64,000 bases of DNA from Chondrosia reniformis (Eukaryota; Porifera; Demospongiae; Chondrillida; Chondrillidae). Positions 1-64,000 of this stretch are shown here, piece by piece. The notes under the pieces are model-generated. The model searched no databases. It saw only the letters and a list, made by a program, of their open reading frames with translations, and was not told the origin of the DNA. The position numbers and the translations under genes were made by a program. The stretch is taken from the NCBI GenBank assembly GCA_947172415.1, contig OX359194.1:6888401-6952400 (forward strand). Direction: 5' to 3'. Each line of letters starts with the position of its first letter. Within the stretch, counting starts at the first letter, position 1.

Positions 1-2
1 TT

Positions 3-302
3 CCAGAAGAGAGGTATGTAGTACAGTAGAGCTATAGTGTTCATATACCAGAAGAGAGGTATGTAGTTCAGTAGAGCTATAGTGTTCATATTCCAGAAGA
101 GAGGTATGTAGTACAGTAGAGCTGTAGTGTTCATATACCAGAAGAGAGGTATGTAGTTCAGTAGAGCTATAGTGTTCATATACCAGAAGAGAGGTATGTA
201 GTACAGTAGAGCTATAGTGTTCATATACCAGAAGAGAGGTATGTAGTTCAGTAGAGCTATAGTGTTCATATACCAGAAGAGAGGTATGTAGTACAGTAGA
301 AT
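3..302. repeat. 45-bp tandem repeat, about 6.7 copies
   Basis: A 45-bp unit starting ccagaagagaggtatgtag begins at 3, 48, 93 and so on. Copies alternate between gtagtacag and gtagttcag, so the array looks like a 90-bp dimeric higher-order unit. It is cut by the left window edge, so the true length is unknown. It carries no open reading frame of note. Confidence 0.95.
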
Positions 303-1060
303 TATGTTTGGTTACAAAAGTTGTTTACTGTATTGAAATAGAAAATATTATTTAAATGGATGTCTTTATTGAAAATTTAATACTTAGTGGATGTGTCTAT
401 TGTTTCTCAATATGATAGAAGTGAAGGTAACTTTTGAATCATATTTTACTTTCTAGTCGCATGTAATGTCAAATATCGTGATGTCTTGGGTAAAAATATT
501 ACTCACAAATGAAAACAGCTATTGCATCATAGACGTTGTTTAAGGTTTTCTAATTGCCCTCGTATATGTTGTATGTATTCATTGGTATACTCAGGTATGT
601 CCTCTGTTCTCACCAGGCTTACTTAGTTCCCCAAGGCTTTTTAATTTATTACCAATTAGGCATAAAATGTATTAATTATTCATAGAAATAATATAGTACT
701 ACTTAACTGTACTGTTAGTAGAGATGATGCTGGGAATGCTCCTATGGGTACTTGAGTTTAGTCTTTAGAGATATGTCATGTGTTGAACTGCTATAATCAT
801 CTGAGCCCCCTGAGTGTATACGTATGTACATGTACTTTCGTTTTCATGCCGGATTTCCAGTCAAATGTTTAGGGTGCTGAAGTTCTCCTTTGATGTGTCA
901 GTATTGACCACATTGAAAGTGCTAATTTATAGTGTTTTACTAATTACATTTTCCTCAAATACAACGGACAATCAGTTGACATAGTGTAACAGTATTTATG
1001 GTGCCAACTTATATAGGAAATACCAAATACCTTCTCATTATTGATCACTACCTCTGTAGT
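303..1060. other. AT-rich stretch, no gene recognised
   Basis: No convincing exon, RNA gene or repeat was seen here. It ends in a good splice acceptor (cctctgtag at 1051-1059) just before the first ATG of the adaptor gene, so it may be an intron or 5' untranslated region of that gene, with earlier exons to the left of the window. Confidence 0.4.
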
Positions 1061-3308
1061 ATGGACAACGGCCCTGATGATGTATATGATGATGTTTCTG
1101 GTGGTCCTCCGCCATTGCCTCCGTCTTCTGCTGGTCCTCCTCCATCCTTCAAACCTCCAGGCATCCCTGAAGGACCGCCCACTTTCAAGCCTCCACCAGT
1201 CCCTCCAGCAGCCAGAGCTCCGTCACCATTTAATCCATCTGATGGCCCTAATGAGACTTATGAACCATTTGAAGAACCTGGAGGACCCACCGAGGAGTAT
1301 GAAGCTTTTGAAGTCAGTCATAAATAAACTTGTCTCTAAATCTTTATCTACTATTTCTTATTCTCTGATATTGATCTCCTTTTTATCTTTCTTCCTTGTC
1401 AACTTCTGACTTTTTGTTTACTGGGGACATATTTAGAAGTGAGTATTGTCTGATTATTACTCAAATTAACATCAGTTGTATTCTCTGTCCATCCCATTCT
1501 AACCCCTCCCATCCACTGTAAACCCCTCCCATCCACTCTAACCCCTCCCATCCACTCTAACCCCTCCCATCCACTTTAACCCCTCCCATCCATCACAAGC
1601 CCTCCCATCCACTCTAACCCCTCCCATCCATCACAAGCCCTCCCATCCACTTTAACCCCTCCCATCCATCACAAGCCCTCCCATCCACTCTAACCCCTCC
1701 CATCCATCACAAGCCCTCCCATCCACTCTAACCCCTCCCATCCATCACAAGCCCTCCCACCCACTACTGTAACCCTCCCATCCACTCTAATCCCTCCCAT
1801 CCATCACAAGCCCTCCCACCCACTACTGTAACCCTCCCATCCACTCTAATCCCTCCCATCCATCACAAGCCCTCCCACCCACTACTGTAACCCTCCCATC
1901 CACTCTAATCCCTCCCATCCATCACAAGCCCTCCCACCCACTACTGTAACCCTCCCATCCACTCTAATCCCTCCCATCCATCACAAGCCCTCCCACCCAC
2001 TACTGTAACCCTCCCATCCACTCTAATCCCTCCCATCCATCACAAGCCCTCCTATCAACCACAACCCCCCTTCCATTTGCCTTGTGCCCTCCCATTAACT
2101 CCCTCTCATCTCTCCCCTTTCCTTCCATTCTATACGTGGTGATCTGTAGTGACCCTGCTGAACTAGAAGACTATGAGAATCCTGATAAAGCCACTGGCTT
2201 TAGACAACTGCAACAACCTCCCCCACCCACCCTCCCTGGGGCTAACACTGCTAAAAAGTGATTTACTGTGGCAGTATTTAATTATTCCTGGTTCACTCAA
2301 TCATACCTCATACATGCTGTATGTTGCTAGATTGTCAAAGAGCGAGTTGAAAGATATGAAGAAGAAAGAGAAAGAACTAGAAAGACTGGAGAAGGAACGA
2401 AAGAAGAAAGAAGAAGCTAGGCTGAAAGGAAGGAAAAAAGCCCTAACCTCAAAGCCTTTTAAGGTCAGTTAGTTATCATTAGTGCAGCCAGATATGAGCT
2501 CAACTCACTTCTCTTCCTCCTTACTCCTCTGCTCACCTCCTCTCACGCACTTCTCCTAGATATTCGGAGTGCCGCCTGACAATCCACCTCTCTACGATAC
2601 AGTGACCACTATTGGTAACTCTAAATCAAAGGATAGCTATATCCCCTATCATGCCAAGGAAACCATTTATGTGCTCTTAACAAACCACGAGAAATTACCT
2701 GCTGAGAGTTATTTAGCACAAAAGGAGGACGGTTTAGGTACATGTTTTATATAGGTCTTCCATTAGGAAATGTAAGCATTGCTTGTATATATTCTATTTC
2801 TACAGTTGGATACGTCTATAAGACCCACCTTGAACAGGTACAGTACAGCTTAACCTTCTGAAGTCACTCACCCTTAAACTCTTTGATAATTGTAGTCTGC
2901 AATCTTGTAGACTCGTTTGCCAGTCTAAGCTATCTAATCTTTCTCCTTTACTTTTCTCCTTTACTTGATTAACAGTTTGGAAGTTCAGGTGAAACGGAAT
3001 CAAACCAGTTTGGTTACGACGGTGAAGGCCTTTATGAAGAGGTCCCGGGAGAAAAGAGTGAAATATTCAATCAGCCCCCACCAGTTGTCCCAGTACCACG
3101 CCTCCCCAAGGCCCCTCCCCCAGCAGCTCAACCGGCTCACTTCCCACCTCCCAGTGTGCCTCCACCTCCGCCTCCCCCAGGTATGTGTATTGTATTGAAT
3201 GAACTGCAGTGTATATGTATTGTATTGGATGAGTGGTGATGTCATATGATGTCATTATGTCTCCTTATAGAAGGCCCAGATGAAATGTATGAACCCTTTG
3301 AGTCATGA
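1061..3308 (+). CDS. FYB/ADAP-like adaptor with helically extended SH3 domain
   Basis: Probable cytoplasmic signalling adaptor related to FYB1/ADAP and PRAM1, which link SH2/SH3 proteins to adhesion and actin control. Exons: 1061-1296 or -1312, 2150-2257, 2331-2463, 2560-2737, 2806-2837, 2976-3180, 3271-3308. Exon 1 has a DDVYDDV motif, like the SLP-76-binding YDDV tyrosines of ADAP, and a long proline-rich part. Exon 2 adds DYENPD. Exon 3 is a lysine/glutamate helix leading into exons 4-5, which form an SH3-like fold ending GLVGYVYKTHLEQ. Exon 6 has GLYEEV and another proline tract; the end is EMYEPFES. Total is about 309-315 residues if the ATG at 1061 is the true start; an acceptor directly precedes it, so upstream exons are possible. 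The exon 1 to 2 joint is uncertain: donor GA/gtatga at 1296 keeps frame, while the stronger donor at 1312 does not unless another tiny exon is used. Family call is by domain order and motifs only. Confidence 0.6.
1490..2060. repeat. C-rich minisatellite in an intron
   Basis: Short units of the form ccctcccatccactctaa and ccctcccatccatcacaag follow one another. From about 1750 they form a regular 59-bp higher-order unit that includes cactactgtaa. The array fills most of the intron between the first two exons of the adaptor gene and is strongly strand-asymmetric (almost no G on the + strand). Confidence 0.9.
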
Positions 3309-3849
3309 GTTTGCACATATGTATCGAGTGACTCTTAATGAAATGTTCCTTTTGTAGGTTGTGTACAGATTTGCTATATATTTCTACTTTTGTATTAGAG
3401 TTTTGATTTTCTACAAAAAAGTACTTGTTGTATTTATATGAATGTGTTATAGAAAAATTTTGAACAATCAGCAAACACTTCTTCAAACAAAAGATTAAGA
3501 TGTTTAACCCTAGGTCTTCATCGGTTAGAATTTATCATAATGATCGCAACCACTTATCATTGCCTTAACATGCGGAAACTTATAAAAATTAGACGGTAGG
3601 AAAATAATTTTCCCTCTTTTGTGTCAATCCAGTCTATTTATTGTCTCAGAAGGTCTGTAGTATAGTCATTGCCTCTGCTTGTACAAGTGATCTGTGATTG
3701 ACCTTGTAGTACGTAGTTTTAATAACGATTTAGATCAATGAGTTAGATATTGAATATTGATATTGAAATTCATTTGTTGATTTATTGAAAAAATATAAAC
3801 ATGTTCCACACATGATATGCCAAACAGCACTATTGTCTGTTTAAAGTTA
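3309..3849. other. Intergenic DNA between two convergent genes
   Basis: AT-rich 3' flank of the adaptor gene and of the minus-strand FN3 gene. The only structured item seen is a decayed hammerhead-like repeat near 3440-3526. Confidence 0.5.
3499..3526 (-). ncRNA. Decayed hammerhead ribozyme-like core
   Basis: On the minus strand the order is CCGATGA, A, GACC, TA, GGGTT, AAAC. This is the same layout as the better copies near 19150 and 21003, but the cores CTGATGA and GAAA are each mutated, so cleavage activity is unlikely. The + strand upstream part (aacaatcagcaaacactt) also matches the flank of the 19150 copy, which supports common descent. Confidence 0.45.
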
Positions 3850-6800
3850 CTAGATAACATCATTACAATAGTCACAGGAGACACCACTACAGATCCTTGT
3901 CAGACAGATGTTGTAACCTCTTCTACCTCTCAACCCACTCTTGGAAATGTAGTACAGCCTGACATTTGGATACAGTGTTCTCCTTGTCAGTACTGTCATG
4001 TCTGTCTTTGAGCGGACTACAAGAGTCTTTGATGTGCAGGATTTTGACATGTGGCTCCATCGCACCAAAATGCCTGCAGGGTAATTGTACAGTATTAAGT
4101 TGGACTGAATACACTCAGTTTGGGTTACATTAGCTCCTGTAGTTGGCATAGTTGTAGTTCTTGAGGTGGGCATGTTTGTAGTTCTTGAGGTGGGGATGTT
4201 TGTAGTTCTTGAGGTGGGCGTGTTTGTAGTTCTTGAGGTGGGCGTGTTTGCAGTTCTTGAGGTGGGTGTGTTTGCAGTTCTTGAGGTGGGTGGGTTTGCA
4301 GTTCTTGTAGTTCTTGAGGTGGGTGTGTTTGTAGTTCTTGAGGTGGGCGTGTTTGTAGTTCTTGAGGTGGGCGTGTTTGTAGTTCTTGAGGTGGGCGTGT
4401 TTGTAGTTCTTGAGGTGGGTGTGTTTACAGTTCTTGAGGTGGGTGTGTTTGCAGTTCTTGAGGTGGGTGGGTTTGCAGTTCTTGTAGTTCTTGAGGTGGG
4501 TGTGTTTGTAGTTCTTGAGGTGGGTGTGTTTGTAGTTCTTGAGGTGGGCGTGTTTGTAGTTCTTGAGGTGGGCGTGTTTGTAGTTCTTGAGGTGGGCGTG
4601 TTTGTAGTTCTTGAGGTGGGCGTGTTTGCAGTTCTTGAGGTGGGTGGGTTTGCAGTTCTTGAGGTGGGTGTGTTTGCAGTTCTTGAGGTGGGTGTGTTTG
4701 TAGTTCTTGAGGTGGGTGTGTTTGCAGTTCTTGAGGTGGGTGTGGTTACAGCTCTTGAGGTGGGTATGGTTATAGTTGTTTCTGTTTCAGGACAAGGTAA
4801 TGCAACTGCATACAATAGACAATAAACATAAACTACTCTGCCAGTTAAATTTAGTCATTAAATCTAGCATACGTACCTCCTTTGGTAGATGCTTCAGAAC
4901 AGTCTGCTTCACCTATACCTGCACTGTTTTCAGCTGCCAGACAGAAGTTATAAGTAATGCCAGGATCCAGTCCATACATTCCATATAGACTACTGGCAGA
5001 GGTGGCCTTGATTTCCACATGTCTTTCACTAGCACAAAAATTACTAGTTGGTTGAGCTGTTAAGTGATAGCGAAGAATGATACCATTTGGAAATTCTGGC
5101 AATCTGTAAAAAATCAAAGCTGATCTGTCCTGTACTTGTGCTGGATTCAACTGCAACGAGGGAGGTCCAGGCACTGAATGGAGTTGGAATACATGGTTAA
5201 AGTAGCTGGTGTAATGACCTTGCATGAAGTATAGAATAACTTACAGTCTTCCTCTGTCCACACCTCAAAGACTTCTGAGTATGGTCCTACTCCATTCTTA
5301 TTGATAGCCTGGACCCTCACTTTGTAGGACTTGCCAGGAACAAGGTCATCAAATGTGTATTCAGTGCAGCTAGCCAATCGAGGCAGAGACACAACTTGAC
5401 TGCCTTTCCCAGTCCGTGTCCACTCTAAGTTGTATCCCGTAATTTTGCCATTTCTATCCATTTTAAGAGGCGAACACCAATCAACTTGAACAGATGTTGT
5501 AGAAGAGTTGACAATGATGTGAGACGGCGGCCCAGAAGGAGCTGAAGAGCAAGCAAAAGTTACTGTAATATAAGGATCACAACTATTACATACAATTGTT
5601 TGTGGCAAAACTTATATATGTAACATTTACCTTGTCCCTTTGTTCTAAATATTTTTACAGCTTCTTCACTTTCTCCAACTGAATTTATTGCTTTTACTGA
5701 AATTTCATATCTTGCGCTTTCCTCCAAACCAGTAACAAGTGTACAGTAGCTGCTTGAATCCTTTGTAGCAAGTACAGTTACTATCACATCTCCTGCTGCA
5801 TCAAATGCTGCAGACATGGCATCGGCTTTCACTGTAAAACTGCTTACAGATCCTTTAAGAGCTCCTTGTGACTCCCAGCATGCATTAACAGAGTCAAAAG
5901 TGATATTAGAGAGTGTCAATCCAATAGGAGGAGCTGGCGCTGCACAAATACAATGAGGTACCGTATTGATCCATGTTACAATTTCAAAGAATACAACTGT
6001 GCAGATGAATGTTAATTTTTATGCTTACCTGCAATGGTTGTAATAACTCGAATCCATTGACTCCAAGGACCTCTCCCCCCTACAGTCAGTGCAGCTGCCC
6101 TGAAACAATAGAATGTCTGCCGTACCATTCCTTCCACGGTGATTGCAGCCGTCCCTTCTGAGTGGATAATCTGTTCTTGGGCAGTGCAGCCATCGGGATC
6201 ACATGGGCAGTACTGCACATCGTAGCTGATAACCTCACCATTAGAGAGCTCCGAGGGAGGCCCTTCATAGTTAACCTCCACAGTGGATTCGTCAATAAGT
6301 GTGGTATTCACAGAAGTAGGTGGAGCATCAGGAGCTACAATATAGGCACAGGTAATTGCCATTACTATATTTATTTCTATATATATATATGCTGATATAT
6401 ACAATCCAAACACATTGTACGTATATTTAATGAAAGATTTTGAGAATTCTATGGGTGAACAAGAAATGTTCCACTAAACACTGTCGCTGTGACACTTACC
6501 ATCCTGTTTTGTGACTCCATTGACTGCAACACTATATATGCCTGGGCCATGAATATTAGCTGCAGCTACTCTGAACATATATTCTCTCATTGGAATCAAG
6601 TTTTGGATTTTGTAAGTGTAGCCTAATCTGAAAGGATTGGTAATGTTGACTTGTATAGCAGTCTTTTGCTGAGTCACTTGATCAGTTACTTCAATAAAGT
6701 AACCCAGAATAGCAGTTCCTCCAAGTAGTTCGTTATCAGTGGGTTTTACCCATGATAATGTGATTGTACGTCTGTCTTCCTCAGAAACTCTTATATTACG

Positions 6801-7890
6801 AGGAGGATTTCCAGGAGCTACGTACGTACATACAACACATATATAAGAATTAAAATATATTATCCAAAACATAGACTTAATATATAAATGTTATTTTGCA
6901 GTGTACAAATTGCATATGTATTATCATGTCTTATATAATATATCCCCTGGATTAGTCTATATATATATAGGTGCTTCATGATCAGTATTATAAATATATA
7001 TATACACTGTACATAGAATTATGTACTGTATATATATAGCAATACATTTAACTCACTTTTAATTTGCACCAAAACTATAACTGGAGATGACTTGGGTCCT
7101 TTCCCAGCTGAATTGCCTGCCTGTATTGATACCCTGATTGAGCTCTTGGGAGTCAAACCCGTAATTCTGGTGCATTCTATGCTACCATCAGCAGTATAAG
7201 TAGTCTTGGGACAGCCTTCGCAAGATATCTGGTATTCTGTGATGATACCATTTTGCTCCCTCTCCATCAGTGGCCTCCAACATACCTCAACCTCAGTATA
7301 GCTCTTTGGTTGAACAGAGAGGCGCTGAGGAGCACCAGAGGGAACTATAGCACAATAAAGACAATTAATATGGACTCCCACTGATAAAATAGCTAGGTCA
7401 GGCTTAGAGTTATATATACATATATGATCACATTTCCACTATATAGTCAGACAGCTATATATATAAACTAACTTTTTGTTGGCGTAGAGAACGTTTTGAC
7501 TTGTTGACTGTTGCAAAATTCTACTTCCAAATTTCCGCGTTCGCCACATACTCCATAAGTAAGAAAGCTGTATGTTCTTCCCATGAGGAGTCCATATATC
7601 TGGTTAAAAGCACTGACTTGCTCGCATTGAACGACTTCGCTGCAAATCTTGTGATTTGGATAATAGCACATCCACAGATCAGGGCTGTTACATGGGCAAT
7701 CTTGAAAACCTGTCGTCATAATTAACGGTGCATTTCCAATCACCCTGGCACTAGATTTTCCAATACACACGCCTATATATAAAGGCATATAGATATACTC
7801 TAGTACATATATATCGATCATGCACTTACAGTTACCACCGCTAGCCAGGGAGGAAATGATAAAGAAAAGAACTAATTTTACGTGATCCAT
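3850..7890 (-). CDS. Secreted six-FN3 protein with mucin-like repeat region
   Basis: Extracellular protein of about 1035 residues. Exons (minus order): 7830-7890, 7473-7772, 7057-7344, 6500-6817, 6029-6334, 5631-5939, 5245-5541, 4877-5173, 3850-4781; all introns are phase 1 and the sum closes in frame. Exon 1 is a signal peptide (MDHVKLVLFFIISSLA). Exon 2 is a roughly 100-residue cysteine-rich domain not recognised. Exons 3-8 are one FN3 domain each, several opening with PSGAP/PSGPP/APDAPP-type linkers and carrying the late W and Y-x-C/V core positions. Exon 9 holds a threonine/proline/serine array of the 8-residue unit PTSRTTNT, likely O-glycosylated, then a C-terminal FN3-like segment containing GILVRWSH and ending CSGVSCDYCNDVI. 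No transmembrane segment is visible. Paralogous in style to the other FN3 genes here; the C-terminus resembles that of the gene at 42469-48989. Confidence 0.88.
4150..4770. repeat. 24-bp coding minisatellite encoding PTSRTTNT units
   Basis: About 25 copies of a 24-bp unit (gttcttgaggtgggcgtgtttgta on the + strand, read on the minus strand by the gene). Two shortened junctions near 4300 and 4480 repeat about 180 bp apart, so a larger block was duplicated too. Length changes in multiples of 24 bp keep the frame, so the protein stalk can vary in length. Confidence 0.95.
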
Positions 7891-8033
7891 TGTTCACTAA
7901 AGAGTATCGCTAAAACTTGGCAAGCAATCTGCTCTTAAATAGCTGTGGGCGCCAGCTATACACGAGACGATGAATATCATTAGCATAATTTCAGTTCCAA
8001 AGTATTTCAGGTTATAGGTAGTAGCTATATGCG

Positions 8034-11000
8034 TCACATGATTTCTTCAGAAGTTGGAATTACATAATCCCTAAGAAAGGTCTGAATGCTGTCAGACTCC
8101 AAGTTTAGCTGCAGAAACTGATTAACAATAGCTTCACACCTACAAACAGACAAGAGGATAAATAAAAAGGTACATATACCATGTTGTAAGTTGATGTACT
8201 CTAGAATGAATAATTGTTAAACTTGTTTTAATGGTATATTGTGTAATATATATATAAAACACACACGGCAACTGATGGCTTTACTTAGTTTTTAGGGATA
8301 GCAACTGAAATACAAATATGTACTGTATATACCAGCCATACACAGAGAAATAAGATGTTGGACATGTATATTCGACACACAAGCCTAATAGGGCAAATGA
8401 GGATTTTATTGATTAATGGTTAATGTAAATATGTATTATCAACATTGCGAAATACCACAAGAATTGAAATGATATAATTACACTGCTTGTATCTATATGT
8501 CTAAAAGATGAAAGTTTACAGGCTAAATTAGCAAGGATTCCTGGAAGGGCCGTCATAATCATTAGAATTAAAAACTGACCTTCATAATATATAGGGCAAA
8601 AGGTTTATATGAAGTAAGACTACAAAAACAGAATATTTCTCAGAGTCCAATTAAAGTACATTTTATTTGAAGGAGTGGATATCATATAGCTGGAGGAGTA
8701 AACATTTACAATATAGAGCACACTTGTGGTTGGCTGTCACAATATCAAGTTGAGAGATTGGACAAAGTAATCAGGCTGGTTTTCACAACATATGAAATAA
8801 AATGCTACCTAAAAATAAACATAATAATATTAAGGTATAAATGACAAGTATATCAAGTTTATCAGCATTGTATGTAGACTATTGAATGTAATTCTAATCC
8901 GAAACTTACACTATAATATTACACCAAATTTAACCACTTTCAAACTCGGTAGTTATTGTGTAATCCATAATGATAAATGATATGATTTCTTTTGTGTTCT
9001 GGGAATACTTTATGAAGGAAATAAACTAGAAGTAATTACACTGCTCGCATGGATTGAGTTGAATTGTTACACTAGTGGAGGAGGGAGGTGTGTGTTACTC
9101 AAGAAGAGTATGAGGGGGAGAGAGAAGGAGAGAGCTTGAAAATGAAAGGAGGTTCTAGTCTCTTCTGATGACATACGTACGTATATGTCCTTATCATCTG
9201 TTGTAAGATGATATTTTGTTCATATTCAAATGAATAAATAAAGTATCCGTTCATCAAAAGGGCAAACCTTCACTCCCTTTCTCCATGAACCTTTAACAGA
9301 TGATTTCATCAAAACAGTCACTTTAGGTCAGTACCAGACATGTACATGAAGTACTTGAAAGAAGTATCAAGTAGTAGTAGTAGCTAACATTTTGGCTTGT
9401 AACTATGGGATACCACAATGAGTCTATATATAAGAGTGCTCCATATATAGACAGCTTCTGGTCAATTTAGAATGGATTCACCTCTTGATTTGATTGTCCA
9501 ATTTTGCTGCATCCTTTCTTGAAACTGCCAAATTTTGTCGAATCATATTTGAAACCTAGAGTAAGGCATTATCACATGGCAATCACATTGCGTTAGAGTC
9601 ACATGAACAAAAAATGAATATATGGGTGGAGTGTCACTTTTCAATGAATTACATTCAAAAACAAATTTTTGTGAGTGTTAAATTCTATTTATAAAGTTGG
9701 AAATACCACATTAAGGGTAAAAATTATTTATCTTTGAAGTGGTAGCTTAACAGAAGTTAGAAAATGTGAGTTCAGGAATTTCCTAGAATCACTGATGTTG
9801 TCATAATAAAATCATTATCCAAATAACAGATGCTACAGCAGACTTGTACTAACTGTATTTAGCAGTCACTAAAAGTGTCTTTTAATTGTAGATTATAAAG
9901 GACTAACCACACCACTATATAAATACATGAGGAGACACTCATATCTATGACCAGCCCTTGAAAAGGAGAACCATTGTCTAGCATACTAATAGATCACCAT
10001 ACAAATAAGTATAAAATACCCAAATTTGGTAATGTGTATTAAAGTCAGGCAAGATTTATGAGCGCTAGTAATCTGTAGGAAGAATACGAGATAATCCAAA
10101 ATAGTATTATTATACACTAACGGAAACCTTACTTTGTTGGTAGTCCTAATCATATCAATAAAGATATTAATGTCAGTGATCTACAGGCTAGTGATCATGA
10201 GTGTTCCTTAATGTATATTGAGGTGGTACATACACGTATATACACACAGGTATACAGATGGTCAATACAGATGTGGATATATAATCTCTTTGTTTCCTTA
10301 GCTTCATAGGCACAATAACCATACATAGTTATACGTATATAGTTTTTGGAATATGGTGTTTTAGATAAGCCATGTACTGCTCAACAGAGGTAGCGATGTT
10401 GCAAGACCTGGCGGATGTTATGCAAACCTATGTACCTCAGCTCCTCTCTGCACAATGGAGGGAGGCAATCCAGCTACAGCAGCGGTGTGACAGGCGTGGC
10501 TGTGAGTGCTTTGGCCTTCCTTTAGGTGATAGAGAAACACCAGTTCTCCTTCTTCTTCCACAACATCCATCACCTATACAATACCACAATGTGACAGAGA
10601 GAGCTCATTCTAGGCTACAAAACAGGACTGCAACGATGTCACCATATTCTGACATTTGCAGTCCTATCCCTATATAGATCTCACTATATAAATATATACC
10701 GTAGGTCCTCACTATACAGGTATATATGTCCCATATATACAGGTCTTGGGTGACGTCACTATATAGAATGGTTAGGCAGGTAGATACCCACTCAAAGGCT
10801 GATTAACTCAGCATTGCTAAATATGCTTTAATGTACGTACCCCTACACGTCTATACCCACACCCATGTTACTGGGAGTCAAACACCATCGCCTTCACACC
10901 CCATCTGATAACAATATACACTGACATCACATAAGGGCTGCTACTTAGCAATCTTAACTTCTCATGTATGAAGAATGACCACTCCTGTGTTGCCATAGCA

Positions 11001-14000
11001 ACAGATAAGTGACCGATAGCTCTGACCTGATATTGAATCAATGGAGTTGTGGGAAGAAGCTTTTGATGCATTAGACTGTGAAAGTGAGTTGAAACTAGAA
11101 TGTTTGGGCATTCCTCTCCCTTTTCCAACCAGAATCTCAGTGTTGCTGTTAACAACGAGAGACCATCATTCTAAGTTTATAAAGAACACACACACATATA
11201 TATATATACATATACGTACATATAAGAGCTCAGTTTCAGGTGGTTTAAAAACATTCCTATGGCAATCAACGGTGTTACTATGGTAACCTACAGTTGCTGT
11301 TCCCTTGCCAAATTCGTCCAATATGATCAGTGATCGAGCAGTTCCATGCCTGGCTGCACTGGATACCTTATTAGATGGAAGGACCCACTGGTGGTTGATA
11401 TGTTATACATACGTATATACAGGGTATGGAGGGATTACCTGGTTGAGGTCCAACATGAATGTTGACAGTGGGACAGAAACAGTCTCGTGAGAGTGAATGC
11501 GCGTGTATATAGCATCCATGAGACCTATCTTTGCTTCTTCAGCTGGAACAAAGCAACCAATATGGGCAAGAAATACTATTATTGCTACCTGTGGTAAACA
11601 AGGAAGAGGGAGAGAAGGAGAGGAGATGTGAAGGGAGAGGGAGAGGGAGAAGAAGGAATGAGAGGGAGAGGGAAGAGAAGGAAAGGGAGGGAGAGGGAGA
11701 GGGAGAGGGAGAAGGAAAGAGAGGGAGAGGGAGGAAAGGGATAGGAAGAGAGAGAGGGAGAGGGAGGCTTGTTAAGTATTAGACTAGGTCAATTATGATA
11801 AATTAGGTGTTACCTCACTGCTTAGGCTAGGAGATGAGGGTAGTATGATCAGAGAGATATTACATTAGTGTGTCCATATAATAACATTAGTTGACCAATT
11901 ACACTCTAAAGCTTTAACCAATCAATAAACCTATACCATATTAACCAATCACTGATCACAGACTGATGGATTTATTGGTAACTGCTAAACTCCCAAATAT
12001 GGCCACCTCTGTGGTAACAGACAATATGGCTCCCTGATAAGATATACAGGTGGTACAAATCATAGATGTGCACACACTCAGAATGTCCAGTATCTACATA
12101 TAGCCTCAGACAATTAATTGCAGGAAAGGACTCTTAGAAATTACCGTATTATCTCTAATATAAGCCTGGGGCTTGTATTTTTCAAACCCCTCTGAACCCG
12201 GGCTTTTATTGGAGACTTGGTTTGTATAAGAGACTGGGCTCAATGGGTGCTATTCATCTGTCCTCACACATCAGTCACTCTCCCTCTCTCACCACCTCAC
12301 ACATCTGTCACTCTCCCTCTCTCACCACCCGGAAATCATTCAGTTTTTTTCTGGCTGGTACCATATGTATAAAGGTGGGCTTATATTGGAGACGAGCTTG
12401 TATTAGAGACATGGGCTTATATTAGAGATAATACGGTAACTAACTAATTTAGTATTTAAATTAGCACTTATTAGATCAAGCATGACCTCCTCAATTGTAA
12501 TGCAACATGTACTATGTCTAAAATAAAAATATTAAATAAGTATAGAATACTGTTTGTTTATATACAAAGAAGCCAGTAATGTATGCAGACAGTATCACAT
12601 TTCTAAGGATAGGGCTATCAAATGTAGAATCTTTGTTGTCCATGTAGCAGACTTTGGTCTCCTGTTAATATGAGTAGGTAAGCCAGCAGCTGAGGTGGTT
12701 ACTATGGTTACTACGTATGTAGATGGAGACTGAAAGACACAACCAAATTGAAATGGAATAAATTTAGCAATTTAGAGGCACATGCAAAACCCCTCAAATA
12801 TACTTCAACTGTAGAGAGACAATGTGTTAAATAAAGAAATATAGTATTACTAGAGGCCAATGTAAGCTATACGTATATAGAAGAAATATAAAGTCTAAAG
12901 AAAGTGCAATATATACTAATTCAACAGCTGAATGAATGGAATGTAAGTAGAAATTTTGAAATGAATGACTTTGACACTCTCCCACAATATTAACCAAATA
13001 TCTGTCTACAGTATAATAGCGCTAGAATGAGCTGAGATAGAGAAACTGACTTGCTTCAGATAAACACTCTTTCCACTTGCATTAGGACCAGTCAAGAGTT
13101 TCATCCTGCCACATTCCAAGTTCATGGCTGTGTCATTGGGTACAAATGAGCTGACACACAACTCCTGAAGTGGGTGTCTACATTGATACAAAAGGAACAT
13201 GTATTTTGTGTGGTGAGGGAGGGAGAGACAGATGTGTGAGGTGGCGAGGGAGAGAGAGATGTGTGAGGTGGGGAGGGAGAGAGAGATGTGTAAGGTGGTG
13301 AGGGAGGGAGAGATGTGTGAGATGGTGAGGGAGAGAGAGATGTGTGAGGTGGCGAGGGAGGGAGAGACAGATGTGTGAGATGGTGAGAGAGGGAGAGATG
13401 TGTGAGATGGTGAGGGAGAGAGAGATGTGTGAGGTGGCGAGGGAGGGAGAGATAGATGTGTGAGATGGTGAGGGAGAGAGAGATGTGTAAGGTGGCGAGG
13501 GAGGGAGAGATGTGTGAGATGGTGAGGGAGAGAGAGATGTGTGAGGTGGCGAGGGAGGGAGAGACAGATGTGTGAGATGGTGAGAGAGGGAGAGATGTGT
13601 GAGATGGTGAGGGAGAGAGAGATGTGTGAGGTGGCGAGGGAGGGAGAGACAGATGTGTGAGATGGTGAGGGAGAGAGAGATGTGTAAGGTGGCGAGGGAG
13701 GGAGAGATGTGTGAGATGGTGAGGGAGAGAGAGATGTGTGAGGTGGCGAGGGAGGGAGAGACAGATGTGTGAGATGGTGAGAGAGGGAGAGATGTGTGAG
13801 GACGGATGAATAGCACCCATTGAGGTAAGATGCAAACCTTCCCGATTTGATATGAATAACATTATCTTCTGTGAGCTCTGGTCTAACAAAGTTGTGTTCA
13901 TTGGCCAAAATAGCAAGAGATAACAGGCTATATAACAAACAATTTACAGAAGTGACACATCAATAGCAGGTGAAATATGATACACTAAGGGAGTGTAGAA

Positions 14001-17000
14001 GTGAAAGGAAGAATGATTGGATGGTGAATGGGATATTTGTTACCAGTCCAGTTCTGCAGAGTATTCCATGACTTTAATTAGCACAGAAGAATGTTCCAGT
14101 ATAACATCCTGTAGGCGATGCATTATGGCAGTCTCATGATCTGCATGAGAAATGGACATTTGTGATTAATCTAACACACCGTTTTTCAACAGGCTTTAGA
14201 GTAAAGGTCTATAGGGAACTAAACCTAGTGAGAGATTTGGATGAGGATACAGAGGTTTCTCCTTCTTCTGCTCCACTGGGTTTCTGGGAATTCCACCCTT
14301 CATCAGTGACCCTGGGAATTTTTATCTTCTTCTTGATCTTTTGTGAGTCCTTGGCTCACTGTGCTAAATCTAGGGTCTTGTAAACACAAATTTAGTGCTA
14401 ATAAACTGTACAGATACGTACAATATACGTATATACACTAATAGTACACAAATATATGTACAGATAATGGTTACAAAAGAAGACACTAACAGTAAAGAAA
14501 CAGTAACTGTACGTATTCTTTACTATACAAAGCAAGGCAATACATTTATCTATTTCAGTCTACAATTTAAGGATCAAATTTTATGGCTAAAAATGGTAAA
14601 TGAGTACATAGGAAGGAATACGTAGGCTTAACAGTTAAAATGGTTGACATAAGCAATCAACAATTAAATACGTATGTACGCACATTGTACTATGTATTCA
14701 CTCCAACTTCCTTTAAACAAACACACAACCAAAGTCTTTTTTGTTATAAATGTTAACCTAAGGTTGTAGTGTTTCTTATTAGGCCAAGATCTACTAAAGT
14801 TGGCCAAGCACAATCTACGTAGACCTGCTGAAATGCAGCACACAGACCTCTGACTAGGATTGAAGGAGTGGAATTATATTAGGTGTAACTACAGTATGTA
14901 TGTGTGTGCATGCAAAGAAGACCTGTAATTGAGACCACTATGTAGTTGTCATGACAACAGGATGACCCTGACATATGGCTAAGCTGAGCAATGCATAAAG
15001 CATGAAGCACATGGCTTACTTCACAGTCTATTGGATTAGACCTGGGATTGTTAGGAACACTGGTGATGCTCATTCAATAAATAACTGATATATTGGATGG
15101 TTATACAATATTCCTCAAATTCCTTGCTGCACATTCGGGTCAAAACAACATCTAATAGATCACCTTTAGGGCATACAATTAGCAGCCAAGCAAATGTAAC
15201 TAGGGAAATTACTGAAATTTATAAGTAACAAGATCTTATGTTCTCATCTATGAAACAGGCAACCTACAAATTTGGAAGATGGTGTTTCATGGCTATAGAA
15301 AGCCACAGAAGTTTTTTTAAAATCAATTCTAACCAAAAAGGGTTCTGAAGCCTTGTGTCTCTGTTGCTGCATATCACATGGCAACAGGTCTCCTCTAGTA
15401 TGTAGTCACTTATGTCTGACTATATATAGGATACACTGCCATGAATAGCCATTCAATGAATTATCTACATCTATCTTTTGTAAGGATCATCTTTCGACTT
15501 TTGGAGCATGTCACTAAAGAAGACTCTTGGGGTCAAAACGTCTGACAACAAAGAAGAGACAAAACACTGCATCTTCAGAGACTCCAAAAGTTGAAAGATC
15601 ATCCTTTCAAAAGATAAGTTCAACGCAGTTAGAAGAAATCCTTATTCTATTATCTACATCTACATTACCACAAAAAAGATAAACCTAAAAAAGAACCTCT
15701 TTGTACAACTAACATCCGTAGATCCCTTTGGTGTAATTAGCAAATATAACAACTGTATATGCATACATACTTGCATAAGAAGTACAATGCTAATCAAAGG
15801 TATTTATATATATATATAAATTGCATACTGACATTTCTAGGGTTGGTATATCAATAGAAAAAGCGCATTTAATAATGTAAAGTGAGAACCCATTGAGTAG
15901 ATAAGACTGAATGGAACACACTAATTTCATATACCTATATATGTACATGACCCCCCTAAGAGCCTGCGAATTATTTAATTTTAGATTACTATAGTACTGT
16001 ATATTTATAAACTATAACTTGTATTGTATATGTGTTCAATATAGTAGTGAAATTTACAAACTTTGTAATCAGTTAAGATAACCAATGAAAATATGCTTTA
16101 ATCTGACCAAAACCACTTTGGCCTATCTCTTAGATCACATGAGCACTCATTGGACAAACACCAAACACAAAGTGGTCTCAATGACCACACAACCAGATCA
16201 CATATAAACAGATATATAGATATTATTATTACATCACCATGACAACAGAGCCTTTCCTTAAACTGTTTGCTGTCATGTTTTCATCACCATTACATTATTA
16301 TTACTACTACACATCATTACTGTATTAATTCTGATTTCATATTCTTATGCTATGTAGATAACCAAATTTGGCAAAGCATATGTCTTAGTTGCTTTGAATG
16401 CCTGTGTTTAGGAGGTGAGAATATGGATTCCTCTAATGACACTGTTCATCATTTACTCTAATGTCAGGTTGGATCAAGCTAGCTATATTTTCTGTCTCCA
16501 CAGGGTGTAACCCTATGATTAATTAGGGAATCTTGCTGATAGTAGTGTTTTTATACAACTACACACACAATGAAACATTCCAGGTACACAGCAGCCTAAA
16601 GCTATAGCATAAGAATTTGCCTACACCAACTTACTTGTTCAAATACAACCAGACGGCTAGGAAAGAAATAATACACCTTCATATCAATGTCAATATTTGT
16701 ATGTACCCATGTTACTATGGTTGGCCACACATATGCAAACTACACTCCTTACACTTTCAGTAGTTATTATAATGGACTAATACATAAAATTAGGGAGTAC
16801 CATATGACGACTACAATGTTGCATGGTTAAATATTGCTCCTATACAAGTGTTCCATATGTCAAAAACATTCATCAAAGTCTTAGTTGTACATGCAATTGA
16901 AGTAATAATGTCAATTAAGAATACATCACATACAGAAATCCCGATTTCATTATTTACAAACACTATGGAGAAGCCTTGGTGAAGGAATGAATAAGGAAGT

Positions 17001-20000
17001 ATACATATTTATAGGTGTGCTACATTTTTCTTGAAAGAATCAACAGATGGAAATGCAGTGTCAGTAATGTCTTCACACCAACCATATGTACGTATATACA
17101 TATTTAACATTACCTACATACAGTACAACTGCTCATGACCTTACCAAGTATATCGCACTGAGTGTCTCCCAGCATAGTGTCCATCTCTGAGTGCACATTT
17201 AATAAGTTTAATTTCCATGGTAACAGTTTAAAATTATGAATGTACCTACCCTTAGTTCTTGGGCTCTTGTAGTATACCATGTTATTTGAGTTGAACTGCA
17301 TAAATTCATTGGCATTAAATACATAGCATTCATGTTGCATGACATATAAAGTGAGTAATGTATGTGTATACACGTACATATATGTATACACAAACATACG
17401 TACATCGTTGCATGATACTCATTGTATATGTACGTACAGTACGTATACATATATACAATATGTATATTTTAACTATAAATACAGCCCACAGTAAGAAAGT
17501 GAATCAAGATGACCTGATAATGCTAGCTTGCATGCATACAATTGCCCACTAACTACAAAGTCAAGTCCTTCTATTTCAAAGTCTTCATTGTTGATGACTT
17601 CTTGAGGTTGAGGGATTGCTAGCAGATATCCCAACTGCACACAGGAAGACAAAGGTATACCTTGAAGGTCACTTGAATAGAGGCATTGGTACACTGTAAT
17701 ACTAGACCTGAGGAAGATAGATGATATTGCATTCTTGAATATCATGACTTAAGTTCTCCAGTTCCTGCTGAGCTACTTGCGTCATCAAATCTGGCAGTCC
17801 ATTGTATGTGCGCTTCTCTAAGGATTAGAGGCATGGGATGGAAGGATGAGTGGGTGGATGGATGGGTGTATTGGTGGATGGGTGGATGGATGGATGGGTG
17901 GATGGGTGTATTGGTGGATGGGTGGATGGATGGATGGGTGGATGGGTGGATGGATGGATGGATGGGTGTATTGGTGGATGGGTGGATGGATGGATGGGTG
18001 TATTGGTGGGTGGATGGGTGGATGGATGGGTGTATTGGTGGGTGGATGGATGGGTGTATTGGTGGGTGGATGGATGGATGGATGGATGGATGGGTGTATT
18101 GGTGGATGGGTGGATGGATGGATGGGTGTATTGGTGGGTGGGTGGATGGGTGGATGGGTGGATGGGTGGATGGGTGGATGGGTGGATGGGTGGATGGGTG
18201 GATGGGTGGATGGATGGATGGGTGTATTGGTGGATGGGTGGATGGGTGGATGGATGGATGGGTGTATTGGTGGGTGGATGGATGGATGGATGGGTGTATT
18301 GGTGGATGGGTGGATGGATGGATGGGTGGATGGGTGGATGGGTGGATGGGTGGATGGATGGATGGGTGTATTGGTGGATGGGTGGATGGATGGATGGGTG
18401 TATTGGTGGGTGGATGGATGGATGGATGGGTGTATTGGTGGATGGGTGGATGGATGGATGGGTGGATGGGTGGATGGGTGGATGGGTGGATGGGTGGATG
18501 GATGGGTGGATGGGTGGATGGGTGGATAAATGAGAAGATCAATGAAGAGATACAGTTCTACCATACTTTCATCGAGCTCCGGATCCACTCCTGATTTTAC
18601 AGTAAACCTATTCTGATTAGCTGATTCATCAAAGTCCACCTAGATACAAAGTGGAAAAACACATTAGCAGTCAATACCTATCATCGTCCAATAAGTGTTT
18701 TGAGTAGGAGAGGAGCATCTGCAAACACAAAACATTACCAATTCAAGTGAGGACTGTAGTTTGTGGAGGAGAGAGATAACTCCCTAAGTTTACCCTAAAA
18801 CAGGCCTTCAACATTCCTTTTAATGACTACAGTATATACAATAGGTGTGTATGTAAAAATATAATGATGAATCCCTCAGATAAACTAACCAGCTAAGGTG
18901 ACAAATATAAACAATCTTGTTATTACTACTTCTTACTAATAATCAAAACTACATTGCACACATTATGTTATGAATGGAAATACAGTGTAAGAATGCTATT
19001 TGTTGTTGATAATGGTTTTATAATCACTGGAACAGCTTCTTACAGAGACACATTGATGCTACAGTACACATCTCACGCTGTCCTGTTTACATACGAATGT
19101 ATGAAAAGGATTTGAACATCAGCAACACTTATATTCGGGAAACAGAGATTTGAACGTTTCAACCCGTAGGTCTTCTTCAGCAATGAATTCCCTTTCCATT
19201 ATGAATGTAACAAATACTCCCTCTTGTTTCATACGAATGTATGTGTATGTATATGTATATACATGATAATCAAACCACAACTGTTTATAGTCATATGTCA
19301 CCAGGTTATTATGTAATATGAATAATATACACATATGAAACATGTACACGTGTATGTACTGTAAAGCTGGAAATTTTGGTGGGAAGAATATTTGGAAGAT
19401 TATACTCAACTTAGGGTATTTGACGGATTTTACTGACAAGACAGTTGTTCTCCTATGTTTGGTGTACCTTGGTGGTTGAAATATTGATGGATTGCTCTCA
19501 AAACTGCCAATAAATTCACCACCAAAATGTCCAGCCATACGTATATGGTAATTAAAATATACGAAGTACATCAACATACGTATATAATATATTGCACAAA
19601 TACAGGATTGAATGATTAAGAAAATTAAGTGATTTAAATTAAAAGGCCTAAATGTCCATTAACCTAGGGTGATATAATACAAGAAATTAAAACATATATA
19701 TACAGGAAAAGCGAATAGAGAATGAATAATAATAATAATTATTATTATTATTCATTCTCTATTTAATTATTAAGGAAGTAAATGTCAGTCACTTGGTGAA
19801 AAGGTGTGTCAGTACAGCAGCATATATATATATATGTATGAGTACCAATGCACTGAGAAAGCATACTATTGTAGCACTCCATTTTGATGTAGGCATGACT
19901 ATAGGATGTACTTGAAATAGCATGAGATTGGCTTACATACATGAATATACAAGTATGCCTTTCAAAGAGGAAGTCAGTAATAATAATATTAGTAGACAGT

Positions 20001-23000
20001 CATCTATACACAATTGGTAGTTGAAAGTTCAGATGCACCAGTACAAAGAGTTATTGATTATACAAATACTTTGATGAGGTAAAAGTGATATACGTAGTTA
20101 TATAGAGTTCTTCCTATGCTGTATAGGTTACAAATTTTATTGTAAACAATTGAAACACTAGATCATACACGTACTTCCTCTGTGATGTTCAATAGAGACC
20201 TTTGGGTCCTAGCTATTTGAACCATAGTTGTCATGGTGATGAGACTTAAGAGACATAGCCTATAAGCTCTTCCTCTGTGATGTGGTTGTCACTTTATATG
20301 TATATGTTAGCCAGTTAAGCAGTGACTGTTTGTCTATGCAGTAATGTCAGGTCATAGCCAAAGTTCTTCTTATGTGATGTGGTTCTCTTTTTATAGATTA
20401 AGTGAAACATATGTTAGCCAGTTAAGCAGTGACTATTTGTCCTGGTGATGCAATTAAATCTACACTGTTATACTTTCCCTTTGAAGATCAACTATCACTC
20501 ACCAAAATCTCTAAAAGAGCAAACCATGCAAAGAAAACAAACAAATTAAAATAATCTTTCCTTAGAGTCAGCAGACATAGAAGGTTACCATGGTTACTAT
20601 CACCCTAAACAGGTAACATATGTTATGTTATCTATCTAGGAAGAGTTATCACTAAAGGTCAACCACAACTGATATATTTGATACTCAAAAGGTATTTGGG
20701 GAAATTGGTAAATTAGGTCATAGCTAAGCTAGCAATGTTGTTATTCACATAAGTACCTACATATTTGTACATATCATACATTGATCTACATAGGATGGCA
20801 TGAACGCCTTGAACGTGTATGTTGATATAACATCTTTACCAATAAACAATTGTATGTCACATATACATACATAATAATGCATAAAGGTACCATTCATACT
20901 ACTATAGACAATATAGTGTCCACTTTAAGTGTATAAACATGTATATACTTTATTTAATCCAGAGGTATTATTGAGCAACAGCAACATAAATTATTGATAA
21001 TAGGACATTTCAACCCGTAGGTCTTCATCAGCAAACATGATAAATGAGGAATGGTTGCTGTTGTTCAATAATACCTCTGAATTAAATCATGATCGCAACA
21101 AACAACCCTTATCACTACATGTATATACATATATATGGCCCAGTGGAGCAAAAGAAGAAAGAAAAGACTCCTTTATCTTTGTCCAAAGCTCTCTCCAGGT
21201 TGTACTTCCCAATAGGCTTTTTTACAGAGAAGGCATAGCATGTAGGAAAACAGTGTGATTTTCATATTTATACCTTTATGAACAAGGGGTTCCAATCAGG
21301 ACAATCTACTACTGAATACATATGTACTTATTAGAGGTGCTATCATGTAATATGGATATACATATTTATGTGTGTGTAGGAGACTGGTGTATCTTTACAT
21401 AAATATAATCTAACACATTATTTTCAAATATATACATACGTACGTATACGTACGTATATATATACGTATACCCATAGTTACGTAGCATGCATATTAGGCT
21501 AAGGAAAGTACAAATAGAATTAATAGACTTTTAATTTTCCTGGATTTGTCACTAAGGGAAATGTACTATTACCTTTTTATACTATATGAGTCAAATATGA
21601 AGTGCCAAAGTTTCAGTGGTCAAGCTAAACTCACTATTCTGTTAATCAACCCAGCAACCTGCTGCAATTCATCAGTAAAAGTGATTGCTATCTAGAGTAT
21701 ATATAAAATCAAATGAAGGATGATAGTCATATAAAGTTTTAAGATTGGCTTTAGGTCTTAAAGTCTCTCATTTTCAGTATATGTAGCATGTATCAATAAA
21801 ATTAGCATTTAATTACATGCATACGTACGTAGCAAATATACCTTTTTAAAGATCATTATTTTCTGTGGTAAAGTTCGGCAAACTTCACCAATGTAAATAG
21901 CATTATATGCTGTCTTATATAGTGCTTGCCAGTCATTCATAGAAGCCTGTGCACGATCCATTCGTACAAGGACGCTCTGCAATACATATACATAAATTTG
22001 GATGGCTAGGTGCTTCAAAACAGAAAACAGGTATATTCTTTCTATTGGAATTAAGTTTACTTCTTAGAAATAAATGCCCAGGGCTCTTACAGGTATATGC
22101 TTTATATTCTTTAAGCAGTCTCCCAAACTCTTTACAACTTCTTCATTTGAAGGATGCTTCAGAAAGCTGATAGCCTCCAGGCGCTCCTGAAGTGTATGAA
22201 TGTCTCTCATAGCCCTTAAGAACCATAGCCTGCAAGCAACAGTGATATCACTAAAGCTTAACATGTCTAGTAGGCTAGTGTTGCACAATTCCTGTCAGGA
22301 ATATATCAAAACAAAATTCAGAGCAAAGACTAGACACAATTTACATGCAGTGAATGAAGTGCATAAAAAGACTCCAGGAACTGTATCTTCATCCAAAGCT
22401 CTCTCCAGGTATCGGCTTGTTTACAGAGTAGGCATAGCATGTAGGAAAATGGCGTATTAGAGTTTTCTTGTACATATGTATACTAGTTTGTACATGCACA
22501 CATACATACACAAGAGATACTTCTCCCTGTAGCACTAAATAATCTCATTAATATATTTAGACCATGGTTATCACAGGGTTCAAGAATATGTGAATCTTTT
22601 CCAGTTCACATACATGTATATGCAAGCATATGTACGTAGTTATCTAGTTAGTCTATTACATATAATATGAGACCCTCTGTTGGCACGTTGCTATGGTTAA
22701 GTAAAGTTGTTATACTTGGGTCCTCACTCAGTTTAGTGATCTAATGTGCTACCGCCAATTATGGCAGTAGGTTGTTTATCCTTCCTAAAGTAAACACATA
22801 TTTAGCATATTTGTACACAATTGTGTAAACTGTCACCACAAAACTATATACACTTGCTTACCCAACACTACAAATTTAATCAGTATAAGAAGGCTTGTAT
22901 CTGAAGGACATACGTATGTACTTACCCAACACTACAAATTTAATCAGTATAAGAAGGCTTGTACCTGAAGGACATACGTATGTACTTACCCAACACTACA

Positions 23001-25824
23001 GATTTAATCAGTATAAGAAGGCTTGTATCTGAAGGACATATGTACAACTAGTCCGTCATGGACAATCCAAGCGACAACCAAGCTATAAGTGTTTACTCTG
23101 AAACTTGTTTACCTCAGTAGTTGGGAGCCAAGTTTCGACTTAGTTCTGTTGGCAATACCTACACACAAATATTATACACGTCCATAGATTTGGAGTATCA
23201 TGTAATGAGGATATACTGTGGAGGGCCTCACCAAAGAGGGAAAGTCCCTCCTTTCCTCCCTTTCCAGACTTGTAAACTGAAGGGTGTGATTCCTTTTGGA
23301 AGATTTGGAGTGCACTATACCAAGGAAAACAGAGAGGTCACATGACTGTCATGTGACAAGGGAGTGTAGAGAGAATTGTGAATAGTATTAACATCACTTT
23401 TTTTAGATAAATATGTAATGTTTGATATACATATTGATATGCATGCAGGATTCACAAAAGAGCAAGATCAAGAAAAGACAAAGATTCCCAGGGTCACTGA
23501 TGAAGGGTGGAATTCCCAGCAACAGCTGTCTGGCCGAGTGGAGTAGAAGAAGAAAGAAAAGAAAAGACTCCAGGACCTGCATCTTCATCCAAAGCTCTCT
23601 CCAGGTTTAATTCCCTATAGGCTTTTTTACAGAATAGGCATAGCATGTAGGAAAATGATTGGATTTTTCAAGATCTTCAGATCTTCGTCAGTGTCCCTGG
23701 CTCTCTCTGCCGTCTGGGTCCTTTGTTAGTACTGACCATTTAAATTTTATTTCAACAACATGATGACATGGCAAATAAACATAGCAAGTAAAAATCACTG
23801 ACTGTCTGTATAAGCAGCTTTATCAAATAAGCAGCCTTGATCAATAGGTTCAAACCATAATGAATTTATCAGTTTTAACAAATGTCTGCTTTCCCAGTGA
23901 TATTATACACCTTGTGTTCAGTAAGTTAATTATTACAGACAGCTGTCTGTGTTGGGGGAATTTTAATAAATTCTCATGAGAATGTTCTTATGTCATCAAA
24001 CCTATTGCAGACCACCAGTGAACAATGCATTACAAGCACCATACAATACCAGTGTCACACAAAAAAGTGAAAATATTTTCAGTTTAAATAATAACCCACA
24101 CACACACTAGTTGGAATATTGGAATATGTGCTTCTTAATCTCATGGTATATAACACTTTAAGTCTTACCAGTAACTGTTGTCATCAATAATAACTAAATT
24201 GTCCCTGTATATTGAATATAAACAACAGTTGACAATTAACTGGACATTTTCAGAATATTTACTGGCAGTATTTGGCACACGTACAGTGTCAGTGGTGATA
24301 CAGAGAAGATTGGTACACGAACTGATGTGTCCTCCAATTCTATTCCAACACGATGCTTGTCTAAGTATTTCAGCATGGCTCCAAGACTACGTACCTGGCT
24401 CAGAGGAGGGGGAGGGAGCAAAGGAGGATTTCGAATGGAAGTGGGAGTGGGAGAGGATTTAGAATGAAAGTAAGAGCAGGAAAGGATTTGGAATGGAAGT
24501 GTGAGTGGGAGAGGATTTGGAATGAAAGTGGGAACATAAGAGGATTTAGAATGAAATTACCATGGAAACACTCTGCAATGGTAAAAGTGATGATATGAAA
24601 ATGTGTCGCTGATCTTCACTGAATGTTGACTTCATTCCTGGTAATGTATTCAGAGCAAATATCCTTCTCTTGCAAGCTTCATACCCTATAGTCAACAGGA
24701 TGGACAGCTAAACAATCATTACATCATGTTTAGGTTGCAAGTTAGCAGGAGTGACTACAAATCTATTGAACTTCAACAGATCTTTTTGTCAGCACAATTG
24801 AAAAGCAAAACTAGTAGAGTTTGGAGTTCAACCGTGTAGATTTAACTAGAACAGATGAGGAAAATTGATTCTGTCCTAAAACACTCAACTTTCAGAAATT
24901 CGCTTAAAATAGCTCACACCAACGCCCACACTACACACCTACCAAACTATCAATGTGAATGTTTGCAGGTACATACTCCTTAGACAATGCATCACCTCTT
25001 CCCACTGTACAGTATTAAGAGATAAACGAGATAAGCCCTCCTTCGCATGTGTGTTTAGAACCTTTACTGAACCCTTTACTGAACACAGCTAGTAAAGCTG
25101 TACTGTATTCTCTGTGAGCAATGAGGACTATAAACATACCAAAATCAGAGCTTGGAATAATTTCCAATGTTGCATTATTTGAAGGCAGACTATGTTCTTC
25201 ACCTTGACTCTCTCTCTCCCCATTACCTTGAACTACAGTGGTTGTGCAATGATGTTAACTTATTCACCAATGACAATACGGCATTACATTACATGTGTAC
25301 TATGTGAAATGCTAAAGAAAAGATATTTTACTGTAAAGCTTGACAGTTCTTTGTAGTTTATCATCTTGCTTAGAACTAAGAATCACGGTGGTCGGACGAA
25401 TTTGCTCCAGGGCTAGGGGTGGAGTAGTACAAGCCAATGAGCGAGTCATACAGCTCGCATTAGGTAAATGCCCATACCTCGAAGGAAAAGTAGGTAGTCT
25501 TCTCGCTCCACAGTGTCCTTCATAAAGTGGAGGCTGGCCGACTCAATGTTATAATAGGACAAACCGAGCTTCCCTGCTTGGCAAAAGGCGCTTAGTATTA
25601 CCTGCGTAACATTACAAGCAGAAAGTACATGTATATCTGCTGCAGCTGGGAACAACACAAATATGAACCTGGGGCGCTTGTCCCTCTTCCTCCTCTTCTT
25701 CGATGAGTGCATTGGTCGAGTGTACATGGTTACCCGTTCTCTCGGATACATCGCACGCTTGCATGACATCGTTCTGCCCATGCACAGCTAGAGCGCTAGC
25801 ATTGGAGACAATTGAAGCAGCCAT
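8034..25824 (-). CDS. MSH5: MutS homolog 5 (meiotic crossover factor), complete
   Basis: MSH5 pairs with MSH4 as a sliding clamp that stabilises meiotic recombination intermediates in the nucleus. Twenty-six exons (minus order) splice to 835 residues, against 834 recalled for human: 25669-25824, 25478-25601, 25332-25412, 25140-25202, 24561-24685, 24285-24394, 24169-24204, 23232-23314, 23113-23158, 22091-22229, 21842-21976, 21636-21692, 18567-18639, 17708-17817, 17554-17634, 17250-17295, 17145-17186, 14044-14140, 13838-13927, 13051-13177, 11439-11588, 11292-11366, 11027-11170, 10436-10573, 9482-9555, 8034-8139. Phases agree at each joint. Walker A is GPNASGKS (about 595-602), Walker B LIILDE (about 670-675); also seen are [19 protein letters not shown] and the meiotic-family C-terminus [15 protein letters not shown]. 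The N-terminus carries an acidic run (EEEEEE) as in vertebrate MSH5. No mismatch-recognition F-x-E motif was seen, as expected. Introns hold most of the repeats between 8 and 25 kb. A few donors (exons 3, 6) were chosen by phase and are less certain. Confidence 0.97.
8140..9481. other. Last intron of MSH5, nothing notable
   Basis: AT-rich intronic sequence between the last two MSH5 exons. No exon of another gene, RNA gene or clear repeat was recognised on either strand. Confidence 0.6.
11600..11772. repeat. Purine-rich GA/GGA microsatellite in MSH5 intron
   Basis: A nearly pure purine run on the + strand built from gagagggagaggga-type units. It lies just upstream (in MSH5 sense) of the exon at 11439-11588. 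Such tracts can form triplex DNA; here it is noted only as low-complexity sequence. Confidence 0.9.
12141..12439. mobile_element. MITE-like element with 26-bp terminal inverted repeats
   Basis: The left end ttaccgtattatctctaata (12141-12166, 26 bp in all) and the right end (12414-12439) are perfect reverse complements. The 299-bp body has no coding capacity and holds several subterminal pieces of the end sequence (gcttatattggagac, gcttgtattagagac). A TTA/TAA at the borders may be a 3-bp target duplication. The middle part (12239-12330) is related to the minisatellite at 13195-13815. It sits in an MSH5 intron. Confidence 0.85.
13195..13825. repeat. Minisatellite in MSH5 intron, unit about 30-32 bp
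   Basis: Units of the form gagggagagagagatgtgtg followed by aggtggcg or agatggtg repeat about 20 times, with variant units in a patterned order. Long open frames on the minus strand are artefacts of the repeat. The right border (agcacccattgag, about 13810-13823) matches the inside of the MITE at 12141-12439 in opposite orientation. Confidence 0.92.
14181..14380 (-). mobile_element. Dispersed 'H' repeat with hammerhead core, cleavage loop deleted
   Basis: Minus-strand copy of a roughly 245-bp repeat found nine times in the window. It keeps GGGTCA, CTGATGA, AGGGTGGAATTCCCA and GAAAC in order (14278-14315) but has lost the short segment holding stem III and the cleavage site, so GAAAC joins directly to CCAGTGG. 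It begins within 50 bp of MSH5 exon 18. Confidence 0.8.
15483..15605 (+). mobile_element. Small inverted-repeat element with decayed hammerhead core
   Basis: Arms of 22 bp (15483-15504 and 15584-15605; aggatcatctttcgactttt and its near-perfect complement) flank a hammerhead-like core on the + strand at 15509-15547: TGTCA, CTAAAGA, GACTC..GGGGTC, AAAAC, GTC, TGACA. Stem I (TGTCA/TGACA) is intact, but CTGA is CTAA and GAAA is AAAA. Confidence 0.55.
17833..18534. repeat. 700-bp tetranucleotide-derived minisatellite in MSH5 intron
   Basis: Mixed tggatggatgggtg units with an interspersed tgtattggtgg variant that defines irregular higher-order blocks. Because the units keep all frames open, several 220-270 residue open frames exist on both strands; none is a gene. 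MSH5 exons flank it at 17708-17817 and 18567-18639, only about 15 and 30 bp from the array edges. Confidence 0.95.
19150..19183 (-). ncRNA. Hammerhead ribozyme-like core (Penelope type)
   Basis: Minus strand: TTG, CTGAAGA, A, GACC-TACG-GGTT, GAAAC, GTT, CAA. All invariant core positions (CUGANGA and GAAA) are present, stem II is four base pairs closed by a UACG tetraloop, stem III is reduced to the AC/GU step typical of Penelope-associated hammerheads, and a short stem I (TTG/CAA) can form. It lies in an MSH5 intron. Confidence 0.65.
19714..19764. repeat. 51-bp near-perfect palindrome
   Basis: The arm aatagagaatgaataataat is followed at once by its reverse complement, centred near 19739, with an (AAT)n/(ATT)n core. 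It could extrude as a cruciform or mark a snap-back of replication. It lies in an MSH5 intron. Confidence 0.9.
20165..20440. repeat. Imperfect tandem duplication, about 95-bp unit
   Basis: The strings gatgtggtt and gttagccagttaagcagtga recur about 95 bp apart (20278-20335 and 20374-20432), with a weaker third match near 20170. It is intronic in MSH5. Confidence 0.6.
20952..21087 (-). mobile_element. 136-bp inverted-repeat element enclosing a hammerhead core
   Basis: Arms of 34 bp (20952-20985 and 21054-21087) are reverse complements with two mismatches. Between them the minus strand has CTGATGA, A, GACC-TACG-GGTT, GAAA, TGTCC (21003-21032), an intact hammerhead core with a UACG tetraloop. 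The size and symmetry suggest a non-autonomous derivative of a Penelope-like element with opposed ends. Confidence 0.7.
21136..21258 (+). mobile_element. 'H' repeat fragment starting at the predicted cleavage site
   Basis: Matches the part of the H repeat downstream of the hammerhead, from tggcccagtggag to ggcatagcatgtagg. In full copies this segment starts directly after the GTC cleavage triplet; here it starts abruptly after unrelated (at)-rich DNA. Confidence 0.75.
22360..22452 (+). mobile_element. 'H' repeat fragment, 3' part only
   Basis: Matches the H-repeat segment aagactccaggaactg, cttcatccaaagctctc and ggcatagcatgtagg. The ribozyme part is absent. It lies between MSH5 exons. Confidence 0.7.
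22862..23044. repeat. 64-bp tandem repeat, about 2.9 copies
   Basis: Three near-identical copies of a unit containing acccaacactacaaattt and aaggcttgtatctgaagg. Only a few point differences separate them, so the triplication is recent. It lies in an MSH5 intron. Confidence 0.93.
23441..23665 (+). mobile_element. Full-length 'H' repeat with hammerhead core
   Basis: Full copy running from aggattcacaaaagagcaag to ggcatagcatgtaggaaaat. The ribozyme section (23491-23536) reads GGGTCA, CTGATGA, AGGGTGGAATTCCCA, GCAAC, AGCT, GTC, TGGCC. Stem I GGGTCA/TGGCCC-type pairing is intact with a wobble, but the GAAA box is GCAA in this copy, so it is probably inactive. Confidence 0.8.
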
Positions 25825-26085
25825 TTTCTGCTTGGAGACTGGGCATGGAAATCTGATCCCTGAACTAGTTAGGTGCATTAAGCATGTGCGGTACGTGTGG
25901 TACATAAACATTCCAACTCACAGGCTCTCTCCATTTACTAGCTGGAGCAGTTGTCAAAACATTGGTTTGTTTGCGTATATACAGTGTAATGACCTTTGTG
26001 TGACACTAGCGGGCTTACGTCAACAGATAAATTGTATTTAAGAGCTCACCGCGGGCCGGAAACTTGCAGTAGGAACATCTTAAGA
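25825..26085. promoter_or_regulatory. Divergent promoter region, MSH5 and FN3/vWD gene
   Basis: Only 261 bp separate the MSH5 start codon (minus) from the start codon of the FN3/vWD gene (plus). The stretch is higher in GC than its surroundings. Both 5' untranslated regions and any core promoters must fit here. No TATA box was assigned. Confidence 0.6.
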
Positions 26086-29000
26086 ATGAAGAGTCAAGTA
26101 GCAAATTTAGCTGGAATTGTCTTCATACTGTGCCTTTCAGGTATACCTTGTAAAGCTAATGTACCTAAGTATCTCTCCCCATTAATACTCTCTGTCCTGT
26201 ATTCTCCTATAGGAGGAGTATTTACACAACCGTGTCCTGGTGAGTTTCAGAGTAGAATAGCTAGCAGAAGGATGCAGATATCTATATGTGCCATTCCTTT
26301 AATATAAAGTGAATGTGGACCTATATTTGTGGTAGATTTCACATGCCCTCCAAGGATTATTGCAGTCAATCCTAGTGCTCGCAATGTATTGCTGATATGG
26401 CAAGATTCCTGCAGTGGTAACAAGAAGCTGACTTCCCAGATCTCCCATTACGTCATTAGACTGAGGTCTGCTAGTGGGAATGAGATTGTTCAGGAGAGTA
26501 GAGTGCCAGTAAGCAGTGTCTCTGGAATACAGGAAAATGAGAGGTACTCTTATACAGTGTGTACTGTGACTAAATGTGGCAGTGAAGCATGTACTGGACA
26601 GAATATAATGAAGACTCGAGGTTCTAGTGAGTAAGGCATATTTGATTTATAGCACACATTATTACAATGCAGCTTCAGTATGCAATGATTGTCCTTTTAA
26701 ATTGACACTATAATGTATAAATGTAGTTTTTGTTCCATTTAGAACCATCTGCTCCTGCTTCCTTTACTGAAAGTGTCTCTGTAACCAGTACCACCATAAA
26801 GGTCTTCTGGGGTCCACCAAAGAAAGCAGACCGTAATGGAGAAATTACAGGTGTTGTACTGTACTTACATACCCACGTATATGTTTGTATATTATAGTGT
26901 TCCACTCTAATAAATGTACTCCAAATTTATAATCGTCTCATTCCACACACACTTAAGAGGTAGTCATGATGTAACAAAGTGAAATATAAACAGCTTGTTA
27001 ACCTGGTGTTATAGTTACATTGCATTGTCAGCCATGTACTCTACAGGCCATCACTATATATCTCTGGCCTTATATATTCATATTGTGATTATGTGGAAGT
27101 GGTTTACATTATTATATATGTGAATGTTGCACCTGTGGGTGTAAGTACATGTACGTACGTATATGGAGTTGGAATTATATTATAGTGCTATACATAGACA
27201 TAAGTACATATATCTAATGCCATTTCCTTTTTATTTTGAACTTTTAGGTTATGTTCTTAAAATAAGTGACAATGGAATGAGCAAGTCAATCTCAGTCAAC
27301 CAGACAGTCACCACATATCTGTTCACTGGGTTAAGTCCAGATACACTATATAAAATAAAAATTGCTGTTGAAAATGAGTTTGGTCGTGGTCCTTTTGAAG
27401 TCATTAATAATAGAGGAATTTCTGTCAAGACATCTGAAGATTGTGAGTGCTAGCTTTGGTTAATATCCTCCATTACACACCTCCTCCTCCATATCACACC
27501 TCCCTCCTCCATCACACACCTCCCTCCCCCATCACACGCCTCCCTCCTCCATCACACGCCTCCCTACTCCATCACACGCCTCCCTCCTCCATCACACGCC
27601 TCCCTCCTCCATCACACGCCTCCTCCTCCATCACACGCCTCCCTCCTCCATCACACGCCTCCCTCCTCCATCACACGCCTCCCTCCTCCATCACACACCT
27701 CCCTCCCCCATCACACACCCATTTCTCCCTTGCATTACTTAGTGCCCTCAGCCCCATCCATCAAAGCATTTGTGTTTCAGAAGAAAGTAGCTGAAATACT
27801 GTTGGTGCCTCCATCTTTACCAAATGGTCAAATTACAGAATATGAAGTTAAATCCATTGGAAAACATTACAACAAAACGGGGAAGTACCCAGGTCTTTCA
27901 AATCTCATTACTCTTGTGAGTTTTGATCTCAGGCCTAATGCTACCTACAGTTTCAGTGCGAGGGCCTACACAAGTATTGGGCCAGGGAACTGGAGTGAAA
28001 TCTGGAAGGAGAAAATTACACCAATATTAGGTTAGTGTTTTAAAGTACTGGATTTAGTATATAGTCTCCAGTAAAGTCACTATTTCATCATGCCATGTTT
28101 TATTTTTTTGCAGGTAGTACAAGTTGCAAGCCTGTAAGCCCAAATGAGATTGATACATGCATCAACCTCTCCCCTCCAACAAGTGGTGCATCTGTAGGCA
28201 TGGTAACTGTTTATTATACTCCGTGTGATGGTTCTGCAGAGCAGCAATCAGTGTCCTTCAGGCCCGATCTATCTTGTCAAAGACTGGGTGGTCTGAGTGA
28301 TGGAACTTGTTATAAGATCAAGTTCACTGCCAACGTGATGGTGGATAAATTTCTGTTGACACGCCAAGCCACAGACGAAATAGAGTGCCGCACCCTCAAT
28401 AGCCAGTCTCCTTATACACTACCTAGCAAAGGTAAGGGAACATGATAACAGAGTAATCCACTTGATTATGCAATTATATTTATTATGTATATTAAATGTT
28501 ATGCCTTACAGTCAGAAATCATTAAAAGCTGTCTATAATGCAGTCAGCTTGGGACCAGCTGAACTTGGCCTTAATAGAGAGGTGGCTGCATTATAGAAAG
28601 CCTTAGGTATACATTTTATGATTTATATCAGGACTATAAGAGCTTACTGTATATTAGAGGTAACCACCAGATTAAGGTGACTGTTTTATTGTATATTGTT
28701 ATTATTATTAGAGTGCCCATATGTATATGTATATGTTTAAACTTAGATAATTTGACCACAATTACAGTATAAAACCCTTTCCTACTGGTTAAGCTTCCAC
28801 AAATGACCCAATGCGGAACTCTGATTACATGACATAATATGTAAATACACTTGTATCATATAAACAAAAAGCAAAGTAACCATGACAACCAAGGTATAAA
28901 TCATAAGATGATGTGATGTGCCTTCTTCCTGTAGCACTTCTGGGCTCAACAAATACATGTACAGTTGCTGGTAACCACCATTTCACAACATTTGATGGCC

Positions 29001-30498
29001 TCACTTTCAATTACCATAAATCTTGCCCTCACTATCTTGTCAAAGGTAAAAGGAAACCCTTTGCTGTCATTCTTGAGTTAAGAAGGTGTACCCAGGACTC
29101 CTGTATCAAATGCATAACCATCCAAGATTTTAGGTCTGGCCTGATGGTTAAACTGTATCCGGGAGAAAATGGCAGTACAATGTCAGTTGTAGCTGGAAAT
29201 GGCTCTTCATCTGATATGCTTAGTTGGATTGAGTCCTCTATGCGCCACATTTATCTGTCACAGTATGGGGTGGAGGTTATCTTTGATGGAAAGTGTTTTG
29301 TTCAAGTTAAGGTTCCTGCTACCCTAGCTCGTGAACTGTATGGTCTATGTGGGGACTATAATGGTAAACCTGGTAATGACCTAGTTAGTAGAAGTATCGA
29401 ATTCGATGAAGGATTTCAGTTCAGGGTGAACCGGTTTGCACATTTTCGTAGAGTTCAAAACCAAAACTGTAGGAAAATAACCTGGGAATCTGGAACTACT
29501 TGTAATTGGGTATCTGCTCAGAATGCCTCAAGAAACTGTTGGATCTTCAAAGATAGTAGTGGACTGTTTTCCAGCTGTTTCTCTGCAGTCAACCCTGATG
29601 CCCTCTATCGAGCCTGTGTCATGGACTATTGTGAGCTGGCAGTGAGGAAAGCTCAACTTAGTTACTGCGGCCTTATCAATCAGTACATGGCGATGTGCAA
29701 ATCACACGAGATCATTCTAGAAGCACCAGACAAATGCAGAGGTACACAAGAGATGCTTAGTCTGCAACTGTTGTCCTGTTACAAAATTAAATATGTATAT
29801 GTACTAGTATTATAATTGGATGTGCATGGTTTAATGATTTACTTTCATAGATGTGATTCTAAACCTTTTAACCTTTTTCCTTTTGTAGATTTAAGAAATC
29901 TGACAGGTGAGAAATCATTTCCTCAACCTAAGTAAAATATATGTACATACATGTACATTAGATTCATGCACTATATGTATTAAGGGGTAGCAATATTAAT
30001 GTTCCCTAGATATGTGTATATATTATGTACAAATGTATAAGTGTTGTCTGGTTATTCTACATGTGAGTCAACTATATGGCATACATCAGTGAGAGCTGAC
30101 TAGACTAGTTAAACAAATACCACTTTCTCATGTTCAGTGAAGGTTGTATTTATCAATCTTTAAGATGGTTTCTCTTTCATCTTGTGACACAGGTAGAACA
30201 CAATACTCATATCCTCTAAACATTTAATGTAGTGTTTACTTCCATTCCAGATTGCACTTTGGTTAGAGAAGAGGTAAGGTCATTTGAGTTTGGAAAAGGG
30301 GACACTCTTCAGCCTTACCAATGCATTAGTAAGAATCGCTATTTGAGGAAATGCTCTTCTTCTCCAAATTGCAAGCCTACCAGATCAGCAGTGAAAGAAC
30401 TCAATTTTGAATGCATTCCCAGGAGCCAAATGGAGGCCAACACCTTTAATGTTACTTTAAAGTCTCCAGAAGATTATTCATGTGAAATCACAGATTAG
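26086..30498 (+). CDS. Secreted FN3 / von Willebrand type D / C8 protein
   Basis: Extracellular protein of 784 residues. Exons: 26086-26140, 26213-26239 (27 nt), 26336-26626, 26743-26850, 27248-27442, 27743-28030, 28114-28431, 28935-29741, 29889-29906 (18 nt), 30251-30498; all joints are phase 1 and the sum is in frame. Exon 1 is a signal peptide (MKSQVANLAGIVFILCLS). FN3 domains lie in exon 3, exons 4+5 (split by an intron after GEITG), exon 6 and a divergent one in exon 7. Exon 8 carries a vWD domain (CTVAGNHHFTTFDGLTFNYH, later YGLCGDYNGKPGND) followed by a C8-like cysteine module. The last exon is cysteine-rich (CISKNRYLRKCSSSPNC) and not assigned to a family. No transmembrane segment. 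vWD modules assemble or bind matrix in known proteins; a matrix or aggregation role is inference. Shares a divergent promoter with MSH5. Confidence 0.88.
27465..27722. repeat. 20-bp minisatellite in FN3/vWD gene intron
   Basis: About 12 copies of a unit like catcacacgcctccctcctc. An open frame through it (HASLLHHTPP-like) is a repeat artefact because good splice sites at 27442 and 27742 remove it. Confidence 0.92.
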
Positions 30499-31318
30499 AA
30501 AGACTAGAATTTTGACTTGTGTTTTTCACTTTTTTCACCTGCATCTTCCATTAAATTTATATAGCTTACTCTTGACTTTATTTTAAAAATACTTCCTATG
30601 TTATCAAGGCATTACCTCAGAGATGCAAGATACACACAAACATATACACTGGAATTATATTTTAGTATGTCTTACAAGATTACCCTATAACCTACATGCA
30701 TACAAATATTTACAATGAAACTCCCCTTAATATTTCACACACATATACACACTCATATACTATGATATTGTGTATGACCGCAGAATATATCACCTGTAAT
30801 TCATATCCACTTGTGTATATATGTATATCTTTTTTCTTTCTTTTTTCCTTTTTTCTCGTTTTCTTTTTTCTTTTATCTCGTTTCCTTTTTTCTCGTTTTC
30901 TTTTTTCTTTTATCTCGTTTCCTTTTTTCTTTTTTTCCTTTTTATCTCGTTTCCTGTTTTCTTTTTTCCTTACGTAATTTCTCTTTTCATGAATATAATG
31001 GACTATAAGTGCTTAAAAAGTGCAGCTTTTTATTCATTTTGATGTAACTACAAATGCCTTTGTTCACAAATTTTTATGGAGTATATATATAGCTTGTGGT
31101 CATAATAACACTTGTTATGCAATAATTTACAAGAGTATACTGAATGCTGATGGGGACATAACTGGATTATAGTTAATATAGATTTTATTGAGTTCATCAT
31201 TATATACATCATTATATCAATAATCACTGCATAATGATAATTTTTGACAATTTAGAAATTTACAAAAATTTAAAAAGAAAAATGTCCAAGCAATATAAAT
31301 AGTTCTTATTCTTAAATT
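30499..31318. other. Intergenic AT-rich DNA with a pyrimidine tract
   Basis: 3' flank of the FN3/vWD gene. It holds a low-complexity run of T-rich pyrimidines (about 30828-30970, ttttctcgttttc-type units). Small open frames rich in F and S across it are artefacts. No gene was recognised. Confidence 0.6.
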
Positions 31319-32640
31319 AGTTCGGCCATCTTCTTAGCATTGTTTCGAATCCTCTCTACTGAAACAGTTATTGTACTTCTCTTTGCATCACTCTGCTAGG
31401 TGATCCCAGGGCACATCACGAGGAGCTCGAGGTGGAAGTACTTCATGCCCCAAAAAATGTTTACAACTCTGCTTGACACTTCCCACTACTGCTCACCATA
31501 CATTAACTTTGTATACCAGAATTTAATGTACATTGAGGGCTGTCACTCTATCAAATGGAAAGATATGAAGCTATATCTTTGTGTCAGCATTCACAGACAT
31601 CTAATAAAACCGGCCTAGTTGAAATATCGATTTAAGACATTAATATCGTACAGGCGATAAATACCGGATCTCTCACTATCTCTAGTTTTCTGTATCGTGA
31701 AAAGTCGCTCTCCTCCCTCCACCAAGATACATACAGGCTTTTATCCACTTGCCACAGTTTTGAGATGTATTAGAAATACTGCGTATGTGTGTAAAATTGC
31801 TTGGAACGATTCACTGGTCTGGAATTAAAGTGGAATAAATTGACGATTTCTCGAAAATAATTGGGATCAGAAAAGTCGTTCTCCTCGGCCCATCAAGACA
31901 CTTACAGGATTTTTTTCGCTTTTCCCAGTTTTCAGGTGAACCACTAATACTGCCTATGTCTTTAAACTTGCTTGAAACAATTCACTGATCTGGAAATAAC
32001 GAGAAATATATTAAAAAAGGTCCCAACCACAACCGTTTTCTTTGGACAATACTTCATATAAATAGAAGCGAAAAACCTTATATAATAGGCCTACCTGGAC
32101 ACATCTCTATGGTGGTTGCGGTTCCCATAGAGGTTGGTAGCGCTTAGACTCTGAAGCTGTCTCCTAATCGGTTGGTGCCATAGAGACGTGCTCACCAATA
32201 ATCCGGATTTCGGGGGGGTTCCACGTAATGTGGGATTGGCATCTGATATCTTAGGATTCATATGAGTCGGCCATATCGAGAAGAACTGGTTCTTCTCACG
32301 CAAGTGACACCCAAAGCTCAACTCGGCAGAGCGTTACCACCGATCCCGGCCTCTGAGCGTCGTGGATGGTAGCGTTCGGTATGGTCCAACTTTTTTTCTT
32401 TGGAGTTTCGTTGGCCGTCGATTGGCAAAATTTCACTTTAACGACATCCATATATATATATATATATGGATAGATAGTACTTCGATAACAATCAAGTACT
32501 ACACAGTGCATATCCCTATGTATAAAAAATTGGAAAGTATTCTAGATTTTCAGATATAGAATGGAATGTTGTCTTTATTGCAAACCTTCTAACGGTCGGC
32601 CATATATGGTATTACGCAATTTCTCTAACAATTCAATACA
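31319..32640. other. Unassigned intergenic region, one stray satellite copy and a GC-richer patch
   Basis: A single diverged copy of the downstream 169-bp satellite lies at 31499-31615. From about 32095 to 32400 the DNA is less AT-rich than its surroundings and non-repetitive, and includes agctcaactcggcagagcg (32316 on), which resembles a tRNA-type A box; no matching B box or clover-leaf could be drawn, so no RNA gene is called. Confidence 0.4.
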
Positions 32641-32649
32641 TTAACTGTA

Positions 32650-34335
32650 GTTCTGTAACTCTATCAATTGGATATATATGAAGCTGTGACTTAGTGTCAG
32701 CATTCACAGACATCTATAGAGAATGTCCAATAGGTTTTTGAAATTTTGATGGAGCTTAAAATTTGCCCTATCTCTCACTATACATTAACTTTGTATACCA
32801 GAATTTAATGTACATTGAGGGCTGTCACTCTATCAAATGGTGAGATATGAAGCTACACCTTTGTGTCAGCATTCACAGACATCTATAGAGCATGTCAAAT
32901 GAGTTTTTGAAAATTTGATGAAACTTAAAATTTGCCCTATCTCTCACTATACATTAACTTTGTATACCAGAATTTAATGTACATTGAGGGCTGTCACTCT
33001 ATCAAATGGAGAGATATGAAGTTACACCTTTGTGTCAGCATTCACAGACATCTATAGAGCTTGTCAAATGAGTTTTTGAAATTTTGATGAAACTTAAAAT
33101 TTGCCCTATCTCTCACTATACATTAACTTTGTATATCAGAATTTAATGTACATTGAGGGCTGTCACTCTATCAAATGGAGAGATATGAATCTAAACCTTT
33201 GTGTCAGCATTCACAGACATCTATAGAACATGGCCAATGGGTTTTTGAAATTTTGATGAAACTTAATCTACCATACATTAACTTTGTATACCAGAATTCA
33301 ATGTTCATTTTGGGCTGTCACTCCATCAAATGGAGAGATATGAAGCTAAACCTTTGTGTCAGCATTCACAGACATCTATAGAACGTGTCCAATGGGGTTT
33401 TGAAATTTTGATGTTAATTAAAATTTGCCCTATCTCTCACTATACATTAACTTTGTATACCAGAATTTAATGTACATTGAGGGCTGTCACTCTATCAAAC
33501 GAAGAGATATGAATCTAAACCTTTGTGTCAGCATTCACAGACATCTATAGAACATGGCCAATGGGTTTTTGAAATTTTGTTGAAACTTAATCTACCATAC
33601 ATTAACTTTGTATACCAGAATTTAATGTTCATTTTGGGCTGTCACTCCATCAAATGGAGAGATATGAAGCTAAACCTTTGTGGCAGCATTCACAGACATC
33701 TATAGAACATGGCCAATGGGTTTTTGAAATTGTGATGAAACTTAAAATTTGCCCTATCTCTCACCCATACATTAACTTTGTATACCAGAATTTAATATAC
33801 ATTGAGGGCTGTCACTCTATCAAATGGAGAGATATGAATCTAAACCTTTGTGTCAGCATTCAGAGACATCTATAGAACGTGTCCAATGGGGTTTTGAAAT
33901 TTTGATGTTACTTAAAATTTGCCTTATCTCTCACTTATACATTAACTTTGTATACCGGAATTTAATGTACATTGAGGGCTGTCACTCTATCAAATGGAGA
34001 GATATGAATCTAAACCTTTGTGTCAGCATTCAGAGACATCTATAGAACGTGTCCAATGGGGTTTTGAAATTTTGATGTTACTTAAAATTTGCCTTATCTC
34101 TCACTATACATTAACTTTGTATACCAGAATTTAATGTACATTGAGGGCTGTCACTCTATCAAATGGAGAGATATGAATCTAAACCTTTGTGTCAGCATTC
34201 ACAGACATCTATAGAACATGGCCAATGGGTTTTGTAATTTTGATGAAACTGAAAATTTGCCCTATCTCTCACTATACAATAACTTTGTATACCAGAATTT
34301 AATAAGCCTATTGTTGTAATTCCTAACAATGGGTT
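32650..34335. repeat. 169-bp satellite array, about 10 copies
   Basis: The anchor cattaactttgtatac recurs at 32783, 32952, 33121, 33276, 33445, 33600, 33770, 33940 and 34109, so the unit is 169-170 bp with two 155-bp variants that have lost the aaatttgccctatctc stretch. Copies are nearly identical. Frames stay open through several copies (60-75 residue open frames), but unit length is not a multiple of three and no start, splice or family signal supports coding. Confidence 0.95.
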
Positions 34336-35185
34336 CATGTAGCCTATTGTGTAATTCCTATCAATGGCTATCAATGTAAAGCTGTAGAGCAGGGGATGTT
34401 TTTAAGATCACTTGCAAACCAATTTATTCAAATAGGAATGGTACCAAAATCAATTTAGCTATAGCAATAGCCATTTTATATGGAGTGTGATTATATAAGG
34501 TTGGATGGTGAATTAAGGAATCATCCATTATATACTTAATCAGTAGCTATAGATTTGTGTCTAATATATAGGCATTGCTGGTTAATCAATTATCCTTTTA
34601 TATATGTACACTGTCTCCTGACCACTTTGCCATCTCTGCATGTAGACATTGTTCATGTTTCCATTGTTACAAATAATAAATTATTATTCTTATGCATAAG
34701 TGTGATCTTGTCAATGTCTCAATGTTTGTATATACATATATAGCTTACATTCAGTGATTTATATTGTGGTGTCCATGTAATACAGTGCATTAACTAATAT
34801 TTAACAATGTAGTTATCTCAGTAGTTAAAACATTTTGTAACTTGCACTGTGTAATACTTATATACATAATATTTATGTACAAACATACATGCATAATTAA
34901 TATATATATATACTAAGCTGACTAATTAGGAAACCTTTATGTGTATATATTGGGAAGACCTGTGATAACCAGTAAACCTGATTGCTTTCATATTCATGAT
35001 CTAAGGTTTCCCCCTATAGCTTGTATGGGCGTACTAATTATATATACGTATATATATAGTTGCCAACCCAACTAGGGCCTACTGTCTCCATATACATTAT
35101 AGAGAGAGAAAAGAGTTCCTACTTAAAGAGCTGTCACTTGGAAGTGCCACTAATGTCTGGTTCATCTGTTGCAGCTGGTAGGGGC
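34336..35185. other. Intergenic AT-rich DNA upstream of SRCR/FN3 gene
   Basis: No exon, RNA gene or clear repeat was recognised. The right part should hold the promoter of the SRCR/FN3 gene whose start codon is at 35186. Confidence 0.5.
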
Positions 35186-38100
35186 ATGTTCCCTTTGATG
35201 CTGTTTTATTGTATAGGTATAGTTGTAAAATGTGAGTTGTTCTTAATCTGCTCAGTGACATCTACGTATGCCTTGTTAAATTTTGTGAAGGCCTTTTTTA
35301 ATTGACTGTCTCTCTTAAGTACTAAACACACAATAACTGGTGGATGGTGTAAAAGAAATAGATCTAGAGACTGTCATACTACTCATACATTGTGATTCTA
35401 GTATAATTATTAATGCTGGGTGTGTGAATATATGTACATATAATAATGACATTGACTCAAATGCTGTACTTTCTCTACCTTTAAGCAGTTGTTCTAACAG
35501 ATTTTTAAAAGGATATTTTCCATTTTCTTATCTGTACAGCTCAAAGTGATGTAACAACATGCAGCAATATTCCAATTGCAGGTGATCAATGTAAATACCC
35601 ATGTATATACATTTAATATATAAACACTCTAAATTCTGTTTATGAAAAATCTAATTACACTATTTTCCTAAATGCTATGCCTATACTCTGTAAAAAAGAA
35701 CTAAACCTGCAGAGAGCTTTGGATGAAGATACAGGAATCTTTTCTTTCTTTCTTCTTTTGCCCCACTGGGCCAAACAGCTGTTTCTGGGAATTCCGCCCT
35801 TCATCGGTGACCCTGCTTTGTCTTTTTCTTGATCTTAATTTTTTGTGAATCCTTGCTAAATCTAGCTAAGGGTCTAATATACAAATTGTAGGCTCTACAA
35901 ATAGCATATAGACATGCTTGCTACACTATTTCTATTCATATTATACTAAATAGACTTCAATTTTAATCAAGGTATATATGCATAAGTACATACGTATACT
36001 ATATAATATAGTATACGTATAAGTATAATATAGTTATGGAGCAATATTATATATATATACTGTACATTACATACATACCTGCTGAAATTTCACAAGTTAT
36101 TATATGTTTACATACATATAGGTGGCTACATGCATAAACATACACACATTCATGAAAAATCTAAGATACCATTTTCCTAAATGCTACATATATGCCTATT
36201 CTGTAAAAGAGCCTATAGGGGAACTAAACCTAAAGAGAGCTTTGGATGAAGATACAGGAGTCTCTTCTTCCTTCTTTTCCCTTTTTTCATCTTCTTCTCC
36301 ACTGGGTCAGACAGCCGTTTCTGGGAATTCCACCCTTCATCAGTGATCCTGGGAGTCTCTGTCTTTTTCTTTATCTTTGTCTTCTGTGAATCCTTGGCAT
36401 GTATACTATTTAAAATAAGGTTTTCTCAATATTAAACAAATTTGATATTTGACACTGTTTTGTGTATACATGCTATAATATGGTTTCTAATCAATCTATC
36501 AGTTGTTAATCTATAAGTGCATTTCTAAGTATGCACTCAAGCCACATTGATGGATAGTGAAAATATTACTTAGGTAACATAGATAAGAGGCGTGGAAGAG
36601 GAGGGGCACAAGCTGGGTCTATCTCAGTCCAAGACTGGTTTTATTTATCTAAGCAACTAATGTAAGCTACGGATCGAAAAGCCTTGTTATTACTGACTGA
36701 ATGAAACTCTGCTATAACCTGCTCCAACATACGTATATACTGTATATTGTTTTCCATACACACACACACACACACACACATACGTAAGTATAATTTTTTT
36801 TATTGATATCTGTTGTGCTAGAAGTGCCAGTGAAACTGAGACTGGTGGGTGGGTCACATTCTGCTGAGGGAAGAGTAGAAGTATTTTATGAAGGAGAATG
36901 GGGTACCATTTGTGATGACAATTGGAATATAAAGAATGCTGAGGTTATTTGCAGAATGCTTGGCTATCCAGTAGCCTTATCTAGTAAGGGAAATGCAGCC
37001 TATGGTGAAGGAAGTGGAACCATTCTCTTAGATGATGTCCAATGTGATGGAGATGAAGCAAACATAGCCGATTGCAGTCATAATAGGTGGAGAGTTAACA
37101 ATTGTGACCATGGAGAAGATGCTGGTGTTGAGTGTTCAAGTTGGTTTTATATATATACAGTAAAACATGCACGTATGTTATATACATCATTATTATATTA
37201 CGTATTTTTGATATCTACATTATTGGTTCAGGTACACCACTTAGTGCTATAGTAAGGCTAACTGGTGGGGATACTGCAGCTGAAGGGCGAGTAGAAGTGC
37301 TGTTAAGCTCCAATGAAGCTTGGGGCACCATTTGTGATGATGACTTTGACTACGCTGATGCACAAGTCATATGCAGAATGCTAGGATATGCTGGAACACT
37401 TAGGGTACAAAGCTTTGGGGCAGGAAGTGGTCCTATCTGGTTTGATGATGTGGCCTGTGAAGGAAATGAGTCTTCCATTTTAGAGTGTGGTCATGCTGGA
37501 CTTGGTGATTCCAACTGTGGCCATTCTGAAGATATTGGTGTTGTATGTATAGGTACGTAAGGATGTAGAAAGTTACAAAATATTTCCCTATAGTTACTGA
37601 GTCTATAGGACCAACCATTACCTATATTATGTAGGTGATGCAATCACTAGTGTACCAGTTAGGCTTGTTGGTGGCTCCTCTTCCACTGAAGGAAGAGTAG
37701 AGTTATCCATCAATGGAGAATGGGGTACAATATGTAATGATGGATGGGATTTTGCGGATGCTAAAGTGGTTTGCAGAATGCTAGGTTACCCAGGTGTCAT
37801 TGGTACAGCTGAAATTGATACATTTGGACAAGGAAGTGGAACTATATGGCTGGCTAACGTTGACTGCTCAGGATATGAGTCATCTTTATCAGAATGCACC
37901 CACAAGGGATGGGGAGCTCAGCGTGGATGTGATCACTCTCAAGATGTTGGTGTCATCTGTTCTGGTAAGAGAATATTAACTGACTGACAGTGTAGTGCTG
38001 TTAGAGTATCAAATTCCACTTATATTTGTAGCATCAATTCCAAATGTTCCAGTACGATTAGTAGATGGAGTTGACTCTTTAAGTGGTAGAGTTGAAGTGT

Positions 38101-41100
38101 ATTATAACAGTCAATGGGGAACAATTTGTGATGATGAATGGAGTTTTTCTAATTCAAAAGTTGTTTGTAGCATGTTAGGACATGGTGGTGTCATAAGAAG
38201 CTACACTCACGGAGGAGGTAGTGATCCAATCTGGTTGAATAGCGTAAACTGTAGAGGAAAAGAGACAAGTGTAGCAGATTGTTTGCATGATGGTTGGGGA
38301 GTACATGATTGTTCTCATTCTGAAGATATTGGAGTAGTCTGTTCAGGTATGCAAGCATCTTACATGTACATGTACATAGTGTTTAAATGTCCTTGTATAT
38401 ATATATGCCATTATGAAGAGCTATACTTGCAGTTGCATTAATAATAATACCTATTTTTTTATTCCTTTTCTAGAAACACTAATAGAATTTGGTGTTAGAT
38501 TGGTGGGTGGGTCTACTGCCTCTGAGGGTAGAGTGGAGGTACACTATAATGGAAAATGGGGAACAGTCTGTGATGATAATTGGGATGTTAAAGATGGCAG
38601 AGTCATCTGTAGGATGTTAGGTTATCCAGATGTGGTATCAATTAGTGACCAAGCTGCCTTTGGAGAAGGAAATGGATCCATTATTTTGGATGACGTTGCT
38701 TGTAATGGCTATGAAGAAACCATAGCAGAATGCCCTCATAGTGGACTGGAAATCAATGATTGTGGCCATTCTGAAGATGCTGGTGTAGTGTGTGCAGGTA
38801 AAAAATTACATTGTATCTTTCTACTTGTACTACTGTGTATACAACTACATACATATATATGTACGTACTTTTTCATGACTGAATGTCTATGTATACATAC
38901 ATAGGAATCACAAAACCTCAATGTGTGACTGTAATGGAAGGATCTTCTAACAGTGTTTACTTGAATGTGTCTTGGTGTGGAACCTGCGGTGTAACTTACA
39001 GAGTAAGGTATTCCACATCCAGTGGAACCATTCCTGAGCCCCCTTCAGGAGCTGTGAGTGTCTCAGTCATGAGTGGTAACTCTACTCTCTTAACCGGACT
39101 GAGCCTTGACACCACTTACTATGTGTGGGTGGCAGCAGTATCATCTGATACTCAAGGACCTTACAGCAATAGACTATCAACTACAACAAGAAGATCAAAT
39201 GAGTGTACATGATATAGTACTCTATGTATAATATATGTTTTATACAGTTTATATATAATTTTAGCAGTAGTATATATGTACGTATATTAAAATACTGATC
39301 AGTAGGTTCAATTTCTTGATACCAGCTCTCCAATATATCTGTATTTATAATATATATACTGTAGGGTTGTGTGCAGTATATATACATACATATATACATT
39401 GAGAGACTTTAATTTTTAACCTATGTACGTACATACGTAGGTTACATTTTTTATATATACATGTACATATGTATATATATAATTGAAATGATTCTCAATT
39501 TAGTTCCATCACAAGTGAGTTATGTTCAGATGACTCAGACAGTATCTGGTAGAATGATCAATTTTAGGGTTACATGGAATCAGCCAAGCAGTGATCGTCC
39601 CATACAATACTATGAAGTACGGTACAGGAAACAAGGAGTATCCAATTGGACCTCAGTAACACCAAACCCAACCACCAGACAGACAACTATAAGGAATGTG
39701 GATAAAGGTAGTGTTTATAATGTTCAAGTGAGAGCTGTGTCTGATGTTGGATCTGGACAGTGGAAAAGTGCTACTAGTCAGAGGACATATAGAGGTAAAC
39801 AAGACAGTTACATTTTCTAATTTTTGATGTATGTATGTATGTATATGTGTAAAGCAAACATCAATTCCTACATTAAAAATAATACAACATACATTTGTAA
39901 TTGAAATTATTCTACATGTGCTATTAAAATGTAGTTCCATCACAAGTTAGTAATATTCAGATGACTCGGACAGTGTCTGGTAGAATGATCAATTTAAGGG
40001 TTACATGGAATCGGCCAAACAGTGATTGTCCCATACAATACTATGAAGTACAGTACAGGAAACAGGGTGTATCCAGTTGGACCTCAGTAACACCAAACCC
40101 AACCACCAGACAGACAACTATAAGGAATGTGGATATAGGTAGTGTTTATAATGTTCAAGTAAGGGCTGTGTCTGATGTTGGTTCTGGACAGTGGAGAAGT
40201 GCTACTAGTCAGAGGATATATAGAGGTAAGCAAGACAGTTACTTTTGATTTTTGATGTATGTACATGTGTAAAGTAAACGTCAATTCCTGCATTAAAAAT
40301 TATACAACACACGTACATTTGTAATTGAAATGATTCTACATGTGCTAATTTAAAATGTACTGTAGTTCCATCACAAGTGAGTAATATTCAAATGACTCGG
40401 ACAGTGTCTGGCAATTTTAGGGTTACATGGAATCAGCCAAACAGTGATCGTCCCATACAATACTATGAAGTACGGTACAGGAAAGAGGGTTTATCCAGTT
40501 GGACCTCAGTAACACCAAACCCAACCACCAGACAGACTACTATAGGGAATGTGGATAAAGGCAGTGTTTATAATGTTCAAGTAAGGGCTGTGTCTGATGT
40601 TGGATCTGGACAGTGGGGAAGTGTTACTAGTCAGAGGACATATAGAGGTAAGCAAGACAGTTACTTTAATTTTTGACGTGTGTGTATGTGTTAAACAATT
40701 GTTACTTCCTGCAATAAAAATTATACAACATACATTTGTAATTGAAATGATTCTCTATGCGCTAAAATGTAGTTCCATCACAAGTTAGTAATATTCAGAT
40801 GACTCAGACAGTGTCTGGTAGAGTGATCAATTTAAGGGTTACATGGAATCAGCCAAACAGTGATCGTCCCATACAATACTATGAAGTACAGTACAGGAAA
40901 CAGGGTGTATCCAGTTGGGCCTCGGTAACACCAAACCCAACCACCAGACAGACAACTATAAGGAATGTGGATATAGGTAGTGTTTATAATGTTCAAGTAA
41001 GGGCTGTGTCTGATGTTGGTTCTGGACAGTGGAGAAGTGCTACTAGTCAGAGGACATATAGAGGTAAGCAAGACAGTTACTTTTAATTTTTGATGTGTGT

Positions 41101-41721
41101 GTATGTGTTAAACAATTGTCACTGCCTACATTAAAAATTATACAACATACACTTGTAATTGAAATGATTCTCTATGCGCTAAAATGTAGTTCCATCACAA
41201 GTTAGTAATATTCAGATGACTCAGACAGTGTCTGGTAGAGTGATCAATTTAAGGGTTACATGGAATCAGCCAAACAGTGATCGTCCCATACAATACTATG
41301 AAGTACAGTACAGGAAACAGGGTGTATCCAGTTGGACCTCGGTGACACCTAACCCATGGCCAACAACCAGACAGACAACTATAAGGAATGTGGATATAGG
41401 TAGTGTTTATAATGTTCAAGTAAGGGCTGTGTCTGATGCTGGTTCTGGACAGTGGAGAAGTGCTACTAGTCAGAGGACATTTAGAGGTAAGCAAGACAGT
41501 TACGTACATTTTATTCTTTAATTTTTGACGTGTGTACATGTACATGTGTAAAGCAAACAATAATACAACATACATTTGTTATTGAAATGATTCTACATGT
41601 GCTAGTTCCGTCACAAGTTAGTAATATTCAGATGACTCACACAGTGTCTGGTAGAATGATCCATTTAAATTTTAAGGGTTACATGGAATCGGCCAAGCAG
41701 TATGATTTTTACTTTGATTAA
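35186..41721 (+). CDS. Secreted five-SRCR, six-FN3 protein with decayed terminal FN3 exon
   Basis: Extracellular scavenger-receptor-type protein, 1187 residues as assembled. Exons: 35186-35231, 35540-35581, 36822-37139, 37232-37552, 37635-37964, 38032-38346, 38474-38797, 38905-39204, 39504-39794, 39935-40225, 40366-40647, 40773-41063, 41190-41486, 41606-41721; all joints phase 1, sum divisible by three. Exon 1 is a short hydrophobic leader ([15 protein letters not shown]); this start is the least certain part. Exons 3-7 are group-A-like SRCR domains, each with EGRVEV or similar, [15 protein letters not shown] and a final GVxC. Exon 8 is an FN3. Exons 9-13 are five near-identical FN3 domains opening [11 protein letters not shown]. 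Exon 14 is a sixth copy broken by a 7-nt insertion that shifts the frame and ends the protein after about 38 residues. No membrane segment was found downstream, so it is either secreted or the true 3' end was lost. SRCR domains bind polyanions or microbes in known proteins; the ligand here is unknown. Confidence 0.86.
35645..35885 (-). mobile_element. Full-length 'H' repeat with hammerhead core
   Basis: Minus-strand copy in intron 2 of the SRCR/FN3 gene. The ribozyme part (35765-35815) reads GGGTCA, CCGATGA, AGGGCGGAATTCCCA, GAAAC, AGCT, GTT, TGGCCC. Stem I pairs fully with one wobble; the CTGATGA box carries one substitution. Confidence 0.8.
36155..36400 (-). mobile_element. Full-length 'H' repeat with intact hammerhead core
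   Basis: Minus-strand copy in the same intron, about 510 bp from the previous copy. The ribozyme part (36304-36350) reads GGATCA, CTGATGA, AGGGTGGAATTCCCA, GAAAC, GGCT, GTC, TGACCC: all core boxes intact, stem I with one mismatch. One of the two best-preserved copies in the window. Confidence 0.85.
36762..36784. repeat. CA dinucleotide microsatellite
   Basis: A run of about ten CA units lies shortly upstream of the first SRCR exon (starts 36822). Confidence 0.9.
39504..41721 (+). repeat. Tandem array of exon-plus-intron units encoding FN3 domains
   Basis: Unit starts at 39504, 39935, 40366, 40773, 41190 and 41606, spacing 431, 431, 407, 417 and 416 bp. Exons and introns are both conserved: each intron opens gtaagcaagacagtta and ends with gaaatgattctacatg-type sequence. 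Conservation of introns shows that whole genomic segments were duplicated recently, not just the protein domain selected. Confidence 0.97.
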
Positions 41722-42468
41722 CCATATATATGTATACCTCAGCAAATAGTCCTATTGTATATATCACACTTAGAATCACTTCTCACTTTGTTATTCTTAC
41801 ATTCTTTACAGTTCCTTTGATCATATGAGGACCGTCACAGAGCTTCACTGACTTCTACAACTAATTATGATTACTAAAAAACAAACATGATTCAGAAATG
41901 ATGTAATCAATACTTGAGTTTCCAATATGATTATATTTAAAGTTTAAAAAAGTGGTTATTCGAGTTTTTTCTTCTTCGTAATTGTGTCCATAGCATTGAA
42001 TTCTTTTACATATCTAGTTGCAATAATAATTATATTTCCTTTGGAGTACATAAAGTGTATCCTGGGGCACACCATAAGGCTTGAGGTATAGAAGTACTTA
42101 AATTTGTGACTCAAAAGTTTGATCTCCAGGAAATCAACTTCGTGCTTCGTAATATATTTATGTCATATATAAGTGGGTCTACATATATAGATAACTGCCC
42201 TGTGCTATATATATATACATGTGTACTTGTATATACACATGCAGGACATATATAAATTAGATTCATTGATTGTTTATATATTTATATTCATAACCAGCTT
42301 CCTTCACGCCCAGGAAACAGTTATAAAGCGTTTAGAAGATCTTACTGTTCGACTACCTTACATAAGGTCGCTGATTGGCTACCCGGATAGATATTGGCTG
42401 ATCAGCAGGAGATTTCGTTGTCTTTTGAAAGTTTTTCTTATAATTCATACAACTCAAAGAAGCGAGAA
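41722..42468. other. Intergenic DNA between SRCR/FN3 gene and next FN3 gene
   Basis: AT-rich. No further FN3 exon or membrane-segment exon that could complete the upstream gene was recognised. A 45-bp stretch around 42058-42105 resembles 31410-31455. The right end should hold the promoter of the gene starting at 42469. Confidence 0.5.
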
Positions 42469-45400
42469 ATGTCCGTCTTCGTGTGCTGGATTGCAGTAGC
42501 GATTGTTTTCTCCAGTGTGGCAGGTATGGAGGTCCGCGTATAGTATCAGCTTACAGAAGGGTGACTTACAAAGAGTCAGTAGTATTATAATATTATAACA
42601 AGTTGTAATAGGGAATCATTCTCTATGTTCATGCAAATTCGATTCCCAGTTTACCGTCCCCGCCCGCATGCTTGTTTGGGCATGCCGTCGAACTTTCATT
42701 TTTCATTAGAGCGCATAAATAGGCGCCAATGACTTTTGGTTATAACTTGCTTCTGTGCTCCTTTATTACATTTTCAAATTTAATACTGTGTGTTCTACTT
42801 TAATATGTACAACTTACAATTGTTTCTTTATTATTGGTAATTCAGTGAGTTTTGTATGTCCGATGACTGATTGCATAATGAAATATATTCAACTCAATGA
42901 GTTTTGTGTGTGATTACTGATTGCATTTGTACTTGTAATAATGAATAATGAAAAATGACCTCCCTCCCTCATGCTATTTTCAAAACTGCTGGACGATAAA
43001 CTGTGAATCGAATTTGCCTGGCCTAATATGTCAAAATCGATATATAGTGTAGCTGATCTATTTGTAGAGCTATTCCTCAACTGTTTCTTGTGCGTTAGAT
43101 CGTCTGATGGAACCCATCGCTTTTGTTCCTTCAAATTCCTTAATAAATGGAGCACATCAAATTTAGTCAACCATGTCCCATGAACAATAAAACAACCTAA
43201 CCGTTAACTGTGTACAGAGGGAGGATATTTAGGATTTAAATTGGCGATGGCGCGTATTCTCTTGTATCTATCACAATTATGATTCCTTTACTATGAACCT
43301 ACAAAGTATATATATATATACAAACAGCCAATGAGAATCATTATATTGCATTTGGCTGTTATACCCTTATACGACCTGCTTCATGCCTAACTACAGAGGT
43401 GTATTCATTCTGACAAATTGTTTGTATGAGTTTTATGTAGATAGATAAACTCACCCATTCAGTGAACTTCAGAAGGTTCTTTATATGAACCGCCCTCTTC
43501 TGACTAATATCAAAACTTTAGCTTCTCATTAGGTGACCGGTAAATACTAGTTGAGCATTTTACCACAGCAGAGTGAAACTTGAACAATTATTGGAACATT
43601 TCAGTCCGTAGACCTTCCTCAGCCAAGGATGGATAAAGAAGAAGAAGGCTGACCACAACAATGCAATCGCAGTCCATGCATGGGACACAGGACAGAGCAT
43701 CAACTGGGAAGGAGCCTCCATCCTCAACAGGGAGACCCACCAATGGAGGAGAAGAGTAATAGAGGCAATATACATTCAGAGATCTTCTCCAAGAACTGTT
43801 AACCTGGATGGTGGTCTGATCCTAAGTGACCTGTGGAAGCCCTTTATCTGATTACATGTATTTTAACAGTATTCCATCATATGACATCATATTACATCAT
43901 TTATGTTTTTTAGTATTGTCTCTCAACTGTAATTTTAAATTTTTATTCTCATCATCATTGGCCAAGGAAGGTCTACAGACTGAAGTGTTCCAATAATTGT
44001 TCAAGTTTCGCTCTGCTGCAGTAAAACACTCAACTAGTGTTTACCAGTCATATTATTAGAACGTAGCAATGAACCTTTAATTTACTCCATTATTCTCATT
44101 AGGTGTATACCATTATGCATCCTTGCTTGTATGCAGCCCTTATTGAAAACTAATTTGTTGTTTCTCTGTAGCCCTCATCTAAAGCTCTATAGGTTTTGCC
44201 CTTAGTTCTATGACTCTTATGTGTTTAGTCTCTTATAGTTTGTTTTCTCAATCTCTTATGCTTAATTACCATGTGGGTAAATGGTTAATTACATAGATTA
44301 TTCATACTTAAATATATGTCTATGTGACTTGTATGTCTATATTTATTATATATTAATACACCCATTCTGTTTCTAGGTCCTTTCTTGGAGCCATATAAAT
44401 TATTTAATTATATTATATTATATTATTTATTTAGATTACCTTAGTATAATTGTAACTTGCACTGTATATATATACTGCCATACTAAATTCTATTTGTATA
44501 TTAGAGGTATGATATGAGGTTTGAATACACCATTGTATATTCCTATTTCAAGGTTATTGTATTGCCATTATTGTTTTGATTTTCAGTACCTATACAGTGT
44601 ATATTGTTTATTTTGTGTATTGCTAGCTGTTTGATTATTATAGTATATATAAATTACCCATTATGTACATTTCATCACAACTGCTAGTGTATTTGACATG
44701 AAATATCTAATGCATCATTTTTCTTACATGCTACATCTAATTTAGAGTAAAAGGCCTATATAGGGAATTAAAACCTAGCGAGAGCTTTGAATGAGGATAC
44801 AAGTTTTTTTTTCTGGGCCGGACAGACAGACATGTCTACTACATATTCATGTTTACCAATTACACAAATTAAATATATAATTGTTATTTAAAATAACATA
44901 TTCAAATTATGCGTTTTGGTCCAAAAGGCAAGAAAACGGGGTAATGTTGTACAATATATATGAGGTGTAATTCTTATAGTTTGTTGTTGCAAGACTTAGG
45001 AAGTGTTAATAGGGAAAAGTTTGACATGTTTATCTCTAACTAAATTTTAAGCAGAGGTGTATTCAAGCTGTTGTAGTTAGGTAAGCTCATCCATTCAGTG
45101 AAGAGGAAACAGCTGTCAAAACAACCTGGCAAATTTTGTATCCAAAAGGAAGCGTATTGAAAAGAATCAAGCACTAAATTCTTTCATGTTTCCCTATAGT
45201 TAATTTAACTGTTTATACATTAGTCGTGCAATAAAGAGGACATCGATCTTGTCTCAGATGTCCCTATGAATAATCCACTTTATATTAACTGCCCTCTTTT
45301 GACTAATGTGAAAATATAGTCTAAACTTTAGCTTCTTGCAGTATTACAGTACATCCTTGCTTGTATGCAGCCTTCATGTTTATTGAAAACTAATTTGTTG

Positions 45401-48400
45401 TTTCTCTGTAGCTCAAACACCACTCCCTAAACCAGTAAATATAAGAATAACTCCTGGTACACGAAATGCTGGATTTCAAATTACCATGCCTAGTGGAGCT
45501 GATGGCAAGCAAGTCAGAGTCACAGCTATTCCTCAAGGAGATGGACTGAGCAATATTGAAAGCATAGCTACTATATTTGGCACACTTGCAGTTCTATCAA
45601 TGTCAGGACTTACTCCTGGTATTAATTATACTGCACGAGCGGTTGTGTTTGAAGGAGCCAATGAAGGACCTGCACTGGAGAAGACGTTCTCTACTAAGGG
45701 AGAAGGTTTGATTATTCCATCACTTGTATTAAGTTTACTTCAACAGCACTGTTACACCTACAGTATATGTATATGAACATTATACTGTGTATCACTATTG
45801 CATGCGCAGTATAGAATTCTATATTCCACATTCAGAGCTGCTTATTATCTTTATATTCAATTCCTTTGTAGTTCCTTCAGGCCCTGTGAGGGACATTCGG
45901 AGACCCACACTGACTTCCACAGCAGTTAGGCTAACTTGGAGTGAACCTTCAGCAAATCACATTAACTCACCAGGTGGGATTACACAATACTTTGTGGAAC
46001 TGAGGAATAAAGAAACTAGTAATAGATGCGGGGACACTGTTCACATGCAGCAAACAGTCTCACAAGACAGTAGAGTAGTGACCTTTAATAACCTAACCCC
46101 CTTCACTGAATACTGTATACGTATCTATCCGGAGAATTCCTTTGGCAGAGCCAGGGAAGCTAGTGTCAGGTCAGGAGATTACACATTCAGCACACAAGAA
46201 TCTGGTGAGTGTGTTTAGCACATTTGATCTATACTTACCTGTCTATACTTGAGAAGTAGAGTGTTTTAATAACCAGTTACATCTCACAGCTCCAGGTACC
46301 GCTCCAGTGTTTACAATCATTCAACCACAATTCAGAACAGCTAGTATTGCTTGGAGTAGACCTACACAACCAAACGGATTGCTCACTAATTATATACTAC
46401 AATACAAAGCCAGTGGATCCAGTTCATGGACTCCAGTCAACGTCAATGCAGCATCCAAGTACCAAACATTTTTATCTGGTACACTTCAGCAAGGCAACAG
46501 CTATGATATAAGGATAGCAGCAAAGAACAGTGCTGGTAGAGGACCTTTCAGTGGAGTGATCACATTTGTCATGTCCCCAGCAAGTGAGATGAATACATGT
46601 CTTTACAAGAAGACCAATAAATACTCATAATACATTCTTTCCTCAATGCAGTTGATAATTTTAAGGTATGTAGACTCAATGATTCCAGTGCAATAGTCAT
46701 TTGGAACATTGCAAGTGAACAGGCACACGGACTTGGTGGAGATCTGACTCATGTCGACATCAGATACAGTGGAGGAGACAACTATACGCGTAATGTTCGT
46801 GTGAAAAGTGGAGTAGAGAGAGCTGTGATAGGAGGACTAGATACAGAGAACCAGTATGAGGTTGAGCTAGCCAGTATTTGGAGTGAAGTTGCAATTACCA
46901 GTGAAACATCAGCTGAAATTTCCATTCCTTCAAGTAAATTGCCTTGCTAATGCACACTGCTCAAGTTTGTTATATACAACTCACATCTTTAATTCAGATA
47001 CTAACTGTGCTCCAGGCAGACCAAGGAATATACAGTTTAGTAATGTAGCCACCAAGTCCTTTGATGTCTCCTTTGATCCTCCCACCACTGCTAATGGTCG
47101 TATAGTACAGTATTCCATCACAGCGGTGTCCCAAGATGGTAGACTACCATACAGTAGAACTATACAAACAGGACCAGCTGCAAGACTAGGCACATTTGGG
47201 AATTTAGAAGAAGCAGTTATTTATGAAGTCACTATATCTGCTGAAAACCAGTTCACTTCAGGAGATAGCAACAGTGATGAAGTTACTACTAAACGAGATG
47301 GTAAGACTGACTTAAAACATTGCTTTGGTTAGGTGAGATAGAACTGATCTTGAACCTTTTTAGCAGGAGATGAAAGGAGATGTTTAAATTATCATGTGAA
47401 GATTCAACTTCTATAGACAATTAACACTTATCTAAAAATGTAAAATGTCTCCAAATCATAAATTTAACAATTTAGAATTATATATATAATTTACTGCAGT
47501 ACCAACTGGTCCAGTGAGAAATGTTCAGCTTACCAAGGAAGATGCTCGCACCATCAGAGTAACTTGGAGGGATCCACCTTATAAGCACCTCAACTCGCCC
47601 AAAGGTATCACTAGATACAGGGTCACAGCTAATATGGATACTTGCAATAATCGAGATAACAAGAAGAAAGTTAAAGAAAGAGAGGTATTCATAAGTGGAC
47701 TAACACCAGGCGCTACATACTGCATTAGAGTGAGTCCAGGAAATAGTGTTGGGTTTGCTAGACCAGCTACAGCCGCTGCAGCAGATCAGACAATTACACT
47801 GCCTCCAGTCCCAAGTAAGTACACTTTACTAGAAGTGTTAACCAATGAGACATTTGTGAGACATTTGTAAATATTTAGCTACGTTTCTCTTATGTGATGA
47901 GTGGGTAGGTAGGTACCATTATGATTATGAAATGAAAATCTATCACTTTCTATCGCAACAGCTGCTCCTGAGTTAGTTGGTGTAACTGCAACTTCTAATC
48001 ATGCTATTATTGTTTGGGAGCCAGTTGATGTAGAAGGGGAAGACCCTATCATTAACTATAACATTGCTGTCCAATCTGATGACACCAGCAGAATGGTGTA
48101 TAATCACTCAGCCTCCCTCCCAACATACTACAATATAACTGGTCTGGTTCCAAACAAGAGCTATAACATAACATTGAATGCCCAAACTAGACTGGGAATT
48201 GGATTTGATAGACTGATTGAAGTGAAAACATTTAAATGTAACAGTGCACTCATGTGACTATATATTGTCTAATTGCAAACACTTATATAGCTAAGTTTGT
48301 TTATTATAAAAATTGGGTTTGTTTGTATCAATTTACACTTCACTCTCATAACTCTATCCTTCCGGTTTGTGCCGCCCACACCATGCACCTTTTATTCTTT

Positions 48401-48989
48401 TGTTGTAGTTTTTTGTCCATCAAATCCCCTAGTTTATATGCTTGAGTTTTGTACTGCTTAATGATCTTTTTTGAGTTCATCTGTGTGTAAACGTCTCCTG
48501 ATCTTGAGTAATCTCAACACGATTACAAAAGGTTAGTTTGCAAATGTTGTTTACCTTCATTTTCTGTCTGTACAGGTCAACAGATCTATAGCTAGTAACT
48601 TGCATAATGTAATACGTAGGTTTGCAAATGTTTAAATCCCTAGTACATATCCACAAGATTCAGAAAGTCCTCATTTACTTCATACTTTATGTAGCTTCAC
48701 TGCAAACCTGTCCAAGTGACCACCTCCCAAAAATCAAAAGAGTGCCAGGCCATGGACTGCTGGTCAGATGGGTAACTGGACGTGCAAGTCGTTAGCCATA
48801 GTGTACACTCATTTGGCCACTGGAGATGGGAGAACCTATCCTTTGAGTCCAAAGAATCGGCATTTTTTTATTGGAAGGACACTTAGGATACTCGGAAAAG
48901 GACAGTATAGAGTGTGCATCTCACTGGTTGACTGCCCTGTACCAGCTGCTGAATGTGTTACTTGTAGAGAAGGAGTAGAAGTCACTTAG
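42469..48989 (+). CDS. Secreted seven-FN3 protein, last exon frame-disrupted
   Basis: Extracellular FN3 protein. Exons: 42469-42523, 45412-45705, 45872-46204, 46290-46583, 46652-46933, 46998-47300, 47500-47814, 47962-48237, then 48695 onward. Introns are phase 1. Exon 1 is a signal peptide (MSVFVCWIAVAIVFSSVA). Exons 2-8 are one FN3 each; exons 3 and 7 share VPSGPVRDI / VPTGPVRNV openings and a CIRI/CIRV core, so they are close paralogues, also of 51302-51628 in the next gene. The last exon codes LLVRW near 48769 as in the C-terminus of the gene at 3850-7890, but its frame stops at 48793-48795. A second frame continues to 48989 with GQYRVCISLVDCP and closely spaced cysteines, as expected for the rest of that domain. 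So there is a frameshift (natural or sequencing) near 48775-48795, or an unusual splice. Intron 1 (2.9 kb) hosts a Penelope-like element. Confidence 0.82.
43536..44092. mobile_element. Truncated Penelope-like retroelement with hammerhead-bearing inverted ends
   Basis: Flanked by a 13-bp direct repeat, ttctcattaggtg, at 43523-43535 and 44093-44105. Inverted repeats of about 95 bp (43537-43632 and about 43955-44050, near 88% identical by eye) lie at the ends, the right one followed by a 40-bp tail. The left arm on the minus strand has a hammerhead core (TTGG, CTGAGGA, A, GGTC-TACG-GACT, GAAA, TGTT, CCAA); the right arm on the + strand has a decayed one. Between them the + strand codes (to a stop near 43852) for a remnant with W-E-G-A-S-I-L-N-R-E-T, RRVIEAIYI and LDGGLILSDLWKPF, the signature of the C-terminal GIY-YIG endonuclease part of Penelope-like elements. 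The reverse transcriptase is gone, so the element is dead. Confidence 0.85.
44735..44830 (-). mobile_element. 'H' repeat fragment
   Basis: Matches the H-repeat 3' part on the minus strand (gcctatatagggaatta, gagagctttgaatgagg) and breaks off near the stem I region (gggccggacagacag). It lies in intron 1 of the FN3 gene. Confidence 0.6.
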
Positions 48990-49368
48990 AAAGTTCATTG
49001 TGGAGATTATCACCGCAAAACATGCATATCCTATGATTTACCAGACTCAATTATCTGGTAACATCTTCCATTAGTTATTAGTGTCATATTAGTTATTTCA
49101 ACTTTAAATTTCTATAGCTATATACACTTATTCTGTGTACTTGTAAATTGAAGGAAAGTGTTTCAGTTGTATGTATATGACCATTGAACTAAGTTTTGAA
49201 TCAAGTACGTATACATTGTTTTAAGATACAAGAGTAAGATAGGTACAGCTAAATCTATATATGATATGTCAATTCAGGAATATATAAAGATACTGTAAAT
49301 TTGTGGATTGATTATATAATGCAATTATAAGCAAAAATTCCATTTTACGAGGCATCATCTGGTTTGCT
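48990..49368. other. Intergenic gap between convergent FN3 genes
   Basis: AT-rich, about 380 bp between the end of the plus-strand FN3 gene and the stop of the minus-strand FN3 gene. No feature recognised beyond expected 3' untranslated regions. Confidence 0.5.
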
Positions 49369-52300
49369 TCAAATCTTCTCCTGATCACTCAAAGCTAATG
49401 TTTTAAGCCAATAGGTAGCAACTTCTCCATTTCCAAATTCACTTACAGCTTGCACATGGACAGTATAGGCAGTCTGGTTCTCCAGACCCTTCACAGTGAC
49501 ACTGGTGTCTGACAATTTTGAATCCTCATGAACAGTTTCTCCACTTTTAGAGTTAGCTACTGATACAATGTAGTGCTTTATATGTCCAAATTGGTTTGTT
49601 GGAGGTGTCCATTCCAGAGTAAAAGAAGTGGCATCAACATTAGCAGTCTTGATGTTATTTGGCATGTCTGGTATGCAATGTCTGCCTGCACAATTGTATA
49701 GTATGTGAGGTGAGCTGGGACAATGAATACTTTACATTCACTCAAGTTAGGAATACATACGTACAAAGTGGGTCATAATGTTTGGGTCATTGAAAGTCAT
49801 ACAGTACTGCCCAACAAAATCTTCAATATTTGATGTATTAATGAAAATTAAGATCTAGAGTCTGTTTGCCGTTGCTATGAAAAAGGAGCCATGATTGAGG
49901 TGTATTGTATGAAATTGTATACTGTACGTAGCTCAGTGCTCACTGATTTTAAATATTATGTTTTGGGGTACTTTCAATACTTTCCCATTTTCTCCCTTGA
50001 TAAAATTTCATGAGAATCGTGAGTATAATTACTTATATCTGGTTGTGTTGTATGTACAAACCTTTTGGATAATTACCAATTTGATGTCGTTCTGGTAGGA
50101 AGAAAATTGTAAAGTCCTTCTTCCACTCAATTGACACAAAGATGGGTCCTCTGGAAGCTGGTACATCTGGTACACTTGTCCAACCAACATCAACATTCTC
50201 CGATGCTAAAACAGTTCTTTTTAACAGCACATTGACTTTGCTGGCTATTACTCCATATTTACCACTCCCACCGTAAATCCACTTCGCCATCAACTTACCA
50301 GCTGGAGTGACACACATGCTTATATTTCTCACTGAGTACAGAATAAATATTTACAGTATGTATTATTATGTACATATTTATACATATATCCATGTACCTA
50401 TAATATATATAATGCATAATCATATTCCTTTGCTAAGTTGGCTCTTCAATCTATATATGCATATGACACACTTCCATCCAGGCTGAAACTAGTACATACA
50501 TGGATTAACAGAAGATCAAGATAAAGAAAAAGACAAAGACTCCCAGGATCACTGATGAAGGGTGGAATTCCCAGAAACGGCTGTCTGACCCAGTGGAGAA
50601 GAAGATGAAAGAAGGGAAAAGAAGGAAGAAAAGACTCCTGTATCTTCATCTAAAGCTCTCTTTAGGTTTAGTTCCCCTATAGGCTCTTTTTACAGAATAG
50701 GCATATAGCATGTAGAAAAATGGTATCTTAGATTTTTCATGCCTAGTAGATATACGTACATACGTACATTTATTATATGTAGCTATACATTGGTTATAGG
50801 TATAAATATCACACGCAGTAGGTTTAAATTAGGGGTGGATCTACGTAGGAATTTGACCTCGGTATGTGTGAAATACTTTATACATATTTGTACCTGGTGG
50901 TTTGTTTATAAAATGGTAGATCTTGGTGTAGGGTCCTCTTCCTGATTCATTCTCAATGGCTAGCCTAATTTCATATTCTCCCAGCTCTTTTGTGAAAACC
51001 TTTCTAACAGTTTTGGCATAAGAGTACCCAGGCTCGTAAATCTCCTCCCACTTCTCCTGATTCCTCAACCGATACTGAATAATGTACTGAATCTGGTTAC
51101 CGAATACATTCAAGGCTGGTTTCCAGGCAACCAAAACTGATTTAAAGTGAGGCTGAATGTGTCGTATTTCAGGGCTAGACTTAGGAACTAGATATACAGA
51201 AAAACTTTACTTTTTATACATAATAAATTGGGTCAATGTATATATTATATTGAATACACACACATATGTATGTATATACAATGGTATGTACACATATGCA
51301 CCTTCTGGATATGTACGGACAAATTGATCAGATCTCTGAATATCCTTTTTCAAAGCCCTTCCCTTGGCATTCACAGGATAAACTCTAACACAGTATCTTG
51401 TAAATGGTTCCAGTTTATTGAACTGAACTGAATACATCATCCCTTCAACACTTTCAAGGACCTCATCTAAGCATGCACCTCCCTCGCTTGCTTGATGCAG
51501 TTCAGCTACATAGCCTGACAATCCCATTATATGATTTACATGCATCCTCAATGGTTCTTTCCAGGTAAATTGAACATCCGTAGTTGACTTCGATTTCAGA
51601 TGGAAGAACCTTATGGGCCCAGATGGAACTATACACAAATGGAACTTAAATGCACAACATATACAGATGGAACTATATACAGAAATGATAGTGAAGTAGA
51701 TATAAAACTGAAATATTTCCATTCTCACTTTCTGGTGCCGTTTGAAAGTTGCCCATGGCAACTACTCCATTCTGTCCACCCTCAGTGACATACACTAACT
51801 TCACAGTGTAACTGTTGCCTGGATACAGACCTACTGCATTTACTGCATGACTAGAAATGTCCATGTCCATTTTAGTAATTGGAACATCAAATCGAGTGGG
51901 CAGGAATACCAGCTGATATTTACGGTTTTCAAGTTCATTGTTACCATGACTGCTAGGGTACTGTATCTGTGGTAACCGTATCACAACTCCTCTAGTTCCT
52001 TTCCCATAAGGATATATGTTATTCAATGGTTGTACTAAACATTAAGATATAGAGTATATTATGTAACATATGCATATATTGTTATTATAAATGTAACAAA
52101 AAGGTGTTTCAGCATAACGTTTTCCAGGGATTAATTGCAATGCGTTAAAATATTTTAAAGGCAAAAGTTATTTCACACTAAAGGACACACCTAGCTACAC
52201 CTAAATAACTGTCTAGTGAAAATATGCTTCCATCTACTTTTGTTCAACCCAGCATAAACCAATTACCCATCTCACAGGTGACTGGATCAGGCAGGCATCC

Positions 52301-54049
52301 TGTGAATGTTTAATTGTGATAGATCCATTATCTACTTCAAGTATGGCATCACCAGGGTGACAATACCTTATAATTGATTAGTCAAAAATCACATGCATAT
52401 TAATAAATTGTGATATTAATACTACAGCTAGGTTCTACAATTACCAAAGCATCTCTAAATTAGCTGATTTTGCTCTATAATCTGTCCATTCAGACACTAC
52501 GGCTAGCTACCTTATAGCATGGAGGTTTGAAAAGAGCTTCACATGTACATACCTACATACCTACATACATCTAGTAACTAACTGTTAAAGGGCTCTAGTT
52601 CTCTGTCATTCAGAGTGGTCTCTAAAGATGTTGTAGGAGCTTCATTGTTAGGAATGTTTTCATTGTGCTGATCTAGATCTGTATTGGGCAGGTCTACAGA
52701 TGTGATCAAGGAGGGTGTGGTTGGAGGAGAGAGCTCTGGATCTGCAGCACAACCTTGGGAAAGGGGGAGATAGTTGTATAAATAATCAAGTGATAATCAA
52801 ACCACTTGATCATCCTCAAACATCATAAAAAGAAAAGAAGTGACTGCTGGGAGATAAACCCAGGACAGCTCGTTATGACCACCAGAGCTCTGCCACTGAG
52901 CTACAATTTTGTCACAGCAGTGCTCCATTCACTTATCTTGTTGGATGCATATATTATAATACTATATGTACTATATGTACACATATATTTATCATATATA
53001 CTTACCTTGAAATGTAATGGCCAAGTTTCTCTTTGATCCAGCAAGGTTGCATGTGTAGATCTGGGCTAGCTTACACCGGTTGTCTCCTTTATAAAACCTT
53101 AGTTTTACAACATTGTGTATAGGTTTGCTGAACTTGTAAAAGCTTTTCTGGAGAATAGTGGAGACAGGTTCCCTATAATAAGTGGGCAATGTTTTTTCAT
53201 CGGAACCAGTCCAATAACCTGGATACGGACAAACACAGAAGCATGAAGATAATTGTATTCATAGCAAGGGATTGTGTAAGATGAGCTTACCTGTCCTTTC
53301 AGTTCTGATGTAATTGTTGCTACAGTAACAAACTACTATCTCCCTCTCCCTCGAATCCAAAGTCAATTCCGTAGCATCCTTTGAAATATTCTTAATAGGT
53401 TCTCGAGCTCCAATTAGTGAAAACACAATGTCACATTCCTCGTGGATTGGCAAGTCTGCTTGCATACAATGGAGCAGAGATTCAAATGTATGCAGTTCAT
53501 GCATGCAGCCATATACGTACAACTGAAATATTCTTATACATTCCTAAGGACCTGTAAGCAACATTCTATATATACTTCCAACACTGTATGTGTCTCCATC
53601 TAGTATAGACAGAGACCTTCTGTCTCCTATAGCATTCCTAAGTAACATATGTATATGTCGCAGCAAAGTTCATTCACTTTGATTTTTACATACAAATTGT
53701 GCCATACATGCACGGAGCTGGATCTACTGCTGCTCTGTATCTAGCAACTATATATATACATGCAGTCACTATAATAGATATATATTAATTTATAACAGCC
53801 AATCATATAATACTGAACAAACATACATAAAACTGAGTGCTCCTATAATAATTAATCCTAATTAGTATATAATTATTCTCATGCAGGACCCTGGCCCTGG
53901 AAGACCAGCTATAATAATAAGGCGCATTTTTCTGCTTATTTTCTTCTTATCTATATATATACATACATGCATATACCTATAGCGATTGTGCCAAGAGCTG
54001 ACAGAACCAATAGCGATGCTGTTAACGAGATCTTCTCCTTTTCGCCCAT
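49369..54049 (-). CDS. Secreted FN3 protein with N-terminal cysteine-rich domains
   Basis: Extracellular protein of 707 residues. Exons (minus order): 53977-54049, 53291-53455, 53006-53218, 52583-52741, 51729-52034, 51302-51628, 50894-51187, 50062-50331, 49369-49685; all joints phase 1, sum in frame. Exon 1 is a signal peptide (MGEKEKISLTASLLVLSALG; the ATG at 54049 is in frame, unlike the upstream ATG of another frame). Exons 2-3 encode cysteine-containing sequence (IVVCYCSNNYIRTER; NRCKLAQIYTCNLAG), perhaps an Ig-like or novel fold. Exon 4 is a low-complexity proline/threonine/asparagine linker. Exons 5-9 are FN3 or FN3-like; exon 6 (VPSGPIRFFHLK, RYCVRVYPVN) is a close paralogue of exons in the neighbouring gene at 42469-48989, pointing to inverted gene duplication. 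No membrane segment is visible. An H repeat lies in the 50332-50893 intron. Confidence 0.84.
50488..50740 (+). mobile_element. Full-length 'H' repeat with intact hammerhead core
   Basis: Plus-strand copy from agatcaagataaagaaaaag to ggcatatagcatgtag. Ribozyme part (50544-50592): GGATCA, CTGATGA, AGGGTGGAATTCCCA, GAAAC, GGCT, GTC, TGACCC. All core boxes are intact; stem I has one A-C mismatch. It is antisense to the host FN3 gene. Confidence 0.85.
52845..52910 (-). repeat. tRNA-like sequence, probable SINE head or tRNA pseudogene
   Basis: Minus strand: gtagctcagtggcagagc matches a tRNA D-arm and A box (GCTC/GAGC stem), followed by a CAT in the anticodon position and gggtttatctccc, a degenerate B box and T arm. 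The acceptor stem does not close, so a functional tRNA is unlikely. It lies in an intron of the FN3 gene. Confidence 0.5.
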
Positions 54050-54436
54050 TCCGCAATTTGTATACCTAGTACGGCGATGCTATTGGCTACTGCTCTCTAA
54101 CGCACGCGAACTACAATCCTGCGGTATGGACAGACACTGATACTTCGGAGTATATAGCGTCGAGCTAGGTATTCAAATAATGTCCGAGCGAGCTCCTATT
54201 TATGCTCCTACGAAGTGCGCAGGTGTACGTACGTCTACTATATCGATTGCATACCATCTTCATGCAGGGTTGCCACGTGCGCATAATGAATTGAAAGCTC
54301 TATAGGTATGGCGTTCGAATAGGATACAGCTTATATAAATTAATTAAAATAATTAAGACCTTGTATACATATTCTACAATAGTTATGTACAAAAGTTAGT
54401 GTACAAAATTAAAATATTGTTGAGTGGCATTACTCA
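54050..54436. other. Intergenic DNA between two minus-strand genes
   Basis: About 390 bp, the left part less AT-rich, which should contain the promoter of the FN3 gene starting at 54049 and the 3' end of the phosphatase gene. No discrete site was assigned. Confidence 0.5.
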
Positions 54437-56392
54437 TTACTTTATGTGAAACAGTGGACTCATTCCAATGACTGAACTGCTGACTCGAGAATAATAGAGA
54501 AACATAAAATAACCAATATCTTGGGGTACATTAACTGAAGGAACTAACACTTTATAAGTACAATTTTCTTTTTCGTTTGTTCTAGCCGGTGAATAGGTCC
54601 AATATAAGTAATCTTTTTGTATACTAGAGAAGCAACGTGGATAGAGCGCTATCCAATCCCAGGTGGATACCTGAGTATCTTTAACCACTTCAAAACAAAT
54701 TGCCGCATTTCTACCTCTTACCCATGAAGTAGGTTCAAAAATGACACTGGGAGGAGCACTGAGGTCTACCTGTAAGGTGAAATGGGCTGAGACAGCGCGA
54801 TGGTCACTCAATTTAGGCTCTTGACAAAGACAGTAACTCTGCTGGTGTAATCTATTGACCACAAAGGAGCTATCCATTTTACCAACCATCAGCCTTTTGG
54901 GTAGTGACCAGAGAATTCTGTCACACCAGGAGGGGACTCTCCCTTTGCTGGGATCTGTGTAGTTATCAGTTAAGGGCTCAAATTTGTATGACGGCTGGAA
55001 CTCGATCTCGCCCTCTAAATAGAGCATCAATTGAGATCCACTTGGAGAACCTTCTTTTTGATCAATTATAAGTTGGTCGTAAGCAAGTAATTCTTTATAC
55101 TGCTTCTCTTTGATTGCTTGAATAGCATCGTCATAAGTCACCCCTTCTAATCGAAAATTAAGATCACCAAATAGAAATACTGAATCATAGAGGTCAATTG
55201 CCTGGTTGTCAATACAGGGTTCACCAAAGATAAACTTAAGGTCCTGTAACCGTTTTTGGTTATTTTCTTCATGTGGGGGCAGATGACAGTTTACAAAACA
55301 CAAAGTGAAATCCCCTATATCTAATTTAATGATGGCTGCTCCCTTGTTACCAATCAGACCTCCCATCCCCGTCCGAACACTTCCCAGTTTCATCTTCCTG
55401 CAGTAGCAGAGAAGAGGCCTCTTTAAAAACAGCATGGTCAAGATACCCCAAGAGCCAGGAGCTATGGATACTCTGTTATGGTTTAGGAGCACAAAGTCCA
55501 TTTTGGAAAGCACTGTGGCAAATATATCACACAGCGGATCAAATCCAACGATGGCAGTAAAGGGCATTGGAGCTTCCTGAAGTCCTACAGCCACTATGTC
55601 TGAATCTGAGCATTGGTATTCAGCATTCTGTACAAACATAAAGAAATAGGGATGGAATAAGGATCGAATGATATGAGGGAGGAGGCATTGTATGACCATG
55701 TGCTTTGTACAGATAACACAACCAAAACATAGAACACTTTTCCTTTTTTCATATAGTTGAATATACAGAATTTTGTAACGATCTACATATGAATACAAAA
55801 TATGAACAATCACTAGAAGATATTATAATAAACCAGCTAGCCAATGTCTTATCTTGGGTGGGAATGATTATCCATATTTAGTTATACGGATAGCCTACAT
55901 ATTGCCTGTTTATGCAATTTGTATTCAACATCAAGAAATTAAGGTTTCTTGAGTGGAATGTGTTAATGCTAACAAGGACAATGCAACGACAGGCTAACAT
56001 AGTTTATATAGTCTATGCTAACAGTAACTGAGTTGATACAGAAGCGTCACTCGGAAACCGTAAGCATGGCTTCACATTCAACTTCTACGCATAGGTTCTT
56101 TCGGATCCATGCTGTTCTCCCAAGTAACTATGGCGGCGGCATAATAACGACCATACGTAGTGCGATGTTACAGTCTGACGTATTAACCATAGATTATTTA
56201 ACCAAAATATCTATGGTTAATATATACAGCTAATCAGTCGACGTTGTAAAAACATCAAGACACAAATCTTACACACACCTCAAAACAACTTTGAAGCAGC
56301 AGTTCTACATCTTTGGATGTAATTTCCTTGTTAGCTACGTTAAAGGTCACCACACAGAGCCTCAGTTCGCCGAAACACTTACTGGAAGCCAT
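54437..56392 (-). CDS. Inositol polyphosphate 5-phosphatase, INPP5K/SKIP type
   Basis: Removes the 5-phosphate from phosphoinositides such as PI(4,5)P2 and PI(3,4,5)P3 at membranes. Two exons: 56279-56392 and 54437-55627, joined in phase 0, 434 residues (human INPP5K is similar in length). Exon 1 starts MASSKCFGELRLCVVTFNVA, the first strand of the catalytic fold. Catalytic motifs follow: VGLQE (metal-binding Glu), NKGAAI, FVNCHLPPHEEN, GDLNFRL (about 192-198), PSWCDRILW (about 270-278) and SDHRAV (about 312-317). The C-terminal hundred residues (from about 330, IFEPTSW.., DWIALYP, DYLYWTYSP) form a SKICH domain, which places it with INPP5K/INPP5J. INPP5J-like proteins have long extra tails that are absent, so INPP5K is preferred. 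All key residues are present. Confidence 0.92.
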
Positions 56393-57362
56393 TTTTATTC
56401 CAGTATACTAGATACGGTACATCGGTTCTGTAGCTTGTATATATAGGAAATTTAATAATGGCCTATTGTTTGCCTTTAATATGTATAGTGTATCGATTTA
56501 ATAACACAAGAAGCCTTCGTTTCACTTTTTCTTTTCAAAATGCTTCAATATGGCGACCTTCGGGTTGAGACTTGGAGGAAGACCCAAATGTGTGAAAAGG
56601 AATTTTATAGACTTGACCTTATTTGCATAAAGTACGTAACTGCATCCAATACATATATAGACAGTACCATATAGTCGTCTTGTGGGCCAACTAAATTGCA
56701 TTCAAAACATACAAACCAAGAGTAATACAGTAGTGGGCATAATTACGTACTTCAGCAGCTGTTCTGATGAGAGAACAGCTGCTGTATACAAAAGGTTCAC
56801 TTTCAAGTGTGCTTGATAAACAGGTACCTATAGAGCAAGCACATATATGGATGGACCAAGGAAGAGTTTGGGGGGGGGGGGGTGGGGCAAAACCTGTTCC
56901 CAAAGTTTTAAACTTCACTACAGTGTATATGAAAACAAATATTGCACAAATAATCTAAAACACCATTTTCTTACATGCTACATCCATTCTACAGTAAAGA
57001 CCTATATAGGGAACTTAAGCTGGTGAGAGCTTTGGATGGGGGGATGCAGGAGGTCTTCTCTATATTCTTTGCTCCACTGGGCCAGACAGCTGTTTCTGTT
57101 TGTAAGCTCCACTAGCTGTACATGTATGAAATAAACCAATGACAAGATATCCTAGGATATGTAATGACCATATGTAGTGTCTTGTGAAATGTGAAACAGT
57201 CATTTCTGTTTTCCTAATATGAATCATCAACTCATGTTTTGAAACAGAAATATTTGTAATGGTACTACATTCCTGTTCTGTGCCAAGCATTGGTTGCCTT
57301 TAGTACTACTACTATGGAATAAGTTTTAATTTTTATCACTTTAGTAGCACACTTGGAAGAAG
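56393..57362. other. Divergent intergenic region with G tract and 'H' repeat fragment
   Basis: Lies between the phosphatase start (minus) and the membrane FN3 gene start (plus). Contains a run of G (56870-56887, one T) and a minus-strand H-repeat fragment at about 56958-57100 that stops inside the hammerhead (cagacagctgtttctg). No gene was recognised. Confidence 0.6.
56958..57100 (-). mobile_element. 'H' repeat fragment ending inside the hammerhead
   Basis: Matches the 3' part of the H repeat on the minus strand (cattttcttacatgctacat, gagagctttggatgg, ccactgggccagacagc) and breaks off just after the GAAAC box complement, so stem II and the CTGATGA box are missing. Confidence 0.7.
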
Positions 57363-59218
57363 ATGAATACAGCTTACCTTGCCATTAAAACCCTTTTACT
57401 GTTCTTTCTTTCAGGTAAGAATTTCTTTTTATGGAAACAAACTAGAAGCTAGGGAAGAATTATATATTTTACTTTAGGGCAATACTAAGCAATTTGTAAG
57501 TAATTTTAAAGCAAACTTTTTGACAGCTGCCTTTCTTTAGTGGCTAATATAGTATAGGATTTTACTTGAGAATTCAAATTTGAATATATTTCATAATTAT
57601 TCCATTTGTTCTTTTTTCTCTAGATGTACGTATAGCAGAAGGTAGGTCCCTTCCATATATAAATGTTGGGTCGGTTTCAAAGCCTACAGGAGTCACCTCA
57701 AACCTACAAATGGATCTAAAGGGGAGTGCTATATTAACTCTTGAATGGTCAAAACCTCACACATACGTGGATGATCCATTACACAATTATATGGTTCATT
57801 TTACCCACAAAGGATTATGGGATGAGGGAGCCCCTTCAATTAAGGGAGAGGTGTCAGTCTTAAAAACTCAGTATAGCACCATTTTAGATGGGGATGCAAT
57901 GTATTGCTTCAATGTCACAGCACATTTACTCAGTCAAAGTATACTTATCGTTGGAACAGACTGTCTCACATCTCCTGAAAGATGTCAGTATCAGAGCAGG
58001 CCCTGAGATAGCACCTCACATACAGCATGTAGCCACACTAATTTACCCTTTGAGTACATGTTTTTGCATATTTCTAGCTCCATCATCTCCTAGAAATCTT
58101 CAGCTTGTTTCAGTCTACGAGGATTCTATTGATATTACTTGGGAATGCCCTTTAAACCCGAATGGTCATCTTTTGGCTTACATTGTAAGTATCATCCTGG
58201 TCAAATACTTTCCATATTATCTATACTTGAGCTTTATTAAGGATGTCTTCACATATTTGTAACCATGCACTCCTCACTCCTCTTTCTATCTACTTTCTGT
58301 TTCATCCTCTCACATCTATTTCTGCTCTGTCGATCCTCTCACACCCATATCCTGCTCCATTCTCTCACACCCATATCCTGCTCCATTCTCTCACACCCAT
58401 ATCCTGCTCCATTCTCTCACACCCATATCCTGCTCCATTCTCTCACACCCATATCCTGCTCCATTCTCTCACACCCATATCCTGCTCCATTCTCTCACAC
58501 CCATATCCTGCTCCATTCTCTCACACCCATATCCTGCTCCGTCCTCTCACACCATTTCCTGTTCCATCATTACACCCATGTCTTTCTCCAATCTGTCATA
58601 TGTACTTAATTCCCAGGTGTACTACAATGAGGATGCCTTAACTGTGTTGCTTAGCAACTCAACCAATGGTACCAGTCTGAGATTAAATGGTCTGAAATCT
58701 AAAACAGTCTACATGATAAACATATCAGCAGTTAACACTGCCGGGGAAGGTAGGCAGAGTGCATCCATTGCTGTAGAAACAATGCCATCTCTTCTAGGTA
58801 AGTTAACAAGCTCACAAATAAAACATTATGAGCAATATATACATACTCTATGTGAATGGATAAAAGCACTGTGCAGTGAAATGCTTATATTCTAGTGCAG
58901 TTGTGCAATCGACATTTAATCTCAATTTTCTTTTTGAAGAGAGCCCTCTAACTCTATTGGGTGCTGCTTTGTTGGGCGGGTTCCTAGTTGGAATGGTCAC
59001 TGCAGCACAGTGCATCACCTGCTTCAGACCGCTCTTCATCAAGTCCTTCCATAGATGCAAGTATGTTTATCACATGTGTGTCACATGACAGTCAGACTTT
59101 TATCATGTGCCAAACCTTATGGTAATATAGATCAGCGATGCACATGTGCAAGAAGCAGCAAGCTCCGCAACAGGACACAAAGAAAACTCCAAACTGTGAA
59201 AATGGAGTATCTGACTAG
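57363..59218 (+). CDS. Small single-pass membrane protein with two FN3 domains
   Basis: Type I membrane protein of 286 residues. Exons: 57363-57414, 57624-57641 (18 nt), 57690-57983, 58078-58184, 58617-58797, 58940-59060, 59131-59218; phases match and the sum is in frame. Exon 1 is a signal peptide (MNTAYLAIKTLLLFFLS). Exon 3 is a divergent FN3; exons 4+5 form a second FN3 (PSSPRNLQLV, ITWECPLNPNGHLLAY, INISAVNTAGEG) split by an intron. Exon 6 has a transmembrane segment (LTLLGAALLGGFLVGMVTAA) then CITCF, possibly palmitoylated. The tail of about 45 residues is basic and ends ENGVSD, with no obvious signalling motif. It is the only FN3 gene here with a visible membrane anchor. Its stop lies 56 bp from the PPWD1 stop on the other strand. 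Confidence 0.85.
58310..58560. repeat. 24-bp minisatellite in intron
   Basis: About 10 copies of tctcacacccatatcctgct plus ccat. Open frames through it are artefacts because the flanking exons splice across it (58184 to 58617). Confidence 0.95.
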
Positions 59219-59274
59219 CTCAACTTGGACCTCAATGACTGTCATTAACAAAAACTGTATATGCAAGAATACAA

Positions 59275-62200
59275 TTATGATTCTTCTTTTAAAACAGTGT
59301 TTATAATTTTAATGTCATCGTATGGTTTATCATCCTTGGGGCTAGCCTTTACTTTGCTAATCTTTTCAGCTACATCCATACCCTTCACCACATGACCAAA
59401 TATGGTGTGTTTATTATCCAACCAAGGCTACATAAAAGATTAAGTTTTGGCACTAGTTAGGAGCAGCCAATCAAATAGAAGTATAGATACAGCCAATCAA
59501 AATGCAAAAAATAGGATATAACTGATAACTTACAGCTGGGACAACTGTGATAAAGAATTGGGAGCCATTTGTGTTAGGACCAGCGTTGGCCATGCTCACC
59601 ACAAATGGTCTGTCATGTTTGAGAGTTGGGTGAAACTCATCTTCAAATTCTCCTCCCCAAATGGACTTTCCTCCTGTACCAGTTCCTATGAGTAGACAGA
59701 TATTGTTTGAGTGTTACCATTTTTACGTTACCATGACTACACACCAGTGGGATCTCCTGTTTGTATCATAAACTGTTTGATAACTCTGTGAAATATGTGA
59801 CCATCATAATATCCATTCTTGCAATGAACACAAAAATTCTCAACAGCTTTCGGGCACCTATCACATTAAAAGGAAAAAACATCTTGAAATTAAAATGATT
59901 TGTTATTCTAAAGAGCAATTTTATAAATGTAATACGCTCCAAAATGCCACAATTTCCAATGGTAAACACACTCTTATGCTGTAGCCAGCACATGTTGTAC
60001 CAGAGAAAGGATTATCTAGTTTCAATTTAATTCAGTATAAATGATTTACTGATAACCTTTCCTTTCACGCTTCTCAAACAATACAGATATTAAGTACGTA
60101 CATATATGGAGACAAGACAGCTATTCTGTTGCCATAGTTACCTTTCTGGAAAGAGCTTAATATGAATGTCACCAAATGTAGTGTGAAGTACAGCAACATC
60201 AGTCACCACAGAGCCACTGGTTCCCTTGGCAACGGCCAGCTGTTCCTCCTTGGATGGCTTCTCATTGAAGACATCTCTCTCACTTTCTCCTCTGCAATTA
60301 AAACACACATGAAATGTAGTTTGAATATAAAAATGGCCGCCACTGAGATATGTCAATGGTTATAAGAAGTCTGACTGAGTCATGTACTGTACCAACCCTT
60401 TTCCTTCATCCGGGTGCCTTCTGCTGAGGAGGTAGAACCTGTTCTTCTTGTAAGCTGAAGCAAAGAGGGTGGGGTCGGTGGTGGACTTAAGCAGTGTGGG
60501 ATTGTCGGACGTAGCCATCTCAATGGTATCGGAAGCAACAGTGGACACTGTCTTCCCTTGGAAGAGGGAGAGGGAGAGAAATCGAATGTTTTCATCTCTT
60601 CCAATCACTCTAACACAAGTGTTGGTGACAAGATTCACAACTGTGTAGACAATATGGATGATCAGTTACCATGGAAACAGAAGTACAGTAATGCAACAGG
60701 GAACAAACCTTTAATACCAATCATTGTGGCAAATAATATAAAATTTCCAGATTCATCAAAAACTAAAGAAAAAATCAAACCATTAAATCAGTTTAACATA
60801 TATAGAAATACTAATAACACTACCTAACATCTGCAAATTGTGGCACCAAAAGTGTCACAATTCAACAAAAGGGCGTCCATTTTTATCAGTACCATATAAA
60901 AGCAGCTGCCTCACAACTAACAAGGTCAGCACATCCACACACTGATATCAACATACTTGCATTGATGTGGGCAAAGGATGGAGTTTTCTCTAAATCTCTC
61001 TCCAAGGCTAATCTTCTTCCAAATTCCATATTTGCCAAAAGGTCTGTCTTTTGTTGAAGGTTATTGTAAAGATCCAAGGTCTCATCAAAGACACGATACA
61101 GCTTGCCAGTTAAAAATTTAAATACTCTAACCTGCACGTAATTAAACCAACTAGTGATATAAACACAATAGAGATGCTTATCTGTAAGTGGTTTACCTTT
61201 CTATCTGTTGCCATGGTAACAAAGAATTTTCCATCTTGTGAAAAAGTGAGATTGAGTGGTTTTGCTTTATGCTTGGCAAATTCATACAAATCAGTTTGGG
61301 TTTTGTACTGAAATTTCACGTTTGAAGGGAACTCGTATGAACTGGTTGATCCTCCCCAATACTCCAACATCCCCATCTCATCACATGATATAACCACATC
61401 AAAGACAAAGTTATACTAACAGCGGAAGAGTACATAAAATAGCAGATAACCAGAAAAACAATGACTGGTAAATATATAACTAATAATGCTACCAAGATGT
61501 CTTACTTCTAATAAGCAGCATTCCCATTACTTGTAGTACATACGTACGAGTATATATGTGCATATGGCTGACATATGATTTGTTAAGCATCAGCAACATA
61601 CCGTATATCGGGATATGAATGCGAAGTAAAACATTGCAAATTACGGGTTTAAGTAGGCATTGTGGTTAAAAGAATGCAAGATACAGCTTATAGGTGTACG
61701 GAACGTGTATACGAAATTACTGAGGTGTCAAATCAATACGTGTCAAAAGATTGCGCATACAATCAAAACTCGCAATTCGCATTCTTTTGACACACACATT
61801 CAATTCCCGAAATATGGTAAATTAAATAGGTTTGAGACGTATCAACCCAAAGGTTCTCATCAGCAATGATGAACAGACTGAGCCAGTTTATATACGGGAA
61901 TGTATATATATATATGTACCTTCATAAATGTAATCTTTGTACTGTGGATTTTATCCAAGCTAGCTAGCTCCTGCCCACTGCCACGCCCATCATATACATG
62001 CACAATGGGGGAGTCCCTTTCAGAGCTAAATGGGAGATGCATCGAGATGGCTGATGTAATGGATAAGATGATGCAACAGTAGGTAGTTTGTTCTTACCAT
62101 ACTACAATTGGTAAGGTTGCACTAGTTGAATACACCCACTCACAATTACCAGGGACATACTCCAACTTCATCATATTAATCATATCTATCAAATGGAGCT

Positions 62201-62919
62201 TGATAGTCATACAAGGTAAACAAAATGAAAAAATTTAATACCCACCAAAATTAATGACATCAAAAATTTTTAAAGACTTGTCCTCTGCAGCAGTGCATAA
62301 ATGTAACCCATCAGCACTCGTTGCCATGGATACAATCTTCCCAAGGTGTGCCCTAAAGTGCTTCACAAATTCAATTCCTTCCTCTTGCTTCTTCCAAAAC
62401 TTGACATGACCATCAATGCTTGCTGTTACAAGAAACTCATTACTGCGGACAGGAAATAATTTAGTAAATAGTTACAACAGAATAATTGTATATTCCATTG
62501 ACATCTTCTCTAATTTTATTACTGGGCTCCCTGAAACATATCAATTTGGCTAAACCAGTATTTGATATATTAATATTATACATCTTCCCTTTAAAACGGA
62601 TAGCGATATGGAACTCGGTCATATCGTATTGGAACTTTCGATGTGATGGAAAAGAAGACAAACCTCGTAATTGAGAGATGACTGAGGTAATCTCGATGCA
62701 TGTAACTCTTCTCGTACATGGCTGAGGAAGGTAGGTTTTCTAAGTAGATCCTCTCGTGCGCTAGTGCTACGATAATAAGCATTTATTGTAAATTAGATGT
62801 ACACAAAACAAGCTAATATTTACATCATAAAATAGTTACCGACCCTTTGGTTTCTTAGCAGGCGGTTCATCTGATGTCTCAAACGGTACTGGACCTACGA
62901 AGTCCGCACTTTCCGCCAT
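59275..62919 (-). CDS. PPWD1: PPWD1, WD40-repeat cyclophilin of the spliceosome, complete
   Basis: Nuclear peptidyl-prolyl cis-trans isomerase associated with spliceosomal C complexes. Thirteen exons (minus order): 62844-62919, 62664-62766, 62246-62442, 62098-62185, 61920-62025, 61197-61415, 60957-61131, 60709-60762, 60397-60640, 60142-60291, 59745-59857, 59534-59685, 59275-59427; they sum to 609 residues with phases consistent at each joint (human about 646, with a longer N-terminus). Starts [14 protein letters not shown]. Family motifs: [53 protein letters not shown], then [13 protein letters not shown] joining to the cyclophilin domain (about 450-609). Active-site positions are seen in [24 protein letters not shown], and [11 protein letters not shown], where W is the cyclosporin-site tryptophan. 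Two donors and one acceptor were settled by phase and alignment. A hammerhead-family repeat sits in the 61416-61919 intron. Confidence 0.97.
61587..61880 (-). mobile_element. Hammerhead-family repeat in PPWD1 intron
   Basis: Shares atcagcaacata and the reverse core with the copies at 19150 and 21003. Minus-strand core (61835-61863): CTGATGA, G, AACC-TTTG-GGTT, GATAC, GTC. Stem II is AACC/GGTT, a compensated variant of GACC/GGTT, but GAAA is GATA. Inverted arms near 61601-61625 and 61794-61819 (taccgtatatcggg and its diverged complement) bracket an inner inverted repeat (tgtcaaaaga / tcttttgaca). Confidence 0.55.
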
Positions 62920-63148
62920 TTTAATTAAACGCAGTGGCTAGAGTACGAGTACCGGTAATGGAACGTATTGCGTTTAAGTGGCGGTACCGTGTGTACACAA
63001 AAAGGCGTTAAGCACCGTCAAGAATTATATTAGCCGTGATAAAACAATACGTTACATAGACCATTTACAATCAATGTCAGAACAATTACAGTAGGTTATC
63101 ATGACAAGTTACATCCTAAAATTCCCAAACTGAAGTGGATTTATGATG

Positions 63149-64000
63149 TCATCTGCTATCACTGGATGCCTTTGAGATTCCGTGATAATGTTTCTTTTCT
63201 TCTTCCAAAGACTTATGTAAATATTCTTTTTTTTCTTTAGTTAACAATGTCTTGAGTAACTTCTTTTCATCCTTTTTGATGCTGCTTTGCAACTGTGACA
63301 ACTCGCTCTCCAGTTTATGAGAACTCTCACCTTGTAGCTGCCTGGAACTCCTGGCTTTTCTCTTGCCTTTGTCTCTCCTGTGAGTTGTGTGTTCATGCCT
63401 CATATGTGATTGATCAGAAGATTCAGAGTGACCTTGATGACGAGACTTTGAGGAGTGTCCATGGTTTGAGTATTTTGGATGCCTGCTGAAATTAGATCTT
63501 GAGTAATCTCTACGACTAGATCTTGAGTAATCTCTACGACTGGGAGATCTTGAGTAATCTCTACGACTAGATCTTGGGTAATCTCTACAACTGTGAGATC
63601 TTGAGTAATTTCTGTGACTGTGAGACCTAGAGTAATCTCTATGACTGGGAGATCTTGAGTAATCTCTGCGACTGGGAGATCTTGAGTAATCTCTACAACT
63701 GGGAGATCTTGAGTAATCTCTACGACTGGGAGATCTTGAGTAATCTCTACGACTGGGAGATCTTGAGTAATCTCTACGACTGGGAGATCTTGAGTAATTT
63801 CTATGACTGTGAGATCTTGAGTAATCTCTACGACTGGGAGATCTTGAGTAATCTCTACGACTGGGAGATCTTGAGTAATTTCTATGACTGTGAGATCTTG
63901 AGTAATCTCTACGACTGGGAGATCTAGAGTAATCTCTACGACTGGGAGATCTTGAGTAATTTCTATGACTGTGAGATCTTGAGTAATCTCTACAACTGGG
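63149..64000 (-). CDS. RS-rich protein, C-terminal part (cut by window edge)
   Basis: An uninterrupted minus-strand frame enters from the right edge and stops at 63149-63151. The visible part, about 283 residues, is mostly a repeat of SRRDYSRSP, an arginine-serine domain typical of splicing-associated proteins and SR-kinase targets. After it come a histidine/serine-rich linker, basic sequence (RRDKGKRKARSSR) and a lysine/glutamate helix (QSSIKKDEKKLLKTLLTKEK), likely a coiled coil. The N-terminal domains that would name the family lie outside the window. It is followed on the same strand by PPWD1, another splicing-linked gene, with about 230 bp between. The plus-strand open frame over the repeat (DWEILSNLY) is an artefact. 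Confidence 0.72.
   Translation of the reverse strand, partial: PSCRDYSRSHSHRNYSRSPSRRDYSRSPSRRDYSRSHSHRNYSRSPSRRDYSRSPSRRDYSRSHSHRNYSRSPSRRDYSRSPSRRDYSRSPSRRDYSRSPSCRDYSRSPSRRDYSRSPSHRDYSRSHSHRNYSRSHSCRDYPRSSRRDYSRSPSRRDYSRSSRRDYSRSNFSRHPKYSNHGHSSKSRHQGHSESSDQSHMRHEHTTHRRDKGKRKARSSRQLQGESSHKLESELSQLQSSIKKDEKKLLKTLLTKEKKEYLHKSLEEEKKHYHGISKASSDSR
63490..64000. repeat. 27-bp coding repeat encoding SRRDYSRSP
   Basis: Units such as gatcttgagtaatctctacg plus actggga repeat about 18 times and run off the right edge. Variants change R-R-D to R-N, S-H or H-S at fixed places. The 27-bp unit keeps frame, so copy number can vary without breaking the protein. Confidence 0.95.

Follow-up and report, generated by a model that had tools for sequence, protein, structure and literature searches.

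In 2014, Cervera and De la Pena reportedly described hammerhead ribozymes in the repeats that flank Penelope-like elements (PLEs). In R2 retrotransposons, an HDV-like self-cutting RNA sets the 5' end of the inserted copies; the fixing of copy 5' ends by a self-cutting RNA is what R2 would share with the sponge family examined here, whereas its ribozyme fold and element class differ. The layout of PLEs is described as a tandem arrangement of pLTR, ORF and pLTR (PMC11167929, PMC6155905), and the hammerheads known from their repeats are usually minimal (PMC6155905). For Poseidon PAc of Anolis carolinensis, an internal start of reverse transcription was shown in vitro, and its hammerhead was inactive alone (PMC11167929). 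Cleavage of PAc required protein and was dispensable for insertion in vitro, and none of the reads ended at the cut (PMC11167929). In the axolotl hammerhead HHR_Amex2, reported in a study of animal retrozymes, helix II has a U.U mismatch at its base (PMC7229834).

The window analyzed here is a stretch of 64,000 nucleotides on chromosome 6 of the sponge Chondrosia reniformis, whose assembly odChoReni1.1 (117,379,552 bases in 15 contigs; PMC12181767) was the genome searched. Like the known PLE hammerheads, the sponge motif belongs to the minimal type I form, has a short stem III and lies in the repeats flanking the reverse transcriptase (RT) ORF of a tandem element; the family departs from them in its sponge host, in the A.A mismatch that opens stem II, in its many short leader copies, and in copies whose 5' end is the cut site (PMC6155905). 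It resembles PAc in its tandem element, in a pLTR hammerhead near the ORF start, and in reverse transcription that is probably initiated inside the RNA, whereas its genomic copies begin at the cut and its target is often CATG instead of the AT-rich DNA reported for PAc (PMC11167929). Short and very abundant type I hammerhead units are also typical of animal non-LTR retrozymes, but these are described as tandem and spreading as circles, whereas the sponge copies are dispersed and derived from a PLE leader (PMC7229834). A literature search of limited depth, in the sources as available to it, found no earlier report of copies starting at a hammerhead cut. As far as searched, the novelties are the sponge family itself, its A.A variant that Rfam misses, the very numerous leader-only copies, often found at CATG, and, most of all, the copies having the cut site as their start.

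Repeat Family and Its Copies in the Window

An earlier note on the window had listed nine places as copies or fragments of one dispersed repeat, and blastn, queried with the 36155 copy, confirmed that all nine belong to one family present in both orientations (Table 1). Alignment of 37 close copies, a few entries of which are one place taken twice, gave a unit of approximately 245 bp with sharp edges, GCCAAGGATTC...GATTTTT. Its 3' end was matched exactly at 1,276 places genome-wide, and a similarity search of the genome with the family yielded at least 41 matches (40 of 2,278 candidates were scored). Identical four bases flank both sides in 19 of 39 rows (CATG 18 times and CATA once); three pairs of the 39 rows are one place taken twice, and several rows are long copies having the element, not the target, upstream. 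Since the element's own RNA reads CATG after GATTTTT, the 3' CATG may partly belong to the element and not to a duplicated target.

Table 1. Copies of the repeat family and predicted hammerheads in the window (^ marks a break between flank or upstream sequence and copy, or the end of a copy; R1 is the covariance model described in the text).
Feature	Position	Strand	Remarks
Minimal type I hammerhead	50546..50591	+	Predicted cut after 50585; R1 20.6 bits, E 0.0018
Minimal type I hammerhead	36304..36349	-	Identical in letters to 50546..50591; cut predicted to fall between 36310 and 36309; R1 20.6 bits, E 0.0018
Leader copy, nearly full, youngest in the window	50499..50741	+	98.8% to the majority sequence of the family; a few bases changed at its start; 3' end GATTTTT^CATG
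Leader copy, full	36151..36398	-	CATG at either side
Copy starting exactly at the predicted ribozyme cut	21136..21265	+	Flank ...tatata^TGGCCCAGTGGAGC; 3' end kept (...GATTTTCAT)
Older full copy, ribozyme broken	23445..23670	+	GCAAC for GAAAC; stem I GGGTCA/TGGCCG; R1 17.2 bits, E 0.019
Older copy, ribozyme broken	35642..35855	-	CCGATGA, GTT; stem I GGGTCA/TGGCCC; R1 19.9 bits, E 0.003; bases just above the start point resemble the element's spacer
Older copy	14163..14355	-	Stem III, GTC and part of the stem I 3' strand deleted; continues beyond the start point, into spacer of the element (CCCTAGATTTAGCACAGTGA^GCCAAGG)
5'-truncated copy, without ribozyme	22362..22470	+	
5'-truncated old copy	44697..44813	-	Ambiguous start near the cut site (GTC^CGGCCCAG)
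5'-truncated old copy	56949..57098	-	Begins at (CA)GAAACAGCTGTC^TGGCCC

Layout of the Hammerhead Motif

The type I order of stem I, CUGAUGA, stem II, GAAA, stem III, UH and stem I was found with its core letters at 36310-36343 (-) and 50552-50585 (+), which are the only two places in the window where CTGATGA-N15-GAAAC-N4-GTC is intact. The earlier note was thus correct that no core box is missing from the copies at 36155 and 50488, but it credited five copies with these boxes, and those that it placed at 23441, 35645 and 14181 are broken as given in Table 1. Its pairing of GGGTCA with TGACCC in stem I occurs in no copy of the window, as the intact copies possess GGATCA/TGACCC and the older ones GGGTCA/TGGCCC or GGGTCA/TGGCCG; for the 35645 copy, the note had itself given TGGCCC as the partner strand.

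The letters at 50546..50591 comprise a stem I of GGATCA/TGACCC containing an A.C mismatch, CTGATGA, a stem II of A(GGG)TGGAATT(CCC)A, and GAAAC-GGCT-GTC, of which stem III consists of 2 bp. An older and a younger lineage were distinguished, and in both of them stem II opens with an A.A mismatch, followed by GGG/CCC. From old to young, stem I changed from GGGTCA/TGGCCC, which includes one G.U, to GGATCA/TGACCC, so that the G.U became U-A and the next pair became A.C, and loop III changed from AGCT to GGCT. Fully paired stems I and II with a standard 10.1-11.1 pair were hence not found, owing to the A.A at 10.1/11.1 and the A.C in the young stem I. Hammerheads normally have a standard first pair of stem II at this position, and that pair is important. 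The motif was nevertheless counted as a hammerhead variant, since the U.U at the helix II base of HHR_Amex2 provides a reported precedent (PMC7229834). The pattern CTGATGAN{10,17}GAAACNNNNGTC matched the genome 2,241 times against once for the reversed pattern, a count that takes in other hammerhead families too. The segment GAAAC-AGCT-GTC is common to the old lineage and the canonical hammerheads of this genome.

Model Searches, Folding and Conservation

No match to the Rfam hammerhead models, by which the earlier note had proposed to check the motif, was obtained in the window even at E ≤ 10, nor in short stretches, whereas RF00163 gave at least 51 matches over the cut-off elsewhere in the genome, which represent canonical hammerheads. 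The stems of these canonical hammerheads covary (9 distinct rows), and a 355-bp tandem family carrying canonical hammerheads is also present in the genome. A covariance model denoted R1 was constructed from 18 canonical hammerheads of the genome (9 distinct), from which the repeat family was excluded, and was run with filters off against 75,136 bases, made up of the window plus three loci. The top match was an old copy (L077; 27.5 bits, E 1.6e-5), whose locus had been picked by the core pattern. It was followed by the two intact window copies and two PLE copies, each at 20.6 bits and E 0.0018, and then by the decayed window copies at 35768 (19.9 bits) and 23493 (17.2 bits). Family copies therefore ranked first among the matches in the window, with stem I, the core and stem III aligned to R1 and stem II skipped. 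These matches indicate that the motif is a relative of the hammerheads, though a weak one. As the family shows, a hammerhead mismatched at the stem II base can escape the standard models.

The minimum-energy fold of the young motif was not a hammerhead and was no better than those of shuffled sequences (z 1.0, compared with 0.19 for the old motif and -3.2 for a canonical hammerhead). Minimum-energy folding was hence rejected as support for the ribozyme, and it argues against stable folding of the young motif.

The earlier note had also named covariation and core conservation among genome copies as tests. When indels were counted, the 34-nt motif differed between the old and young lineages at 1 position against 50 of 197 elsewhere (Fisher P 0.0016), as evaluated with 19 old copies, none of which was picked via the motif. 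The corresponding values were 1/34 against 50/199 (P 0.0027) after the inclusion of 13 copies picked via the motif, and, for the 19 old copies with substitutions alone counted, 1/34 against 22/169 in the remaining unit, a difference that is not significant (P 0.14). Conservation of the motif over the rest of the unit is suggested by this sequence comparison, though not proven. No convincing covariation was detected within the family; of the two changes in stem I between the lineages, one aids pairing and one breaks it.

Carrier of the Repeat Unit

Six long copies share sequence upstream of the unit and are 5'-truncated at different distances. Approximately 7 kb in all was read upstream of two of them (L091 and L092), in which an RT ORF, ending in RPKGRLT and a stop, is followed by the unit, the ORF end being located approximately 200 bp above it. 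A stretch of contig C1 (L093) runs from the ORF end through a spacer containing GGCGCC and TATATAAGG and through the unit to the 5' UTR and ORF start of the next copy. Hammerhead matches at C1:4318500 and C1:4322001 bracket an RT at 4320585-4321736. Tandem copies with hammerhead-bearing terminal repeats were thus found at one junction (L093) and as two hammerhead matches around one RT.

The RT had at least 107 matches in the genome (105 of 1,128 candidates were scored), and at least eight matches contain 997-aa open frames without a stop. The best 37 of the 107 matches are 98-100% identical, which together with these open frames and the 1,276 exact 3' ends indicates that the family is young and abundant, consistent with the dense mobile family proposed in the earlier note. 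The RT sequence P0001 matched Pfam RVT_1 with E 2.9e-6 and 27.6 bits, under the curated cut-off of 29.6, and the motifs FDFSTLY, GIPMGTDCAP and YIDD were recognized in it by eye. A PDB search of the RT gave no meaningful match, and a structure predicted from one sequence had a pLDDT of 31, too low to be of use. No GIY-YIG endonuclease was matched in P0001 and P0002, which cover a small part of the N-terminal portion of the ORF; some PLEs are devoid of this endonuclease.

These features identify the unit as the leader, or terminal repeat (pLTR), of an autonomous element, which is assigned to the PLEs from its layout and RT motifs. The family is not a stand-alone, retrozyme-like one. The earlier note's assignment of the motif to the type I hammerheads known from PLEs, with a stem III of two base pairs, is supported by the R1 match and by the RT ORF directly upstream in those long copies that were read. 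The heptamer GCCAAGG starts 30 bases after the first T of TATATAA, and the 3' end is common to short and long copies. For these two reasons, the short copies are read as cDNA that was initiated inside the RNA, as demonstrated in vitro for PAc (PMC11167929), and that reaches back to a presumed RNA start.

5' Ends of the Copies and the Predicted Cut Site

An unselected sample of 23 copies was collected from those having their 3' end in the window or in the flanks of fetched loci, minus the copies that had brought the loci in and repeated places. The copy at 21136 missed the automatic 3'-end criterion and was put into the sample by hand. Not included were L088:2749, the same place as L089, the PLE copies L091-L093, and L090:1314-1350, a direct neighbor of the copy by which its locus had been selected. 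Among the 23 copies, 7 start within approximately 6 bases of GCCAAGG, 2 extend upstream beyond it, 4 start exactly at the predicted cut and 1 probably does (L069), while the starts of the other 9 are scattered. The four exact starters are L025:896, which is 98% identical to the young unit, the window copy at 21136, L016:1874 and L081:2206. Truncated copies accordingly outnumber those beginning at the RNA start (14 versus 7, plus 2 that extend beyond the start), and 4 of the 14, probably with a fifth, begin at the cut. The proposal that the family may spread via self-cleaved RNA hence has to be modified, since no single 5' end is more frequent than the presumed start of uncut RNA (7/23), and the ribozyme cut comes second (4 or 5 of 23).

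Breaks were then counted genome-wide using a pattern in which all three bases before the break differ from the unit. A break placed at the predicted cut yielded 163 matches, and the reversed pattern 4. The count was 31 for a break 1 base downstream (reversed 0), 9 for one 3 bases downstream with a slightly stricter pattern (reversed 0), and 33 for one 1 base upstream (reversed 3), the last of which takes in cut-site copies whose flank ends in C. Two other TG sites of the unit gave 18 (reversed 2) and 33 (reversed 0). Among the 100 of the 163 cut-site matches that were listed, 26 lie in three local clusters and 74 outside them. Eight hand-picked matches consisted of four plain insertions in unrelated sequence, one one-base deletion, two internal deletions and one duplication. 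In all of the first six of 14 randomly chosen junctions, the 35-base flanks were unrelated to the 5' half of the unit, and the bases preceding the cut were ACT, ACG, ACA, CAT, TCA and CAT. Given such variation, the TG does not merely stem from a CATG target, though an overlap is possible for flanks ending in CA; some breaks are uncertain by two bases, as the element's TG overlaps the CATG target. For the canonical 355-bp tandem family, 0 starts were found at its own cut site, which is as expected if it spreads as circles, though the smaller size of that family makes the comparison weak.

The excess at the cut site suggests that the leader RNA was cut at the hammerhead position in the animal, for old and young copies alike, and it may be regarded as fossil evidence of this event. 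The cut would be made by the RNA itself, as a ribozyme, and not by a nuclease. Stalling of RT at a folded RNA was rejected as a source of these ends, because it would be expected to stop the cDNA before the 3' strand of stem I and not after it. The earlier reading is right in kind and wrong in some letters, and it gains what seems to be a genomic trace of cleavage in vivo.

Proposed Mechanism and Alternative Explanations

We consider it likely that the repeats are leader insertions of a young Penelope-like retrotransposon, which fall into an RNA-start and a ribozyme-cut end class. What was observed is the sequence layout, a preference of the 5' ends for two positions, a 3' end common to the copies, and the youth and abundance of the family. 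The RNA would start at GCCAAGG under a promoter whose TATA box lies approximately 30 nt upstream, and it would carry the minimal type I hammerhead approximately 55 nt from this start. As judged from the copy ends, the start of reverse transcription would lie in the leader immediately downstream of GATTTTT, at a CATG of the RNA, with priming by targets that are often CATG as well. From an uncut RNA, the cDNA would extend back to the RNA start to produce the 245-bp copies. When the hammerhead, presumably rather than a nuclease, has cut first, the cDNA would halt at the new 5' end and generate copies whose first bases are exactly TGACCC or TGGCCC. The longer, variably truncated copies with the ORF would arise by read-through from a tandem copy lying upstream. 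A more far-reaching version, to which we give even chances, is that a hammerhead with a non-canonical stem II, unseen by the curated Rfam models, cleaves the leader RNA in the sponge in vivo, either prior to retrotransposition or in the course of it, while the genome records the RNA-start and cut ends. The ratio of the end classes would then reflect activity over time, and a CATG target overhang would prime in the leader, leading to many abortive "strong-stop" copies. Genomic copies that start at the cut base offer a test requiring only an assembly, usable in every animal with such elements.

A different account would have the hammerhead be an inherited relic, now inactive, with the TGACCC starts produced by a host nuclease or by insertion at CATG targets that share the TG. 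The weak stems and fold agree with this, as does the finding that ACA is the commonest flank before TG (29 of the 74 matches outside the clusters, among the matches listed), CATG being the usual target. Against it, the two other TG dinucleotides of the unit gave 18 and 33 matches, compared with 163 at the cut. Flanks such as ACT, ACG, CAT, AAA and AGA are also found there, and cut-site starts occur in both TGACCC (young) and TGGCCC (old) copies. We therefore regard an inactive relic as unlikely, though it is the most serious competitor of the leader-insertion reading.

Far less probable is that the 245-bp unit spreads as its own self-cut, circularized RNA. Its size and copy number are similar to those of animal retrozymes, whose RNAs are reported to be approximately 170-400 nt (PMC7229834), and the same genome holds the 355-bp tandem family with canonical hammerheads. 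Nevertheless, no two directly adjacent head-to-tail units were found among the copies compared, and the family has preferred 5' ends and a single 3' end, whereas a spread as circles would not favor any end at the cut; the absence of cut-site starts in the 355-bp family points the same way, albeit weakly owing to its smaller size. It is scarcely credible that coding or other sequence resembles a hammerhead by chance. An open frame does run through the ribozyme strand of the unit, but the element's ORF begins beyond the unit, by which a coding reading was rejected. Moreover, the GAAAC-AGCT-GTC of the old lineage is common to the canonical hammerheads of the genome, R1 detects the motif, and copies start at the predicted cut.

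The start of the copy at 21136 exactly at the predicted cleavage site had passed unremarked in the earlier note.

Cut-Site Pieces and Other Hammerhead Families

The clusters of ACATGGCCCAGTGGAG and AATTGGCCCAGTGGAG on contig C2 of the Chondrosia reniformis assembly (G000) are pieces from the predicted ribozyme cut site that were amplified locally. Members of the AATTGGCCCAGTGGAG cluster are spaced by 25–147 bp and include the variants AGTT and TTGACC, once each. In two copies, L095 and L098, a 5′ piece of the 245-bp unit is fused directly to the base following the ribozyme cut; the cut end may have served for template switching in these joins, or they may be plain deletions selected by the search pattern.

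A second hammerhead family in this genome carries canonical stems GCCATA/TATGGC and GTCC/GGAC (loci L031–L060), and its units of ~355 bp, arranged partly head-to-tail, look like a non-LTR retrozyme. A third hammerhead type has stems GCCC/GGGC.

Other Repeats in the Window

One set of repeats resembles, as judged by eye, scavenger-receptor cysteine-rich (SRCR) exons. Short-period arrays are many, the 8-bp minisatellite being among them.

Table. Coordinates of the repeat features.
Feature	Location	Details
ACATGGCCCAGTGGAG cluster	G000:C2:2460107-3557117	15 places across 1.1 Mb, among cut-site pattern matches listed
AATTGGCCCAGTGGAG cluster	G000:C2:756967-757401	8 places, among cut-site pattern matches listed
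Second hammerhead family, example locus L052	G000:C6:4722860-4725904	
SRCR-like repeats	window 36839-38629	spacing ~390-440 bp, or double
Tandem array	window 32605-34300	unit ~155-170 bp
Tandem array	window 39494-41670	unit ~416-431 bp
Minisatellite	window 17744 onward	8-bp unit, several hundred bases
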